64,000 nt of DNA from positions 62,001 through 126,000 of the forward strand of contig NZ_VIGP01000001.1 of assembly GCF_009299795.1 (NCBI RefSeq), in the 5' to 3' direction. The notes under the pieces were generated by a model. It saw only the letters and a program-made list of their open reading frames with translations. It was not told the origin of the DNA and did not search any database. The position numbers were made by a program, and so were the translations under genes. This DNA comes from Brachybacterium subflavum. Its GTDB lineage: Bacteria > Actinomycetota > Actinomycetes > Actinomycetales > Dermabacteraceae. This document shows, in pieces, positions 1 through 64,000 of the stretch; positions within the stretch are counted from its first letter, which is position 1; every line of letters starts with the position of its first letter.

Positions 1-1482
<1,482 letters not shown>

Positions 1483-1616
1483 GGTGCACGACCGACGTCG
1501 GGCCCGGCGGACCCGCCGCTGGTGAGATGCTCGGAAGGCCCCTGCTCGGCTCGGCCCGGTCGGGCCGGACCGGACGCAGCCAGATCCTTCCCCGGCACCA
1601 GAGGAGACCCCGCACC

Positions 1617-2651
1617 ATGACCCGACCCCGTTTGGGACTGTTCACCCGGCTCCTCGAGGACGCGAGCCCCGCCGATCGCTACCGCTTCGCGCTCGAGCAG
1701 ATCGCGCGGGCCGACGAGCTCGGCTTCGCCTCCGCGTGGGTCGCCCAGCACCACTTCGGCGAGCACGAGGGCGGTCTGCCCTCGCCCTTCGTGCTGCTCG
1801 CCGCCGCGGCCCAGCGTACGAGCCGGATCGCACTGGCCACCGGGGTGCTCACCCTTCCGATCGACGACCCGCTGCGCGCCGCCGAGGACGCCTCCGTGCT
1901 CGACGCCCTGAGCGGCGGGCGGGTGCAGCTCGGGATCGCCGCCGGCGGCACGCCCTCCTCGTTCCCCGCCTTCGGGCAGGATCCGGGCCGGCGCAGGGAG
2001 GTCTTCGCCGAGCACCTGGGCGTGCTGCGCGACGCGCTCGCCGGGCGCGGGGTCCGCGGCACCGAGTCCCGGATCTACCCGCCGGCCGGGGACCTCGGCC
2101 GGCGCATCTGGCAGGCGACGTTCTCGACCGACGGCGGCCGACGCGCCGGTGAGGCCGGCGACGCCCTGATGCTCTCGCGCACCCAGGTGCGCCCCGAGGA
2201 CGCCCTCGACCAGCCGCTCCACGAACTCCAGCTGCCCATCATCGAGGCCTACCGCAGCGCACTGCCCGAGGGCGCGCTCCCGCGGGTCCTCGCCTCGCGC
2301 ACCGCGCTCGTCGTCGACCCCGAGGACCGCGAGCGCGCCCTCGCGCTCGCCGAGCCCGGGCTGCGCGCGCTCGCCGCGGGACAGAGCGGATTCGACGCCG
2401 CCGGGGCGAGCATCGAGGAGCTCGTGGCCGTCACCGACACGCACGTGGGGACGGTCGATGAGGTCTGCGAGACGCTCGCGGCCGATGAGACGCTGCCCGC
2501 CGCGACCGACATCTCGTTCCAGGTGCACTCGATCGCCGCGCCCCACGGGATGACCCTGCGCAGCCTCGAGCTGCTGGCCACGGAGGTCGCCCCGCGCCTC
2601 GGCCTCGCCACCGGGCCGGAGGCGGCCGCGTCCCTGCGCGCGGGAGCCTGA
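1617..2651 (+). CDS. Putative FMN-dependent luciferase-like monooxygenase (LLM family)
   Basis: A protein of 344 residues. I chose the ATG at 1617 over an in-frame ATG at 1527 because a purine-rich AGAGGAGA lies about 8 bases before it and because family members begin at the first beta strand, here RLGLFTRLL. The sequence WVAQHHFGEHEGGLPSP and the following LATGVLTLPIDDPLRAAED are diagnostic of bacterial luciferase-type flavin monooxygenases. The closest group I recall is the KPN_01858 family (TIGR04027-like), whose substrate is unknown. The active-site His pair in WVAQHH is present. It stands alone after the amidohydrolase with a 134-base gap and converges on the next gene. Confidence 0.85.
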   Translation: MTRPRLGLFTRLLEDASPADRYRFALEQIARADELGFASAWVAQHHFGEHEGGLPSPFVLLAAAAQRTSRIALATGVLTLPIDDPLRAAEDASVLDALSGGRVQLGIAAGGTPSSFPAFGQDPGRRREVFAEHLGVLRDALAGRGVRGTESRIYPPAGDLGRRIWQATFSTDGGRRAGEAGDALMLSRTQVRPEDALDQPLHELQLPIIEAYRSALPEGALPRVLASRTALVVDPEDRERALALAEPGLRALAAGQSGFDAAGASIEELVAVTDTHVGTVDEVCETLAADETLPAATDISFQVHSIAAPHGMTLRSLELLATEVAPRLGLATGPEAAASLRAGA

Positions 2652-2668
2652 CCGGCGTCGGAGCCCAC

Positions 2669-2700
2669 GGCCCTCGCGCGACGGCTCCCGCGCGAGGGCC
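2669..2700. terminator. Bidirectional stem-loop terminator
   Basis: Perfect 12-bp inverted repeat GGCCCTCGCGCG / CGCGCGAGGGCC with an 8-base loop, between convergent genes. There is no U-tract, as is common for high-GC actinobacteria. Confidence 0.7.
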
Positions 2701-2761
2701 CCACGCAGCGGCTCGCGTGCGACGACTCGCGCGCATCCGCCCCCGCGCGACGGCCGGGCGC

Positions 2762-3559
2762 TCACCTCTCGAGCGAAATCCCGAGCTCCCTCTCGATGCC
2801 CTTGATCGTGTTCAGCAGCGACCGGTGGTCCGAGGGCGTCTTCGGCATCGTGAACGTGCGCCCGTCGAGCTCGACGTGCGTGTGCCGCCCGGACGAATCG
2901 ACGGTGCATCCGCGCTCGGCGAGCAGGGACATCAGGTCCTTCAGGGTCGTCGGGTAGCGGTTGCCGACGCCCCCGTGCCCGCGTGGGATCGCCTGCTCGC
3001 GGGGCCGCGAGGAGACCGCCCGCTCGTAGCGGGCCACCGAGAGCACGACCTTCCCGTCGAGCGAGACCACCACGGCGATCTCGCCGTCGGTCACGACGCT
3101 GGCCTCGCCCGTGCGCGAGAACGCCGTCCACTCCTCGGCGGGATCCTCGAGGATCGCGCGGATGCGATCGTCGGCGACGCCCAGGTCCTCGGCCCAGCGG
3201 CGCGCATCGGGCAGCAGGTCGAAGTCCTCCTCTCCGCCGCCCGGCGGGACGAAGGGACCGCCGGGTCGGGGACGAGCGCGGTTCGGAGCCGCCGGCCTCG
3301 ACGCGGGCATCTCCGCGGGTGTCGGAACGGGGGTCGGCGGAGCCGGGACGGGAGTCGGGGCGGGCCGCGGGGGCACCGGGGGAGCCGGGTCCCCCGCCGA
3401 CTCCTCGAGCGCGGCGCGGATCTGCGCGGCCTGGGGCGCGCTGAGGCGGTGGCGGGCGCCGTGGATGTCGAGGTACGGGCCCTGCGCATCGCGCCCGGCG
3501 GTGATGCCCGGATGCGCGTGGAGCGGCCCACCCTCGCCGGTATGTCGGGGCTCGCTCAC
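2762..3559 (-). CDS. Hypothetical protein with HicA-like C-terminal domain
   Basis: About 265 residues if it starts at the GTG at 3559 (VSEPRHTGEGG); an in-frame GTG at 3649 would add 30 residues. The middle is a long Pro/Ala-rich linker with repeated PTPVP segments. The last 65 residues (YPTTLKDLMSLLAERGC, then HTHVELDGR and FTMPKTPSDHR) resemble the small dsRNA-binding-like fold of HicA toxins: a GxH-type histidine, a short strand, then a Pro-x-Thr-Pro turn and a terminal helix. HicA proteins normally stand alone at about 60-80 residues beside HicB; here there is no HicB partner and the domain is fused to a larger protein, so I do not call it a toxin. Function unknown. Confidence 0.6.
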   Translation of the reverse strand: MSEPRHTGEGGPLHAHPGITAGRDAQGPYLDIHGARHRLSAPQAAQIRAALEESAGDPAPPVPPRPAPTPVPAPPTPVPTPAEMPASRPAAPNRARPRPGGPFVPPGGGEEDFDLLPDARRWAEDLGVADDRIRAILEDPAEEWTAFSRTGEASVVTDGEIAVVVSLDGKVVLSVARYERAVSSRPREQAIPRGHGGVGNRYPTTLKDLMSLLAERGCTVDSSGRHTHVELDGRTFTMPKTPSDHRSLLNTIKGIERELGISLER

Positions 3560-3701
3560 GGCCGACGCCCCGTTCTCTGGGTCGGCGCGCGCCGGACGGC
3601 GACGGCAATTCTCTGGAACATGCCCGCAGGATAGTCGGGACGGATCCACCCGATCGCGCCGGAGGGGGAGCGGCGAAGGGGAGCCGGTGCGGGCTTCGTC
3701 C

Positions 3702-4622
3702 TCAGCCCGCCCGGTCCAGCGTGCGCCCGATCGCCTCCCGCACGCGCCGGGACATTCCAGGTCCGTCCACCACCTGGCGCCCCGCGACCTGGAGCGGGAT
3801 GAACTGCTGCCACTGATCGCTGAACCCCAGGAGCTGCTCCATGTCCCGTGCCGGGTCGACGCGCACTCCGGCGAGCTTCTCGTAGTCCTCGAGGAACCAC
3901 GCGGCGGCGTCGGCCGAGAAGAGCACGGCGAGGTTCAGCCGGCAGTGCCCCACGTCGAAGCCGCGATCGGCGAGACCGGCCGTCGGCCAGTCGACGACCG
4001 CACGGATCCGCGGATGCTCCCGGTCCTCCCAGAGCACGTTGAAGTGCTGGTAGTCGCCGTGGGTGAGGACGCGCGCCGAGGGGTCCGAGGGCTGCGAGGC
4101 GAGCGCGTGGGCCGCGGCGGCGAGGCCCGAGTCGCCGAGGGCGTCCAGCCAGGGATGCTGCTCGTAGGGCAGGTACTCGCAGGGTTCGAGCGCCGGCGGC
4201 GCGGCGGCGTGGATCCGCACGAGCATCTCGGCCAGGCGCCGCACCCACTCCCGCAGGTCCGGCGGATCGAGCTCCACGCGGCCCGGCAGGAAGGTGGTGA
4301 CGGTCGACGGCAGGGAGGACGACGACCCGTCGGGGTCCGCGGCGAGCAGGCGCGGGATCGGAAGCCCGGAGACGGCCAGCGCCCCGAGGCCCTCGACCTC
4401 GCGCCGCACACGGTCCTGCTCCTCAGCGCCCACGCCGCGCCAGCGGCGCACCACGAGGTCACCGCCGCCGTCGGCGCGCCGCAGCTGGAGCATCTGACCG
4501 GTGATCCCTCCGACCAGCGGACGCACGAGCGCCACCTCACCGAAGATCGGCACGAGCCAGTCTCGCAGCGCCGGGTCGAGGTCGCCTCCGGTCGCGGCGT
4601 GAGCGCCGCCCCCGTCGCTCAC
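3702..4622 (-). CDS. Phosphotransferase of the aminoglycoside phosphotransferase (APH) family
   Basis: A protein of 306 residues starting at a GTG that overlaps the marP stop by four bases (GTGA), so the two are co-translated. The Brenner motif is seen as LTHGDYQHFNVLW (catalytic Asp and metal-binding Asn), followed by AVVDWPTAGLADRGFDVGH with the second metal-binding Asp. The N-terminal half carries the ATP-binding beta-strand lobe (GGITGQMLQLRRA, then VVRRW). Members phosphorylate small molecules; resistance, sugar or amino-alcohol substrates cannot be told apart here. Coupling to marP suggests a housekeeping or envelope role and not a resistance gene (inference). Confidence 0.85.
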   Translation of the reverse strand: MSDGGGAHAATGGDLDPALRDWLVPIFGEVALVRPLVGGITGQMLQLRRADGGGDLVVRRWRGVGAEEQDRVRREVEGLGALAVSGLPIPRLLAADPDGSSSSLPSTVTTFLPGRVELDPPDLREWVRRLAEMLVRIHAAAPPALEPCEYLPYEQHPWLDALGDSGLAAAAHALASQPSDPSARVLTHGDYQHFNVLWEDREHPRIRAVVDWPTAGLADRGFDVGHCRLNLAVLFSADAAAWFLEDYEKLAGVRVDPARDMEQLLGFSDQWQQFIPLQVAGRQVVDGPGMSRRVREAIGRTLDRAG

Positions 4623-5800
4623 GCCGTGCACGTGCCCGTCGACACGGCCTGCGTCTCGGTGTCGAGCTGCGCGATGACGGGCAGCAGCTCGGCGTTGGTC
4701 ATCGCGTAGGCGACGCCGTCGTCGGACTCGCCGCGCGCGAAGACCACGCCGGCCACGCCGCCGTCGGAGTCGAGCAGCGGGCCGCCCGAGTTCCCCGGCT
4801 CGACCTGCGCGTCCAGCACGTAGACGTCCCGGTCCACGGCGCCCTCGCCGTGGGCGTCGTGCACCTCGGCGGTGCCCGAGGCGCGCACGGCCGCGGACGT
4901 CGAGCGGAACGGCCCGCCGTGCGGATAGCCCTGGATCACGGCCGACGCGCCGTCGTCCAGGGTGTCCACGAGCTTCAGCGGCTCCGCGTCGACGTCGGCC
5001 GCGATGACGGCGAGGTCGTTCTCGACGTCGAAGTGGACCACGCGGCCCTCCTTCGCGCTCTCGCCGGGCAGGTCGATCAGCGGATGGTCCACGCCGGCGA
5101 CGACGTGGGCGTTGGTGACGATGCGGTCGGGCGCGACCACGAAGCCGGAACCTGTGGAGATCGTGCCGCAGCCGTTCGTCGGCCCTGAGATGCGCGCGAC
5201 CGACTGCGCGGCGCGGGCGAGGTCCGCGTCGTCGAGGTCGACGGGGGCCGACGTCGACGCCTCGGCGGAGTCCAGTCCCGCGGGAGGGGTCTGGATCGTG
5301 GGCATCGGCAGGGCGCCGACGACCTGCGAGCGCAGCTGGGCGACCGCGTCGTCGACCGGCGCCGGCGTGGCCCGGTCGAGCTGCCGGAGGACCTGCGAGG
5401 ACGCGACGGTGCTGGAGACGCCGGGAATGCCCGCGGAGACCAGCCCGGCGCCGCCGAAGGTCACGATGGCCACGCCGAGCACGAGCCCGAGCACCCCGCC
5501 GAGGAGTCGTTCGAGCACGCGCAGGTGGATGCGGTCGGCACCGCGACGGATCACCGCGCCGATGCTCGAGCCGATCGCGCATCCGACCACCAGCAGCACG
5601 CACAGGGCGCCGATCACGGCGGCGGTGCGCCACGGGGGATCGACCGCGCCGGAGACCCAGGGGAGCGCCCAGACCGCCGCGACGGCACCGGCGACGAGGC
5701 CCAGCAGTGCGCCGAGGGTGGCAGCGAAGCCCGAGCGCAGCCCGGAGGCGAGCGCGCCCAGCAGGATGATGACGGCCACGACGTCCACGATCCAGGTCAT
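4619..5800 (-). CDS. marP: MarP-type membrane-anchored trypsin-like serine protease
   Basis: A protein of 393 residues, nearly the length of mycobacterial MarP. The ATG at 5800 is preceded by a strong GGAGG. Residues 1-125 form four hydrophobic segments of CvpA type (MTWIVDVVAVIILLGALASG onward). Then comes a short periplasmic linker and a chymotrypsin-fold protease with the full triad: His232 in TNAHVV, Asp262 in ENDLAVI and Ser338 in EPGNSGGPL. Cys211 and Cys391 sit at the positions of the regulatory disulfide known in MarP. MarP is a periplasmic protease needed for acid and oxidative stress resistance in Mycobacterium tuberculosis, where it activates the peptidoglycan hydrolase RipA. It shares a four-base overlap with the downstream phosphotransferase. 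Confidence 0.92.
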   Translation of the reverse strand: MTWIVDVVAVIILLGALASGLRSGFAATLGALLGLVAGAVAAVWALPWVSGAVDPPWRTAAVIGALCVLLVVGCAIGSSIGAVIRRGADRIHLRVLERLLGGVLGLVLGVAIVTFGGAGLVSAGIPGVSSTVASSQVLRQLDRATPAPVDDAVAQLRSQVVGALPMPTIQTPPAGLDSAEASTSAPVDLDDADLARAAQSVARISGPTNGCGTISTGSGFVVAPDRIVTNAHVVAGVDHPLIDLPGESAKEGRVVHFDVENDLAVIAADVDAEPLKLVDTLDDGASAVIQGYPHGGPFRSTSAAVRASGTAEVHDAHGEGAVDRDVYVLDAQVEPGNSGGPLLDSDGGVAGVVFARGESDDGVAYAMTNAELLPVIAQLDTETQAVSTGTCTA

Positions 5801-5996
5801 CGCCCGCCTCCTTCCCGATGCACGGGTCGTTCCGGCCCATGCGGCTGGCCCGATCGTAATCGGAGCGCTCGCAGGGCGTCTGTGAGGCGCTTCATGATTC
5901 GCGATACGCCTGGTCACCGGGGTATCGGGATCGGTCCCAGCTTTCTTCGAGCCAGGCTCCCAGGAACCCCCGAAGCAGCGGGGCGAGCATCAGCCC

Positions 5997-7133
5997 ATGA
6001 CATCTGCTCACCACGATCCTGCGCCGCCCTCGGCCCACGCGCAGGCCCCTTCCTCTCGTGGCCATGACGGCTCTCTCCCCGCGGACCGGCGAGGCGACCG
6101 CGGCGGCGGCGCTCCCCGCTCCTCCGCGGGGGAGCGCACGGAGTCGCAGGTCAAGAAGCTGTCCCCATCGGGTCTCATCGGGAGCGGTGCGGCGGCGGCC
6201 GCCGCCTCCGTGATCGGCGGCCAGCTCGGTGTGGCCGGCACCGTGGTGGGTGCCGCGCTGACCTCGGTGGTCTCCGCCGCGGTCCTCGCCTTCTACACGG
6301 ACTCCGTGAACACGAGCCGTCGCAAGCTGCGCGAGGTCCAGGAGAACGGGATCCTTCCCGGCAGCGGTGGACGCGGCGGCAGCCGCGGGGACCGGGGGAC
6401 CGGTTCCCCGTCCGCCTCGCGCTCGTCCTCCCGCTCCGTCTCGAGCTCCCGCTCCGTCTCGCGCACGGGGAGGACCGAGCAGGCGGCCGAGGGTCGCGTC
6501 GGCGCCGGGGGATCGGCCGACGGGACGCTCTCCGGCGCATCGGCCGACGACGCGATGACCGGTGCCCCGTCGCGCCGACGCCTGATGAGGATCATCGGCA
6601 TGGCGCTCGCGATCGCGGTGATCGGCATCGTCGCGGTGTTCGGCATCCAGCGCGTCATGGGTGCGGAGCTCTCGCCCGGCACCGGCCAGATCCAGCGCAG
6701 CGTGACCGGCACCGAGCACGTGTCCTCGCGCGATGGGTCGTCCACCGGCGACGACTCCCGCTCGACCGACGGCTCGACGGACGACGGGGATTCCTCGACC
6801 ACCGACGGCACGGATGACGGCGACAGCACCGGAACCGACACAGACGGCTCCGGCGACACGAAGGGATGGAACCCGTTCGGCGGCGACTCCTCGAGCAGCG
6901 GCTCGGACACCGATTCGGGCTCCGGCAGCGGGTCCGGATCGGGGACCGGTTCCGGGGACAGCTCCTCGGGCGACGGGTCGAGCAGCGGGAGCGGCAGCGG
7001 ATCGAGCGGCTCCGGCGACTCGGGCTCCGGCAGCGGGTCGGGCTCGAGCGGCGGCTCGGGATCCGGGAGCGGATCGGGCTCCGGCTCCGGGAGCGGGTCC
7101 GGGGGCGGCTCCGGGGCGGGCACCGGTCAGTGA
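5997..7133 (+). CDS. Two-hydrophobic-segment membrane protein with Ser/Gly/Asp-rich tail
   Basis: A protein of 378 residues with no family I can name. Residues about 58-98 form an Ala/Gly zipper-like hydrophobic segment (GSGAAAAAASVIGGQLGVAG). A Ser/Arg-rich linker follows, then a clear transmembrane helix at about 200-217 (IIGMALAIAVIGIVAVFGI). The remaining 150 residues are almost only Ser, Gly, Asp and Thr, ending in long Gly-Ser repeats; such a tail is likely disordered and, by the positive-inside rule, outside the cell. Reading frame and third-position GC look normal for the genome. It stands alone, divergent from marP and convergent with the GIY-YIG gene. Function unknown. Confidence 0.75.
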   Translation: MTSAHHDPAPPSAHAQAPSSRGHDGSLPADRRGDRGGGAPRSSAGERTESQVKKLSPSGLIGSGAAAAAASVIGGQLGVAGTVVGAALTSVVSAAVLAFYTDSVNTSRRKLREVQENGILPGSGGRGGSRGDRGTGSPSASRSSSRSVSSSRSVSRTGRTEQAAEGRVGAGGSADGTLSGASADDAMTGAPSRRRLMRIIGMALAIAVIGIVAVFGIQRVMGAELSPGTGQIQRSVTGTEHVSSRDGSSTGDDSRSTDGSTDDGDSSTTDGTDDGDSTGTDTDGSGDTKGWNPFGGDSSSSGSDTDSGSGSGSGSGTGSGDSSSGDGSSSGSGSGSSGSGDSGSGSGSGSSGGSGSGSGSGSGSGSGSGGGSGAGTGQ

Positions 7134-7294
7134 CCGCGGGGAGAAGCGTGCAGCGGGACGCCAGCCGGCATCAGTCGGTGTGGGGCGCCGAGCCCTGCCT
7201 GTCCGCGCTGATCCTGCACTCCGTGGTGCAGTGCGGCCAGGCGCCTGAGTCGGTGCGCTGCGCGTAGCAGTGCCCGCCCGGGCGTCCTCGCGGA

Positions 7295-7349
7295 TCGAGC
7301 ACGAGCTCACGCGCGATCTGCTGGTTCGACTTCCCCTCGGCGAGCGGCC
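7295..7349 (-). pseudogene. Response-regulator fragment / left copy of a 55-bp direct repeat
   Basis: This 55-bp block matches bases 8517-8571 at 52 of 55 positions, in the same orientation and 1222 bp away. The right copy lies within the LuxR-type helix-turn-helix of the intact response regulator. On the minus strand the left copy still reads EGKSNQQIARELV against EGRSNQQIARELV in the intact gene, but neither flank continues the family. It is thus a decayed gene fragment or the duplicated edge of an insertion. Confidence 0.75.
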
Positions 7350-7366
7350 TCACATCTTCGCGTTCA

Positions 7367-7423
7367 GTGTCGCTGGGTGAGGGCTCAACGCATAAGCGGG
7401 CTTGAGACCTCACCCAGCGACAC
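7367..7423. terminator. Long stem-loop, 22-bp arms with one mismatch
   Basis: The 22-base arm beginning GTGTCGCTGGGTGAGG at 7367 is matched by its reverse complement at 7402-7423 with one mismatch; the loop is 13 bases. It lies between the membrane protein gene and the convergent GIY-YIG gene. Likely a terminator, but the stem is longer than most. Confidence 0.7.
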
Positions 7424-7550
7424 CGTAGAGAAAGCTCTCGCTCGAGATCGTAGGGGGCAGGCCGCTGACGCAGCTCGTAGAACGCCGAACCCACTTCGCG
7501 GGCCGCGATCTTTCTTGCCGGTCCATGATTCGTCGAGTCGCTGTCTGAGA

Positions 7551-8360
7551 TCAGTTGCGGTTCAGACCGTGATCGCACGTTCCGAGGACGTGTTTGAAAT
7601 GTCGTTCAGCTGCATCGATCTGGCTGTGTGGCGTCGACGGGTCGAAGACCCTCAAGAGAGAAAATCTGAAGGACAAGGGGTCACGAGAGCGCAGCTCGAC
7701 GTTGCCGCCGTGACCATTTGCAGCGTAGGCCGCCCAGCGTTGATGGATACTCTCGGCACCGTCGGCCTTTCCGACGTACTGCTTCCCGTCGCGCATGTCA
7801 GTGATGACGTAGATGCCGAGGGCCGAGGAGAGAGCAGTACGCCAGGTAGCGAAGCGATGCTCGCGCATCACTTCCTGCAGCCTCGAGTAGTCCAAGCTGA
7901 TCCGATCGAATCCGGGGAAAGGGTCGGGCGTGGAGTCGGCGATTTCGGTGATGGTGTACCGGGCCGCGGTCCTTCCGGTAAGCCACCATGTGCGGGGTGA
8001 CCTCCAGCGGAGCACGAGTCTTTCTCGCATATCGGCCATCTGCTCGGTGTGTTCGAGGTCGTACCAGCGGTGGATACCGTTGTTCGAGGTTTCTCCGTTG
8101 TTATGGACCACTGACCACAGGCGTGCCCTGTCGCCGCCCTCAGGTAGGAAGACGACCCATGTGCGCGGCGGCGTTACGGGGAACTTGCGGGGGCCGGTCT
8201 CCTGGCGCCGCGTGTATTCCATGATGTCGTCTGCCGACGACGCGGCGTTGATCCCGGGATACGCCCCGGAGCGGTCGCGGACGTACGCATGACGGATCAC
8301 GAGGACGGTCAGAGGGTCGATGCCCGCGCTCTCGAGCACCGTTCCGAGGGTCAACGTCAT
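7551..8360 (-). CDS. GIY-YIG nuclease family protein
   Basis: A protein of 269 residues starting at the ATG at 8360; the ribosome binding site is weak. The C-terminal 90 residues form a GIY-YIG fold: GIYVIT at 182-187, YVGK at 195-198, the catalytic-type Arg in HQRWAAY (208), then NGHGGN, a Glu in the AAERHFK helix (252) that would bind the metal, and a final GLNRN. The N-terminal 170 residues are unlike anything I recognise, with a TWVVFLP and RLWSVVHNNGE beta-rich region. Base composition is visibly less GC-rich than neighbours, and the gene sits between direct repeats, suggesting transfer. Nucleases of this layout occur as stand-alone defence or homing-like genes; its role here is unknown. 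Confidence 0.8.
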   Translation of the reverse strand: MTLTLGTVLESAGIDPLTVLVIRHAYVRDRSGAYPGINAASSADDIMEYTRRQETGPRKFPVTPPRTWVVFLPEGGDRARLWSVVHNNGETSNNGIHRWYDLEHTEQMADMRERLVLRWRSPRTWWLTGRTAARYTITEIADSTPDPFPGFDRISLDYSRLQEVMREHRFATWRTALSSALGIYVITDMRDGKQYVGKADGAESIHQRWAAYAANGHGGNVELRSRDPLSFRFSLLRVFDPSTPHSQIDAAERHFKHVLGTCDHGLNRN

Positions 8361-8416
8361 GTACCCATCATCTCGTCTCCTGGTGAGCGGGGGGCAGGCA
8401 ATGGCGGCGCTCGACG

Positions 8417-11010
<2,594 letters not shown>

Positions 11011-11114
11011 GCTCCCGAGGCTAGACGGCGGAAAGCGGGCCGGCACCGGTGATCGAGGGTTCCAGCACCAAGGGATGACGCCCTCGGACCGTGCGGCCCG
11101 GAAGCCTGGAACCC

Positions 11115-11855
11115 ATGGAAGCCCTGACCCACGCCACGGGTCCGCTCGGACTGGTGGTGCTCGCCCTCGTCGACTCGACCTCCGTGGGGACCCTCGTGAT
11201 CCCCGTGATGCTGCTCGTCCTCGGACAGGGCGGCGCGCGCCGCGTGGCAGCCCGCACCGTGCTGTACCTCCTGGTCATCGGGGGTTTCTACCTCGCGTTC
11301 GGACTGGTCCTGCTGGCCGGGCTGCTGCCGCTCATGCAGTCCGCCCAGGGACTGCTCGAGACGCCCGCTGCCGCTGTCGCCCTGGCGGCGATCGGCGCCG
11401 GGCTGCTCGCCTGGTCCTTCCGTCTCGACCCGAAGGCGATCCGCAAGCGCGGAGGGGACCCCGAGGCCTCCGCGCGACGCTGGTCCGAGCGCGTGCGGGA
11501 GGCGGCCGGGAAGCCGCGGGCCCTCGTCGGCCTCGCCCTGCTCGCCGGCAGCATCGAGGCGGCGTCGATGCTCCCGTACCTCGCGGCGATGGGGATCATC
11601 GGGCAGATGGGGATCGGGTTCGCGCGCGGCGCGCTGGTGCTGGTCGGCTAGTGCGCGGTGATGATCCTGCCCGGGCTCGTGCTCGCGGGGGTGCGGGCGC
11701 TCGCCGGGGCCCGCGCCGACCGTCTGCTCCAGCGCCTGCACGACTGGGCGATCCGCAGTGCCGCCGAGACCCTCTCGTGGGTGGTCGGGATCATCGGCGT
11801 GCTCCTGCTGCTGCGGAATCTGGGGACCGCCGCCGGCGTGCTCGGCATCGGGTGA
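11115..11855 (+). pseudogene. GAP family (sulfolipid-addressing-like) membrane protein, broken by an in-frame amber codon
   Basis: One continuous frame of 246 codons interrupted at codon 179 by TAG at 11649-11651. Upstream reads as a multi-helix membrane protein starting MEALTHATGPLGLVVLALVD. Directly after the stop, still in frame, comes CAVMILPGLVLAGVRAL, which is the expected last part of the family (normally a Tyr at the stop position: G-Y-C-x-V-M-x-L-P). The family, named after the mycobacterial Sap protein, has about six membrane helices and takes part in export of envelope lipids. A single base change (TAC to TAG) explains the break; it may be a real null allele or a sequencing error. 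No frameshift is seen. Confidence 0.85.
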
Positions 11856-12059
11856 GGCCGACGGCCCGCCGCTCGTCGGGCCCGCGGAGGCACCGCTCGA
11901 GGTGTGAATCACGACACCCCGCCGTGAACGATCACGAGGTCGCGGACCTGCGGAACCTCTGCGCGCCGCCGATGCGGAACTCCGAGGCCCGCGCGGCGCC
12001 CCGGAAATAGTCGCCGAACGCTAATGTGGGCCTCGACTTCGCAAGGAAGAGGAGTACCC

Positions 12060-13394
12060 ATGAGACCGCTCGTGCCACGCCGCACGGCCCTCGCCGGGGG
12101 CGCTGCAGCCCTCGCCGCGGGCCTCGCGGCATGCGCCCCCACCGGTGCCGGGAAGGTGAACGCGGAAGCGGTCATCCCGCCGTCGGACGGGCCCGTCACC
12201 CTGACCTACTGGGCCTGGCTGAAGGACCTCCAGAAGGTCGCCGACAAGTTCAACGCCTCCCAGGACCGCATCACCGTCAACGCCACCTGGATCCCGGGCG
12301 GCAACGCCGGCGGCTACGCAAAGATCCTCAGTGCCGTCGCCGCGGGCGGAGGCCCGGACATCGCCCAGGTCGAGCTGCGCAGCGTCCCCGAGTTCGCCCT
12401 CGCCGGCGCGCTCACGGACCTCTCGCGCTACGGCTTCGCCGACGACGAGAAGGCCTTCGACCCCGGAGCCTTCGCGCAGATCAAGGTCGGCGACTCGCTC
12501 TGGGCCGTCCCGCAGGACACCGGCCCCGGCGCGATGTTCTTCAACAAGGACGTCTTCGAGGGAGAGCTGGGACTGACCCCGCCGAAGACCTGGGACGAGT
12601 TCCGCACGGCGGCCGAGGAGGTCTCCAAGGCGGGCAAGACGATCATGACGCTCGACCCGGGCGACGGCTCCGTGCTGCCGATGTGGGCCATGCAGAAGGG
12701 CTCCGTCTGGTTCGAGCCCCAGGACGACACCTGGGTGCTGAACATGGCCGACGACCCCACCATGGAGATGGCCGACTTCTGGGACGGCATCTTCAAGGAC
12801 AAGCTCGTCTCCACGGGCTACGGCCCCTTCTCGACCCCGTGGTACGCCGCGGCCGGCTCGGGCGACGTGCTCTCGTACGTCGGCGGGTCGTGGGGCGACG
12901 CCCTCATCGAGACCGTCCCCGGCGGCAAGGGCAAGTGGGCCGTGGCCGACATGCCCCGCTGGGACGACGGGTACGCGTCCGGAGGGCTCGGCGGCTCGTC
13001 GGCCGCGGTCCTGTCCACGAGCGAGCACCCGGCCGAGGCGCTCGAGTTCCTGCGCTGGATGTGCACCGATCCCGACGGCATCGACGCGATGATCAAGAAC
13101 TCGGGCATCGGCTGGTCCCCGGCCGCCGACTACATCGGCAAGACCCGCGAGAAGCCCAGTGAGTTCTTCTCCGGACAGAGCTACAACGTCGACGTCATCG
13201 AGCCGATGGCCAAGGGTCAGAACCTGGACTGGACCTGGGCGCCGCTCATGCAGCGCATCATCGACCGCCTCGGCGACGGCATGCTCGACGTCGTCGGCGG
13301 CGCCAGCACCTTCACCAAGATGCTGCCGCAGGCCCAGGAGGACATCGCCGAGATCATGCGCAAGATCGGCCTGAAGGTGGAGATCGCCAAATGA
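12060..13394 (+). CDS. Sugar ABC transporter substrate-binding lipoprotein
   Basis: A protein of 444 residues; the ATG at 12060 follows AAGGAAGAGGAG. The signal peptide is RRTALAGGAAALAAGLAAC with the lipobox Cys at residue 25, so it is a lipid-anchored binding protein on the outer face of the membrane. The body is a family 1 (carbohydrate) binding protein: VTLTYWAWLKDLQKVADKFN, later GPDIAQVE and AVPQDTGPGAMFFNKDVFE, a GGSWGD hinge segment and ASGGLGGSSAAV. It is the first gene of a three-gene operon with two permeases that follow by four-base overlaps. Substrate unknown; probably an oligosaccharide. Confidence 0.93.
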   Translation: MRPLVPRRTALAGGAAALAAGLAACAPTGAGKVNAEAVIPPSDGPVTLTYWAWLKDLQKVADKFNASQDRITVNATWIPGGNAGGYAKILSAVAAGGGPDIAQVELRSVPEFALAGALTDLSRYGFADDEKAFDPGAFAQIKVGDSLWAVPQDTGPGAMFFNKDVFEGELGLTPPKTWDEFRTAAEEVSKAGKTIMTLDPGDGSVLPMWAMQKGSVWFEPQDDTWVLNMADDPTMEMADFWDGIFKDKLVSTGYGPFSTPWYAAAGSGDVLSYVGGSWGDALIETVPGGKGKWAVADMPRWDDGYASGGLGGSSAAVLSTSEHPAEALEFLRWMCTDPDGIDAMIKNSGIGWSPAADYIGKTREKPSEFFSGQSYNVDVIEPMAKGQNLDWTWAPLMQRIIDRLGDGMLDVVGGASTFTKMLPQAQEDIAEIMRKIGLKVEIAK

Positions 13395-14275
13395 GAAGCA
13401 AGAGCGCTCCCTGGGTGCTGATGGCGCCCTTCCTGCTGCTGTTCCTGTTCACCATGGTGCTGCCGATCATCATCGCGATCGTGCAGTCCTTCATGACCGT
13501 GCAGCGCACGGGCCTGGTCGGCGAGGACGGCGCCGTCAGCCGCTTCGCAGGCCTGGAGAACTACCTCGCGGCGCTGACCAACCAGAACTTCACCGACGCG
13601 ATCCTGCGGATGCTGCTGTTCGGCGTCGTGCAGGTGACCGTCATGATCGTGGCCTCCACGATCCTCGCGCTGCTCCTGGAGAGTGCGAGCGCGAAGTGGC
13701 CGGGCCTGTTCCGCGCCGCCTTCTTCCTGCCCTACGGCATCCCCGGCGTGATCGCGACGATCCTGTGGTCCTTCCTGTACGTCCCGGGCCTCAGCCCGAT
13801 CGTGGACGCGCTGGGCTGGGTCGGCATCGACGTCGACTTCCTGGGTCCGAACATGGTGCTGTGGTCGATCGCGAACATCGTGACCTGGACCTATACGGGC
13901 TACAACATGCTCATCATCATCGCCCAGCTGAAGGCGATCCCCGCTGACCTCTACGAGGCCGCGAAGATCGACGGGGCCGGGCCGCTGCGCGTGGTCACCT
14001 CCATCCAGCTGCCCCTGATCCGCCCGGCGCTGATGCTCACGATCATCTTCTCGATCATCGGCACGCTGCAGCTGTTCGCCGAGCCGCAGGTGCTCTCCTC
14101 GATGAGCTCCGGCATCAACTCCGAGTACACCCCGAACCTGTCCGCCTACGCCTACGCGTTCCAGTACAACGACCTGGGCATGGCCTCGGCGGAGGCGGTC
14201 ATCATCGCGCTCGCCGCGTTCATCCTCTCGGCCGCCGCGCTGGGCATCTCCAACCGTCTGGGGAGGAAGTCATGA
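13391..14275 (+). CDS. Sugar ABC transporter permease (MalF-like)
   Basis: A protein of 294 residues with six hydrophobic helices, beginning MRSKSAPWVLMAPFLLLFLF. The cytoplasmic EAA loop that contacts the ATPase is seen as LYEAAKIDGAGPLRVVTSIQ with the conserved EAA---G spacing. It overlaps the binding-protein stop by four bases (ATGA) and overlaps the next permease in the same way, so the importer is made as a unit. No ATPase gene is in the operon; actinobacteria usually supply one shared MsiK-type ATPase from elsewhere. Confidence 0.93.
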   Translation: MRSKSAPWVLMAPFLLLFLFTMVLPIIIAIVQSFMTVQRTGLVGEDGAVSRFAGLENYLAALTNQNFTDAILRMLLFGVVQVTVMIVASTILALLLESASAKWPGLFRAAFFLPYGIPGVIATILWSFLYVPGLSPIVDALGWVGIDVDFLGPNMVLWSIANIVTWTYTGYNMLIIIAQLKAIPADLYEAAKIDGAGPLRVVTSIQLPLIRPALMLTIIFSIIGTLQLFAEPQVLSSMSSGINSEYTPNLSAYAYAFQYNDLGMASAEAVIIALAAFILSAAALGISNRLGRKS

Positions 14276-15234
14276 GCACCTCGACGCAGACGCAGGACCC
14301 GTCCGCGCACTCGAACCCGAGCACGACTGCGACGGGCGCGACCACGAAGCGCGCGAAGGCCGGCAAGGGCGGGCAGGACTCCCGCACCGCCGGCACCAAG
14401 CCGACCACCACCATCATCGTCACCGCGATCCTGGTGATCGTCGCGCTGTACTTCCTGGTGCCCGTGTACTGGGTGATCGTCAACGCCACGAAGTCCACCG
14501 AGGACCTCTTCGGCACCAACGGCTTCTGGCTCGGCAACACCTTCCAGCTGTTCTCGAACCTGGGCGATGTGCTCACCGCCAACGGGGGAGCCTTCCCGCG
14601 CTGGGCGCTCAACTCGCTGCTCTACTCCGGGGTGGGCGCGGTCTTCGCCTGCTACTTCGCCGTGGCCGCCGGGTACGCCCTGGCCAAGTTCGAGTTCCCC
14701 GGCCGCAACGCGATCTTCGCGTTCGTGCTGGGCGGCGTGCTGGTGCCCGGCACCGCGACTGCGCTGCCGCTGTTCCTCGTGTTCAGCAAGATCGGGCTCA
14801 CCAACACCTACTGGTCGGTGCTGATCCCCTCGCTGCTGAGCCCCTTCGGCCTGTTCCTCGCCCGCATCTACGCGAGCGCGGCGATCCCCGACGAGGTCCT
14901 CGAGGCCGCCCGCATGGACGGTGCGAGCGAGATGCGGATCTTCCACACCATCGTGCTGCGCCAGCTGGTGCCGGCGATCGTGACCATCCTGCTGTTCCAG
15001 TTCGTCGCGATCTGGAACAACTACTTCCTGCCGCTGGTGATGCTGGCCGACGAGAAGCTCTACCCGATCACCCTGGGCCTGAACAACTGGCGGGCCCAGA
15101 CCGATCGTCTGCCGGAGTTCTACCAGCTCACCGTGGGCGGCGCGCTGCTCTCGGTGATCCCGCTGGCGATCCTCATCATCGTGCTGCAGCGCTTCTGGCG
15201 CGGCGGCCTCACCGAGGGCTCCGTCAAGGGCTGA
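14272..15234 (+). CDS. Sugar ABC transporter permease (MalG-like)
   Basis: A protein of 320 residues. An unusually long Thr/Lys/Ala-rich cytoplasmic N-terminus of about 43 residues precedes the first helix (TTTIIVTAILVIVALYFLVP). The EAA motif appears as EVLEAARMDGASEMRIFHTI. It pairs with the preceding permease as the second membrane subunit of a family 1 sugar importer. A stable GC hairpin follows the stop within 40 bases. Confidence 0.93.
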   Translation: MSTSTQTQDPSAHSNPSTTATGATTKRAKAGKGGQDSRTAGTKPTTTIIVTAILVIVALYFLVPVYWVIVNATKSTEDLFGTNGFWLGNTFQLFSNLGDVLTANGGAFPRWALNSLLYSGVGAVFACYFAVAAGYALAKFEFPGRNAIFAFVLGGVLVPGTATALPLFLVFSKIGLTNTYWSVLIPSLLSPFGLFLARIYASAAIPDEVLEAARMDGASEMRIFHTIVLRQLVPAIVTILLFQFVAIWNNYFLPLVMLADEKLYPITLGLNNWRAQTDRLPEFYQLTVGGALLSVIPLAILIIVLQRFWRGGLTEGSVKG

Positions 15235-15269
15235 CGCCCGGCGCCTTCCGCGCGGCGCCGCCGTGGCGC

Positions 15270-15290
15270 CGCCGTGGCGCCGCCACGGCG
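15270..15290 (+). terminator. GC-rich stem-loop after the importer operon
   Basis: Nine-base arms CGCCGTGGC / GCCACGGCG around a three-base loop, 35 bases after the permease stop. No U-tract. Confidence 0.55.
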
Positions 15291-15302
15291 CCGCTGCACC
15301 CA

Positions 15303-15459
15303 AAGATGTGAGGGTGGCGAGCCAAGAGAGTCCACTCTTGGCTCGCCACCCTCACATCTTTCCGGGCCCGTCGTCCCGCCGCTCCGGCGGACGGGCGGCC
15401 CCCGGGTTTGGGCGGGTTTGCGGACCATTCAGTGGTGTGAATGGTCCGCAGACCCGCCC
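15303..15459. repeat. 157-bp triple-hairpin repeat, copy A
   Basis: Same length and about 90% identical to 17486-17642, same orientation. Three stem-loops in a row: a first stem with 26-base arms starting AAGATGTGAGGGTGGCGAGC, a short CCGCCG/CGGCGG stem, and a third with 22-base arms containing TTTGCGGACCATTCA and its complement. No open frame in it is credible. The remaining bases of this 447-bp gene-free gap (15235-15681) show only GC-rich simple sequence and a small hairpin before the next gene. Copies A and B bracket the ABC exporter gene. Confidence 0.88.
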
Positions 15460-15664
15460 GAACAACCGGATCTGGGCCGCGCCGCCCCAGCGGGCTGCGC
15501 CGCCCCAGCGGGCCGCGCCGCCTCCGTCGGTGGGCCGCGATTCCCCCGCCGGCCGCGCCGCCCTCTTCGGGCCCGTCGCCCTCGGCCGGCGGCACCGATA
15601 TCGCGCCCGACTCCGTCCCGCTGACCTCCAGATTCTGTTATTCGCTCCTCATCCGCCGGCCCGC

Positions 15665-15680
15665 CGTGGAACGCTCCACG
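15665..15680 (+). promoter_or_regulatory. Perfect inverted repeat directly before the exporter start codon
   Basis: CGTGGA / TCCACG arms around ACGC end one base before the ATG at 15682, where a ribosome binding site would be expected but is not seen. It could be an operator or a start-blocking RNA hairpin (inference). Confidence 0.45.
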
Positions 15681-15681
15681 C

Positions 15682-17412
15682 ATGGGGGTCTTCGGGGTCG
15701 GGGTCTGGAGCGTGCGCCAAGCATGGGCGACGGCGCCGGGGAAGCTGCTGCTCACGGCGCTGCTCGGCCTGCTCGTCGCCGCGGTGCCGTCGGCCCAGGT
15801 CGTGCTGATGGCAGGCTTCGTCGCGGCGCTCACCACAGCGGACAGCTTCACTGACGTCGCCGCTCCTTTCGGCGGGCTCGTCCTGCTGATCGCGTTCGCC
15901 AGCCCGGTCCAGGAGATCTCGAGCATCCTGCGCTGGCGGTGCGTCGATCTCATCGGTCTGCACACGAAGCAGGAGGTCGCAGCGACTCTCGCGACCCTTC
16001 CGCCGCGCATCATCGCCGACCCTGCCGTCGCTGCGGACATCGAGGCCGGCAACAAGGCCGCGGAGGACGAGCTGCCGGCGGTGTTCCCCTTCGTGCTCAA
16101 CGTCCTGCAGTCCGCGCTGTCGGTCATCGGCGTGTTCTTCACGCTGCTGCTCATGAGCCCTCTCGCGGCGCTGCTCGTGCTGGTCTCCCTGGTGCCGATG
16201 CTCATCGCCTCGCAGCGCGTGGCCCGGATCGACTCGCAGATGTGGGACGACGTCGGCAAGCTCTACTGGCGCTCCCGATACCTCCACCAGCACCTGGTGA
16301 CCACCGCACCCGCCGTCGAGCTCACCTCGCTCGGGGCCAGCGGACAGATCTCCGCGATGGTCGCGCGCACCGTCCGCGACATCACCGCGCGCAAGGCCAA
16401 GACGTACCCGCCGCAGCTGGGCTGGCGACTGGCCTCCGGCCTCGCCACCTCCGTGCTGCTCGCGGGTGCGCTGGCTTCGCTCGTGGTCGGCGTCCACTAC
16501 GGACCCGCCGCGGCAGGCGGTGTGTACGGGGTGATGGCCGCGATGAACGCCGTCGGTTCATTGGGCGGAGCACTCGGATACGTCGTCGAGGGCAGCGCTC
16601 CGTTCGGGCGCTACGAGAAGCTCCTCGCGCTGCGGCGCGAAAGTCTGCTGCCTGCCATCGCCGACGACGCCGCCGTCCTGGAGGTCGAGGGTGTCTCGCA
16701 TACGTACGACGGCAAGGACGAGCCCTCGCTCGAGCAACTGGACCTGCGCATCGAGAAGGGATCCGTGGTCGCGCTGGTCGGCGTCAACGGCGCGGGCAAG
16801 ACGACCTCGGTCAACGCGATCGTCGGCACGCTCGAGCCGCAGGAGGGGCGCATCGCGATCGACGGCCGCACCCGGGACAACATGTCCTTCCAGGAGTGGG
16901 TGGGCTATTTCGGCATCCTCACCCAGGAGTTCGGGCGCTATGAGCTCACGGTGCGCGAGTCCCTGCAGCTGGGCACTCCGCGCACCGACGTCAGCGACGA
17001 GGAGATGTGGGCCGCGCTCGAGGCGGCCAATGCAGCGAGCATGGTGCGCGGTTTCAAGAACGGTCTCGACCAGCAGCTCGGGTCGCAGTGGGAGGGCGGC
17101 GTGGGCCTCTCCGGCGGGCAGTGGCAGCGCATCTCCCTAGCGCGCATCCACCTGCGCGGCGCACCGATCTGGATCCTCGACGAGCCCACGAGCGCGATCG
17201 ACGCCGAGGCCGAGCAGGACATCTTCCGCGAGCTGCAGCGCTCGAAGGGCGAGCGCATCACGATCGTCGTCTCCCACCGGGCATGGACCCTGCGGGGGAT
17301 GGACGAGATCCTCGTGATCGACGACGGCCGGGTGGTCGAGCGCGGTCGCTACGACGAGCTGCTCGCCACCGGCGGTCGCTTCTCCGCGATCTTCGCCGAG
17401 CAGGCGAGCTGA
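15682..17412 (+). CDS. ABC exporter, fused membrane and ATPase domains
   Basis: A protein of 576 residues. Residues 1-300 form the membrane domain with about six hydrophobic spans; residues 330-576 form the ATPase domain with Walker A GVNGAGKTT (367-375), signature LSGGQWQR (476-483), Walker B WILDEP (497-502) and switch His522. This is the half-transporter layout of peptide, lipid or drug exporters, working as a dimer. No peptidase domain, precursor peptide or partner half-transporter is nearby, so the cargo is unknown. It stands alone between two 157-bp repeats. The start has no clear ribosome binding site but a tight hairpin instead; a GTG about nine codons in is an alternative start. Confidence 0.88.
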   Translation: MGVFGVGVWSVRQAWATAPGKLLLTALLGLLVAAVPSAQVVLMAGFVAALTTADSFTDVAAPFGGLVLLIAFASPVQEISSILRWRCVDLIGLHTKQEVAATLATLPPRIIADPAVAADIEAGNKAAEDELPAVFPFVLNVLQSALSVIGVFFTLLLMSPLAALLVLVSLVPMLIASQRVARIDSQMWDDVGKLYWRSRYLHQHLVTTAPAVELTSLGASGQISAMVARTVRDITARKAKTYPPQLGWRLASGLATSVLLAGALASLVVGVHYGPAAAGGVYGVMAAMNAVGSLGGALGYVVEGSAPFGRYEKLLALRRESLLPAIADDAAVLEVEGVSHTYDGKDEPSLEQLDLRIEKGSVVALVGVNGAGKTTSVNAIVGTLEPQEGRIAIDGRTRDNMSFQEWVGYFGILTQEFGRYELTVRESLQLGTPRTDVSDEEMWAALEAANAASMVRGFKNGLDQQLGSQWEGGVGLSGGQWQRISLARIHLRGAPIWILDEPTSAIDAEAEQDIFRELQRSKGERITIVVSHRAWTLRGMDEILVIDDGRVVERGRYDELLATGGRFSAIFAEQAS

Positions 17413-17485
17413 GCGACCGTCGCGCAGAGCAGGCGTGGCGGCGCCGCACCCGACGAGCTGAGCAGCCGTGGCGCCGCCGCACGCG

Positions 17486-17642
17486 AAGATGTGACGGTGG
17501 CGAGCCAAGACTCGACCTTCTCGGCTCGCCACCCTCACATCTTTCCGGGCCCGTCGTCCCGCCGCTCCGGCGGACGGGTGGCCCCCGGGTTCGAGCGGGT
17601 TTGCGGACCATTCAGTGGTGTGAATGGTCCGCAGACCCGCCC
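17486..17642. repeat. 157-bp triple-hairpin repeat, copy B
   Basis: Second copy, same orientation as copy A. The third stem (around TTTGCGGACCATTCA) is kept exactly while the first stem has lost pairing at two places (GAC for GAG, and changes at its tip). It sits between the convergent exporter and rpmJ genes, where it may act as a terminator for both. Confidence 0.88.
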
Positions 17643-17676
17643 AAATGCTCGAAGACGGGCCGCGCCGCCCTCCCGT

Positions 17677-17799
17677 TCAGCCCTGCCGGGCCTTCAGGCG
17701 CGGGTTCCTCTTGTTGATCACGAAGGTGCGCCCGCGGCGGCGGACGACCTGCGATCCCGGCTGGCTCTTCAGCGCGCGCAGGGAGTTGCGGACCTTCAT
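17677..17799 (-). CDS. rpmJ: 50S ribosomal protein bL36, cysteine-free form
   Basis: A 40-residue protein [13 protein letters not shown]... ending NPRLKARQG. It lacks the CxxC...CxxxH zinc ribbon of ordinary bL36 and has the longer C-terminus of the zinc-independent paralogue. Its ATG overlaps the rpmE2 stop by four bases. Such copies replace the zinc-binding version when zinc is scarce. Last gene of the cassette. Confidence 0.95.
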
Positions 17800-18125
17800 C
17801 GGGTGGCCTCCTGGGTGGATGCGGCGGTGCTCGGGGTGCCGGCGCTCGACGATCCCGGGCCCGAGGTCTGCGCGCCCGCGGACTTCGCGCCGTAGCGGCG
17901 ACGGAACTTCTCGACGCGTCCGGCGGTGTCGACCACGCGGGCGCTGCCCGTGTAGAAGGGGTGCGAGGCGGACGAGATCTCCACGTCGATGACGGGGTAC
18001 TCGCGGCCGTCGTCCCACAGCACGGTCCTGTCCGAGGTGACGGTCGAGCGGGTGAGGAACGAGTGCCCGGCGCCGGCGTCGCGGAACACGACGTGGTGGT
18101 AGTCGGGGTGGATGCCCTTCTTCAT
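17796..18125 (-). CDS. rpmE2: Type B 50S ribosomal protein bL31, cysteine-free form
   Basis: A protein of 109 residues, start ATG at 18125 behind AAGGAGG. The core [20 protein letters not shown] and later [20 protein letters not shown] are classic for type B L31, which has no zinc cysteines. About 25 Ala/Ser/Thr-rich residues are added at the C-terminus beyond the usual length of 80-90. It is translationally coupled to rpmJ and lies in the zinc-starvation set. Confidence 0.95.
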
Positions 18126-18195
18126 GAAGGCCTCCTTCGCGGTGTCAGGGGGATGGGCGGGACGGGTCGTCGGCGGATCGGCCGACGGCCGCACC

Positions 18196-18501
18196 TCACC
18201 AGCTGGACTTTGTGATGCCGGGCAGCTCGCCGCGGTGGGCGGCGGCCCGGAAGCGGACGCGGGAGAGGCCGAAGCGGCGCAGATGGCCGCGCGGTCGCCC
18301 GTCGATCGCGTCGCGGTTGCGCAGGCGCGTCGGGCTCGCGTCGCGGGGGAGCGCCTGCAGGGCACGCTGGGCCTCGGCGCGCTCCGCGGGGGAGGCGGCC
18401 GGGTCCTTGAGCGCCCGCTTGAGTGCGGCCCGACGCTCGGCGTACTTCGCGACGACAGTGCGCCGACGCTCGTCGGCCGCGATCTTCGAGGTCTTGGCCA
18501 T
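18196..18501 (-). CDS. rpsN: 30S ribosomal protein uS14, cysteine-free form
   Basis: A protein of 101 residues, the long zinc-independent type of uS14. The C-terminal [20 protein letters not shown] and [17 protein letters not shown] are the conserved rRNA-binding part; the CxxC pairs of the short zinc form are absent. GGAGGAG precedes the ATG, which overlaps the rpmG stop by one base (TGATG). Confidence 0.96.
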
Positions 18502-18668
18502 CAGCGCTCCTCCCGGAACTCGACGACCTCGCGCACGCGCGGGTCGAACTTGCGCATGCTGAGGCGATCGGGGGTGTTCCGCCTGTTCTTGGTGGTCATG
18601 TAGGTGAAACCGGTGCCGGCCGTGGAACGCATCTTCACGGTCTGGCGGACGTCGTTGCGACGACTCAT
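18501..18668 (-). CDS. rpmG: 50S ribosomal protein bL33, cysteine-free form
   Basis: A protein of 55 residues, [20 protein letters not shown] onward, then [18 protein letters not shown] and a final VVEFREER. The four zinc cysteines of the ordinary form are missing. The ATG at 18668 is preceded by GGAGGG. Upstream is a 363-base gap before rpmB. Confidence 0.96.
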
Positions 18669-19031
18669 GGGTGCCCTCCTGCGGGGTCGTGGTGGGTGGA
18701 TCGATGGGCGCTGGGCCGCTGGGGCTGCGCGGGGATGTTGTTCGGGTGCGCCGCCCCGGAGGACGGTCGCGTCAGAGGTGATGGACGAGATGCTCGCTCG
18801 GCGGGGCTGGTCAGATCCGAGGGCCGACGGGCCGACTGGTCGACGGGTCGACGGGTGGAGCGGGAACTCGGTCCTGCGGAGGCGGGGCCGCCTGCATGAG
18901 ATCGCGCGCCCCGGTTCCTTCCGTGCCGGGTACGACGCCAGAGGGTCTCTGCTCCATGTCAGGGGTGCTCGCACGTCACATCGTCGGCATCCCGCCGGCC
19001 CGTCGGCCCGCCGCCCCTCGGCCCGCCGGCC
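18669..19031. other. Gene-free 363 bp between rpmB and rpmG
   Basis: I see no credible small gene, no second Zur-like box and no hairpin of note. Weak GC-rich direct repeats (cgacgggccgac-type, and two ggcccgccg units) occur. It may be a long spacer within one transcript or hold an unseen promoter for rpmG. Confidence 0.5.
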
Positions 19032-19268
19032 TCAGACCTTCTCGCCCCGGGCGAGCAGCTCCTGGACCACCGCGTCGATGCCGCGCCGGTCGATGATCTT
19101 GATGGCCTTGGCCGAGAGCGTGAGGCGCACGGTGCGGCCGAGCGACGGGGCGAAGTACTTCTTGTGCTGGATGTTCGGGCTGAAGCGGCGAGGCGTGCGG
19201 CGGCGGGAGTGGGAGACGTTCCGTCCCATCCGCGGCTCGGCGCCGGTGACTTGACAACGCTGGGTCAT
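19032..19268 (-). CDS. rpmB: 50S ribosomal protein bL28, zinc-independent-type paralogue
   Basis: A protein of 78 residues: [20 protein letters not shown], then [18 protein letters not shown] and a C-terminal [18 protein letters not shown]. Only one Cys remains, so the CxxC zinc site is absent. It is the first gene of the minus-strand cassette and faces the mrf-like gene across a Zur-like box only 20 bases away. No ribosome binding site is visible; the leader instead reads CTCCTCC, so the message may be leaderless. Confidence 0.95.
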
Positions 19269-19287
19269 GATGGAGGAGACTAACTAC

Positions 19288-19302
19288 TGATAATCATTCT
19301 CG
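19288..19302. promoter_or_regulatory. Zur-like operator in the divergent rpmB/mrf promoter
   Basis: TGATAATCATTCTCG, a 7-1-7 near-palindrome close to the actinobacterial Zur consensus (TGAAAATCATTTTCA as I recall it). It is the only AT-rich island in this area and lies between the two divergent zinc-starvation genes, so zinc-loaded Zur would shut both directions (inference). Confidence 0.75.
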
Positions 19303-19324
19303 TCAAGAAGTGAGGTCGCGACGG

Positions 19325-20461
19325 ATGTCCGCGAACGATGCCGCGAACGGCGGCCCCGATGCCCGAGGGCCGCTGCGCCCCCTGCCCGACGCCGGTTCCC
19401 TGCCCGTCAGCCTGATCTCCGCGATCGACCCGGTGCTGCGGGACGTGCTGGTCACGAGCCTGCTGCTCGAGCGGCCCGGCATGCTTGCCCTGCGCTACGA
19501 GGTCGACGCGGAGCACGGGGCGCTGCGCCGCGTGCTCGGCGACGCGGAGCGCGTGATCGACGATTCCCTCGTCGAGCTCGACCACCCGTGCGTCTCCTGC
19601 GCCATGCGCGAGGACGCGATCCCGCTGCTCGCGCGCCTGGCCGCCGAGAGCCGCTGGAACGGTCTGCTGCTCGCCCCGCCGATCAGCGCCGACCCGGAGG
19701 TCGTCGTGCGCACGATCCTGCCCGGGCGGCAGGGCTGGCACCTGGGGTCCTCCGCCGCCGTCCTCGACATGCGCACCGCCGTGCACGACCTCCTCGAGGA
19801 CGACACCCTGGCCGAGCGCGGCCTGCAGTGGGCCGACGGCGACGAGCGCGCGGTGGGCGAGGCCCTCGCCGCCCAGATCGAGTACGCCGACCTGCTGGTC
19901 CTCGACGGGGCCGACGGCGCCGCCCGCGAGCTCATCGAGCACCTGCGGGCGCCCGAGCAGCAGGTCTCCGCCTCGATGCACACCCTCCACCCGAAGACCC
20001 TGCTGCTGGGCCGCCATTCCCGCGCCCGCGCCGAGGGGCGCCGCGATCCCCGCCGCGTCGAGCCCTACGGCGGCCCCACCGCCCACGGCACCTGGACCCT
20101 GGACCTCAGCTCCGAACGGCCCTTCCACCCCGAGCGCCTGCTCGAGCACATCGAGGAGCTCGGGGCCGGCAGGCTGCGCGGCCGCGGCCGCTTCTGGGTC
20201 CCCGACCGCCCCGGCACCATCTGCCAGTGGGACGGCGCGGGCGGCCAGGTCTCCATCGGTGCGATCGCCGACGCCGGCCGCGACCTGCCCACCACCCGGC
20301 TCGTCGTCACCGGCGTCGGGGCGGCGGATGCCGAGCGCGTGCGCCGCGCCTTCGGCCGCATCCTGCTGACCCCCGAGGAACGGGCCGACGGGCTCGCCCC
20401 GTGGCTGGGCGTCGAGGACCGCCTCGCCCCGTGGCTCGGGGAGCGCGAGACCGCGGCCTGA
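19325..20461 (+). CDS. mrf: Mrf-like CobW/COG0523 family protein lacking the P-loop
   Basis: A protein of 378 residues from the ATG at 19325 (GAGG nine bases before; a GTG at 19310 is possible). It has the COG0523 outline: a beta-strand start LPVSLISAI, the cysteine motif HPCVSCAMRED (Cys89, Cys92), and a C-terminal CobW_C domain (GTWTLDLSSERPFHPERLLE, then GRFWVPDRP). The GxxGxGKT P-loop expected after the first strand is missing, so GTP binding is doubtful. The same loss and the same CVSC motif occur, as I recall, in mycobacterial Rv0106/Mrf, which recruits the hibernation factor to zinc-free ribosomes during zinc starvation. Facing the cysteine-free ribosomal genes across a Zur-like box fits that role. 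Confidence 0.78.
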   Translation: MSANDAANGGPDARGPLRPLPDAGSLPVSLISAIDPVLRDVLVTSLLLERPGMLALRYEVDAEHGALRRVLGDAERVIDDSLVELDHPCVSCAMREDAIPLLARLAAESRWNGLLLAPPISADPEVVVRTILPGRQGWHLGSSAAVLDMRTAVHDLLEDDTLAERGLQWADGDERAVGEALAAQIEYADLLVLDGADGAARELIEHLRAPEQQVSASMHTLHPKTLLLGRHSRARAEGRRDPRRVEPYGGPTAHGTWTLDLSSERPFHPERLLEHIEELGAGRLRGRGRFWVPDRPGTICQWDGAGGQVSIGAIADAGRDLPTTRLVVTGVGAADAERVRRAFGRILLTPEERADGLAPWLGVEDRLAPWLGERETAA

Positions 20462-20566
20462 GGCGAGGGGCGCGGGGCGTCGGCCTCCATCGGAGGCGCC
20501 TCCGCGACTCCCCGCCCCATGGAAGACTGGCATCTGTAGATCGGTTCACCGAGAGGACTCCCGACG

Positions 20567-22456
20567 ATGCCTGCCCTGCTCGAGCCCACCCCCGAGGGAT
20601 TCCTCCGCGGGGGCGAGCCCCACCAGATCGTCTCCGGCGCGATCCACTACTTCCGTGTGCATCCGGACCAGTGGCGCGACCGCCTGCGCCGTCTGGTCGC
20701 GATGGGCTGCGACACCGTGGAGACCTACGTGGCCTGGAACGTCCACCAGCCCGCGCCCGAGACCGTCACCTTCGAGGGCATCGCCGACCTCGGGCGCTTC
20801 CTCGACATCGCCGCTCAGGAGGGGCTGGATGCGATCGTGCGCCCGGGCCCGTTCATCTGCGCCGAGTGGGAGAACGGCGGATTCCCCGGCTGGGTGCTGC
20901 GCGAGCAGGGCGTGCGCCTGCGCACCCGCGACGCGGCCTATCTGCGCCTGGTCGACGACTGGTTCGACCAGCTCATCCCCGTGATCGCGCAGCGCCAGGC
21001 GTGCCGCGGCGGCAACGTCGTCATGGTCCAGGTCGAGAACGAGTACGGCTCCTTCGGCGACGACGCGGTCTACCTCGCGCACCTGCGCGACGGCCTGCGG
21101 GCCCGCGGCATCGACGAGCTCCTGGTGACCTCCGACGGCCCCGCGCGCATGTGGCTGACGGCCGGAACGGTCGAGGGCGTCCTGCCCACCGTGAACTTCG
21201 GGTCCCGCACCCTGGACGTGCTCGAGATGGCGAGGCGCGAGCTGCCGGACCAGCCCCTGATGTGCATGGAGTTCTGGAACGGCTGGTTCGACCACTGGGG
21301 CGAGAGCCACCACTCCCGCGACGCCGCGAGCGCCGCCTCCGAGCTCGAGGACATGCTCGCGCACGGCATGAGCGTGAACTTCTACATGGCCCTCGGCGGC
21401 ACGAACTTCGGGCTCACCGCGGGCGCGAACCACGACGGCGGCCTCCAGCCCACGACCACGAGCTACGACTATGACGCGCCGATCGCCGAGGACGGCCGTC
21501 TCACCGAGAAGTTCCATGCCTTCCGCGAGGTCATCGCCCGCCACCGCGACCTCCCGCCGCTCGAGAAGCAGCTGGCGGAGCTCGGCCTCGAGGCGGAGCC
21601 GGCCGCCCTGCCCGCGCGCGAGGTGCGCATCGAGCGCGTGGCGGCGCTGCGCGATGCCGAGCGCTTCACCCGCACCGCCCCCGTCCACATCGCGCCGCCC
21701 GCCTTCGAGGACCTCGGGCTCGAGCGCGGCATGGTCCGCTACTCGCGCGAGGTCGAGATCGAGGCCCGCGAGCAGGCCGACGGCACCCGCACCCTCGCCC
21801 CGCTCACGCTCTACGGCCTCGCCGACCGCGCGTGGGTGTTCGTCGACGGGATCGCCGCCGGCTCCGTGGGCGTGGGCGCGCGGGGATCGGCCGACGAGTC
21901 GCTGGTCGGGGAGAGCGAGCCCGCCGTCGTGGAGCTCGCGCCGCTCGTGGACCGCCTGCTGCCCGGCGGCGGGAACCGCACGGTGCGCGTCGAGATCCTC
22001 GTGGAGAACCTCGCCCGCGTGAACTTCGGCCCCTACCTGGGCGGACGCAAGGGCATCCTGCGCGGCGTCTGGGACCGCGTCCGCTTCCTGGGCGACTGGG
22101 AGGCCGACCCCTGGCCCCTCGAGGAGATGGGGGAGGAGCTCGCCGGCATCGCCGCCGAGGCGGATCCCACCACGCAGTCCCCGTCGGCCGAGCCCGCCGA
22201 TGACCTGCCCGTCCTGGTCGCCGCCTCCTTCGAGGCCGAGCGCAGCGCCGACGCGCACCTGGACCTCTCCGCCGCCGGCCACGGCGTCGCCTACGTCAAC
22301 GGGCACTGCGTGGGCCGGTACTGGAGCGTCGGACCCCAGCAGTCGCTGTACGTTCCCTCCCCCTGGGTGCGCGAGGGCCGCAACGAGGTGCTGCTGCTGG
22401 ATCTCGACGCGATCCCCGCCCGGCTCGCCCTCGCCGAGCGCCCGTTCTTCGACTGA
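20567..22456 (+). CDS. Glycoside hydrolase family 35 beta-galactosidase
   Basis: A protein of 629 residues with no signal peptide, so intracellular. The GH35 barrel starts at once: QIVSGAIHYFRVHPDQWRDR, then YVAWNVHQP and RPGPFICAEWENGGFPGW. The acid/base Glu159 lies in QVENEYG and the nucleophile Glu235 in MCMEFWNGWFDHWG. C-terminal beta domains include the galactose-binding-like VAYVNGHCVGRYW segment. The enzyme removes terminal beta-galactose, retaining the anomeric configuration. It heads the sugar locus with a sulfatase and importer downstream. The stop codon lies in a 19-bp tandem duplication. Confidence 0.95.
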   Translation: MPALLEPTPEGFLRGGEPHQIVSGAIHYFRVHPDQWRDRLRRLVAMGCDTVETYVAWNVHQPAPETVTFEGIADLGRFLDIAAQEGLDAIVRPGPFICAEWENGGFPGWVLREQGVRLRTRDAAYLRLVDDWFDQLIPVIAQRQACRGGNVVMVQVENEYGSFGDDAVYLAHLRDGLRARGIDELLVTSDGPARMWLTAGTVEGVLPTVNFGSRTLDVLEMARRELPDQPLMCMEFWNGWFDHWGESHHSRDAASAASELEDMLAHGMSVNFYMALGGTNFGLTAGANHDGGLQPTTTSYDYDAPIAEDGRLTEKFHAFREVIARHRDLPPLEKQLAELGLEAEPAALPAREVRIERVAALRDAERFTRTAPVHIAPPAFEDLGLERGMVRYSREVEIEAREQADGTRTLAPLTLYGLADRAWVFVDGIAAGSVGVGARGSADESLVGESEPAVVELAPLVDRLLPGGGNRTVRVEILVENLARVNFGPYLGGRKGILRGVWDRVRFLGDWEADPWPLEEMGEELAGIAAEADPTTQSPSAEPADDLPVLVAASFEAERSADAHLDLSAAGHGVAYVNGHCVGRYWSVGPQQSLYVPSPWVREGRNEVLLLDLDAIPARLALAERPFFD

Positions 22457-22483
22457 GCGCCCGGTCTTCGACTGAGCGCCCGG
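22446..22483 (+). repeat. 19-bp tandem duplication covering a stop codon
   Basis: TCTTCGACTGAGCGCCCGG occurs twice in a row, so the end of the beta-galactosidase gene with its TGA is duplicated just downstream. Confidence 0.9.
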
Positions 22484-22589
22484 TCACCGACCCGCCAAGC
22501 GGCCGCCGGCCGGCCGAGGCGTCGGCGAAGCGCACGACCATCGACTCACCACCGCGCGCGTTGTGCGCACATGACGGACGGAGGAACGG

Positions 22590-24076
22590 ATGCCTGACAC
22601 GAGCACGACCGGTGGCGCCCCCGATCAGCGCCAGCGCCCGAACATCCTGCTGATCGTCTCGGACGACCACGGGTACGGCGATCTGGGTCTGCGCGGCAGC
22701 GATCCGGAGGTCTCCACCCCGCACCTCGACGCCCTCGCGGCGTCGGGGCGGCTGTACGACAACGCGTACGTGACCGCACCGATCTGCAGCCCGTCGCGCG
22801 CGGGCCTCATCGCGGGCCAGTACCAGGAGCGCTGGGGCGCGCACTGGTTCACGGACTCCGCGATGCCCCCGCAGGCCGTGCCGTCGCTCGCCGAGCTGCT
22901 GGGGGAGCGCGGGTACCGCACGGGCTACTTCGGCAAGATCCACTACGGCCAGGACAGGCCCGGCGATCGCGCCTGCCCGCCACACCACGGCTTCGACACC
23001 TCCTTCTACGGCGTGGCCGCGCTCTCGATGGGCCGCCTGCACTACCTCCACCACTCCCGTGCGCACGAGGAGGCCTACGGCGAGGCCGCCGAGCGCCACG
23101 GCGTCTCCCCGATGTGGGAGGGCGAGGGTGAGCAGACCTGGGAGGTCGACTGCGAGCGCCACCTCACCGAGGAGTTTGTCCAGCGCGCGATCGACTTCGC
23201 CGGCGATGGCCGCGGGGAGGGGGCCGACGGCGCGACCGGGGCCGAGGGCCCTTCTTCGCGATGGTCGCCTTCAACGCGGTCCACAACTTCACCTGGCAGC
23301 TCCCGCAGCACGAGCTCGACGCCCGCGGCCTGCCCTCCCATCCCGACTTCGACGCCGAGACCAACGACTACCTCGACTGGTACGACGGGGCGGTCGAGCC
23401 GAACCTCGAGAACGGCCGCGCCTACTACCTGGCCCAGCTCGAGATCATGGACCGCGAGATCGGGCGCCTGATGGCGCACCTCGAGGAGACCGGCCAGCGC
23501 GAGAACACCCTGGTGGTCTACATGACCGACAACGGCGGCTCGCACTGCAACTACGGGCGCAACACCCCGCTCGAGGGCAGCAAGTACACGCTCTACGAGG
23601 GCGGCGTGCGCACCCCGCTGATCATCTCCTGGCCCGGCGCGACCGAACCGGGATCCGTGTCGAAGTCCCTGGTCAGCTCGCTCGACCTGATGCCGACCTT
23701 CATCGGCGCCAGCGGCGTCCCCCTCGCGGCCGACGGCGTGTGCGACGGGATCGACCTGCGCGACTCGCTGCGCGACCCCGAGGCGCCGGTGCACGTCTCC
23801 CTGCACTTCGACACCGGCTTCCAGTGGGCCGTGCGCACGCGCGACTGGAAGCTGCGGTTCGTGGACCCGGAATCCCGGGCGCGGGCGAGCATCCTCCAGG
23901 TCGAGCACACGGACATCGGCAGCGGTATGCAGCTGAGCCCTGCGACCGACGACCTCGCGGGCCTCGACGAGACCCGGGAGGTCTCGGCCGAGCACCCCGA
24001 GGCGCTCGCGCACCTGCAGCGGCTGCACGAGTCCTGGCGGGCGGAGATGGAGGCCTCGGCCGCCCGCCTCCCCTGA
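22590..24076 (+). pseudogene. Cys-type sulfatase with a frameshift
   Basis: Two frames together give one sulfatase of about 495 residues. The first (from ATG 22590) has PNILLIVSDDHGYGDLG with the metal-binding Asp pair, then ICSPSRAGLIAGQY, where Cys66 of the CxPSR signature would be converted to formylglycine. The second, from about 23245 to 24076, carries on with MVAFNAVHNFTW, VVYMTDNGGSH and GGVRTPLIISWPG. The join is at GAGGGCCCTTCTTCG near 23250: one extra C would restore Gly-Pro-Phe-Phe, the usual family sequence. The lost base lies at the end of a Gly/Asp/Ala-rich low-complexity run. Either a real one-base deletion or a sequencing error. Placed after GH35, it would remove sulfate from a galactose-type glycan. 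Confidence 0.85.
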
Positions 24077-24117
24077 GCGCGGCGTGGCCGACGGGCGAGC
24101 CAGAGGGAGCCGTGAGA

Positions 24118-24182
24118 CCGACGATGACCAGGTTGTCTCACCGGAACGGCTCGTTCCGGTGAGAAAACCTGGTCATCGTCGG
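24118..24182. terminator. 65-bp stem-loop, 31-base arms with one mismatch
   Basis: The arm starting CCGACGATGACCAGGTT at 24118 pairs with 24152-24182 except for one G/T position; the loop is three bases. It separates the convergent sulfatase and binding-protein genes. Confidence 0.75.
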
Positions 24183-24316
24183 CGGGCGCGGGCTTGGGCT
24201 TGCGCGGGCTTGGGCTTGCGCGGGCGCGGGCGCGGGCGTGGGCTTGGGCTTGCGCGGGCGGGGGCGTGGGCGTGGGCTTGCGCGGGCGCGGGCGCGGGCG
24301 GGGGCGCGGGCGTGGG
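24183..24316. repeat. Degenerate hexamer tandem repeat (GGGCNN)
   Basis: About 22 units of GGGCTT, GGGCGC, GGGCGT or GGGCGG in tandem, with GCGCGGGCTTGGGCTT blocks repeated at a higher level. It lies in the gap between convergent genes and is not coding in any family I recognise. Confidence 0.85.
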
Positions 24317-24349
24317 CGACCGTGAGGGCCGTCGGCCCGCCTCAGTCCG

Positions 24350-25993
24350 TCACTTGGCCTTGGGATCCTTGGTGACCGGGACGTCCGCGGGGAGGACCTC
24401 GGCGTACTCCTCGAGGATCTTCTTGCCGCCGCCCTCCTCCCAGGTCTTCAGGGCCTTCTTGAAGTCGTCGATGGTCTTGCGGCCCTGGATGACGTCGTCG
24501 CGCACGTCGTTCAGGCGGGTGCCGATCTCCGTGCCCTTGGACGAGGCCGTGTCGGAGTACAGGCCCTTGATCGGGGACTGCGCCGCGTTCTCGAGCAGCT
24601 TCTTCTCCTGCTCATAGATGTACTCGGAGTCGTCGGCGATGGGGTTGTAGATGACGCCCTCGCCCGAGGCCATGATCTCCAGAGCGCTCTGGAGACCGGG
24701 CACGTTGGTCTCGCCGTCCTCGGTGAGGGCGTAGTTGCCGTCCTTGACCTCGTACTCCTCGCCTTCGCGACCCCAGTTGACCGTCATGTACTCCTCGGTC
24801 CCGAAGGGCGCAGAGAGGTAGTTGATGAGGTCCAGCAGCTCGCGGATCTTCTTCTCGTCGTCCGTCTTCTTCAGCGGTGTGAATCCCACGGTCCCGTAGC
24901 CCATGTCGTAGACCGGGGTGCGGTCCTTGTCCGCGGCGAAGGGGACGAGGATGTCGGCCAGCAGGTCCTTGTTATAGCTGCGGTAGTCGGAGGCGCCGCG
25001 CGGGCCCACCGACACGACCGCGCCGATCGTCCCGTTGGAGAAGTACTGGGAGGACTCGGCGAGGTTCAGGTCCGGGTAGAAGACGCCGGCCTTGAAGACC
25101 TTCTGCGCGTACTCGAGGGTCTCGAGGTATTCGTCGGTCTGGTACTGCGCGGTGAGCGTGCGGTCCTCGTTCACGCGGTACCCCGTGGGCACGCCGAACC
25201 ACTCGCCGAACATGTGGAAGGCGTTGGGCAGGAAGGGCTCGAGCGCCCAGCGCTTGCCCTTGATCGAGACGTCCTTGCACTTCTCGAGGAACTCGTCGGC
25301 GTCGTTGAACGAGAAGCCGTCGACGTCCTTCCACACGTCGGGGTTGCCCAGGTAGACCTGCCCGAAGGGGGTGGAGGGGATCGGGGCGCCCCAGATCTTG
25401 CCGTTGACCACGGCGGTGCGCCACGAGCTCGGCGTGAGCGCGGCGAGGTTGCCCCATTCGAGCACCTTGTCCCCCGAGAGGTACTCGGTGAGGTCGGTGA
25501 ACTGCGACTCGAGCATCGGGCCGACGTTCGGGATGCCCTGGTTCGGCGGCACCCACATGAGGTCGGGCAGGTCGCCGGAGGCGAGGATCGTCGCGAACTT
25601 GTCCGGGTAGGAGTCGATGACGACCTGCATGTCCAGGGTGCCGCCGAGCTGCGTGTTCAGGTTCTTCCAGAAAGGGTTCGACTTCATCGGCGGCGGGGGC
25701 GTCTGGAAGGTCTGCGTGAGCGCCTTGATGGTGCCCGAGGTGATGGGCTTCTTGTCCGTGGTCTTCAGGAGCTTCTCGGGAGCCTTCAGGAAGACGTTGT
25801 GCAGGCCCTTCTCGTTGCCCTTCAGGTCCGGCGTGAGGCCGTCGAGGGCCTTGTAGGTCGGAAGCTCGACCTCGGCCGACTTCTTCGCACCGCCGGACCG
25901 GCTGGAGCTCGCGGTGCAGGCGCCCGCGCCGACGGTGACTGCGGCGGCGCCTCCGGCGGCGAGGAGCTGACGACGTCCGATCTCGAAGCTCAT
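24350..25993 (-). CDS. Substrate-binding lipoprotein of an Lpl-type sugar importer
   Basis: A protein of 547 residues, longer than usual family 1 binding proteins and like the LipO/YtcQ group. The ATG at 25993 follows GAAAGGA. The signal is RRQLLAAGGAAAVTVGAGAC with a lipobox Cys; a Ser-rich spacer follows. The body includes MVVIDSYPDKF-like MQVVIDSYPDKFATILASGD and DLMWVPPN. It is followed by two permeases in the order permease-permease-binding protein on the minus strand, so it is the last gene of the operon here. No ATPase gene is present. Confidence 0.92.
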   Translation of the reverse strand: MSFEIGRRQLLAAGGAAAVTVGAGACTASSSRSGGAKKSAEVELPTYKALDGLTPDLKGNEKGLHNVFLKAPEKLLKTTDKKPITSGTIKALTQTFQTPPPPMKSNPFWKNLNTQLGGTLDMQVVIDSYPDKFATILASGDLPDLMWVPPNQGIPNVGPMLESQFTDLTEYLSGDKVLEWGNLAALTPSSWRTAVVNGKIWGAPIPSTPFGQVYLGNPDVWKDVDGFSFNDADEFLEKCKDVSIKGKRWALEPFLPNAFHMFGEWFGVPTGYRVNEDRTLTAQYQTDEYLETLEYAQKVFKAGVFYPDLNLAESSQYFSNGTIGAVVSVGPRGASDYRSYNKDLLADILVPFAADKDRTPVYDMGYGTVGFTPLKKTDDEKKIRELLDLINYLSAPFGTEEYMTVNWGREGEEYEVKDGNYALTEDGETNVPGLQSALEIMASGEGVIYNPIADDSEYIYEQEKKLLENAAQSPIKGLYSDTASSKGTEIGTRLNDVRDDVIQGRKTIDDFKKALKTWEEGGGKKILEEYAEVLPADVPVTKDPKAK

Positions 25994-26086
25994 GGTGTGT
26001 CCTTTCATCAGGGCCGCAGCGAAGCCACTGCGGAGCAGGAGGGGGGGGGAGGGAAGGTGAAGCAGCGGTGCCGGCGAGTGCGCGGT

Positions 26087-27112
26087 TCAGCCCTTGATGG
26101 CGCCGGTGATGACGCCCTTGGAGAAGTACTTCTGGAGGAACGGGTAGACGACCACGATCGGTGCGAGCGCCACGACGACGACGGCCATCTTGATCGACTG
26201 CGGGGGCGGGGCCTGCGAGACGCCGAGGGTGTCGGCGGTCATCGAGGACCCCTGGATGACGTAGCTGCGCAGGATCATCTGGATCGGCCACAGCGACTGG
26301 TCGTTGATGTACAGCAGGGCATTGAAGAACGAGTTCCAGAAGCCGACCGCGTAGAACAGGCCGATCACGGCGATCACGGCCTTGGACAGGGGCAGCACGA
26401 TCCGCAGCAGGACGGTGAAGTCGCTCGCGCCGTCGATCTTCGCGGACTCGAGGAGCTCCTTGGGGATCCCCATGAAGAAGGAGCGCATAACGATGAAGTT
26501 GAAGCCCGCGAACAGTCCCGGCAGGATCAGCGACCAGATCGTGTTCAGCAGGTGCAGCTCCTTGATCATGAGGTACATCGGGATCAGGCCGGGGCTGAAG
26601 AACAGGGTCACGATGATCGCCATCAGCATCGGCTTGCCGAAGAGCACCGGGCGGCTGAGCGCGTAGGCCATCGTGATCGTCACGAAGAGTGCGAGCAGGG
26701 TGCCCACCAGCGTGATGAACACGCTGACGCCGATCGCGCGGAACACCAGCGGGCTCTTGAAGATGGTGCGGTAGGCCTCGAGGGTCGGGTCCGTCGGGAA
26801 CAGCACGTAGCCGCCGGCGTCCCGGATCTGGTCGCTCGAGGCGAACGAGGTCGAGACGACCACGAGCATGGGCACCACGATCGAGATCGTCACGACCGCG
26901 ATCAGCAGGCACTTGAGCACGGTGAGCCCGGGCGTCGGCTTCTCCATCCAGGCGGCGCGCTCGCTGCGGCCGAAGGCGCGGGCCCAGATCCGCTCGTGCA
27001 GCGAGCGGTCGTCCGTCGCGGCGGCGGATCGGCTCGCTGCGGAGGCGGCCGACGGGGCCGCGGCGTCGTTCTCGTCGACCTCGGGGGCCGGTATGGTCAT
27101 GTGCTCGCTCAT
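26087..27112 (-). CDS. Lpl-type sugar ABC transporter permease (LplC/YtcP-like)
   Basis: A protein of 341 residues with a 65-residue Ala/Asp-rich cytoplasmic N-terminus, then six helices starting VLKCLLIAVVTISIVVPMLV. The EAA loop reads ELLESAKIDGASDFTVLLRI. Its ATG overlaps the upstream permease stop by four bases. It pairs with that permease to form the membrane channel. Confidence 0.92.
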   Translation of the reverse strand: MSEHMTIPAPEVDENDAAAPSAASAASRSAAATDDRSLHERIWARAFGRSERAAWMEKPTPGLTVLKCLLIAVVTISIVVPMLVVVSTSFASSDQIRDAGGYVLFPTDPTLEAYRTIFKSPLVFRAIGVSVFITLVGTLLALFVTITMAYALSRPVLFGKPMLMAIIVTLFFSPGLIPMYLMIKELHLLNTIWSLILPGLFAGFNFIVMRSFFMGIPKELLESAKIDGASDFTVLLRIVLPLSKAVIAVIGLFYAVGFWNSFFNALLYINDQSLWPIQMILRSYVIQGSSMTADTLGVSQAPPPQSIKMAVVVVALAPIVVVYPFLQKYFSKGVITGAIKG

Positions 27113-28140
27113 CGCGCGCTCCCTCGGTAGATGCCGTCCTCGCCGAGCATGTGGGCGAACTTGTTGGCCAGCAGGACGAGGATCGTGCCGACCACCCCCT
27201 TGGCGAGGCCGGCGGCCGCGCCCATCGACCAGTCGCCGCCGATCACGCCCGTGTAGTAGGAGTAGGTGTCCAGGACCTCCGAGGCGTCGGCGCCCACGGC
27301 GTCCCGCTGGAGGATGAACTGCTCGAAGCCGACGGTGAGGATCGAGCCCAGGTTCAGGATCAGCAGCAGCACGATGACCGGGCGCATGCCCGGCAGCGTG
27401 ATGTGCCAGATGCGGCGGAAGCGTCCCGCGCCGTCGGCCGCGGCCGATTCGTAGAGCGCCGGGTCGATGCTCGCGAGCGCCGCGAGGAAGATGATCATTC
27501 CCCAGCCGGCGTCCTTCCAGACGTTCTCGAGTGCGACCAGGAACGGGAAGGTGCTCGGGTTGGTCATGAACGGGATCGCGTCCATGCCGTGGGTCAGCAG
27601 GAACTTGTTGATGAAGCCCGCGCCGCCCAGCATCTGCTGGAACAGGGCGATGACCAGCACCCACGAGAGGAAGTGGGGGAGGTAGACGATCGACTGGAAC
27701 GCCTTGCGCAGGCGTGGGGTGACCATCGAGTCCACGACGAGCGCGAGGACGATCGGCACCGGGAAGAACAGCACCAGCTGGACGACAGCGAGGATCAGCG
27801 TGTTCTTCAGCGCCAGGAAGAACCGGCTGTCGTCGAACAGGTCGATGAAGTTCTGCATCGCCATGTACGGCGCCTCGGTGATCTTGAGGTAGGGCTGGTA
27901 GTCCTGGAAGGCGATCACGTTGCCGAGGATGGGGATGTAGAAGAACAGCAGCAGGCACAGCGCGCCCGGGATCATCAGGACGAGCATCTGCCAGTCGCGT
28001 CGCAGGCGCACCCCGAACGGGTCCTTGGGCTTGCGTGGTGCGCGACCCTTCCTGCCGCTGCGCGAGGGGCTGCTCGCGCTCTGCGTGCGCAGCGCGATCG
28101 CCTCCCCCTCCGCGGCTGTCGCCGGCGTCGTCTGGCTCAT
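27109..28140 (-). CDS. Lpl-type sugar ABC transporter permease (LplB-like)
   Basis: A protein of 343 residues, first gene of the importer operon, with AGGAGA before the ATG at 28140. An N-terminal basic stretch (SGRKGRAPRKPKDP) precedes helices starting LMIPGALCLLLFFYIP. The EAA loop is LYESAAADGAGRFRRIWHIT. The 274-base divergent region upstream (28141-28414) is AT-richer than average around 28200-28260 and probably holds promoters for this operon and the oxidoreductase. Confidence 0.92.
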   Translation of the reverse strand: MSQTTPATAAEGEAIALRTQSASSPSRSGRKGRAPRKPKDPFGVRLRRDWQMLVLMIPGALCLLLFFYIPILGNVIAFQDYQPYLKITEAPYMAMQNFIDLFDDSRFFLALKNTLILAVVQLVLFFPVPIVLALVVDSMVTPRLRKAFQSIVYLPHFLSWVLVIALFQQMLGGAGFINKFLLTHGMDAIPFMTNPSTFPFLVALENVWKDAGWGMIIFLAALASIDPALYESAAADGAGRFRRIWHITLPGMRPVIVLLLILNLGSILTVGFEQFILQRDAVGADASEVLDTYSYYTGVIGGDWSMGAAAGLAKGVVGTILVLLANKFAHMLGEDGIYRGSAR

Positions 28141-28414
28141 GGGTCTCCTCGCAGTTCATGAGGCGGCCGGGCGGCCTCCCTGCCGAGCCTCGGTGCTTGA
28201 CAGGTTCTGGATGACAGTAAATGATCTTGGTCGCCGTGTAAATCCATTCACCATTTCGTGATCATCCGATGGTCCGAGCACCCCCGCTCCCGGCGTCGAC
28301 GCCGGAGGCCGTAGGGTCGCGAGCAGGCCCGATGTCCGACGGTGATGGGTGGACGCGCGAGCGTCGTGCCCGGACGGGCCTCGACCCCCACCATCGCGAA
28401 GGAGTGTGGTCCAC

Positions 28415-29587
28415 GTGGAGGACCTGCGGATCGGCATCATCGGCTACGGCGCGCGCGGCGGTCTGTCGCGGCATGCGCATCGGCCGGGGGAGGGGTCGCG
28501 GGTCACGGTCGTCGCCGACCCCTCGGAGCGCGGCCGGGAGGACGCCCGCGAGCGCTTCGGCGAGGAGGTCGCCTACGTCGCCTCGGTCGACGAGCTGCTG
28601 GCCGAGCACCAGGTCGATGCGGTGATGATCCTGGCCCCGGACTTCGCCCACGCCGGGATCGCCCTGCAGACCCTCGGCGCCGGGATCCCCACCTTCACCG
28701 AGAAGCCGATGGCGATCCGCGTCGAGGACACCGACGCCATGCTGCAGCTCGCGATGGAGAAGCGCACGCGGCTGTTCGTCGGCCACAACATGCGCCACAT
28801 GCCCGTGATCCGCCAGCTCAAGGCGATCGTCGACTCCGGGCGCATCGGGCGCGTGCGCGCGATCTGGTGCCGCCACTTCGTGGGCGCCGGCGGCGACTTC
28901 TACTTCAAGGACTGGCACGCCGAGCGCGCGCGGGCCACCAGCCTGCTGCTGCAGAAGGGCGCGCACGACATCGACGTCATCCACTGGCTCGCCGGCGGCT
29001 ACACCCGCCGTGTCTCCGGCATCGGCGACCTCGCCGTCTACGGCGACATCAGCGACCGCCGGGACAACTCCGACCGCCGCATGTGGGACTGGTACGACGA
29101 CTCCACCTGGCCGCCCACCGCCCAGAAGGAGCTGAACCCCACGATCGACGTCGAGGACATCTCGATGCTCAGCATGACCCTCGACAACGGCGTGCTCGCC
29201 TCTTACCAGCAGTGCCACTTCACGCCCGACTACTGGCGGAACTACACGGTGATCGGCGACGCCGGGCGCATCGAGAACATGGGCGACGGCGGCGGGGACC
29301 AGATCCACATCTGGGAGTCCCGCAGGAGCGGACCGGGCAGCCCCGACGCCGTCGAGGTCATCGACCGCGGCGACGGCGGCCACGGCGGCGCCGACCCCAA
29401 CCTCGTGGGCGAGTTCCTGCGCTTCGTGCGCGAGGGCGGCGCGACCGACGTCTCCGTGATCGCCGCCCGCGAGGCCGTCGCCACCGGCGTCTACGGGGCC
29501 GAGTCCATCCGCCACGGCGGCGTCCCCTACGACATCCCCGAGGTCCCGGCCGACGTGCGCGCCTACTTCGACGGCGGCCAGGCCTAA
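28415..29587 (+). CDS. Gfo/Idh/MocA family oxidoreductase
   Basis: A protein of 390 residues from the GTG at 28415, with AAGGAG ten bases before. The Rossmann fold opens RIGIIGYGARGGLSRHAH, followed by VVADPSERGREDAR. The family's EKP motif is kept in TFTEKPMAI (catalytic Lys), and the active-site His lies in KGAHDIDVIHWLAGG. These enzymes use NAD(P) to oxidise, reduce or epimerise sugars. It is divergent from the Lpl-type importer and so probably acts on the imported sugar. Exact substrate unknown. Confidence 0.92.
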   Translation: MEDLRIGIIGYGARGGLSRHAHRPGEGSRVTVVADPSERGREDARERFGEEVAYVASVDELLAEHQVDAVMILAPDFAHAGIALQTLGAGIPTFTEKPMAIRVEDTDAMLQLAMEKRTRLFVGHNMRHMPVIRQLKAIVDSGRIGRVRAIWCRHFVGAGGDFYFKDWHAERARATSLLLQKGAHDIDVIHWLAGGYTRRVSGIGDLAVYGDISDRRDNSDRRMWDWYDDSTWPPTAQKELNPTIDVEDISMLSMTLDNGVLASYQQCHFTPDYWRNYTVIGDAGRIENMGDGGGDQIHIWESRRSGPGSPDAVEVIDRGDGGHGGADPNLVGEFLRFVREGGATDVSVIAAREAVATGVYGAESIRHGGVPYDIPEVPADVRAYFDGGQA

Positions 29588-29650
29588 GGGTCCCCGCGCC
29601 CGCACCCGCACCCGCGCCCGCCATCCCGAGCGCCCGCCTCGTCGGTCCGT

Positions 29651-29711
29651 GGTCGATCTGACGTTCGGGTTGGAATTCGGCCCCGATTCCAACCCGAACG
29701 TCAGATCGACC
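29651..29711. repeat. 61-bp palindrome, copy 1
   Basis: Arms of 26 bases starting GGTCGATCTGACGTTCGGGT around a nine-base loop. An almost identical copy, differing only in the loop, is at 30943-31003. The two bracket the AbiEi/DUF559-like gene. Confidence 0.9.
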
Positions 29712-29715
29712 GGGC

Positions 29716-29757
29716 GGATCACGGATCACGGATCACGGATCACGGATCACGGATCAC
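29716..29757. repeat. Heptamer tandem repeat (GGATCAC)6
   Basis: Six perfect copies of GGATCAC directly after palindrome copy 1; non-coding. Confidence 0.9.
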
Positions 29758-29808
29758 GGGGCCGGGTCAGGGGCGTGGGGCCGGATCCTGGGGCTGGGGT
29801 CCGGGGCC

Positions 29809-30852
29809 GTGATCGGCGTCGGCGTCGACGGAATGTGGAGGGCTCGGCGTCGGTGCCGTGACCTGCGCACTGTGGATGGGCGACGGGCCTGTGCCGCGGC
29901 ACCGGCACCATGTGCGGATGGCTCGCCCGCCTCTCCGCTGCCCGCTTCGCTCGGCCCCGTGTTCACCACGCGGCAGGCCCGCGCTGCGGGCGTCACCCCC
30001 CAGCGTCTGCGTGCACGGGATGTGGAGGCGATCTGTCGCGGGATCCACGGGAGGGTGGGCGCACCCGTCACGGCGACGGCCCTCGCTCGTGCTGTGGCGA
30101 CGGACGTTCCCGGAGTTGTCGTCCGCGGCCCCACGGCGGCTGAGCTCTTCGGGATGCCGCTGCCGTTCCGGGTGATGTCCGAATGGGGCGAACCCGTCCA
30201 CCTGAGCACCGAGACCGCACGCCGCAGCACCGCGCGGGTGCGCTGGCACGAGTGCACGCATGCGCGCGCGGAGACGGCCTCCGTCGACGGTATGCGTCTG
30301 ACCAGCAGGGTGCGCACCTGGTGCGATCTCGCCGCGGACCTCACGGTGGATGAGCTCGTGATGGTCGCCGATCACCTGGTGCGGCACCCGCGACCGAGGT
30401 TCGAGGGCCGCACCCGGCCCCATGCCACACCGCGCGAGCTCGAGACGGCGATCGAGCGCTGGGGGAGGCCCTGGTCCGCGAAGCTGCGGGAGGCGCTCGC
30501 GCTCTCGCGCGTCGGCAGCGATTCGGGGGCGGAGACGGCGCTGAGGCTCGGCCTCGAGAGAGCGGGCCTCCCGGAGCCCGGACTGAACATCGCGATCTGG
30601 GACGGCGACATCTGGCTCGGTGAGCCCGACCTGCACTGGGAGGCCTGGAAGGTCTGTGTAGAGCACGAGGGGCCGCGTCATCTGGACCGTGAGCAGCAGG
30701 CGAAGGACATCCGACGCACCGAGCGTCGCACCGACGCCGGATGGATCGAGGTGCGCACTACGGCGACGGATCTGCACCACGGTGCTGCCCGCGCCGCCCA
30801 CCGTGTCGCCTCCGCGCTCCACCGACACGGATGGGCAGGGGAATCGCGCTGA
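29809..30852 (+). CDS. AbiEi-antitoxin-like / DUF559-type protein
   Basis: Up to 347 residues; the start is uncertain because the first 45 residues look unconserved and no good ribosome binding site is seen. Around residues 50-85, GPVFTTRQARAAGVTPQRLR with RGIHGRVG resembles the winged-helix AbiEi antitoxin N-domain. The C-terminal third (SDSGAETALRLGLERAGLP, then PDLHWEAWKVCVEHEGPRHL and DAGWIEVRTTATDL) resembles the DUF559/Vsr-like PD-(D/E)xK fold: Glu, then Asp, then Glu-x-Glu-type positions. Such proteins are common in actinobacteria and often lie alone; no AbiEii toxin is next to it. It sits between two copies of a 61-bp palindrome inside a sugar locus. Function unknown. Confidence 0.72.
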   Translation: MIGVGVDGMWRARRRCRDLRTVDGRRACAAAPAPCADGSPASPLPASLGPVFTTRQARAAGVTPQRLRARDVEAICRGIHGRVGAPVTATALARAVATDVPGVVVRGPTAAELFGMPLPFRVMSEWGEPVHLSTETARRSTARVRWHECTHARAETASVDGMRLTSRVRTWCDLAADLTVDELVMVADHLVRHPRPRFEGRTRPHATPRELETAIERWGRPWSAKLREALALSRVGSDSGAETALRLGLERAGLPEPGLNIAIWDGDIWLGEPDLHWEAWKVCVEHEGPRHLDREQQAKDIRRTERRTDAGWIEVRTTATDLHHGAARAAHRVASALHRHGWAGESR

Positions 30853-30942
30853 GCCGGGACGGGCGGGGCGCCCGCCGGTGGGAGCGGATCGAGCACGATC
30901 GGCGTCGATCGCCACCGGCGTCGATCGCCACCGGGCGGGGCA

Positions 30943-31003
30943 GGTCGATCTGACGTTCGGGTTGGAATTCGCCCCAGATTCCAACCCGAACGTCAGATCG
31001 ACC
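30943..31003. repeat. 61-bp palindrome, copy 2
   Basis: Arms identical to copy 1 at 29651; only the loop differs (TCGCCCCAG against TCGGCCCCG). Between convergent genes. Confidence 0.9.
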
Positions 31004-31037
31004 GACCGGTCACCGGTGGGGCGTCACTGGTGCGCCG

Positions 31038-31874
31038 TCACCGCCCGGCGATCACCTCGAGGAGGCGCGCGGCCTCGTCGCGGCCGGCGTCGCGGCCGGG
31101 TCCGAGCCACTTGCGGGTGTCGGCCGGGGGCTTCTCGCCCGTGAGCACGTCCCGCACGGCGGCAGTGGTGACCTTGTTCAGGTGCGTGGAGACGTTGATC
31201 TTGGTCATCCCGGCGGCGACGGCGTCGCGGATCCCCTCATCGCTCACTCCCGAGGAGCCGTGCAGCACGAGCGGCACCTCGACCCGGCGCGTGATCGCCC
31301 GGATCAGATCGAGGTCGAGCGCCGCATCCCGCGTGGTCATCGCGTGGGAGGAGCCCACGGCGACCGCGAGCAGGTCCACGCCGGTGTCCGCGACGAACCG
31401 GGCGGCGTCGCCGGGATCGGTGCGGGCCGAGGGGTCGTGCACGCCGTCCTTGCCTCCCACCTCCCCGAGCTCGGCCTCGACGCTCACGCCGCGGGCGTGC
31501 GCCGCGCGGACGACCTCGCGTGTCCGCGCGCGGTTCTCGGCGTCGGGCAGCTTCGAGCCGTCGTACATGATCGACGTGAAGCCGAGGTCGAGCGCCTCTG
31601 CCACGAGATCGAGATCGTCGGCATGGTCGAGGTGGACGACGACGTCCTGGCTGCAGCGCCGGGCGATCTCGAGGGTCGCGAGCGCGATCGGCGCGAGCGC
31701 GCCGTGGTACGTCGCGGCGTTCTGGCTGATCTGCATGACCACCGGCAGACGGGTCGATGCGGCCGCGGCGGCGAAGGCCTCGGCGTTCTCGAGGTGGACG
31801 ACGTTGAAGGCGGCGAGGCCGCGGTGCGCGGCGCGGGCACGGGCGGCCAGCGGTGCGAGGGGGCTGAGAGTCAT
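31038..31874 (-). CDS. Class II fructose/tagatose-bisphosphate aldolase family protein
   Basis: A protein of 278 residues. The class II zinc aldolase pattern is clear: AAFNVVHLENAEAF at the first strand, VVVHLDHADDLDLVAEAL with the catalytic Asp and zinc His, SVEAELGEVGG with a zinc Glu, and LVLHGSSGVSDEGI with a further His. The size and the EAELGEVGG form match the KbaY/GatY tagatose-bisphosphate aldolases that split ketose bisphosphates into DHAP and glyceraldehyde-3-phosphate. It overlaps the PfkB kinase stop by four bases and is the last gene of the operon. Confidence 0.9.
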   Translation of the reverse strand: MTLSPLAPLAARARAAHRGLAAFNVVHLENAEAFAAAAASTRLPVVMQISQNAATYHGALAPIALATLEIARRCSQDVVVHLDHADDLDLVAEALDLGFTSIMYDGSKLPDAENRARTREVVRAAHARGVSVEAELGEVGGKDGVHDPSARTDPGDAARFVADTGVDLLAVAVGSSHAMTTRDAALDLDLIRAITRRVEVPLVLHGSSGVSDEGIRDAVAAGMTKINVSTHLNKVTTAAVRDVLTGEKPPADTRKWLGPGRDAGRDEAARLLEVIAGR

Positions 31875-32875
31875 GGCTGCTCCACGGGGGCCTGGGAGGG
31901 GTTCGGGGCGGAGGACGGGGGCGTGAGGCCGCGCTCGACAGTGATCTCTGCGAGCAGCTGTCGGGCCAGTGCCGGGTCGATCTCGCCCGCGACGGGGCGG
32001 GCGACCGCGCTCGCGCTGATCGCGACGGCGGAGCGCAGCAGGTCGGGGAGGGCATCGCCGCGGGCCAGGGCACGGGAGGTCGCGGCCACGGAGGCATCGC
32101 CCGCACCGGTCGGGTTCCCGCGGATCGGGCGCGGGGGCGTCGCGCGCAGCGCGGCGTCGGCCGTCACGGCGAGCATGCCGTCGGGCCCCTGCGAGCACAG
32201 GACGATGCCCGCGCCGAGGGCGATGAGTGCGCGGCAGGCGGCGATCGGGTCGTCGATGCCGGTGGCGGCCCGCACCTCGCCGAGGTTGGGCTTCAGCACG
32301 GAGGCTCCCGCGCGGGCGGCGTCCAGGAGCGCGGGCCCCGAGGTGTCGACGACGACGGGCAGGCCGAGCCCGCGCAGCTCGGAGACCAGGGCGCTCACGT
32401 CCTCGCCGCGCAGGCCGCGAGGCAGGGAGCCGCTGATCACGACGACATCCGCGCCGCGCGCTCGGGAGCGGACATCGGCCAGGACCCGGTCCCTCTCCGC
32501 GGCGGACAGCTCGGGGCCGGGCTCGTAGAAGCCGGTCGCGCCGTCGGGATCGACGACGGTGACGGTGCGGCGGGTCGCCCCCGCGACGCGGGTCCAGGCC
32601 TGCTCGATCGCGCCGGCGGGGCCGTGCGCGCCGCGCCCGTCGGACCCGTCGTCCCCATCGAGCAGCCCTGCGAGCTCCTCGCCGGAGGCGCCGCCGACAG
32701 GGCCGACGAGCACCGAGCTCTCGCCGAGCTCGGCGAGCACGCGGGCGACGTTCACGCCCTTGCCGCCGGCGACGGTCCGCACCCGCTGCACGCGCTGCTC
32801 GCCGTGGACGGGGACGGGTCCGTCGACCTCATAGGTGACGTCGAGGGCGGGGTTCGGGGTGAGGACGAGGATCAT
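31871..32875 (-). CDS. PfkB family hexose kinase (1-phosphofructokinase / tagatose-6-phosphate kinase type)
   Basis: A protein of 334 residues. LTPNPALDVTYEVDGPV and the AGGKGVNVARVLAELG signature mark the FruK/LacC branch of PfkB kinases; the C-terminal signature with catalytic Asp is GNPTGAGDASVA. A Gly/Asp-rich insertion (LLDGDDGSDGRGAHGP) near residue 70 is unusual. It would phosphorylate a ketohexose phosphate before aldol cleavage. Four-base overlaps on both sides tie it to the aldolase and the ROK kinase. Confidence 0.9.
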   Translation of the reverse strand: MILVLTPNPALDVTYEVDGPVPVHGEQRVQRVRTVAGGKGVNVARVLAELGESSVLVGPVGGASGEELAGLLDGDDGSDGRGAHGPAGAIEQAWTRVAGATRRTVTVVDPDGATGFYEPGPELSAAERDRVLADVRSRARGADVVVISGSLPRGLRGEDVSALVSELRGLGLPVVVDTSGPALLDAARAGASVLKPNLGEVRAATGIDDPIAACRALIALGAGIVLCSQGPDGMLAVTADAALRATPPRPIRGNPTGAGDASVAATSRALARGDALPDLLRSAVAISASAVARPVAGEIDPALARQLLAEITVERGLTPPSSAPNPSQAPVEQP

Positions 32876-33936
32876 GACGCGCGCACCATGCCCATCAGCC
32901 CCGCGCCCTGGCAGCCGGCCCACATGCCCAGCGAGGACGGCAGCACGGGAGGGGTGGGCACGACTCCCAGGCGTCCGGAGATCGACTCCCGCAGAGTGTC
33001 CAGCACGATGGGCCCGCCCTCCGCGAGACCGCCGCCGATGACCACGGGCAGCGTGCCGACGCTCGAGATGATCGTCGCGAGCGCCTGGCCCAGCGTGTCC
33101 AGGGCGCTGAACAGGATCTTCTCGGCGTCCGCATCGCCCTCGCGGGCGCGGTCGACGACCGCGCGGGCGGCGGGGCGTCCGCCGTCGGTGGTCACCAGGG
33201 AGTGGGCGGCGGGGTCGATCTGCTCGGCGAAGCGTCGACCGATCGCGGAGGCCGAGGCGACCTCCTCGAGGCGCATCGTGCGGCCCGTGTACGGCTCCTC
33301 GACGCGCACCTGGCCGATCTCGCCGGTGAAGCGGTCGCCGAAGACGGCGCCGTCGTGCACCACGGCCGCGGCGATCCCGGTGCCGATGGGCACGAAGATG
33401 AGGTCGGCGAGCGGCGGCGCCTGCTCGCGGCCGGCTTCGGTCTGCTGGGGGAAGGCGCGCTGGGGGAACAGGCGCCCCGCGCCCCAGGCGGCTTCGGCCA
33501 TCGCCCCCGCGCGGACGTCGTGGCCGAGGGCCAGCGGCGCGTCCAGGTGCTCGCGCAGGAGCGACCCGAGGGCGAGCTCCTCCCATCCCAGGTTGACCGC
33601 GAGCTCGACGATCTCGCGCTCCTCGTCGATGATGCCCGGCACGGCGACGCCCACCGGGGCCTGCGCGGCCAGGTGCGCCTGCTCCCTCAGCCGCGCCGTC
33701 TGCTCGGCGATCATCGCGGCCAGATCGTCCGGCTCGTGCGGCGTGGGCAGGGAGTAGGGGATCGTGAGGGTGCCGTCGGGCGCGACCGCGCCGAACTTGG
33801 TGCGGGTCCCGCCGACGTCGACCCCGATCGCGGCGCGCGCCGGGGACCGCGAGGCAGCAGGCACCGGTGGCGCCGTCATCGAGGGCGGGGACGTTGAAGG
33901 AGACGGTGCCGGGGATGGGGGTGTGGTGCGCGTCAT
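32872..33936 (-). CDS. ROK family sugar kinase without the zinc motif
   Basis: A protein of 354 residues with a Pro/Ser/Ala-rich N-terminal extension (an internal Met at residue 20 is an alternative start). The ATP-binding loop is GVDVGGTRTKFGA and the catalytic Asp lies in LGHDVRAGAMAEAAWG. The TGEIG motif is present, but the CxCGxxGCxE zinc motif usual in ROK kinases is wholly absent: the region reads GQVRVEEPYTGRTMRLEE. It overlaps pfkB by four bases. It probably phosphorylates the free sugar entering this pathway. Confidence 0.88.
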   Translation of the reverse strand: MTRTTPPSPAPSPSTSPPSMTAPPVPAASRSPARAAIGVDVGGTRTKFGAVAPDGTLTIPYSLPTPHEPDDLAAMIAEQTARLREQAHLAAQAPVGVAVPGIIDEEREIVELAVNLGWEELALGSLLREHLDAPLALGHDVRAGAMAEAAWGAGRLFPQRAFPQQTEAGREQAPPLADLIFVPIGTGIAAAVVHDGAVFGDRFTGEIGQVRVEEPYTGRTMRLEEVASASAIGRRFAEQIDPAAHSLVTTDGGRPAARAVVDRAREGDADAEKILFSALDTLGQALATIISSVGTLPVVIGGGLAEGGPIVLDTLRESISGRLGVVPTPPVLPSSLGMWAGCQGAGLMGMVRAS

Positions 33937-33944
33937 CGGCCCTC

Positions 33945-34823
33945 TCAGATCAGGTGGACGGCGCGGGTGAGGTGGCGCGGGGTGTCGGGGTTCAGGCCCT
34001 TCGCCTCGGCGCGGCGCACGGCCCAGAGGTGGACGGCGACGAGCTGGGCGAGAGGGTCCAGGTCCGAGGCGACGAATGCGGATCCCGCCTGCTCGGTCTG
34101 CGCGGCCAGCCCCTCGGGCGCGGGGCCGAACTGGTAGGTGATGCGGCCGCTCTGGGCGATCGCGATGGGGCCGTGCCGGTATTCCATCGCGTAGTAGGAC
34201 TCGGTCCAGGACTGGGAGGCCTCCCGCATCTTCAGACCGGCCTCATCGGCGAGGCCCTTGGTCCACCCGGTGCCCAGGAAGGTGATCTGATCCGCGTCGA
34301 TCCAGGACTGCTCGATCTCACGGTCCAGCACGTCGCGGGCGTCGGCGATCGCACTGCTCAGGTCCTCGCCGAGGGAGGAGCGCAGCAGGGCCAGGGCGCT
34401 GCTGGCGAAGCGGGTCTGGACGACGGAGGTCTCGTCGGCGAAGTCGAGGACGATCTCGGCGTCCGCGTGCTCGCTCGCGGGGCCGCCGGCGACGGCGGTG
34501 ACGAGGACGCTCGGGGTTCCCGAGAGCTGCTGCAGCACGTCGATGATCTCGGTCGTGGTGCCGCTGCGCGAGAGCGCGATGACGCGGTCGTAGCTGCGGG
34601 CGGGGGAGACCTCGGTGGGGGTGAGGGCATCGGTGACGCCCTGGCCGGCGGCCTCGCGCAGCTTCGCATAGGCGATCGCCATGAACCACGAGGTCCCGGC
34701 GCCCACGATCAGCGCGCGCTCGCCGGCGTGCGGCAGCAGGTCGCGCACGGAGGGCAGCAGGTCGATCGCCTGCTGCCAGGTCTCGGGCTGGGTGCGCAGT
34801 TCGATCTCGGTGGCGCTGGTCAT
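33945..34823 (-). CDS. SIS domain sugar isomerase (AgaS-like)
   Basis: A protein of 292 residues from the ATG at 34823, preceded by GAAGGAGA. Two SIS domains: ALIVGAGTSWFMAIAYAKLR with SRSGTTTEIIDVL in the first, and FLGTGWTKGLADEAGLKMRE with MEYRHGPIAIAQ in the second, which carries catalytic-type residues of amino-sugar isomerases/deaminases. Its size and two-domain form fit AgaS, the galactosamine-6-phosphate deaminase/isomerase that makes tagatose-6-phosphate. First gene of the operon, divergent from the DeoR regulator. Confidence 0.87.
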   Translation of the reverse strand: MTSATEIELRTQPETWQQAIDLLPSVRDLLPHAGERALIVGAGTSWFMAIAYAKLREAAGQGVTDALTPTEVSPARSYDRVIALSRSGTTTEIIDVLQQLSGTPSVLVTAVAGGPASEHADAEIVLDFADETSVVQTRFASSALALLRSSLGEDLSSAIADARDVLDREIEQSWIDADQITFLGTGWTKGLADEAGLKMREASQSWTESYYAMEYRHGPIAIAQSGRITYQFGPAPEGLAAQTEQAGSAFVASDLDPLAQLVAVHLWAVRRAEAKGLNPDTPRHLTRAVHLI

Positions 34824-34917
34824 CGCGTCTCCTTCGGGATGTGCCGGGGTCGGCGGGCGAGTGTTCGATGGATAGGCGGCCGACGGGGCGGCGTCCGCGA
34901 AGCGGGTGAGTAATCGG

Positions 34918-34952
34918 TGATCGTTTATGAGCATATCGAATCAGAACGATCA
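34918..34952. promoter_or_regulatory. Inverted repeat operator between SIS operon and DeoR gene
   Basis: TGATCGTT and AACGATCA, perfect 8-base arms spaced by 19 bases, in the AT-richest part of the divergent 290-bp promoter region (34824-35113). Likely the site of the DeoR-type or LacI-type regulator encoded next door. Confidence 0.6.
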
Positions 34953-35113
34953 ATGGTGTGCAATCTGCGAGGCGGTGTGCGCGGGGTGCCGTCGGCCGCT
35001 CCGCTCACCCTTCTGACGGACTCGCCACCGGCGGGGCAGCCGCGTCGCATACCCTCGATGCAGCGATCTCGAACCGCACATCCATCGCACATGACAGGAC
35101 GAGGAGGCGACCG

Positions 35114-35992
35114 GTGCCCAGCGACGCAGTGCCGAGCGCCTCCGCGGCGGCAGACCGCACCCCGGGCGCGGCCGATGGCGCCGCCGGCGCGCCCGCCCGC
35201 GGACGCCGCCAGCGCCTGGACCGCATCCTCGACCTGGTCATCGAGCGCGGTCACGTGCGCGTCGACGAGCTCGCCGCCGACCTCGGGACCTCGCCCGCGA
35301 CCGTGCGCCGCGACCTCGACAGCCTCGCGGCGCAGCAGCTGGTGATCCGCAGCCATGGCGGGGCCTCGGCGCATCCCGACGCGAGCGCGCTGCCCATGCG
35401 CTACCGCTCCACCCGCCATGCCGATGCGAAGGACGCGATCGCGCGTGCGGCCGTGGACATGATCGAGCCCGGCACCGTCGTCGGCATGAACGGCGGCACC
35501 ACCACCACCGCCCTCGCCCACGAGCTCGCCGCCCGCGACTCGATCCGGGAGGCCCCGCGGCCCACGACCCTGGTGACGAACGCGCTGAACATCGCCCAGG
35601 AGCTCGCGGTGCGCCGACACCTCCAGCTGGTGGTGACCGGCGGGATCGTGCGCGGCGGCAGCTTCGAGCTGGTGGGCGGCTGGGCCGAGCAGATGCTCGA
35701 GCAGATCCGCATCGACCTGCTGTTCCTCGGCGTCGACGGGATCAGCGCGCGCGACGGCGCCTGCACCCATGACGAGGCCGAGGCGCTGATCTCCGCGCGC
35801 CTCGCCGATCGCGCGGAGAAGGTCGTCGTGCTCGCCGACTCCTCGAAGATCGGCGGCAGCGCCTTCGCCCGGATCCAGTCCACCGAGGGCCTGGACGCCG
35901 TGGTCACGGACCCGGGTGCGGATCCCGACGCCGTCGCGGCCCTGCGCGGGGCGGGCGTCGAGATCGTGGTCGCGAAGGAGGGCAGCCGATGA
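35114..35992 (+). CDS. DeoR/GlpR family transcriptional regulator
   Basis: A protein of 292 residues from the GTG at 35114 (GAGGAGG seven bases before). The helix-turn-helix is RRQRLDRILDLVIERGHVRV then DELAADLGTSPATVRRDLDS. The C-terminal sugar-phosphate sensor has MNGGTTTTALAHEL, GGIVRGGSFELVG and LFLGVDGIS, all typical of DeoR effector domains related to ribose-5-phosphate isomerase. It is divergent from the SIS-ROK-PfkB-aldolase operon and probably represses it until a phosphosugar is bound. It overlaps the LacI gene by four bases. Confidence 0.92.
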   Translation: MPSDAVPSASAAADRTPGAADGAAGAPARGRRQRLDRILDLVIERGHVRVDELAADLGTSPATVRRDLDSLAAQQLVIRSHGGASAHPDASALPMRYRSTRHADAKDAIARAAVDMIEPGTVVGMNGGTTTTALAHELAARDSIREAPRPTTLVTNALNIAQELAVRRHLQLVVTGGIVRGGSFELVGGWAEQMLEQIRIDLLFLGVDGISARDGACTHDEAEALISARLADRAEKVVVLADSSKIGGSAFARIQSTEGLDAVVTDPGADPDAVAALRGAGVEIVVAKEGSR

Positions 35993-37077
35993 ACGCCGCC
36001 GGACGCCCGGTGACCCTGGCCGATGTCGCCAAGAAGGCGGGCGTCTCCGTCGCGACCGCGTCGTTCGTGCTCTCGGGCCGCGGGGGCGTGCGCTCCTCCG
36101 GGTCCCCGGAGACCAAGGCGAAGGTGCGGGGCGCGGCCGAGGACCTCGGCTACGTCCCCAATCGCAATGCCCGCTCCCTGCGCACGGGCCGCAGCGGCGG
36201 CATCGTCCTGGCCCTGGGCACCGTCGAGGACCCGTGGGGCCTGAGCCTCGCGGGCGCGGTGCGCGATCGCGCCCTGCCCGAGGACCTCTCGACCCTGATC
36301 CTGGGCGATGAGCGCTGGTTCGAGTTCCTCTCCGGCTCCGCCTTCGACTGCTCGTTCGTCACCAGCATCGACTTCACCCCCGAGGGGCCCGAGCAGGTGC
36401 GCCATCTCGCGCGGGGGCAGAGCGGGATCGTCGCCTTCAGCGAGCGCATCGAGCCGGAGCGCTTCGACGTCGTCTCCTCCTCGGCCCTTCCTGCCGTGCA
36501 CGCCGCCTACCAGCAGCTGCGCGGACGGCACGACGCCGTCGCCTTCATGTCGGGCCGGGAGATCGACCCCGAGCGCAGGCCGTTCTACCCCTCGCGCGCG
36601 CACGTCTTCCTCGACGCCGCCGCCGAGGCGGGCGACGGACCGGGCATCGACCTCGTGCACGCCTCCGGGGCCGGTCGCCAGCAGAGCTTCGAGTACTCCC
36701 AGCGGTGGCTCGAAGGGCCGGACCGGCCGACGGCCGTCATCTGCTCCACCGGCTACCAGGCGATGGCGCTGCAGGTCGCGGCGATGCACGCGGGCGTCTC
36801 GGTGCCCGAGGACCTCGAGATCATCTCCATCGGCGACGTCCCCGACGACGCCCAGATGCTCGGCCCCATCAGCTACTACGGCGTCGAGGACGTGTTCGCG
36901 CGGATGGCGGACATCATCCTCGCGCGGGCGCTGGACCGCGAGGGCGCTCCCGGTCGCCTGCACCGCTTCGACTGGGAGTTCTTCCCCGGCGGCACCACGA
37001 TCGACGGGGTCGATGGGGTCGATGGGGTCGATGGGACCGACGGGGCCGATGGGGCCCACGGGGCCGACAGGGCCTGA
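35989..37077 (+). CDS. LacI family transcriptional regulator with a repeat-expanded C-terminus
   Basis: A protein of 362 residues. The helix-turn-helix VTLADVAKKAGVSVATASFV is intact and followed by the hinge YVPNRNARSLRTGRSGGIVL. The sugar-binding core is divergent but ends normally at FFPGGTTI. After that about 24 residues of (x-Asp-Gly) repeats run to the stop; other LacI proteins end near this point, so the tail looks like a recent expansion. Its start overlaps the DeoR stop by four bases, so two regulators of different families are made together. Confidence 0.9.
   Translation: MNAAGRPVTLADVAKKAGVSVATASFVLSGRGGVRSSGSPETKAKVRGAAEDLGYVPNRNARSLRTGRSGGIVLALGTVEDPWGLSLAGAVRDRALPEDLSTLILGDERWFEFLSGSAFDCSFVTSIDFTPEGPEQVRHLARGQSGIVAFSERIEPERFDVVSSSALPAVHAAYQQLRGRHDAVAFMSGREIDPERRPFYPSRAHVFLDAAAEAGDGPGIDLVHASGAGRQQSFEYSQRWLEGPDRPTAVICSTGYQAMALQVAAMHAGVSVPEDLEIISIGDVPDDAQMLGPISYYGVEDVFARMADIILARALDREGAPGRLHRFDWEFFPGGTTIDGVDGVDGVDGTDGADGAHGADRA
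37003..37074 (+). repeat. Coding nonamer repeat, eight degenerate copies of GAYGGGGYC
   Basis: Eight 9-bp units, GACGGGGTC to GACAGGGCC, encoding Val/Thr/Ala-Asp-Gly. It is the same nonamer family as the 72-copy array in the histidine kinase, here with substitutions, and it ends directly at the stop codon. Confidence 0.9.
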
Positions 37078-37150
37078 GGCCGCCCGTCGGCCGGAACCCG
37101 CCCGCATGCTCGCCCGGCCTCGGGGCTTTCGGCCCTCTACGCTGGATCTC

Positions 37151-38536
37151 ATGCCCACTCCCTCCAGCTCCGCGCCTGCCGCGCCCACACCGCCCGCCGC
37201 GCCCGCACCGGCCGCACCGTCCCTCTCCACCTGGTCCCTGCCGGGCCTCGCGCTCACCGACGTGCGCGTGAGCGCGCCCCTGGACCACGCGGACCCGTCG
37301 GGCCCGCACATCGAGGTCTTCGCGCGCGTCGCCACCGCCCCCGGCGGCGAGGACCGGCCCCTCCTCGTCTACCTGCAGGGAGGCCCGGGCTCCGAGGCAC
37401 CCCGGCCCAGTGCGCACCCCGCGAACCCCTCGTGGCTCGCCCGCGCGCTGAAGGACTATCGCGTGGTCATGCTCGACCAGCGCGGCACCGGGCGCTCGAC
37501 CCCCGTCGGCCTCGACACCGCGCTGCCCGCAGGGGCGATCGACGTCGTCGCGCCCCCGGGAGCGGACGTGTCGGCCCCCGCGACACTGCGCGAGGCGAGC
37601 CCCAGCCAGCAGGCCGACTACCTCGCGCATTTCCGGGCCGACGCGATCGTGGAGGACGCGGAGCTGGTCCGTGAGGCCCTCGGTGCCCGCACCTGGAGCC
37701 TGCTGGGCCAGTCCTTCGGCGGCTTCACGGCCCTGCGCTACCTCAGCGCCCACGCGTCATCGCTGGATGCGGCCATGTTCACCGGGGGCCTGCCCAAGCT
37801 CGGGCCCGATCTCGACATCGTCTACGAGACCACCTGGCAGGGCATGATCCTGCGCAGCGAGGCCCACTACGCGCGCTTCCCGGAGGACCGCGACCGCATG
37901 CTCGCGCTCGCCGAGCGGGCCGCCGCCGGGCGCCTCGTCCTCGGCGACGGCGAGCTGGTGGGCGTGGAGCGGCTGCGGCGCCTCGGACACCTGCTCGGCG
38001 CCTCGGGCGGCTCCGAGAAGCTGCACTACCTGCTCGAGAACGAGCCCGACAGCCCGGTGCTGCGCCACGACCTCGCCGCAGCGCTCCCGTTCAGCGGCCG
38101 CAATCCGATCTACGCGGTCCTCCACGAGTCCTGCTGGGCCGACGGCGTCGCCATGGACTGGGCGGCCGAGCGCACCATGCCCGAGGCCGTCCGCGCCGAC
38201 GCGACCCTGCTCGCGGGCGAGCACATGCACCGCGAGGCGATCGCCGAGGGCCCCGAGCTCGCGCCCTGGGCGCAGGCCGCCGACCTCCTCGCCGCGCGGC
38301 AGTGGCCCGCCCTCTACGACCCCGAGGCGCTGCGCGCGGCCGAGGTCCCGGTCGCCGCCGCCGTCTACTTCGACGACGCCTACGTGCCCCGCGAGTTCTC
38401 CCTGGCCACGGCCGATCTGCTGCCCCGCGCGACCTGCTGGGTCACCAGCGAGTACCAGCACAACGGCCTGCGCGCGAGCGGCGACGGAGTGCTCGATCAC
38501 CTGCTCGGGATCGTGCAGGGCACGCGCGTGGCGTGA
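37151..38536 (+). CDS. Alpha/beta hydrolase of the proline iminopeptidase type (S33)
   Basis: A protein of 461 residues; the ATG at 37151 follows a region without a strong ribosome binding site. After a Pro/Ala-rich start, the hydrolase core shows the oxyanion motif YLQGGPGSEAPRPS, VVMLDQRGTGRST and the nucleophile elbow LLGQSFGGFTALRYLS. The acid is likely in AVYFDDAYVP and the His in SEYQHNG near the end. The length and motifs match the long tripeptidyl/prolyl aminopeptidases of actinobacteria, which trim N-terminal proline. No signal peptide is seen. Confidence 0.9.
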   Translation: MPTPSSSAPAAPTPPAAPAPAAPSLSTWSLPGLALTDVRVSAPLDHADPSGPHIEVFARVATAPGGEDRPLLVYLQGGPGSEAPRPSAHPANPSWLARALKDYRVVMLDQRGTGRSTPVGLDTALPAGAIDVVAPPGADVSAPATLREASPSQQADYLAHFRADAIVEDAELVREALGARTWSLLGQSFGGFTALRYLSAHASSLDAAMFTGGLPKLGPDLDIVYETTWQGMILRSEAHYARFPEDRDRMLALAERAAAGRLVLGDGELVGVERLRRLGHLLGASGGSEKLHYLLENEPDSPVLRHDLAAALPFSGRNPIYAVLHESCWADGVAMDWAAERTMPEAVRADATLLAGEHMHREAIAEGPELAPWAQAADLLAARQWPALYDPEALRAAEVPVAAAVYFDDAYVPREFSLATADLLPRATCWVTSEYQHNGLRASGDGVLDHLLGIVQGTRVA

Positions 38537-38724
38537 GGTCGGCGGGCCGGCCGCGCGGCGTGAGATCTGCGGGGTGATCGGCCCGCCCGCGACAGCAGGC
38601 CCCGACGAGTGAGGGGGAAGCTCCGAGGGTGGTGCGTCCGCCCGGCCGCCAGCCCGCCCCGCCCGCCGGCCAGGATCCGTCCGGCAGACAGACCCGCGAC
38701 CCGCCACCTGTCACGCGCCACCTG

Positions 38725-38988
38725 TCAGTCGTCGTTGCGGTCGGCCCTCGCGTCGACCTGCTGGCCGATGAAGCGTGCGGTGCGGAGTGTGAGGTCGGGG
38801 CGCGCGGCACGGATCCTGCGCACGCCCTCGGCGGACTCACCGCGCACGTTCGGGTCCCGCAGCAGGTCCGCCGCCCAGGCTGACGCCTCCGCCTCGTCGA
38901 TGAACCCCGCCTCCCGCAGCGCGTCGCGCTGGTCGCGGTGGTCGCCGGCGATCTTGTGCTTCAGATTCTTCAGGTGTTCCGATGCCAT
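38725..38988 (-). CDS. Small hypothetical protein
   Basis: A charged, probably helical protein of 87 residues (MASEHLKNLKHKIAGDHRDQ, then DALREAGFIDEAEASAWAAD). No membrane segment, cysteine or motif that I recognise. Base composition and codon use look normal, which supports a real gene. It stands alone between two hydrolase genes. Confidence 0.65.
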   Translation of the reverse strand: MASEHLKNLKHKIAGDHRDQRDALREAGFIDEAEASAWAADLLRDPNVRGESAEGVRRIRAARPDLTLRTARFIGQQVDARADRNDD

Positions 38989-39187
38989 GGGACCAGGCCA
39001 TCATGCGGGTGGTCGGCCCGACGACAGTCCGACGTCGACGCCGCGCGCCGACGAAGGTAGGGCAGCGACGCGCCCCATCCTCGGCCGGCTCCGCGCGCGC
39101 CCGGCCTGCGCGCTCTCGTCCGGCCCCGCGCGCCGGCCGGCCGATCCGCCTTCGACCGCCCCGCGCGCGTGCCCGCCCGGAGCCCGG

Positions 39188-40927
39188 TCAGCCGCCCATC
39201 ACCGGCAGCAGCAGGTGGGAGGGGTGCTCGCCGCCGGTGTGGATCACGTGGCGGCCCTGGTTCGCGCCGACGTACTCGCGGATGCCCGGCATCATCGTGC
39301 CCAGCAGGTTCCGCGAGCTGATCACGAGGCGCAGCTGCTCGCCCGCGCGGAAGGAGAGGCCGATCGGCAGCAGGTCGATCGCGACCTCGACGACCTCGCC
39401 CGCCGAGAGCGGCTCGGGACGATCGAAGGTGTGCACAGGCATCTCCGGGCTCGTGAGCTCCGGATCCTCGCAGCGCAGGGAGACGCGCAGCCGCCCGTCG
39501 GACCCGCGGTAGCGCAGGATGCTCGCACCGCGCTCGGTGACGTCCTGGACGAAGGCCGACCGGTTCGGCACGGTGAACTCCGCGAGCGGTGTGCCCTGCG
39601 CGTCGAGCTTCTGGACCAGCACGAACAGGTCCATGTCCGCGGCCCCGTCGGCCTCGACGAACAGGTGGGCCGCGGGATGCCCGACGAGCTCGGTGTCGGC
39701 CTCGAAGGGCAGCAGGAAGGAGACCTGGTCGGGGTTCGCATCCACGGCGTAGGAGGCGCTCGCCTCCTGCTCGGGGGCCTCCCGGGTCAGCACCCTGCTG
39801 CGGGCGTCGAGGTAGAAGGGGGTGGAGGTGCTCTGCGCGGGCGGGAAGGACCCGGCGGGGATGCCGGTGCGGTCTCCGCCCTCGAGGTCGAGCACCGAGT
39901 AGCGCACCCGGGGCGTCGTCTCCCAGTCGTTGTCCTCGCCGCGCAGGAAGCGGTCGAAGAAGCGGCGCAGGTCCTCGACGTTCTCGCGCGCGTAGTAGTC
40001 GGGCCACTCCTGGGAGGCGTGGATCCGCAGCCACTTCTGCGTCGAGGCCATGCGGTGCCAGGCGCGGAAGGTGCCGGCGGTGTGGAGGGTGTTCGAGTAG
40101 CTCGCGACGACATAGGCGGGCACCTCGATGCGCTCGAAGTCGGGGATCTTCTCCTCCCACAGCGCGTCCATGAGGGGGTGCGCCTCGGCCTCGGCGAGGA
40201 TGTCCTCCTTGCGGGAGCTGCCGAAGAAGCTGCCGTTCTGCAGCTGGCCGGCGAAGCCGGTGTCGGGCATGCCGCCGCGCAGGACCAGATCCCGGTAGAC
40301 GTCGCTCACGCCCTCCCAGGGGTTGATCGCGGCCAGGTGCGGGGGCTGCTCGGCGGCGGTGAACCACTGCGAGACGGCGAGGTAGGACGTGCCGCTCATG
40401 CCGACCCTGCCGGTGCACCAGGGCTGCTCGGCGAGCCACTCGATCACGTCGTAGCAGTCACGGCCCTCCTGGCGGTCCCACAGCACGCTGTCGCCCTCGG
40501 AGTCGATGACGCCGCGCGGATCCGGATGGCAGATCGCGTAGCCGCGCGCGCACCAGTACGCCGGATCGGGGCCCTCGAACTTCTCCAGGCCCGAGACGAT
40601 CCCGTCGTCCAGCCCGACCATCGCGAACACGCCCCGCGCGCTGTCAGAGGTGCCCTGGCCCTTGCCGTAGGGGCTCCAGGCCACGATCACCGGCACCTGC
40701 TCCGCGCTCGCCGGACGGAACACGTCGACATGGATGACGGTGCCGTCGCGCAGTGTGACGGGGGTGTCCTTCTCGAGGACCACGTCCACCGGCAGCTCGG
40801 CGAACCCGGGCGCGGCGCGGTAGCCGGCCGCGAGCGTGCGGGTGCCCGGATCGAACGGGGTGAGCACGCCGGTCCTGCCCGCCGGCAGCGCGGACGAGGG
40901 GGTGTGGATCTTCTGGACGTCGCTCAT
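39188..40927 (-). CDS. CocE/NonD family hydrolase (X-Pro dipeptidyl-peptidase S15 type)
   Basis: A protein of 579 residues. The N-terminal hydrolase has DVFRPASAEQVPVIVAWSPY, GYAICHPDPRGVIDSEGD and the nucleophile motif VGMSGTSYLAVSQW; a likely catalytic His is in IHASQEWPDYY. The C-terminal half is the jelly-roll domain of this family (FLLPFEADTELVGHPAAHLF, later GEQLRLVISSRN). Family members cleave proline dipeptides, cocaine-like esters or alpha-amino esters; the substrate is unknown. No signal peptide. It is divergent from a TetR regulator, which probably controls it. Confidence 0.9.
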   Translation of the reverse strand: MSDVQKIHTPSSALPAGRTGVLTPFDPGTRTLAAGYRAAPGFAELPVDVVLEKDTPVTLRDGTVIHVDVFRPASAEQVPVIVAWSPYGKGQGTSDSARGVFAMVGLDDGIVSGLEKFEGPDPAYWCARGYAICHPDPRGVIDSEGDSVLWDRQEGRDCYDVIEWLAEQPWCTGRVGMSGTSYLAVSQWFTAAEQPPHLAAINPWEGVSDVYRDLVLRGGMPDTGFAGQLQNGSFFGSSRKEDILAEAEAHPLMDALWEEKIPDFERIEVPAYVVASYSNTLHTAGTFRAWHRMASTQKWLRIHASQEWPDYYARENVEDLRRFFDRFLRGEDNDWETTPRVRYSVLDLEGGDRTGIPAGSFPPAQSTSTPFYLDARSRVLTREAPEQEASASYAVDANPDQVSFLLPFEADTELVGHPAAHLFVEADGAADMDLFVLVQKLDAQGTPLAEFTVPNRSAFVQDVTERGASILRYRGSDGRLRVSLRCEDPELTSPEMPVHTFDRPEPLSAGEVVEVAIDLLPIGLSFRAGEQLRLVISSRNLLGTMMPGIREYVGANQGRHVIHTGGEHPSHLLLPVMGG

Positions 40928-40998
40928 GGCGGCTCCTCTCGACGGGTCCCCGGCTCCGGTGCGAGGACGCGGCGGGCGTATGCCCGCGCTCCCCGTAA

Positions 40999-41014
40999 CT
41001 CAACAGACGTTGAG
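40999..41014. promoter_or_regulatory. Likely TetR operator
   Basis: Perfect inverted repeat CTCAAC-AGAC-GTTGAG, midway between the divergent hydrolase and TetR genes and 32 bases before the TetR start. Confidence 0.65.
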
Positions 41015-41045
41015 AAAGATGTGTCACGCGAGATATGTTCGGGGG

Positions 41046-41666
41046 ATGACGACGGACAGCGGCAGGGCGCGGCCGACGGGGCGCCCCGGGCGTCGGCCCG
41101 GCCCTTCGAGCACGCGCGAGCAGGTGCTCGAGGCGGCGCGCGCCCGCTTCGCGGCCGACGGCTTCGCCTCGACCACCATCCGCCGGATCGCGGCCGATGC
41201 GGGCGTCGACCCCTCGCAGGTCATGCAGTTCTTCGGGACGAAGGAGCGGCTCTATGCGGCGGTCCTGGAGATCCCCGACGCGGCGCTCGAGCAGTTCGCC
41301 ACCGCCTTCGACGGGCCCGAGGCGGGCCTCGGGGAGCGCGTGGTGCGCTCCTTCCTCGCCGCGTGGGAGGGGTCCCCGCAGATTTCCGAGCCGCTGATGG
41401 CGATGCTGCGCGGCGCGATCGTCCATGACGTCGCCCGCGACCAGCTGCGGGAGTTCATCCAGGCGCGGCTGCTGGAGGGGGTGAGAGGGCGTGCCACGGG
41501 CGACGAGTCCGAGCTCGCGATGCGCGCGGGCCTCGTCTCCGCGATGCTCGTGGGGGTGGTCATGGGGCGGCGCGTGATCGGCGTGCCGACGCTCGCCGAG
41601 GCCGACCCGGAGCGGATCGTCGACGTCCTGGCCCCCGCAGTGCAGCGGATCCTCGCGGGGGAGTAG
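41046..41666 (+). CDS. TetR family transcriptional regulator
   Basis: A protein of 206 residues. The N-terminal helix-turn-helix is STREQVLEAARARFAADGFA then STTIRRIAADAGVDPSQVMQ. The ligand domain ends LVGVVMGRRVIGVPTLAEAD, typical of the TetR_C-type group found in actinobacteria. Divergent from the CocE-like hydrolase over a palindrome, so it is likely the local repressor. Confidence 0.92.
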   Translation: MTTDSGRARPTGRPGRRPGPSSTREQVLEAARARFAADGFASTTIRRIAADAGVDPSQVMQFFGTKERLYAAVLEIPDAALEQFATAFDGPEAGLGERVVRSFLAAWEGSPQISEPLMAMLRGAIVHDVARDQLREFIQARLLEGVRGRATGDESELAMRAGLVSAMLVGVVMGRRVIGVPTLAEADPERIVDVLAPAVQRILAGE

Positions 41667-41713
41667 CGCGCCGACTCGGCCGCTGCGCCGCGCTCGGCCT
41701 CGTCACCCCGCGC

Positions 41714-42898
41714 TCAGCTCTGTGCGCGGATCGCCTTCGCGAGCCCCTGCACCCGGAACTGCTGGACGTGGTACGGCCAGTCCGGCCCGGTATGCCACTG
41801 GGAGACGGTGAGGTGCATGTCGTCGAGCGTGGACCCGGGGACGATGTACCCGCCGTAGAGCTGGGCCACGCGCTCGTCGTCCTCGTGGCCCCACTCGCAG
41901 CCCCACAGCAGGGTCTCGGCGAACGGGCTTTCGCGCAGCCCCGTCGCGGACGACGCGGCGAGCAGGTCGATCCGGTAGAGCCCCGCGTTGAAGAAGGTCA
42001 GCACGAAGCGGTCCTCGACCGCGCGCAGGCACATCTCGCCCACGGAGCCGCCGACCACGGGCTCCGGGTCCGCGCCCCATTCCCAGGTCGTCTTCGCCTC
42101 GTCGGTCGGCCCGTAGGTCTCGTAGGCGTCGGCCTCGAGGATCTTCGAGCTCTTCACGCGCTGCAGGATCGCGCCCTTGTCGCGCTGGAAGCCCGTGGTC
42201 AGCAGGTAGACCCAGTCGCTGTCGGGGTCCTTGCACCAGGTGGCCTGCTGGGACAGGCCTCCCAGGTGGTCGCCGGGGAACATCTTCGCGCCGCGCTCCC
42301 AGTTCTCGCCGGAGTCCTGCGACGTCCAGATCTCGGTGCGCACCACGTTGCCGAAGCCGGCGTTCGCGAGCACCCACAGGTGCATGGTGTCGCCCAGCGT
42401 GATCACGTCCCCGGGCAGGTAGGTGCTGATCTCGCCGCCGTGGTCGTAGTCGATGAGCTGCTCGGCGCGCTCGCCGCCCACTGCGCCCGTCCACTGCAGC
42501 CCGCCGACGGAGGGCCGCCTGCGATCCTTCGCATAGAGGGCGACGGGGGAGGTCCAGCGGCCGGAGCCGACCTTCGCGCCCTCGAAGGTGTCGCCGAAGA
42601 CCACGAGCAGGCGGCCGTCGGGCGTGCGGCAGGGGACGCCCAGGTCGGTCGCTTCGAACCCGTACGCGGTGGTGATGTCGGGGCCGGTGAGCGTCGCCGT
42701 GCGGGTGACGCGCGGGCGCTTGTACTCGGGGTTCGGCCGGGGCCTGGGCGCGGCATCGGCCGCGGGTGCGCCCGCCGTCTGCGCGAGGGCCGCGGCGCCG
42801 AGTGCTCCGGCGCCGATCGCGAGGGCTCCGCCGCGCAGCACGGAGGAGCGGGGGATCGGGGCGTCGTCGGTGTTCCGGTTCTCGGGTGCGTGGTGCAC
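41714..42898 (-). CDS. Secreted DUF4185 protein, GH183-type endo-D-arabinanase candidate
   Basis: A protein of 394 residues from the GTG at 42898 (GAAGGGG before it). The N-terminus PRSSVLRGGALAIGAGALGA and an Ala-rich AQTAGAPAADAAP form an export signal. DUF4185 features are plain: YGFEATDLGVPCRTPDGRLL then VVFGDTFEGAKVG, followed by beta-propeller repeats (IWTSQDSGENWERG, QATWCKDPDSDWVYLLTTGF). As I recall, DUF4185 proteins include the endo-D-arabinofuranases of family GH183 that cut the D-arabinan of mycobacterial cell walls. A LacI-type operator lies in its promoter, and the divergent gene is a GH172 enzyme, which supports that assignment. Confidence 0.82.
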   Translation of the reverse strand: MHHAPENRNTDDAPIPRSSVLRGGALAIGAGALGAAALAQTAGAPAADAAPRPRPNPEYKRPRVTRTATLTGPDITTAYGFEATDLGVPCRTPDGRLLVVFGDTFEGAKVGSGRWTSPVALYAKDRRRPSVGGLQWTGAVGGERAEQLIDYDHGGEISTYLPGDVITLGDTMHLWVLANAGFGNVVRTEIWTSQDSGENWERGAKMFPGDHLGGLSQQATWCKDPDSDWVYLLTTGFQRDKGAILQRVKSSKILEADAYETYGPTDEAKTTWEWGADPEPVVGGSVGEMCLRAVEDRFVLTFFNAGLYRIDLLAASSATGLRESPFAETLLWGCEWGHEDDERVAQLYGGYIVPGSTLDDMHLTVSQWHTGPDWPYHVQQFRVQGLAKAIRAQS

Positions 42899-42968
42899 GG
42901 GGGACCCCTTCGTCGGTGCGCATGCGCCGTCGCATGCGCACCGCACTGTACCGATCGCGGCCATCGCT

Positions 42969-42983
42969 GGCAATCGTTTACTC
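42969..42983 (-). promoter_or_regulatory. LacI-type operator before the DUF4185 gene
   Basis: GGCAATCGTTTACTC (minus strand GAGTAAACGATTGCC), 71 bases before the DUF4185 start. It matches GAGGAAACGATTACC seen twice elsewhere in the locus at 13 of 15 positions. It lies in the 303-bp divergent gap 42899-43201, which has no gene. Confidence 0.75.
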
Positions 42984-43130
42984 GGCCGACGTCGGGGTCA
43001 GGGTGCGCAAGGGCGGACAGGACCGGGCCGGCCCGATGGGCGCTTCGCGGCAGAGGGCGCGGCGACCTCGCCGTGCGTGCGCCGATCGCGTTTACTTCCC
43101 GCGTCCGCCGCTCTAGAGTGGCCGGAATCC

Positions 43131-43146
43131 GCGAAAACGTTTAGCG
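43131..43146 (+). promoter_or_regulatory. LacI-type operator before the first GH172 gene
   Basis: GCGAAAACGTTTAGCG, a palindrome-like site with the central ACGT common in LacI operators, 56 bases before the start codon. A half-site CGCGTTTACTT is found at 43087-43097. A TAGAGT at 43114-43119 could be the -10 element. Confidence 0.6.
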
Positions 43147-43201
43147 AGCCGCGGGGCCGCCCCTCCGTCGTCGGGGCGCGCCCGCGGAGAACGGGCTGCC
43201 G

Positions 43202-44383
43202 ATGCACGCGACCCCACCGCCGAAGCCTCCCTCGACCGGCCCGTCGGCCCCCGATCTCACCGTCCTCTCCGAGGCGCGGACCTTCTCGATCAGCGCCGAG
43301 AACCCCACCGGTGCCCCGGGCCGGGGCGGCCGGGCCGAGCGCGGTGAGCACGAGACCGCGTGGGCCTCGCGCGAGCTGCCGGTGGGATGGAAGAAGTCCC
43401 CGTGCATCGACCTGCCCGGCCGCAGCCGGCGCTCCTTCGTCGACGTCGAGGGGCCCGGGATCATCCAGCACATCTGGATCACCGTCCTGCCCGAGCACCT
43501 GCGCTCCCTCGTTCTGCGCATGTTCTGGGACGACGAGGAGGACCCGTCGGTCGAGGTCCCTCTCGGCGACTTCTTCTGCCAGGGCTGGGCCCGGTACGCG
43601 CCGGTCACCTCGCAGATGGTGACCGTCGCGCCCGCGGGCGGACTGAACTGCTACTGGCCGATGCCCTTCGCCCGCCGCGCGCGGATGGAGATCGAGAACC
43701 TCTCCACCGAGCCGGTCGAGGGCTTCTTCTACCAGGTCACCGGCTCCTTCGAGGATGTCACCGGACGCGATCTGCGCCTGCACGCGCAGTGGCGGCGCTC
43801 CGATCCCGTGGATGACCAGGCACCGCACGTCATCCTCGACGGCGTGCGCGGGGCCGGTCACTTCGTGGGCACCTACTTCGCCTGGGAGACCCACCGCACC
43901 GCCTGGTGGGGCGAGGGCGAGGTGAAGATGTACATCGACGAGGACCTCGAGGGCGCGGCGCCCGGCGAGGGCGGGGAGGGCATCGAGCCGCCGACGATCT
44001 TCCCGACGGTCTGCGGCACCGGCACCGAGGACTACGTGGGCGGCGCGTGGGCCTTCGAGCACCCCGCGGGCGCCTACGCCGAGTACTCGACGCCCTATCT
44101 CGGCATGCCGCAGGTGATCCGGCCCGACGGCTTCGGCGACTCCCTCACCCGCTTCGGGATGTACCGCTGGCACGTGCCCGACCCGATCCGCTTCCGCGAG
44201 CGCCTGCGCGTCACCGTCCAGGCGCTCGGCTTCGCCCGGCCCGTCGACGGGAAGGTCCGCTACCGGCCGCTGCGCGAGGACGTCGCCACCACGGCCTTCT
44301 GGTACCAGGGCGAGCCGCACGCGCCCTTCGCCGAGGACCCGCACTGGCAGGCCCCGACCTGGGACGGCCTCGATGTCACCTGA
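43202..44383 (+). CDS. DUF2961 protein, glycoside hydrolase family 172 (first copy)
   Basis: A protein of 393 residues with no signal peptide. The DUF2961/GH172 pattern: KKSPCIDLPGRSRRSFVDVE, GPGIIQHIWITV, the LGDFFCQGW strand, LNCYWPMPFARRARMEIEN, AWWGEGEVKMYIDED and the strongly conserved VCGTGTEDYVGGAW, whose Glu residues are catalytic candidates. Known family activities are alpha-D-fructofuranosidase and exo-D-arabinofuranosidase. It overlaps the next glycosidase by 11 bases and faces the DUF4185 gene. The ribosome binding site is weak. A second copy is at 52777. Confidence 0.9.
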   Translation: MHATPPPKPPSTGPSAPDLTVLSEARTFSISAENPTGAPGRGGRAERGEHETAWASRELPVGWKKSPCIDLPGRSRRSFVDVEGPGIIQHIWITVLPEHLRSLVLRMFWDDEEDPSVEVPLGDFFCQGWARYAPVTSQMVTVAPAGGLNCYWPMPFARRARMEIENLSTEPVEGFFYQVTGSFEDVTGRDLRLHAQWRRSDPVDDQAPHVILDGVRGAGHFVGTYFAWETHRTAWWGEGEVKMYIDEDLEGAAPGEGGEGIEPPTIFPTVCGTGTEDYVGGAWAFEHPAGAYAEYSTPYLGMPQVIRPDGFGDSLTRFGMYRWHVPDPIRFRERLRVTVQALGFARPVDGKVRYRPLREDVATTAFWYQGEPHAPFAEDPHWQAPTWDGLDVT

Positions 44384-45413
44384 GCCGCGGGACCCCCGGG
44401 GCGCGGCCACTGACTCGCCCGCCCCCGATGTGTCCGCCGTCGACCCGCCCGCCGTCGACCTGCCCGTGCGCCTCGTGCCCGGCCCCAAGCGCCGCCTGCT
44501 CGACGCCTCGCCGGGGCCGGGCGCGCCCTGGTACATCAACGACCACACGCTCGTGCGCGATGCGCACGGCACCTGGCACGCCTTCGGCATCTGGCACCCC
44601 GAGCCCGCCGCGCCGCTGGACGAGACCTTCTTCCTGCATGCCACGACCCTCTCGCTCGAGGATCCGCTCTGGAGCATCCACGACCCCGTGCTCCACGCCC
44701 GCACGGATATCGGGGAGACCCATGTCTGGGCGCCGCACGTGATCCGCCACGACGGCCGGTGCTGGATGTTCTACTGCGGGGGCACGGCCGACCACACCCG
44801 CTACCGCATCGAGCTCGCCACCAGCAGCGACCTGTTCACCTGGGAGCACCACCCCGGAGGCCCGCTCTGCGAGGACGGCTTCGACGCCCGCGACCCGATG
44901 GTGCTGCGCGACGGCGATCGCTGGCTCATGTACTGCACCCGCACCTCCCGTCCCGAGGGCGGCTTCCACGAGGTCTCCGTGCGCGAGAGCACTGATCTCA
45001 TCACCTGGGCGGAGCCGTCCGTCGCCTATCGGTCGACGCAGCAGGGCACCGTCGGCGGTCCCACGGAGTCGCCCTTCGTGGTGCCTGTGATGCCCGGCGG
45101 AACCATCGGCGTCGATCCCGCCGACGGGCTGATCGGCACCCGCGACGACCCGGGGACGGTCGACGGCTCCGCGGCCGACGGGCCAGTGGGATGGATCCTG
45201 TTCGTCTGCGAATCGGGGGAGTACGACCGCACCCTCGCCTACTTCTCGCGCGACCCCGAGCACTTCGAGGACGCCGGCCGGCTCGAGGTCGATCTCGACG
45301 AGCACTGCGCCGAGATCGTCGTCGACCCCGACGACCCCTCACGTCTATGGGTCACCGGCGGGGGCTGGGGGAGGGGCGGGCTCACGATCCGGCCGCTGGG
45401 GATCAGGGCCTAG
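44373..45413 (+). CDS. Five-bladed beta-propeller glycosidase-like protein (GH43/GH32 clan type)
   Basis: A protein of 346 residues. The catalytic triad layout of five-bladed propeller hydrolases is visible: APWYINDHTLVRDAHG with a base/nucleophile Asp, FDARDPMVLRDGDRWLMYC with the transition-state Asp, and GGPTESPFVV with the acid Glu. WAPHVIRHDGRCWMFYCGG is a typical blade repeat. No signal peptide. I cannot tell GH43-like from GH32-like by eye. Its 11-base overlap with GH172 means both act on the same sugar, most likely removing furanosyl units inside the cell. Confidence 0.82.
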   Translation: MSPEPRDPRGAATDSPAPDVSAVDPPAVDLPVRLVPGPKRRLLDASPGPGAPWYINDHTLVRDAHGTWHAFGIWHPEPAAPLDETFFLHATTLSLEDPLWSIHDPVLHARTDIGETHVWAPHVIRHDGRCWMFYCGGTADHTRYRIELATSSDLFTWEHHPGGPLCEDGFDARDPMVLRDGDRWLMYCTRTSRPEGGFHEVSVRESTDLITWAEPSVAYRSTQQGTVGGPTESPFVVPVMPGGTIGVDPADGLIGTRDDPGTVDGSAADGPVGWILFVCESGEYDRTLAYFSRDPEHFEDAGRLEVDLDEHCAEIVVDPDDPSRLWVTGGGWGRGGLTIRPLGIRA

Positions 45414-45491
45414 CCGGCCGGCCCGGCGCCCGCCCGTCGGCTCGGCTCGCACGCGTCGGCCCGCCCCGGCGCCCGCCCGCCGGACCCCGCA

Positions 45492-46397
45492 TCACTTCAG
45501 CCCGGCCATCTTGATGTTCGCGATGATCTGGCGCTGGAAGACCAGGAACAGGATGATGATCGGCGCGGCCGCGAGCGCGGAGCCGGCCATCAGCAGGCCG
45601 AGCTCGCTCGAGCGCTCGCCGCGGAAGTTCGCGAGGTACTGCTGGACCTGGAACAGGTCGGGGTTCGTGATGGTCAGGACCGGCCACACGAAGCTGTTCC
45701 AGTAGGCCATGAAGGAGCCGATGCCCACCACCACGAACGGCGCCTTCGACAGCGGCAGGAACACGCGGAAGTACACGCCCCAGCGCCCGCAGCCGTCCAC
45801 GCGCGCCGCCTCCTCGAGGCTCGAGGGGATGTTCAGGTAGAACTGGCGCACGAAGAACACGTGCCCGGCGGAGGCCAGTCCCGGCAGGATCAGCACCGCG
45901 AGGGTGTCGAGCATATACAGCTTGGTGACCACGATGAAGCTCGTGAGCAGGATCGTCATGCCGGGGATGAACATGGTCATCAGCACCAGCGGCCACACGA
46001 TCCGCTTGCCCACGAACTCCAGGCGTGCGAAGGCGTAGGCGGCCATGGAGTTGATCATGATCGAGCCGGTCGTGAAGATGACCGCGCCGAGCCCCGTGAT
46101 CGCCAGCGTCCGCACGAACGACGGGTCGCTGAGGATCTGGACGTAGTTCTGCACCTCCCAGACGTCCGGGAAGAACTGGAAGGGAGTGCGCACCACCTCG
46201 GTGCGCAGCTTGAACCCGGAGATCACCATCCACGCGAGCGGGAACAGCGCGAGGCCGACGATGATCGCGCCCGCGACGAACTTCAGGGCCAGGATCCCGG
46301 CGCGCGCGGGGGTGAGCCTGCGGCGGTGCCTGCTGCGCGTCGGGACGCGGGTCGGGGCATCGGGCTCGACGGCCGGGATGGTCGGTGCGATCGCCAT
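45492..46397 (-). CDS. Sugar ABC transporter permease (MalG-like), importer 1 of the arabinan-type locus
   Basis: A protein of 301 residues with six helices after an Arg-rich start (FVAGAIIVGLALFPLAWMVI). EAA loop SSLEEAARVDGCGRWGVYFR. It begins one base after the end of the partner permease and is the last gene of the operon. No ATPase gene is present. Confidence 0.92.
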   Translation of the reverse strand: MAIAPTIPAVEPDAPTRVPTRSRHRRRLTPARAGILALKFVAGAIIVGLALFPLAWMVISGFKLRTEVVRTPFQFFPDVWEVQNYVQILSDPSFVRTLAITGLGAVIFTTGSIMINSMAAYAFARLEFVGKRIVWPLVLMTMFIPGMTILLTSFIVVTKLYMLDTLAVLILPGLASAGHVFFVRQFYLNIPSSLEEAARVDGCGRWGVYFRVFLPLSKAPFVVVGIGSFMAYWNSFVWPVLTITNPDLFQVQQYLANFRGERSSELGLLMAGSALAAAPIIILFLVFQRQIIANIKMAGLK

Positions 46398-46398
46398 G

Positions 46399-47340
46399 TC
46401 AGTCCACCAGCTTCTCGGAGTTCACGATCCGGAAGATGATCGAGGAGATCGACCCGAGCACCACGAACAGCAGCAGCGCCGCCGCGATCGAGTACCCGAC
46501 GTAGGTGTCCTGCCGGAAGTGGTTGAAGATGAAGAGGTTCGGCAGCTCGGTGGCGTGCTGCGGCCCGCCCGCCGTCATCACCAGCGGCAGCTCGTACTGC
46601 TGGATCGAGCCCACGAACCCCGTGACCAGCAGGAACAGCAGCACGTTCTTGATCTGCGGGAGCGTGATGAACCGGGTGCGCTGCCACCACGAGGCCCCTT
46701 CGAGCTCGGCCGCCTCGTAGAAGCTCTGCGGGACGTCGAGCAGCGCCGCGATCATGATCAGCGTCGAGATGCCCAGTCCCAGCCAGACGGCCGGCAGCGC
46801 GATCGCGCCGAGCGCCCACCGCGGATCGCCCAGCCAGGCCTGGTTCGGCAGGCCCACGAGGTTGATGATCGCGTTGAGGATGCCGCCGGAGTAGTCGTAG
46901 ATCATCACGAAGGTGATCGAGGCGATCACGCCGGAGATCACCGAGGGGATGTAGATGCTGATCTTCAGGAGGGTGGAGACCTTCTGGGAGACCGAGACGG
47001 CGAGCGAGGCGATGAGGAACGAGAGCACGAGCGAGGCGGGCACCGTCATCAGCACGAACTCGAGGCCCCGCAGGATCGCCTGCCAGAACCGGTCGTCGCC
47101 GAGCACGTTCGCATAGTTCTTCCACGCCACGAACTGGGAGGGCGTGTAGAAGCTCCAGTCGAAGAAGCTCAGGTAGACGGCCTGGATCGCGGGCCACAGC
47201 ACGAAGACCGACAGCAGCACCAGCACCGGCGCCAGCATGATGTAGGCCATCAGCGAGTCCCGGCGCGGAGGCGCGGACCGCAGACGGTCCTTCGCCTCCG
47301 GCGTCGGGGTGGTCGCCGACGTCTCGTCGGCGACGCTCAC
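46399..47340 (-). CDS. Sugar ABC transporter permease (MalF-like), importer 1
   Basis: A protein of 313 residues from a GTG that overlaps the binding-protein stop by four bases (GTGA). Helices start at AYIMLAPVLVLLSVFVLWPA; EAA loop SFYEAAELEGASWWQRTRFI, with Glu-Gly in place of the more usual Asp-Gly. It forms the channel with the next permease. Confidence 0.92.
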   Translation of the reverse strand: MSVADETSATTPTPEAKDRLRSAPPRRDSLMAYIMLAPVLVLLSVFVLWPAIQAVYLSFFDWSFYTPSQFVAWKNYANVLGDDRFWQAILRGLEFVLMTVPASLVLSFLIASLAVSVSQKVSTLLKISIYIPSVISGVIASITFVMIYDYSGGILNAIINLVGLPNQAWLGDPRWALGAIALPAVWLGLGISTLIMIAALLDVPQSFYEAAELEGASWWQRTRFITLPQIKNVLLFLLVTGFVGSIQQYELPLVMTAGGPQHATELPNLFIFNHFRQDTYVGYSIAAALLLFVVLGSISSIIFRIVNSEKLVD

Positions 47341-48695
47341 TTCTCGTCCATCTCCTTGCGCACCTTCGCGAGCTCCTCGCGGTCGATGACCTTCTGGATC
47401 TCGGTGTTCGCCTTCTTCAGGGCGTCCTTCGCCGAGGCCTCGCCGGTCATGCCCGCCTGGATCGCATCGCCCATCGCCTCGTTGATGTCGAAGGGGTACT
47501 GCGACTCCGGGACGCAGTGGGGGACGATGTCCTCGAAGACCACCGAGGACCACGGCGCGTCCTTCGACTTCGGGTCCGCGTCGACCACGTCGGTGACCTT
47601 CTGCCGGGCGGGCGCCTTGGTGAACTGGGTGTCCACGAAGAAGGGCTTGAGGACCTCGGGATCCCCGCCGAGCGCCCAGCTGAAGAACGCGGCCGTGGCC
47701 TCGGGCTCCTTCGCCTTCGCGTCGATCAGCCACTTCATGTTGCCGATCGTCGAGATGGAGGTCGTGAGGTCGCCGTCGTTCTGGACCCAGGGCGCCATCC
47801 CCGTCTTCTCGACCATGTCCGGGTAGTCGGCGGCGATCTCCGACATCGCCCAGGAGCCCTGCGAGAGCATCGCGACCTTGCCCTCGCCGAAGGGCTGCGC
47901 GGAGTTGCCCGCGCCCAGCGGCTGACGGGGCATCCACGTGTTGTCCTGCAGGGTCTTGTAGAAGCCGATCAGGTCCTCGTACTTGGGGTCCTCCGCGTCG
48001 GCCTTCGACCAGTCGTCGGAGATCGGCAGGTGCCCGGCGACGTGCTCCTGCGAGGCGACCGTCGTCCAGCCGAAGGTGCCCGGGTCAGCGGCCGTGCCCA
48101 CGCAGAACTGCCCGTTCTTCATGAGCGGGGCGATCTTCTCGCACGCGTCGTACATCTCGTCCCAGGTCGTCGGCGGCTTCTCCGGGTCCAGGCCGGCCTT
48201 CTCGAAGAGCTCCTTGTTCCACAGCAGCGTCATCTGCGGCTCGAGCAGCAGCGGGAAGCCGTACCACTTCCCCTGGTACTGGGAGATCTCCTTGGCCTGG
48301 TCGGTGATCTCGTCGAAGACGGAGGCGTCGATGAGATCGTCCAGGGGGTGGAGGAGCCCCGTGCGGGCACCGGTGTCCAGGCGGCCCGCCTGGATGTACA
48401 TGTCCGGGGCGTTGCCGGCGGCCTGCGCGGCCTTGAGCTTCTGGTCCCAGGCGTCCGCGGGGATCACCTGGTAGTTGACGAACACGTCCTCCTGCGCGTC
48501 GTTGAAGTCCTCGACGACCTTCTTGTACCAGGCGTTCTCCGGGGTGGTGAATACCGAGCCCCAGAACTCGACGTTCGTGCGGTTCTTCGCCCTCGAATCC
48601 TTCGCCGTCTCGCCGGGCGTGCCGCTCCCGCATGCCGCCAGCGAGACGGCTGCCGCGCCGGCGGCCGCGGTGGTGAGGAGTGTCCTTCTGCGCAT
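47337..48695 (-). CDS. Sugar-binding lipoprotein, importer 1
   Basis: A protein of 452 residues from the ATG at 48695 (GAGAGAGG before it). Signal RRRTLLTTAAAGAAAVSLAAC with lipobox Cys. Family 1 binding-protein features: NVEFWGSVFTTPENAWYKKV, NAPDMYIQAGR, PLLLEPQMTLLWNKELFEKA and GKVAMLSQGSWAMSE. Two LacI-type operators lie in the 356-bp upstream gap 48696-49051, tying this importer to the GH172 regulon. Confidence 0.93.
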   Translation of the reverse strand: MRRRTLLTTAAAGAAAVSLAACGSGTPGETAKDSRAKNRTNVEFWGSVFTTPENAWYKKVVEDFNDAQEDVFVNYQVIPADAWDQKLKAAQAAGNAPDMYIQAGRLDTGARTGLLHPLDDLIDASVFDEITDQAKEISQYQGKWYGFPLLLEPQMTLLWNKELFEKAGLDPEKPPTTWDEMYDACEKIAPLMKNGQFCVGTAADPGTFGWTTVASQEHVAGHLPISDDWSKADAEDPKYEDLIGFYKTLQDNTWMPRQPLGAGNSAQPFGEGKVAMLSQGSWAMSEIAADYPDMVEKTGMAPWVQNDGDLTTSISTIGNMKWLIDAKAKEPEATAAFFSWALGGDPEVLKPFFVDTQFTKAPARQKVTDVVDADPKSKDAPWSSVVFEDIVPHCVPESQYPFDINEAMGDAIQAGMTGEASAKDALKKANTEIQKVIDREELAKVRKEMDEK

Positions 48696-48831
48696 CGGAT
48701 GCCTCTCTCCCGGTGCGTCGCTGCACCGTTGTGCCGGTGCGTCCCTGCACCGTGTCCCCGAATCCGCCATGCCCGTCATGTCGGATCCCTCCATCGGGTC
48801 CGACGGGCGCGTGCGGCGATCTCCCGGGTGG

Positions 48832-48847
48832 GAGAAATCGTTTACGC
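48832..48847 (-). promoter_or_regulatory. LacI-type operator before importer 1 (proximal)
   Basis: GAGAAATCGTTTACGC, 137 bases before the binding-protein start. It shares the ATCGTTT core with the other sites of the locus. The surrounding gap 48696-49051 has no gene. Confidence 0.65.
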
Positions 48848-48977
48848 TGAGTGTAGGGAGGGGCGTCGGTCCGGTCAACAGTCGCGTGCGGCGCCGTGCG
48901 GTGCGATTCCGTTCCCCGTGTGCGCTGCGAATCGGCGACCTGCCTGTTCGGCGTGGCTCCGCATGTGGCGATCAGAT

Positions 48978-48992
48978 GGTAATCGTTTCCTC
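48978..48992 (-). promoter_or_regulatory. LacI-type operator before importer 1 (distal)
   Basis: GGTAATCGTTTCCTC; its reverse complement GAGGAAACGATTACC is identical over all 15 bases to the site at 52490-52504, 3.5 kb away. Confidence 0.8.
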
Positions 48993-49051
48993 ATCGTGAC
49001 CCAGCGTGCGGGCGCGTCGACGGGGCCGCGGCGACGCACCCGCCCGGGCCC

Positions 49052-49936
49052 TCACTTCAGGCCGGAGGTCTTGATGGAGGCGACGATCTGCTTCTGGAAG
49101 ACGAAGAAGATCCCCAGGGTGGGCAGGGCCGCGACGGTCGCGGCGGCCAGGATGTAGTTCCAGTCGGCCGCGTACTGCTGCTGGAAGCTCGGGATCCCCA
49201 GCTGGACCACGCGCAGGTGCGGATCCGAGGTCACAGTCATCGGCCACACGAACGAGTTCCAGTTCGCGAGGAAGAAGAAGACCGCGAGGGCCGCGAGGAT
49301 CGGCCGCGACAGCGGCAGCACGATCGACCAGTAGATCTTCCAGTAGCTCGCCCCGTCGACCAGGGCCGCCTCCTCGAGCTCGTCGGGCAGGGAGACGTAG
49401 AACTGGCGCAGCAGGAAGATGCCGAAGGCGTTGAAGATCGCGGGGACGATGAGGCCCGCATAGCTGTCCACCATCCCGAGCGTGCGCACGATGATGAAGG
49501 TCGGGATGATGGTCACCGGGGCGCTCACCAGCATCGTCGCGAAGATCCCCAGGAAGATCTTCTCGCGTCCGGGGAAGCGCAGGCGCGCCAGCGCATAGGC
49601 CGCCATCGAATGGAACCAGAGTGCGATCACCGTGACCGCCGCGGAGACGAAGAAGCTGTTGAAGAGGTAGCGCGCGAACGGCACCTGCGAGAACACGTAG
49701 ACGTAGTTGTCCAGGGTGAAGGTGCTGGGGATCAGCTGCGGGGAGTTGACCTCCTCGGCGGTCTTGAAGGATCCCAGCACCATCCACAGCAGCGGGAACA
49801 CGGTCGCGAGTGCGAGGACCAGGCCGATCGCGAAGAGCAGCCAGCGCAGGCGGCTGCTCCGGGAGCCGCGGCGCGGTCCCGAGCGCGGGCCCTGAGAGCC
49901 GACGGGGGCGGCCTGGGTGCGGGCGTCAGTCGTCAT
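49052..49936 (-). CDS. Sugar ABC transporter permease (MalG-like), importer 2
   Basis: A protein of 294 residues: Arg/Ser-rich start, helices from RWLLFAIGLVLALATVFPLL, EAA loop DELEEAALVDGASYWKIYWS. Overlaps the preceding permease by 11 bases. Clearly related to the permease at 45492 (both end in IKxxGLK), so the two importers of this locus probably arose by duplication. Confidence 0.92.
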   Translation of the reverse strand: MTTDARTQAAPVGSQGPRSGPRRGSRSSRLRWLLFAIGLVLALATVFPLLWMVLGSFKTAEEVNSPQLIPSTFTLDNYVYVFSQVPFARYLFNSFFVSAAVTVIALWFHSMAAYALARLRFPGREKIFLGIFATMLVSAPVTIIPTFIIVRTLGMVDSYAGLIVPAIFNAFGIFLLRQFYVSLPDELEEAALVDGASYWKIYWSIVLPLSRPILAALAVFFFLANWNSFVWPMTVTSDPHLRVVQLGIPSFQQQYAADWNYILAAATVAALPTLGIFFVFQKQIVASIKTSGLK

Positions 49937-50918
49937 GGGAGAACCGGCCTCCTCGTGTCAGCAGGAACATCGCGCCGGAGAACAGCAGCAGGAACGCGAC
50001 GAGGACCGAGCCGACGGCTGCCGCGTATCCCAGATCCCCGAAGAGGAACGCCTGCTGGTAGATATAGAAGATGAGCAGGGATGTCGAATTCGCGGGCCCG
50101 CCGCTGGTGAGCACGAAGATCATGTCCAGCCCGCCCGTGACGACCGCGACCATCGAGGTCAGCAGCACGAAGAAGCTCGTGGGGGCGAGCAGCGGCAGGG
50201 TGATGCGCCGGAGGCGCTGCCAGGCGCTCGCGCCGTCGATGCGCGCGGCCTCGTAGAGCTCGCCGGGGATGTCCTGGAGCCCGGCGAGGAAGATGATCAT
50301 GTAGTAGCCCATCTGCAGCCATACGGTCACCGCGATCACCGTGCCCAGGGCGAACCTCGGGTCGCCCAGGAACGAGATCCCGTCGAGGCCGACGACCGAG
50401 AGCAGCGAGGCGATCACGCCGGTGCGGTCGGTGAGCATGAACTGCCAGACCATCGCGACCACGACGATGCTGATCACGTACGGCAGGAACAGCGCGGAGC
50501 GGATGACGCCGACCGCCGGGAACTTCTGCTGGACCAGCAGTGCGAGCCCCAGACCGACGACGTAGATCAGCGGCACGAGAACCACCAGGTACAGCAGCGT
50601 CACGCGGGCGCTGTTCCAGAACTGCGGGTCCTTGACCATGCGGACGTAGTTGTCGATCCCGATGAACTCGAAGTTCCCGAACCCGTCGATCCAGAAGAAG
50701 CCCAGCACCACCGAGAGCGCCATCGGGATCGCGACGAACACGAGCAGGCCGACGGCGTCGGGGGCGAGGAAGAAGAGGGCGGCGCGGGTCTCCCGCTGCG
50801 CGCGGCTGGGGGCGCGGCCACGGCGTCGTCGACCGCTGCCGCCGACTCCCGTGCCCGGCGCGGCGGAGGAGTCGGCGCCCGCGCCGGCGGCTGCGTTCAC
50901 GTCTGCGGCGGCACTCAT
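49926..50918 (-). CDS. Sugar ABC transporter permease (MalF-like), importer 2
   Basis: A protein of 330 residues with a 45-residue Ala/Gly/Arg-rich cytoplasmic start, then ALFFLAPDAVGLLVFVAIPM. EAA loop LYEAARIDGASAWQRLRRIT. Its ATG overlaps the binding-protein stop by four bases. Confidence 0.92.
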   Translation of the reverse strand: MSAAADVNAAAGAGADSSAAPGTGVGGSGRRRRGRAPSRAQRETRAALFFLAPDAVGLLVFVAIPMALSVVLGFFWIDGFGNFEFIGIDNYVRMVKDPQFWNSARVTLLYLVVLVPLIYVVGLGLALLVQQKFPAVGVIRSALFLPYVISIVVVAMVWQFMLTDRTGVIASLLSVVGLDGISFLGDPRFALGTVIAVTVWLQMGYYMIIFLAGLQDIPGELYEAARIDGASAWQRLRRITLPLLAPTSFFVLLTSMVAVVTGGLDMIFVLTSGGPANSTSLLIFYIYQQAFLFGDLGYAAAVGSVLVAFLLLFSGAMFLLTRGGRFSHDD

Positions 50919-52321
50919 ACGAGGCTGCCTCCTTCATAGGTCTCGAGGTAGCTCTCGATGGTCTGCTGGGCGCGGTCGGACTCCTCGCCGGGGTCCCCGC
51001 CTCCCAGCTCGACGGACTGCAGGGCGTCGGAGACGGCCTTGTAGACGACGGGCGGGAAGCGGGGCTCGCCGCGTCCGGTCGGCAGGATCTCGTCGTGGAA
51101 GATCTTCTGGTGCTCCTCCGCGTAGGCGTCGTCGGCCTGCAGCTTCGCGTCGACCGAGCGCCGTGCGGGCATGTTGCCCTTGGCGGGGCCGTTCCAGGTG
51201 GCGATGTGGTCGATGGACTGCTCGTCCATGGATCCCAGGGTCTGCACGACGAAGCGGGCGGCGGCCTCCGGGTCGGTGCCGCGCGCGTTCACGCACCAGG
51301 CCCAGCCGCCCAGGATCGTGCTCGACTCCTTGCCCGGCGGCGGCGGCAGCGGCAGGACTCCGAACCTCTTGTCCGGTGCGTTCTGGGTCAGGTTCATGAC
51401 CTCCCAGACGCCCGACTCCCAGAACGCCGCGTAGCCGGAGGTGAAGGCCGAGACGATGTCGCCGTTGGCGGGGCGGGTGCGGGGCGTGGCGCCGGTGGAG
51501 ACGGCGCGGCCCCAGAGCTCGAGCGCGGCGCGGGGACCGTCGGCGTCGAAGACCGGACTCTGCGTCTTCGGGTCGATGACGTCCCCGCCGGTCTGCCACA
51601 CCCACGGGTAGAAGGTGAAGTTCTGGTAGTAGCCGGGGTCCACGTCGAGCACGAGACCGGTCGTGGAGCCCGTGCTGAGGGACGCGGCGAGCTCGAGCAG
51701 CTCGTCCCAGTCCTTCGGCAGGTCGCCCTCGGAGATCCCGTTCTTCTCGAGCAGGTCCGGGTCGTAGAAGAGGGCCAGCGGCTCCTGCTCCATGGGCAGT
51801 CCGAAGATCCTGTCCCCGTCGCGCCGCGTGGTGAGCGCCTCGGGGAAGTAGTCCGCGATCGCCTCCTCCTCCATGTACGGGGCGAGGTCCACGAGCACCC
51901 CTCCGTTGGCGTAGCGCAGATAGTCGCCGGGGGAGATGAGGAAGATGTCCGGGCCGTCGCCCGAGGCGAAGGCGACCGGCATGCGCTGGTTCATCTGGTC
52001 GCTCGTCATGTACACGGAGGTGATCTCGTGCTCGCCCGCGTCGTTCCAGCGGTCGATCGCCTTCTGGAACCAGTCGGACTGCGCGACGAGGTTCGGATCC
52101 TGCTGGGGCGCCGGGCTGTAGAAGTTCCAGAAGGTCAGCGGTCGGTCCGCGTCAGCGCCGCCGCACGCGCCGAGCAGCGGCACGCTCGCTGCCGCGGCGG
52201 CGCCTCCCGCCAGCAGCGAGCGCCGTGGGATCCGCCCGGCCGATCGCTGCGGGCGTCCGGTGGGCGGCGGCTCGAGCCGAGGCCGGGGAGAAGAGCGGCG
52301 GTGGGGAAGAGCAGGTGGCAC
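50915..52321 (-). CDS. Sugar-binding lipoprotein, importer 2
   Basis: A protein of 468 residues from the GTG at 52321, which has GAGGAGG in front. The signal is unusually late: 30 Pro/Arg/Ser-rich residues precede RRSLLAGGAAAAASVPLLGAC with its lipobox Cys, so an internal start is possible. Body motifs: LTFWNFYSPAPQQDPN, GDGPDIFLISPGDYLRYANG, GLPMEQEPLALFYDPDLLEK and ILGGWAWCVNARGTDPEAAA. First gene of importer 2, divergent from the second GH172 gene over two LacI-type operators. Confidence 0.92.
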   Translation of the reverse strand: MPPALPHRRSSPRPRLEPPPTGRPQRSAGRIPRRSLLAGGAAAAASVPLLGACGGADADRPLTFWNFYSPAPQQDPNLVAQSDWFQKAIDRWNDAGEHEITSVYMTSDQMNQRMPVAFASGDGPDIFLISPGDYLRYANGGVLVDLAPYMEEEAIADYFPEALTTRRDGDRIFGLPMEQEPLALFYDPDLLEKNGISEGDLPKDWDELLELAASLSTGSTTGLVLDVDPGYYQNFTFYPWVWQTGGDVIDPKTQSPVFDADGPRAALELWGRAVSTGATPRTRPANGDIVSAFTSGYAAFWESGVWEVMNLTQNAPDKRFGVLPLPPPPGKESSTILGGWAWCVNARGTDPEAAARFVVQTLGSMDEQSIDHIATWNGPAKGNMPARRSVDAKLQADDAYAEEHQKIFHDEILPTGRGEPRFPPVVYKAVSDALQSVELGGGDPGEESDRAQQTIESYLETYEGGSLV

Positions 52322-52489
52322 GGGGTTCCTCCTCGAACCGCGTCGATGGTGCGGCGGAGACGGGTCCGCCGACGTGTGCTCCTCGGAGCGCCGCCGGTGC
52401 CCGGCACCGATGATGCCCGGGCACCTGCATGCTTCTGCTGCACTGCGCGAAGGGCCTCGAGGGGCCCGGCGCCGTGGGAGCGACTCCGT

Positions 52490-52504
52490 GAGGAAACGAT
52501 TACC
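52490..52504. promoter_or_regulatory. LacI-type operator, importer 2 side of the divergent promoter
   Basis: GAGGAAACGATTACC, identical to the distal site before importer 1 in reverse orientation. In the 455-bp divergent gap 52322-52776, which has no gene. Confidence 0.8.
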
Positions 52505-52654
52505 GGACACCGTACGAATGAGCCCGGGCCGCGTCAACCGTCCTTTCGTCCCGGGTTCGCCGTACCCGACGCGCGCCACCGTTCTCCTGCGGATCCTCGG
52601 CGAATCCGGATCGCGTCGGCGCCTTGACCTGCCGGGCGCACCTCCGTACAGTCC

Positions 52655-52669
52655 GAGTAAACGTTTTTC
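52655..52669. promoter_or_regulatory. LacI-type operator, GH172 side of the divergent promoter
   Basis: GAGTAAACGTTTTTC, sharing GAGTAAACG with the site before the DUF4185 gene; 108 bases before the second GH172 start. Confidence 0.7.
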
Positions 52670-52776
52670 GCTCGACGGCTCCAGGCGTCGGCCCGCACCG
52701 TCCGCACCGCCGTGCGGTCACGAGGGCCCGAGCGCTCGCGAGGCCGTCGACCCCCGGCTCACGAAGGAGTGACCCC

Positions 52777-53958
52777 GTGTACGACCTCGCTGGTGCTTCC
52801 CCCGCTGCGCCTCCCACGACGCCCGCCGCGCCCGCCGCCTCCGCATCGTCGGGGCTCGCACGCCTGCGTCCCGTGCTCACCCGCTCCATCAGCCCGGAGA
52901 ACTTCGACGGGGCCCCCGGCGGCGGCGCCCGAGCGACCGAGGGGACCGGTGCGGCCAGCGCCCGCGACCTCGGTGTGGGCTGGAAGGTCTCGCCGAGCGT
53001 CGACGTGAGGGCGGGGGAGACCTTCGACCTCGCGGACATCGACGGCGCCGGCGTCATCACCCACATCTGGATCACCACGCACACGGACAACTGGCGCACG
53101 CTCGTGCTGCGCGCCTACTGGGACGGATCCGACGAGCCCGCCGTCGAGGTCCCCTACGGCGACTTCTTCTGCAGCGGCTGGAGCAGCTTCGCGCAGGTCG
53201 ACTCCCAGATGATCGCCGCGAACCCCCACGGCGGCTTCAACTCCTACTGGCCGATGCCCTTCCGCGACGGCGCGCGTCTGACCATCGAGAACACCTCCGG
53301 GGTCGACGCCCGCGTCTACTACCAGGTGACCTATGAGGTGGGCGGCGACCACAGCGAGGACGCCTACTTCCACGCCCAGTGGCGGCGCTCGAACCCGCTG
53401 GCGGACCGCACCCCGCACGTGCTCCTCGAGGGCATCGAGGGGCAGGGGCAGTACGTGGGCACCTACATCGCCTGGGGCGTGAACTCCAACGGCTGGTGGG
53501 GCGAGGGCGAGATCAAGTTCTACATGGACGACGACACCGAGCACCCCACCATCTGCGGCACCGGCACCGAGGACTACTTCGGCGGGGCCTGGAACTTCGA
53601 CATCCCCGGCCAGGGGTACACCGCGTTCTCGACGCCCTATCTGGGCATGCCGCAGATCATCCGGCCCGACGGCCTCTACTCCTCCCAGCAGCGCTTCGGG
53701 ATGTACCGCTGGCACGTCGCCGACCCGATCCACTTCGCGACGGGCCTGCCCAAGGTCGACATCCAGGCCCTCGGGTGGCGCTCCGGCTGGCGCTACCTGC
53801 CGCTGCGCGACGACATCGCCTCCACGGCCCTGTTCTACCTGGACCGGCCGACGACGCACCGTCCGCCGGCTCCCGACTTCGACGCCATGGAGGTGCACCT
53901 GGCCTCCGGCCCCGTGCCCGACATCGGCGCCACCCCTCCGCGCGACCCGCAGGACTGA
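52777..53958 (+). CDS. DUF2961 protein, glycoside hydrolase family 172 (second copy)
   Basis: A protein of 393 residues from the GTG at 52777, with AAGGAGTG before it. Same architecture as the copy at 43202: GVGWKVSPSVDVRAGETFDL, GAGVITHIWITTHTDNWRTL, FNSYWPMPFRDGARLTIEN, GWWGEGEIKFYMDDD and ICGTGTEDYFGGAWNFD. No signal peptide, so intracellular. By eye the two paralogues share roughly half their residues, with the active-site blocks nearly identical. It heads the operon that also has the isomerase and LacI regulator. Confidence 0.9.
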   Translation: MYDLAGASPAAPPTTPAAPAASASSGLARLRPVLTRSISPENFDGAPGGGARATEGTGAASARDLGVGWKVSPSVDVRAGETFDLADIDGAGVITHIWITTHTDNWRTLVLRAYWDGSDEPAVEVPYGDFFCSGWSSFAQVDSQMIAANPHGGFNSYWPMPFRDGARLTIENTSGVDARVYYQVTYEVGGDHSEDAYFHAQWRRSNPLADRTPHVLLEGIEGQGQYVGTYIAWGVNSNGWWGEGEIKFYMDDDTEHPTICGTGTEDYFGGAWNFDIPGQGYTAFSTPYLGMPQIIRPDGLYSSQQRFGMYRWHVADPIHFATGLPKVDIQALGWRSGWRYLPLRDDIASTALFYLDRPTTHRPPAPDFDAMEVHLASGPVPDIGATPPRDPQD

Positions 53959-54041
53959 GCACGCCGGCACCGCCCCGCACGCACCTCCGCACCCTGCCCC
54001 GAACGCACCCCGGCACCCTCCACTCCCGAAGGAGTCCTCAG

Positions 54042-55715
54042 ATGACTGCCACCGCAGACCCCACCGAGTCCCGCACCTACGCCCTGCCCGAGCGCGCGCA
54101 GCGCCCGTCGGCCGCCGAGGGGGAGGTGTGGCTGATCCCGAGCGGTGACCTGCGCGAGAGCGCGAACACCGAGTCGTGGGGCGCGCAGCAGGAGCTCGAG
54201 CGGCAGGTCACGGAGGCGTTCGAGGTGGCGGGCGTGGGAGTGCGCCGTGCGTTCCAGGCGGATCCGGCCCTCGGGCACGGTTTCATCCGTTCGCAGCGGA
54301 TGGGCATGGAGGTGTTCCGGTCGATCCCGGTGGATGCTCCGCTGGTGGTGGCGACGGCGAACTGGCAGTACAGCCATCACGTGCTCGCGGGCCTGCGCAC
54401 TCACCAGGGGCCGGTGCTGACGGTCGCGAACTTCGCGCCGGAGTGGCCCGGTCTGGTGGGGCTGCTGAACCTCAACGGCGGGCTGACGAAGATGGGTCGG
54501 GAGTACTCGAGCATCTGGACGGTCGACGGGAGCGACGACTGGTTCCGCGAGGGCATCGCGACGTGGGCCCGCACCGGGACCCTCGAGCACGATGCCTCGC
54601 ACGTGAAGGAGCTTCCCGCCCTCGCGGACACCCCGGAGTCGCGGCTCGGGGTGGCGCTCGCGGAGCAGCTGATCGAGGACAAGGCCATCATCGGGATCTT
54701 CGATGAGGGCTGCATGGGGATGTACAACGCGATCATCGACGACGAGCTGCTGAACCCGCTGGGGATCTATAAAGAGCGGCTCTCGCAGTCGGCCCTGTGG
54801 GCGGAGATGCAGACGGTCCCCGACGAGGAGGCCGATGCGGTGGGCCGCTGGCTCACCGAGGCGGGGATGACGTTCCGCCTGGGCACGGATGAGGCGACGG
54901 AGCTCACGGAGAACCAGCTGCGCTGGCAGTACAAGATGTACATCGCCGCCCTGCGCATCAGCGACGACTTCGGTCTGGACGCGGTGGGCATCCAGTACCA
55001 GCAGGGACTCAAGGACGTGTGCCCGGCCTCGGACCTCGTCGAGGGGCTGCTGAACAACCTCGAGCGTCCGGAGGTGACCAGCCGCGACGGGAAGCGGGTG
55101 CTGTGGGAGGGCAAGGCCCTGCCGAACTTCAACGAGGTCGACGAGGGCGTCGCGGTCGATGCGCTGATCACGAACCGGGTGTGGTCGGCGATGGGCATGG
55201 ACCCGGCGACCACCCTGCACGACGTGCGCTGGGGAGAGGACTTCGACGGGCAGTACGTGTGGGTCTACGAGATCTCCGGCTCGGTGCCGCCCAGCCACCT
55301 GCCCGGCGGGTACGCGGGCGCGGAGGGATGGCGGCAGGGGCCGACGTTCTTCCCCGCGGGCGGGTCCACGATCAACGGGGTCTCGCGGCCCGGGGAGATC
55401 GTGTGGTCCCGCGTGTACATCGAGGACGGCGGGCTGCACGCGGACGTGGGCCGCGGCCGGGTCGTGGAGCTGCCGGAGGCCGAGGTCACGCGCCGCAAGG
55501 AGTCGACGAACCCCGAGTGGCCGATCGCGAGCGTGGTCCTGGACGGCGTCTCCCGCGACCAGTTCATGGCACGCCACAAGGCCAATCACGCCCAGCTGGT
55601 CTACGCTGACAGCGCCGCTGCGGCGGACCGGGCGCTGACCGCGAAGGCCGCCATGTTCGACCGCCTCGGCGTGCAGGTCCACCTCTGCGGCGACGCCACC
55701 GTCCTCCAGAGCTGA
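54042..55715 (+). CDS. FucI/AraA-type sugar isomerase (fucose or D-arabinose isomerase-like)
   Basis: A protein of 557 residues from the ATG at 54042 (GAAGGAG before it). It reads as a member of the L-fucose/L-arabinose isomerase superfamily: an N-terminal Rossmann-like domain (VEVWLIPSGD-type start, VVATANWQYSHHVLAGLRTH), then the central domain with metal-ligand acids in IFDEGCMGMYNAIIDDELLN and a later IQYQQGLKDVCPASDLVEGL. FucI enzymes also convert D-arabinose to D-ribulose in E. coli. Placed directly after GH172, this would handle the released D-arabinose. The matching D-ribulokinase is not in the window. Confident of the superfamily, not of the substrate. Confidence 0.82.
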   Translation: MTATADPTESRTYALPERAQRPSAAEGEVWLIPSGDLRESANTESWGAQQELERQVTEAFEVAGVGVRRAFQADPALGHGFIRSQRMGMEVFRSIPVDAPLVVATANWQYSHHVLAGLRTHQGPVLTVANFAPEWPGLVGLLNLNGGLTKMGREYSSIWTVDGSDDWFREGIATWARTGTLEHDASHVKELPALADTPESRLGVALAEQLIEDKAIIGIFDEGCMGMYNAIIDDELLNPLGIYKERLSQSALWAEMQTVPDEEADAVGRWLTEAGMTFRLGTDEATELTENQLRWQYKMYIAALRISDDFGLDAVGIQYQQGLKDVCPASDLVEGLLNNLERPEVTSRDGKRVLWEGKALPNFNEVDEGVAVDALITNRVWSAMGMDPATTLHDVRWGEDFDGQYVWVYEISGSVPPSHLPGGYAGAEGWRQGPTFFPAGGSTINGVSRPGEIVWSRVYIEDGGLHADVGRGRVVELPEAEVTRRKESTNPEWPIASVVLDGVSRDQFMARHKANHAQLVYADSAAAADRALTAKAAMFDRLGVQVHLCGDATVLQS

Positions 55716-55758
55716 CCGGCTCCGCCGCCCGCCGACCCGACCCGAGAAGAGCCCCGCG

Positions 55759-56769
55759 ATGAACGTGCGCCGACCGACGATCCTGGATGTCGCGAGCGCG
55801 GCCGGGGTCTCGACGGCCACGGTCTCGCGCGTCGTGAACGGCGCGCAGAACGTCGACAAGGAGCTCAGCCGGCGGGTGCGATCGGCCGTGCGCTCCACCG
55901 GCTACGTGCCCAACGCCGCGGGCCGCTCCCTGCGCAGCGGCGCCTCGGCCCAGGTCGCCGTCGTCACGCCCGACGCCGAGAACCCCTACTTCACGCGGGT
56001 GATCAGCGAGGTCGAGCGGATGGCGCGCGGCCAGGGCTACTCGGTGATGGTCGCCCACACCGAGGACGACCTGGAGCGCGAGCGCGAGGTGTTCCCGCAG
56101 CTGGTCAGCAGACAGGTCGCCGGGGTCATCCTCACTGTGGTCGACGAGAACCTCTCGGACGTGACGCCCCTGCTCGCGGCCGGGACGCCCCTCGTGCTGG
56201 TGGACCGCCGCGTCCACGGGGCCGACGTCGACCTCGTGGTCACCGACAACCTCGATGCCGGCCGCCGCGGCGCCCAGCACCTGGCCGAGCAGGGATTCCG
56301 CCGGCCCGTCGTCCTCGCCGGACCCGAGGGCCTCACCTCGACCGAGGACCGCGTGCGCGGCTTCCTGGCCGAGTGGTCGCGGGTGGGAGGAGCCGACGGC
56401 GGCCTCGAGGCGCCGCGCGTGACCCGCGGGGATCTGCATCTGGACTCGGGCCGCGAGGCCATGGCGGCCGTGCTCGCCGAGGAATGGGCCGACGCCGTCT
56501 ACGCGACGAACAATCGCATGTCGGCCGGTGCCTTCGAGGCGATGCGCGGGCTAGGGACCGCGCCGGGCCTGCTCGCCACCGACGACGACCTCTGGACCCG
56601 CCTGGTCACGCCCTCCGTGTCCGTGGTCCAGCAGCCCATCCGCGCGACGGGCCGCACGGCCGCGCGCCTGCTCGGCCAGCGCATGCAGGAGCCGGGGGAG
56701 GACCCCTCCACGATCCTGCTGCACCCGCGGATCCTCGAGCGCGAGTCCACGCGCCGCCGCGAGGGCTGA
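55759..56769 (+). CDS. LacI family regulator of the GH172 locus
   Basis: A protein of 336 residues, full length for the family. Helix-turn-helix PTILDVASAAGVSTATVSRV with hinge GYVPNAAGRSLRSG, then a periplasmic-binding-protein-like core (VAVVTPDAENPYFTRVISEV). The hinge keeps the residues that insert at a central CG step, in line with the AACG/CGTT core of the seven nearby operator-like sites. Last gene of the GH172-isomerase operon, so it would be autoregulated. Confidence 0.92.
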   Translation: MNVRRPTILDVASAAGVSTATVSRVVNGAQNVDKELSRRVRSAVRSTGYVPNAAGRSLRSGASAQVAVVTPDAENPYFTRVISEVERMARGQGYSVMVAHTEDDLEREREVFPQLVSRQVAGVILTVVDENLSDVTPLLAAGTPLVLVDRRVHGADVDLVVTDNLDAGRRGAQHLAEQGFRRPVVLAGPEGLTSTEDRVRGFLAEWSRVGGADGGLEAPRVTRGDLHLDSGREAMAAVLAEEWADAVYATNNRMSAGAFEAMRGLGTAPGLLATDDDLWTRLVTPSVSVVQQPIRATGRTAARLLGQRMQEPGEDPSTILLHPRILERESTRRREG

Positions 56770-56802
56770 GGCGGCAGCGCCGCGACCCACCGAGAAGACG
56801 GA

Positions 56803-56853
56803 ACGCGCCGCCGATCGGAACTTGTTCGCCCCATGTTCCGATCGACGGCGCGT
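56803..56853 (+). terminator. Stem-loop after the LacI gene, 19-base arms with one mismatch
   Basis: ACGCGCCGCCGATCGGAAC pairs with GTTCCGATCGACGGCGCGT apart from one position; 13-base loop; begins 34 bases after the stop. Confidence 0.75.
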
Positions 56854-56968
56854 GAAGGTCGCGACTGCTGGCGGGTTCCCACCGCGTCAGCGACATCCGT
56901 GGCACCTGTGGAGCGACTGCGACACGCTCCGTTCGGTGCGAGCACTACGTTATCCGCGCCGTCTCGGG

Positions 56969-56992
56969 TTTCGCAAGCCCTGTGTTGCGAAA
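56969..56992 (+). promoter_or_regulatory. Inverted repeat upstream of the aldo/keto reductase
   Basis: TTTCGCAA and TTGCGAAA, perfect 8-base arms with an 8-base spacer, 76 bases before the start. Different from the LacI sites of the locus, so probably bound by another regulator. The 298-bp gap 56770-57067 holds this site, the terminator and no gene. Confidence 0.6.
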
Positions 56993-57067
56993 AGTTCCGC
57001 GGGGTGGCCGGGGTTCGTCAGATGGACGCCTCGACCGCGCTCTCACCTGCGGCGTTACCCTTCAGGT

Positions 57068-57970
57068 ATGACAGCGATCACGCGCCGCATCGGCTCCCTC
57101 TCCGTCTCGGCCCTCGGGTACGGGGCGATGCCCCTGTCCTACGGCCGCCAGAACCCGCCCACCCATGACGAGGCGATCGCGACGATCCATGCGGCGCTCG
57201 ACGCCGGGATCACGCTCATCGACACCGCGGACATGTACGCCCCCAGCTGGGACACGATGGGGCACAACGAGAAGCTCGTCGCCGAGGGCGTGCGCACCTG
57301 GTCCGGCGACGCGAGCCGGGTCGTGATCGCCTCCAAGGGCGGCATCGTGCGCGGCCCGGGCAAGGATGGCGAGGAGGAGTCCAAGGGCAGGGACGGCTCG
57401 CTCGCCTATCTGCGCTCGGCCCTCGAGAAGACGCTGACGAACCTCGGCCAGGACTCGGTGGACCTCTACTACTGGCACCGGCCCGACCGCTCCATCCGCT
57501 ACGCGGAGGGCGTCGAGGCCCTCGCGACCCTGCAGCAGGAGGGGCTGATCCGCGAGGTCGGCATCTCCAACGCGAACGTCGAGGAGATCGACGTGGCGCT
57601 CGAGGTGCTCGGCGAAGGCCGCCTCGCGGCGGTGCAGAACCAGTTCAGCCCGACCTTCTTCCACACGAGCCTCGGCGAGCTGCGCCATTCCCGCGAGATC
57701 GGTGCCGCGTTCGTGCCCTGGGGTCCGCTGGGCGGTGCCGGCGGCGGCGCGGCGGCCGTGGGCGAGAGGTTCCCGCAGATCGCGCGTGCGGCCGCGGCGC
57801 ACGGGGTGAGCCCGCAGCGGGTGGTCCTCGCCTGGGAGCTGAGCCTGGGTCCGCACGTGGTGCCGATCCCCGGCGCGGCCCGCCCCGCCTCGATCATCGA
57901 CTCGGCGCAGGCGCCGTCCCTGCAGCTGACGACGGCCGAGGTCGAGGATCTGAACTCGATCCTGGGGTGA
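57068..57970 (+). CDS. Aldo/keto reductase
   Basis: A protein of 300 residues. Start LGYGAMPLSYGRQ, then the AKR tetrad: Asp52 and Tyr57 in LIDTADMY, Lys90 in VIASKGG and His137 in LYYWHRPD. The NADPH site is in the C-terminal VVPIPGAARPASIIDSAQ. Close to the AKR subgroup of actinobacterial sugar or aldehyde reductases. It has its own promoter with a distinct palindrome, so its tie to the GH172 regulon is only by position. Confidence 0.92.
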   Translation: MTAITRRIGSLSVSALGYGAMPLSYGRQNPPTHDEAIATIHAALDAGITLIDTADMYAPSWDTMGHNEKLVAEGVRTWSGDASRVVIASKGGIVRGPGKDGEEESKGRDGSLAYLRSALEKTLTNLGQDSVDLYYWHRPDRSIRYAEGVEALATLQQEGLIREVGISNANVEEIDVALEVLGEGRLAAVQNQFSPTFFHTSLGELRHSREIGAAFVPWGPLGGAGGGAAAVGERFPQIARAAAAHGVSPQRVVLAWELSLGPHVVPIPGAARPASIIDSAQAPSLQLTTAEVEDLNSILG

Positions 57971-57991
57971 GCGCGGGCCGCGCCTCCCGCC

Positions 57992-60412
57992 TCACCGCGC
58001 GGCCCAGAAGTACAGCTCGTGCTGCCCGCCTCCGATCCGTGTGGTGAAGCTCCGGGCGTGCGCGGATCCGGCGTCGCCCTTCCCGTGGTGCGAAGGGCGC
58101 TCGCGCTCGAGGCGCACGCGGGAGGAGCGGCCGGTGCGCGGATCGATGCGGCGCAGGTGAGCACCCCGCGGCGGCGCCACCTCCACGCGGATCTCCTGGG
58201 CGGTCTGCCAGTGCTGGCCGTCGTCGATGCGGGTGCGCTTCATCGTGCTCGGCAGCTGCGCATTTGCGATGAGGCCGTTGACCAGCATGAACGCGCTCGA
58301 CGGGGCGCTCGTGAACACCCTGTCGAGCTCATGGGCCGTGAGGCCCTCGAGCGGTGAGAACAGCCCGAGCACGACGTCCCCGGGCAGTCCGTCGTTCGCG
58401 GTCCCGACGTTCGTCGCGTGCACGTCCGTGATGCCGTGCGCGGAGAGCTCGTCCGCGGAATCGTCGACCGACGCCATGCGGAAGCCGGTCGGAGCCGTCC
58501 CTGCGGTCTCCGCCTCGTCCTCCAGGTGCCGTCCCGGGGCGATCGCCAGGTGGTCGTGGTCCAGCGCGGTGAGGAACGGGCTGAGGCCGCGGACGCCGGC
58601 GAGGATCTCGGCCATCTCCCAGTAGGAGCGCAGCGGGGCGCCGTCGACGTCGAACAGGGGACTGCCGTCGAAGCGGTTGATCTCCATCCGGAACAGCGAC
58701 AGCCACTTCATCCCGCTCGCCAGGGAGAGGCTGGTGACCAGGGACTTCTGGGACTGTGAGCCGTTGTGGTCGAAGGTGTCGAGGTACTGGCCGAACAGGA
58801 TCGGCTCGCTGCCGTCACCGGTCAGGCCCTCGAGGGCGGCCTGGCGCTGGGTCTGCCAGATGCCCGTGGAGAGGATGGAGCGCACTGCCTCATGCGCTTC
58901 GGGCCCGCCGCTCCCGAACGCGCCGCCGCCCTGCCAGTAGTAGCGGTCGAAGCTCAGCAGGTCGGGCTGCGCGGTGCGCACGTAGTGGCGCATGTTCTCC
59001 AGCTCGTTCCAGGCGGAGCCGTCGTACTGGTTGGCGTGGGTGATCGCTTGCGGATAGGCGTCGCGGGAGAACGCGTACCAGCGGGCGAAGGCGTCCACCT
59101 CGGAGCTCGAGTAGCCGCCCTCGTCGCCGTACTGGGCGTCGATGAATCGCGAGGCATAGGGCTCCAGCGCCTCGGGGAGGTACTCATGCGGGTCTCCGGC
59201 CTCCTCGACGCCGTTGCTCCCGCCGGGCGCCTTCGCGATCCCCCAGGTGGCCTTCGGGTGGGAGGCGAAGAAGTCCAGGTTGCGGAACGGCGGATCGTAG
59301 AACTGCGCGGTGGGCTGCGCGAGGTCGTCGTACTCCCCGGGGTCCAGGGACCCCGCGGCGTAGCCGTCGGACGGGGACCACATGCCGACGACGATCCCGT
59401 GGTGCCGGGCGAGCTCCTGGGCTCGGGTCACGTGCGTGCCGCGCGGCACGAAGGCATGGTCCTGCGTGCCGTCCGCCGGGGCGCGGCGACGGGCGGGAGG
59501 ACGTGTGCCGCGGGGCAGGGCGAAGACCTGCATCTCCTCGACGCCGAAGTCGTCGTCGAGGTCCTCGTCCATGGCGAGCAGGGTGATGCGGATGTAGCGG
59601 GAGTCGTAGTAGTCGCTGAGCTCCCAGTACAGGATGTCCTGGTCCTGGCGCAGTGTCGCGTGCTCGGCGGCTCGCGTGAAGTCCTCGCCGTCGACCGAGA
59701 CGTCGATCGCGACATAGGTCTTCCACTCGTCGGGGTACCACGTCTTCTCGGGGGTGCGGACATGGCCCGCGATCCGGCCGACGCACCTCACCGTGCCGAG
59801 GTCCAGCGTGAAGGAGGTGACGCCCTTCTCGTCGCTGTCCCCGGCGACGAGCGGCCCCGCGGGATGCCAGGACGTGCCGCGGTCGCCGTCGCAGATCGCG
59901 GAGAGAGGGTGGTCCTCCGTCTCGCCGACCGGTGAGGTGGCGGTGACGCCGGTGACGAGCTCGCGCCCGCGGTGGTCGGTGTCGCGTCGGGTCACGACCA
60001 CGGTGAAGTGCTGGGTCGTCCTCCCTGCGGTGACCGTGATCCGGATGCGGTTCTTCCCCGTGGAGAGCGGGACGCTCACGCGGTCGTGCTGATCCGGGTC
60101 GGGGGCTGCGCCGTTGACCGTGGCCTTCGCGCCCCCGCGGGTGATGGGGCGGATCGTGAGGGTCTCGAGGCTGCGGTACGCCGTGGCCGTGTAGTGGTGG
60201 ACATCCGGGGAGAAGGCAGGGGTGATCCGCCCGACCTGGTCGAGGATCAGGTCCGCCAGTCCGGACTCCGGAGGCTCGCGCACCGTGTCCGCTCGGGCCG
60301 ACGGAGGGTTCGTGAAGGCGGCGGCGCCGGAGACGGCGCCCGCGGCGGCGGTGCCGGTGAGCACCGTGCGTCGACGGATCGAGGGGGTGGAGTGGTCAGG
60401 GGATCGGGTCAC
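57992..60412 (-). CDS. Large secreted discoidin/cadherin-like domain protein, possible glycosidase
   Basis: A protein of 806 residues from a GTG with GAAGGAGCAGGA before it. Twin-arginine-type signal IRRRTVLTGTAAAGAVSGAA. Residues about 55-145 form a cadherin-like beta sandwich (FSPDVHHYTATAYRSLETLT, then GKNRIRITVTA). Residues 150-290 form an F5/8 type C (discoidin, CBM32-like) domain (CDGDRGTSWHPAGPL, GTVRCVGRIAGHVRTPE, YWELSDYYDSRYIRITLLAM). Then about 370 residues, with FDRYYWQGGGAFGSGGPEAH and SGMKWLSLFRMEINRFDG, that look like a TIM-barrel glycosidase, but I cannot assign a family. Probably binds and cleaves an extracellular glycan. Upstream gap to 60683 holds no gene. Confidence 0.8.
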   Translation of the reverse strand: MTRSPDHSTPSIRRRTVLTGTAAAGAVSGAAAFTNPPSARADTVREPPESGLADLILDQVGRITPAFSPDVHHYTATAYRSLETLTIRPITRGGAKATVNGAAPDPDQHDRVSVPLSTGKNRIRITVTAGRTTQHFTVVVTRRDTDHRGRELVTGVTATSPVGETEDHPLSAICDGDRGTSWHPAGPLVAGDSDEKGVTSFTLDLGTVRCVGRIAGHVRTPEKTWYPDEWKTYVAIDVSVDGEDFTRAAEHATLRQDQDILYWELSDYYDSRYIRITLLAMDEDLDDDFGVEEMQVFALPRGTRPPARRRAPADGTQDHAFVPRGTHVTRAQELARHHGIVVGMWSPSDGYAAGSLDPGEYDDLAQPTAQFYDPPFRNLDFFASHPKATWGIAKAPGGSNGVEEAGDPHEYLPEALEPYASRFIDAQYGDEGGYSSSEVDAFARWYAFSRDAYPQAITHANQYDGSAWNELENMRHYVRTAQPDLLSFDRYYWQGGGAFGSGGPEAHEAVRSILSTGIWQTQRQAALEGLTGDGSEPILFGQYLDTFDHNGSQSQKSLVTSLSLASGMKWLSLFRMEINRFDGSPLFDVDGAPLRSYWEMAEILAGVRGLSPFLTALDHDHLAIAPGRHLEDEAETAGTAPTGFRMASVDDSADELSAHGITDVHATNVGTANDGLPGDVVLGLFSPLEGLTAHELDRVFTSAPSSAFMLVNGLIANAQLPSTMKRTRIDDGQHWQTAQEIRVEVAPPRGAHLRRIDPRTGRSSRVRLERERPSHHGKGDAGSAHARSFTTRIGGGQHELYFWAAR

Positions 60413-60683
60413 GTCCTGCTCCTTCGCGGGATGGGGCCGTGCGCGGGGTGGGGTCCGCGTCGTGGATCGATCGCTGAGAGATGCTCAGGGTCAGGCCCGC
60501 ACCCGTAAGAACCTACCTTTGCTGCTCCCGGTGCGGGGGAGTTCCCGAGAATCTCGGCAGGGGTGCAGTTCGAACGCAGGTGAGTGAGGGGTGCGGGGTT
60601 GTGCCCGGTGCAGAGATCGGGTGATTCGTCGGCCTCGGGTGTCCCCGTTGTTCGGAGTCGCCGAGCTGCGCGGCCCAGCTGCG

Positions 60684-61340
60684 TCAGCTCGCGCGGATGA
60701 CGCGATCGGCGCGGGCGCGCGTCGCGGCGACCAGGCGCGCATTGGCCTCGTCGGGACCGAGCGACCAGGCGCGCGCGGCCTCCGGGGACTTCCCGAAGGT
60801 CTCGTGGCGGGCGATCAGCCGCTCGTGGCGCACGTCCTCGTCGACCTCGATGAACCAGCAGGCGTCGAGCATCGCGCCCACGGGGGCGAAGGGGCCCTGG
60901 TCGATCAGCAGGTAGTTGCCCTCGGTGATCACGAGCGGGATATCCCCGGGCACCTCGATCGCTCCGGCGAGGGGCTGCTCGAGGTCCCGTGCGAACATCG
61001 GCGCCCACACCGGCGGATCCTCGGGCCGGGCGGTCCGCAGGCGCTGCAGCAGGGCGACGTATCCCGCGGCGTCGAAGGTGTCCGGAGCGCCCTTGCGGTC
61101 CAGCCTGCCCAGGCGCTCGAGGGCGACGTCGGCCAGGTGGAACCCGTCCATCGGGACCACCACGCAGCTGCCCGCGGGCAGCGCCTGCTCGAGCAGCGCC
61201 GTGAGCGTGCTCTTGCCGGCGCCCGGCGCGCCCGCGATGCCGAGCAGGCGGCGACCGCCGCTGCGCCGGGCCTCGTCGAGGAGAACGCGTGCGGCCTGCA
61301 CCGCCTGCGCTTCCGGGGTGTTCGGTGCGCGCTCAGGCAT
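60684..61340 (-). CDS. Nucleoside/nucleotide kinase family P-loop protein
   Basis: A protein of 218 residues. P-loop LGIAGAPGAGKSTLTALLEQ, then VVVPMDGFHLADVALERLGR with the Walker-B-like Asp, and the lid/adenine region DVRHERLIARHETFGKSPEA. This is the uridine-kinase/pantothenate-kinase-like group (FrcK/YggC-like) in which DGFH binds substrate. The substrate is unknown; fructose or pantothenate-like compounds are family options. Its ATG lies eight bases inside the end of the helicase gene, so the two are co-translated. Confidence 0.87.
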   Translation of the reverse strand: MPERAPNTPEAQAVQAARVLLDEARRSGGRRLLGIAGAPGAGKSTLTALLEQALPAGSCVVVPMDGFHLADVALERLGRLDRKGAPDTFDAAGYVALLQRLRTARPEDPPVWAPMFARDLEQPLAGAIEVPGDIPLVITEGNYLLIDQGPFAPVGAMLDACWFIEVDEDVRHERLIARHETFGKSPEAARAWSLGPDEANARLVAATRARADRVIRAS

Positions 61341-64000
61341 CCGCGCCGCCCTGCCCGGCGCCGGAACCGGAGACCGAGCGTGAGCCGGTGCGGGAGCCAG
61401 AACCGGAGCCGACTGCGGCGGGCTGCCCGTGCAGCTCGACCTCGAGGACCTCGCCGCGCAGCGGCAGGTGGATGAGGATCCGCGCCGGCGCACCGCCCGT
61501 GGCCTCCAGGGCCGCCGCGTACGTCGCCATCTGCCCCAGGTAGTGCTCGCGCACGTGGCAGACGGGGTCGGAACCCGGGTAGGTCTTGTGGTCCACGAGC
61601 ACGCGGGAGCCGTCGGGCAGGGCCAGCAGGGCGTCGATCCAGCCCTCCATGACCTGCTCCTCCTCGTTCCACCAGGCGATCGGCTGCTCGGTGAGCACGC
61701 GCGCGCCGGGGAACTCGGCGGCGAGGAACTCCTGCCAGGCACGGCCGGCGGCGAGCAGCGTCTCGGCGCCGACGGCGCGGGAGACCGCCCAGCGCTCGAC
61801 GAGCCGCAGCGCCGCCTGCTCCTGCAGCGCGGGCGCGAGCTGCGCGAGCGGCAGTGCGAGGAAGGCATGCACCGCCTCGCCCACGCGGTTCCAATCCCGG
61901 CCGCCGCCGCTGACCAGGGCGGGACCGATGCTCCGCGGCGCGTGCACGGTGCCCAGCGCATCGTCGGAGGCGACGCCCGAGGCCTGGAAGCGGGCCGCCG
62001 TGCCCGGGCCGCGGTGCTCGTCCGCGGTGCGGGGGCCGAGCGGCAGGTCGGTCATGGCCAGCGGGCTGCGAAGGCCACGGCGGGTGGCAGGGTCTGCGGC
62101 CTCCCCGGCCTCCCCGGCCCCGTCGATCGCCGTGGTGCGCACTCGCGCGGGCAGATCGCCGTGGCCGGAGACGTGGATGACCTCGGTCCCGTCCTGCCAG
62201 GAGAGCAGGGGCGCCTCGCCTTCGACGAGCGCGTCGAGAGCCGACCCGGTGCCGTCGCCGCTGAGCACGGTGACATCGGCCGCGCGGGTGAGCGCCACGT
62301 ACTGCAGACGCCCCGCCTCCTCGCGCTCCTTGCGGGCGGCGCGCCGAGGATGCTCGGCCTCGGCGAGCTTCTCCTGCAGGGGCGCGTAGCTGTCGAGCAC
62401 GCGCGGCCAGTAGCGCAGGGAGCGGCCGTCCAGGGGGCGCAGCACGTCGAGGTCCGCGGCGGGCACCACGAACACGCCGCCGGTGTGGGCGCGCTCGGTC
62501 GCCTTCGCCGGGAGCATCACGACCACGCGCGACCACTCGAGTCCCTTCGCGCCGTGGATCGTGCCCACCCACACGGTGTCGGGGATTCCGGTGAGGTCGG
62601 GGCCCGCCGCTGTCTCGTCGAGCACGGCACGCAGCCCCGTGAGGGTGGTGGGCACCGAGGCCGAGCGCGCCTGGTCGGCGTAGTCGGCCGCGAGACGGCG
62701 CAGAGCGTCCAGGGTGCGCAGGCGCTGCTCGGGCAGGGGCCAGGAGCGCAGCCGCTCGGGAAGGTCGAGGGCGTCGATGACGGCGGCGATCATCTCCACG
62801 GGGCTGAGGCCGATGCACTCCTCCCGCAGTGCGCGCAGTCCGGCGAGGGAATCGTCCTCCCACCAGGACTGCAGCACCTCCCGCCGCCCGTCGCGATCCT
62901 GCGGTGCAGTGAGGTCCCGGAACCAGCTCGCGTTCGCGCCGTGGTCCGGCAGCAGGTCCACGAGCTCGGTGAGCGCGAGGGAATCGGAGACGTCGAGGGT
63001 GATCGCGAGCGCGGCCCGCACCAGGCGGCCTTCACGGGTGCCCAGGATCGGGCCGCCCTGCCCGGAGGCGGGGACACCGCGCAACTGGAGGGCGGAGACG
63101 ACCTCGGCGGCCTGCGCGTTGCTGCGCACCAGCACGGCCACGTCCCCGGGGCCGGCGCCGTCCTCGGCGAGCATGCGCACCACGCCGTCGGCGATGCCGG
63201 CGGCGTGCTCGGGGGCGCTCCTGTAGCGGTTGCTGAAGTCGGGGATCCAGGCCTCGATGCGGCCGTCGGTCCGGCCCTGCTCGGCCCGGCGCGCGGCCGC
63301 CTCGGGGGCCGCCGTGAGCACCACGCGCTCGCGCGGCAGATGGGGGAAGACCTGTGGGAAGACGGCGCTGACCAGCTCCAGGACCTGCTCCTGGGAGCGC
63401 CACGAGTGCTCGAGGTCGCGGATGGTCCCCTCGCCGAGGTCTGTCGTGCCCCCGCTCACCGTGTCGAGCACGCCGAGCATGAGGTCGGGGTCGGCGTCGC
63501 GGAACCCGTAGATGGCCTGCTTGGGGTCGCCCACCCAGATCAGGTCCTCAATCTGGCGGCCGAGCTCGAGGAACAGGGCCAGCTGGATGGGGGAGGTGTC
63601 CTGGAACTCGTCGACCGCGAGAAGGCGGAAGCGGGCGCCGATCGCGTAGCGGGCGCGCTCGCTCGTGCGCAGCAGGTGCAGGGCGAGCACCTCCTGGTCG
63701 ATGAAGTCCATCAGGGCGAGCTCGTTCTTGAACTGGGCGTAGGCCTCGAGCGAATCCGCGGCGGTGGTGACGACGAGCTCGATGAGAGCGCGGATGTCGC
63801 GCTGCAGGACGGGACTGGCCGGCAGCTCCTCGGCGATCTCGATGGCGAGGCCGACGAGGGCGGTGTCCACGTCCTTGCTGTACACGTACTTGCCGGTGCC
63901 ATCCGGGTCGCCGGCCTTGCCCGCGGCGACGCGAGCGAGCTTCGCCCAGGCCGACCACGGCGTGCGGGCGCCCTGGCCGAGGGTGCGGCGCAGCTGGTGC
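61333..64000 (-). CDS. UvrD/AddA-type helicase-nuclease, N-terminal part outside window
   Basis: The frame is open to the window edge, so the start and the Walker A motif lie beyond it; 888 residues are seen. Superfamily 1 helicase motifs: LLAVDEFQDTSPIQLALFLE (Walker B), WVGDPKQAIYGFRDADPDLM (motif III), VWVGTIHGAKGLEWSRVVVM (motif V) and YVALTRAADVTVL (motif VI). A C-terminal RecB-like nuclease has GWIDALLALPDGSRVLVDHK with the Asp and Asp-x-Lys residues. This is the AddA/RecB-type exonuclease subunit used in double-strand break repair; the AddB-like partner should lie just upstream, beyond the edge. The tail is Gly/Ser-rich. Confidence 0.93.
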   Translation of the reverse strand, partial: HQLRRTLGQGARTPWSAWAKLARVAAGKAGDPDGTGKYVYSKDVDTALVGLAIEIAEELPASPVLQRDIRALIELVVTTAADSLEAYAQFKNELALMDFIDQEVLALHLLRTSERARYAIGARFRLLAVDEFQDTSPIQLALFLELGRQIEDLIWVGDPKQAIYGFRDADPDLMLGVLDTVSGGTTDLGEGTIRDLEHSWRSQEQVLELVSAVFPQVFPHLPRERVVLTAAPEAAARRAEQGRTDGRIEAWIPDFSNRYRSAPEHAAGIADGVVRMLAEDGAGPGDVAVLVRSNAQAAEVVSALQLRGVPASGQGGPILGTREGRLVRAALAITLDVSDSLALTELVDLLPDHGANASWFRDLTAPQDRDGRREVLQSWWEDDSLAGLRALREECIGLSPVEMIAAVIDALDLPERLRSWPLPEQRLRTLDALRRLAADYADQARSASVPTTLTGLRAVLDETAAGPDLTGIPDTVWVGTIHGAKGLEWSRVVVMLPAKATERAHTGGVFVVPAADLDVLRPLDGRSLRYWPRVLDSYAPLQEKLAEAEHPRRAARKEREEAGRLQYVALTRAADVTVLSGDGTGSALDALVEGEAPLLSWQDGTEVIHVSGHGDLPARVRTTAIDGAGEAGEAADPATRRGLRSPLAMTDLPLGPRTADEHRGPGTAARFQASGVASDDALGTVHAPRSIGPALVSGGGRDWNRVGEAVHAFLALPLAQLAPALQEQAALRLVERWAVSRAVGAETLLAAGRAWQEFLAAEFPGARVLTEQPIAWWNEEEQVMEGWIDALLALPDGSRVLVDHKTYPGSDPVCHVREHYLGQMATYAAALEATGGAPARILIHLPLRGEVLEVELHGQPAAVGSGSGSRTGSRSVSGSGAGQGGADA

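Follow-up and report, generated by a model that had tools for sequence, protein, structure and literature searches.

A locus spanning 41.7-56.8 kb of the window, the stretch of 64,000 nucleotides analysed here, in a Brachybacterium genome of ~4 Mb very probably constitutes a D-arabinan utilisation regulon. D-arabinan systems of this type are known; the usual GH116 enzyme is absent here and a GH43/GH32-like protein is a candidate stand-in. D-arabinan is the most likely substrate because the locus encodes an EndoMA2-type GH183 with its catalytic residues, an ExoMA1-like GH172 retaining the specificity Asn, and an isomerase of the type found in the published Microbacterium arabinogalactanolyticum locus, all of which support the substrate originally proposed by a sequence-only reading of this DNA. 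The genes which that reading had listed, namely a DUF4185 protein, two DUF2961 proteins, a propeller glycosidase, two importers, an isomerase and a LacI regulator, were all recovered as intact frames through the ORF list and profile searches. Its 16-kb block holds as far as the end of the LacI gene (56769), while the final kilobase comprises an aldo/keto reductase gene (57068-57970) near which an operator match was looked for and none was found.

Endo- and exo-acting enzymes on the α-linked polymer

The GH183 gene (41714..42973, minus strand) belongs to DUF4185, as had been claimed (PF13810, 207 bits), and its product aligns over 330 aa, at 47% identity, with the protein encoded at EndoMA2's place in M. 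arabinogalactanolyticum. Alignment to the EndoMA1 gene revealed that Asp33, Asp51, Glu243, Arg198, Leu292 and Tyr293 are all conserved, the Asp nucleophile, the Asp acid/base and the essential Glu thus being present. Translation probably starts inside the annotated frame, ahead of a signal-like stretch, the secretion signal having been judged by eye. A second GH183 was identified by tblastn in sister locus L195. Orthology and catalytic residues suggest that GH183 would act outside the cell, cutting the α-linked D-arabinan in the arabinogalactan and lipoarabinomannan of other actinobacteria into oligosaccharides. Mycobacterial GH183 enzymes act on the mycobacteria's own wall polymers, according to the accessible part of PMC10115798, but turnover of the organism's own wall is a very improbable alternative to feeding at this locus. 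The locus includes importers and a catabolic isomerase, and its presence varies across Brachybacterium as a food locus would be expected to do, with GH183 detected in 10 of the 27 genomes. In addition, Brachybacterium is not known to contain D-arabinan.

Both DUF2961 proteins were confirmed as members of that family and had been treated alike, although only the right-hand one, GH172-B, is an ExoMA1 orthologue. GH172-B (52777..53958, plus strand, within frame 52624-53958; PF11175, 289.9 bits) likely starts at 52777, behind a GGAG, and scores 755.7 bits against ExoMA1 (8ic8), with 84% identity to the M. arabinogalactanolyticum ExoMA1 gene. The Glu acid/base, the Glu nucleophile and the Asn conferring D-Araf specificity are all present, the latter corresponding to Asn253 of ExoMA1, the residue that blocks fructose. 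This strong orthology points to a cytoplasmic exo-α-D-arabinofuranosidase that would strip terminal α-D-arabinofuranose. GH172-A (43202..44383, plus strand; PF11175, 286.7 bits) is closer to ExoMA1 (8ic8, 357 bits) than to alphaFFase1 (98.5 bits) and retains the catalytic Glu pair, with Ala at the Asn253 position in all four aligned sequences (the window and 3/3 Brachybacterium orthologues). It may contribute some additional exo activity, and a fructan substrate is conceivable for this protein. Assignment to the alphaFFase1 type of GH172, which acts on difructose anhydride, is contradicted by these scores for GH172-A and by the presence of Ala or Asn, not Gly, at the residue 299 position.

A fructan or difructose-anhydride locus in the style of Bifidobacterium dentium is likewise highly unlikely. 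The alphaFFase1 operon of that organism also combines LacI, GH32, GH172 and an ABC importer (accessible text of PMC8605356), and the GH43-like protein of the present locus matches the GH32 profile; however, GH183, the ExoMA1 orthologue with Asn253 and the orthologue of the D-arabinan-type isomerase led to rejection of a fructan substrate for the locus as a whole. Moreover, the genome already possesses a separate fructan-type locus (L101) with GH172, a PfkB kinase and GH32, where LacI, binding-protein and permease genes were recognised by eye.

A GH43/GH32-like candidate for the exo-β step

The endo, exo-α and isomerase parts of the complete route to D-ribulose previously proposed are upheld by orthology, but the exo-β-D-arabinofuranosidase step had been left out of it. 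Profile search revealed no PF04685 (GH116) match in this genome, and GH116 is absent from all 27 sampled Brachybacterium genomes. The best candidate for the missing step, earlier listed without a role, is the GH43/GH32-like glycosidase encoded at 44373..45413 (plus strand), which has no visible signal peptide and matches the profiles of both GH43 (PF04616, 43.3 bits) and the GH32 β-fructofuranosidases (PF00251, 40.1 bits) above cut-off. By profile, a GH43 entry (56 bits) ranks first among its solved relatives, the best GH32-type entries scoring ~32 bits; these proteins form a divergent group, of which no tested member was found. Motifs N-D, R-D-P and T-E-S-P supply a plausible Asp/Asp/Glu triad, and Asp57, Asp174 and Glu232 are invariant in 23 sequences, comprising the window and 22 of 26 foreign homologue loci (L104, L105 and L177, with an internal stop or short frame, and L109, a duplicate of L179, were left out of the count). 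β-D-arabinofuranose is β-D-fructofuranose minus the C1 hydroxymethyl.

The distribution of the GH43-like gene suggests that it alternates with GH116. Among 396 genomes of the order, drawn automatically and not hand-chosen, 36 carry GH183, of which 10 possess the GH43-like gene without GH116, 23 GH116 without the GH43-like gene, one both and two neither. All 10 genomes of the first kind are Brachybacterium; this side of the sample is a single genus and hence may reflect one evolutionary event. Within the genus, the GH43-like gene was detected in 11 of the 27 genomes, and these include all 10 GH183 carriers, where the nearest distance between the two genes is invariably within 4.3 kb (90-4207 bases). 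The GH43-like gene without GH183 was observed in 1/360 genomes of the order sample and in 6/49 genomes of the isomerase sample, four of these six also lacking GH116. The 49-genome sample derives from 50 of 80 hand-chosen loci (33 with a GH172-B-like hit, 3 with a GH43-like hit and 14 others), so the alternation claim rests on the 396-genome sample; Brachybacterium sp. EE-P12 belongs to both (G001 and G237) and further genomes may be shared. Of the 32 isomerase-bearing genomes with GH183 (E <= 1e-30), five have neither GH116 nor the GH43-like gene and two have both, which indicates that a β-acting enzyme is not always required, or is not always one of these two.

The surroundings of the gene in other families point to its product. 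It directly precedes the kinase gene in Nocardia jiangxiensis (L168) and shares one fetched cluster with the isomerase gene in Ornithinimicrobium (L164), Micromonospora costi (L166) and Dactylosporangium (L169). This proximity to D-arabinose genes suggests that the GH43-like protein releases D-arabinose. Gene alternation with GH116, location and the intact triad argue for an exo-β role, and we give about an even chance to the proposal that the protein removes β-D-Araf caps in place of GH116, whose step in the published system it would take over. In the Brachybacterium clusters where they were sought, genes for the peptidoglycan enzymes NamZ and NagZ-type GH3 lie near the GH43-like gene in half of the cases, and in one cluster they share an apparent common operon with it.

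Two other roles for the GH43-like protein within a D-arabinan locus were considered. It is unlikely, though conceivable, that the protein is an exo-β-D-galactofuranosidase or another side-chain enzyme acting on galactan, with the β-D-Araf caps remaining uncut or being removed otherwise. A galactofuranosidase-active GH43_31 enzyme has been described, and galactan forms the backbone of arabinogalactan (PMC10115798, accessible part); the five of 32 GH183 genomes devoid of both enzymes also fit such a role. Yet alternation with GH116 and the nearby kinase and isomerase genes in the four loci above, indicative of a D-arabinose product, argue against it, as does the score on the GH32 profile. Less probable still is that GH172-A, with Ala replacing the fructose-excluding Asn, is an enzyme of new specificity that attacks a particular end group together with the GH43-like protein. 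In the window the two genes share 11 bases and the Ala is kept in every aligned GH172-A sequence, but in tblastn scoring of 14 Brachybacterium stretches (each of <=20 kb, except the window) GH172-A was found in five (window, L159, L160, L162 and L198) and the GH43-like gene in all 14. Furthermore, GH183 and the GH43-like match are 529-869 bases apart in G095, G293, G390 and G407, and the GH172 enzymes assayed in the accessible part of PMC10115798 are α-specific. By the same tblastn scoring of fetched clusters, the GH43-like gene is present in sister locus L199.

Within the literature found, of which the texts were available in part, exo-β-D-arabinofuranosidase activity has been tested for GH116 only, and titles and abstract openings from 2023 onwards, among the matches listed, report no D-arabinofuranosidase of GH43 or GH32 type. 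Replacement of GH116 by the GH43-like protein, if true, would provide a second, smaller exo-β-D-arabinofuranosidase, extending the enzyme set for dismantling mycobacterial and corynebacterial arabinan and useful in structural work on lipoarabinomannan and arabinogalactan. We give slightly under an even chance to the broader proposal that this protein is the founding member of a second, unrelated exo-β-D-arabinofuranosidase group derived from the β-fructofuranosidase side of the five-bladed propellers, replacing GH116 in Brachybacterium and Nocardia jiangxiensis, and that the set as a whole would equip the cell to consume the arabinogalactan-peptidoglycan walls of bacteria with mycolic acids. 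Judging from the genes nearby in sister species, entire wall fragments of other actinobacteria may serve as food.

Uptake, intracellular conversion and control

Two importer sets, each comprising a solute-binding protein and two permeases, are encoded on the minus strand and would take up the oligosaccharides released by GH183. Importer 1 consists of permeases at 45492..46397 (ORF; 98% in sister locus L198) and 46399..47335 (approximate start, frame 46399-47937; 90% in sister locus L195) and a binding protein at 47337..48695 (approximate start; SBP_bac_8, 110.5 bits). Importer 2 consists of permeases at 49052..49936 (ORF; 99% in L198) and 49926..50918 (ORF; 98% in L198) and a binding protein at 50915..52330 (approximate start; SBP_bac_1, 96.8 bits).

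The FucI-type isomerase (54042..55715, plus strand; PF02952, Fucose_iso_C, above cut-off) displays 71% identity to the isomerase of L046, within the published M. arabinogalactanolyticum locus, and this orthology predicts conversion of D-arabinose to D-ribulose. Its aligned relatives contain Fucose_iso_C in 42/42 cases and Fucose_iso_N1 in 17/42. E. coli FucI, with metal ligands Glu337, Asp361 and His528, is a remote match to the protein (BLASTP E 0.023, hhalign probability 11.7). His528 lies opposite an invariant His in 2/2 alignments, Asp361 opposite an invariant Asp in 1/2 and Glu337, probably misaligned, opposite an invariant Asp in 2/2, these correspondences being weak and alignment-dependent.

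A D-ribulokinase, noted earlier as missing, is indeed absent from the window, but the organism need not lack one. The genome contains eight FGGY kinases, none of which scored over cut-off with the NCBIfam pentulose-kinase/ribulokinase models, and a candidate on contig C2 was therefore found through the kinase gene of the published locus, in the genome search that the sequence-only reading had proposed. The C2 kinase presents 54% identity and 499 bits to the published protein, the next best of the eight reaching 108 bits, and 57 of the 80 isomerase loci contain a kinase of the published type (>=250 bits). It is thus a good candidate for the organism's D-ribulokinase, predicted by orthology to convert D-ribulose to D-ribulose 5-phosphate. 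No exact operator match was found on its contig and its neighbours are dehydrogenase and ribose-type transporter genes, for which reasons it may instead serve a pentitol. In sister loci L019 and L020 a kinase gene lies between GH172-B and the isomerase; the C2 kinase is not clearly a moved orthologue of it, with 57.6% and 55.6% identity, respectively, as compared with 61.6% to a Georgenia protein.

The LacI-family regulator (55759..56769, plus strand; PF00356 and PF00532) is presumed to bind the operators located by motif search. These comprise GTAAACGATT between GH183 and GH172-A (42972..42981, minus strand), an operator-like palindrome with one mismatch before GH172-A (43133..43144, no strand assigned), GTAAACGATT and GTAATCGTTT before importer 1 (48836..48845, minus strand, and 48979..48988, plus strand), GTAATCGTTT before importer 2 (52494..52503, minus strand) and GTAAACGTTT before GH172-B (52657..52666, plus strand). 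With up to one mismatch, GTAAWCGTTT is matched 10 times in the window where 0.23 matches would be expected, and 0/100 shuffles reached this total of 10. Nine of these matches mark six places in the locus, some of them being scored on each strand, and one lies outside, at 34917. A longer and looser pattern used earlier showed weak enrichment only (6 matches, with 2.25 expected, equalled in 5/100 shuffles). Since the motif was picked after inspection of the locus, fairer support comes from the whole genome, where five of six exact GTAAWCGWTT matches are in the locus (reversed-pattern control, 1), and from its recurrence in other Brachybacterium loci. The operators said to be common to the block are borne out by these counts. 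LacI would repress the promoters at these sites until D-arabinose or a derivative appears. It is a different regulator from the LacI of the published M. arabinogalactanolyticum locus (37% identity), and motif search of the L046 stretch revealed no operator there.

Comparison with known systems

The locus would extend D-arabinan feeding to Brachybacterium, a use unreported for this genus in titles and abstract openings among the matches listed; Brachybacterium is not named in the main text of either PMC10509167 or PMC10115798, figures and supplements aside. The alphaFFase1 operon of B. dentium (PMC8605356) shares LacI, a GH172 accompanied by a GH32 protein and an ABC importer, but its GH172 carries Gly299 and is active on difructose dianhydride I, GH183 is not among the genes listed and the main text contains no mention of an isomerase. 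PUL42 of Dysgonomonas gadei (PMC10115798, accessible part) shares GH183, several GH172 enzymes and a putative fucose isomerase found in abundance on D-arabinan, and differs in being a Bacteroidota locus with a GH116 candidate, according to PMC10509167. The closest parallels lie in the M. arabinogalactanolyticum locus (PMC10509167, accessible part), which is induced by D-arabinose and cell-wall extract and where EndoMA1, ExoMA1 and the GH116 exo-β enzyme jointly achieve full D-arabinan degradation. Both have a secreted GH183, an ExoMA1-type GH172, an ABC importer and an orthologous isomerase, and a kinase of the same type is present in the Brachybacterium genome, but outside the locus. In contrast with the four GH183 genes of M. 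arabinogalactanolyticum, the Brachybacterium locus has one, and it lacks GH116 while containing the GH43/GH32-like protein, an extra GH172 and two importers.

Organisation and operators of the locus

The window corresponds to C1:62001-126000 of a 4.0 Mb genome in 25 contigs, and every reading frame named in the sequence-only reading was found, intact, by ORF calls and profile matches. From left to right the locus comprises GH183 (the DUF4185 protein; - strand), GH172-A, the first of two DUF2961 proteins (+), a GH43/GH32-like gene (+) that overlaps GH172-A, importer 1 (-), importer 2 (-), GH172-B (+), the isomerase (+) and LacI (+). In translations read by eye, GH183 displays a signal-peptide-like stretch, and no signal peptide is visible in GH172-A, GH172-B, the GH43-like protein or the isomerase.

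The pattern GTAAWCGWTT has six matches genome-wide, five of them inside the locus, preceding GH183, importer 1 (two sites), importer 2 and GH172-B, although the motif was first spotted by eye and the in-window count is thus not an independent test. A site with one mismatch precedes GH172-A, and a longer, looser operator pattern is weakly enriched. The motif recurs in further Brachybacterium loci: a motif scan read against gene places locates it upstream of the GH43-like gene's likely start, or of the gene opening the run that contains it, in 11 of the 13 loci holding upstream sequence (positive: the window, L157, L159, L160, L161 and L194-L199; negative: L158 and L200). No match occurs in the Brachybacterium loci L162, L019, L020 and L025, whose stretches start within a cluster gene. 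In Microbacterium and Agromyces, where the scan covered four loci (L029, L045, L046 and L048), the motif is absent from three, with one match in L045; this copy, at 4352, lies immediately upstream of the Microbacterium oxydans GH172 gene, in a locus whose LacI is only 36% identical.

Two neighbouring regions were also observed. The protein encoded at 57992-60412 contains cadherin-like and F5/8 type C domains, the latter weakly matching a hyaluronidase module, and a long middle part without a match. Adjoining the locus, 31041-36000 encodes a SIS-type sugar-phosphate protein, a ROK kinase, a PfkB hexose kinase, a class II aldolase and an AgaR-like regulator, which by their best NCBIfam names, mostly below cut-off, would represent an amino-sugar or hexose gene set. 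Mycobacterial arabinogalactan carries some galactosamine, according to a figure legend of PMC10115798, and a link between the two is a guess.

Predicted arabinan-cleaving and D-arabinose enzymes

GH183 displays 47% identity over 330 residues to the Microbacterium arabinogalactanolyticum gene at the MIAR_33270 place and 24% to that at the MIAR_33230 place, both places being assigned from gene order; the published description names these EndoMA2 and EndoMA1, respectively (PMC10509167). The EndoMA1 assignment agrees with the published numbering, as setting one Asp as Asp33 leaves Asp at 51 and Glu at 243. In the alignment, Asp33, Asp51 and Glu243 are conserved in GH183, as are the sugar-contacting Arg198, Leu292 and Tyr293; the positions of Trp138 and Pro141 are gapped.

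GH172-B matches 8ic8, described in the PDB as an exo-alpha-D-arabinofuranosidase, with 755.7 bits, and shares 84% identity with its M. arabinogalactanolyticum counterpart. It presents Asn at position 253, the specificity residue Asn253 of the GH172 enzyme ExoMA1, where the fructose-accepting alphaFFase1 has Gly299 (PMC10509167). GH172-A, with 48% identity to the ExoMA1 gene and 72-74% to three Brachybacterium orthologues, belongs to a group separate from GH172-B; all four proteins retain both catalytic Glu residues and carry Ala at 253.

Two more GH172 genes lie outside the locus. The first (L101 3846-11985; C1:305000-318000) has Ala at the specificity position and is surrounded by a PfkB kinase, a GH32 gene and LacI and transporter genes recognised by eye, a fructan-type set that looks like an alpha-fructofuranoside locus. 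The second (L102 5796-14383; contig C12) has Asp there, with a sulfatase, an alpha-L-rhamnosidase gene and, by eye, a second sulfatase-like gene nearby, and possibly represents a third GH172 specificity.

The isomerase is 71% identical to that of the published M. arabinogalactanolyticum locus (L046), where the gene order is GH172 / LacI, FGGY kinase, GH116, isomerase. By its domains it is classed as a remote FucI-type protein, Fucose_iso_C being found in 42 of 42 aligned family members and Fucose_iso_N1 in 17. A single-sequence search revealed no solved relative at E 0.001, and the sole solved structure reached by the profile is a D-arabinose isomerase, at a non-significant E of 0.11.

A kinase of the L046 type (at least 250 bits) accompanies 57 of 80 isomerase loci. 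It stands between GH172-B and the isomerase in two (L019, L020) of the seven loci nearest the window's (L017-L022, L025) and is absent from that position in the window. Among eight FGGY genes in the genome, C2:21197-22732 matches the published kinase with 499 bits (runner-up, 108), and D-ribulose is its presumed substrate. It clusters with a short-chain dehydrogenase, a zinc dehydrogenase and genes read by eye as ribose-type transporters, so pentitol use may be the pathway from which it was recruited.

Distribution of GH116 and the GH43-like protein

According to PMC10509167, exo-alpha GH172 was inactive on those intact substrates with beta caps that were assayed, and complete hydrolysis was achieved jointly by EndoMA1, ExoMA1 and ExoMA2, a GH116 exo-beta enzyme. 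A profile search found no GH116 (PF04685) in the B. subflavum genome. Among 396 genomes drawn from the order, GH183 (E ≤1e-20) occurs in 36, GH116 (E ≤1e-10) in 29 and the GH43-like protein (E ≤1e-20) in 12. The 36 GH183 carriers include 23 with GH116 only, ten with the GH43-like protein only, one with both (G210) and two with neither (G053, and G255 at 75% completeness); of the 360 others, five have GH116 and one the GH43-like protein (G195). Within the genus (27 genomes), the GH43-like protein occurs in 11, GH183 in ten, both in ten and GH116 in none. In all ten, the closest pair of GH183 and GH43-like matches is separated by 90-4207 bases, and in G293 the called genes follow the window's order except that GH172-A is missing and an additional GH183 is present. 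Fisher tests give 2.7e-6 for the alternation in the GH183-bearing genomes and 1.3e-6 within the genus, as descriptive values that ignore kinship.

The pattern is less clean in 49 isomerase-bearing genomes of our own selection. Of 32 with GH183 (E ≤1e-30), 19 have GH116 only, six the GH43-like protein only (five Brachybacterium-type and Nocardia jiangxiensis), two both and five neither; the corresponding numbers for the 17 without GH183 are one, four, two and ten.

Nature and neighbours of the GH43-like protein

The GH43-like protein exceeds the Pfam thresholds for GH43 and GH32 alike, and a five-member profile places GH43 entries on top (56 bits) and GH32-type entries at ~32 bits. Across 23 sequences, one of them from the window, Asn56-Asp57, Arg173-Asp174-Pro175 and Thr231-Glu232-Ser-Pro-Phe do not vary, and they plausibly supply an Asp/Asp/Glu triad; the Arg-Asp-Pro motif also occurs in GH32. 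Beta-D-arabinofuranose is beta-D-fructofuranose minus the C1 hydroxymethyl, the same relation as between the alpha-D-sugars for GH172, and a GH32-side propeller is therefore a chemically reasonable source of a beta-D-arabinofuranosidase. We give this reading about an even chance, the main rival being a galactofuranosidase. Outside Brachybacterium the gene adjoins D-arabinose genes: it lies immediately upstream of the kinase in N. jiangxiensis (L168) and within the isomerase's fetched cluster in Ornithinimicrobium (L164), Micromonospora costi (L166) and Dactylosporangium (L169). The Micromonospora and Ornithinimicrobium proteins are longer and have, by eye, a signal-like N-terminus.

Clusters of Micromonospora, Ornithinimicrobium and Rugosimonospora (L164, L165, L166, L167 and L171) combine large DUF2961 proteins, with a weak fn3 match below cut-off in L164 and L165, with the GH43-like protein and, by eye, ribose-type ABC genes; L166, L167 and L171 also hold a distant GH116. 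These clusters may represent a secreted form of the pathway.

Fourteen Brachybacterium stretches carry the GH43-like gene (the window, 64 kb; the rest up to 20 kb). Seven (L157, L158, L194, L196, L197, L199 and L200) also encode NamZ, an exo-beta-N-acetylmuramidase, and a GH3 protein, all relatives of the L197 pair and Pfam-confirmed in some stretches; neither was found in the other seven, the window included. The best NCBIfam name of the NagZ-type GH3, below cut-off, is beta-N-acetylhexosaminidase. In L197, these peptidoglycan-salvage genes (NamZ and GH3, 7983-11349) and the GH43-like gene are consecutive on one strand downstream of an operator; L200, where the NamZ and GH3 genes lie at 14425-17530, comes from G195, which is without GH183. 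These neighbours fit feeding on arabinogalactan-peptidoglycan fragments, and are suggestive only.

The literature texts searched do not mention Brachybacterium as a D-arabinan-locus genus. The locus is a D-arabinan locus of known kind without one published enzyme, for which the GH43-like protein is a strong candidate replacement.
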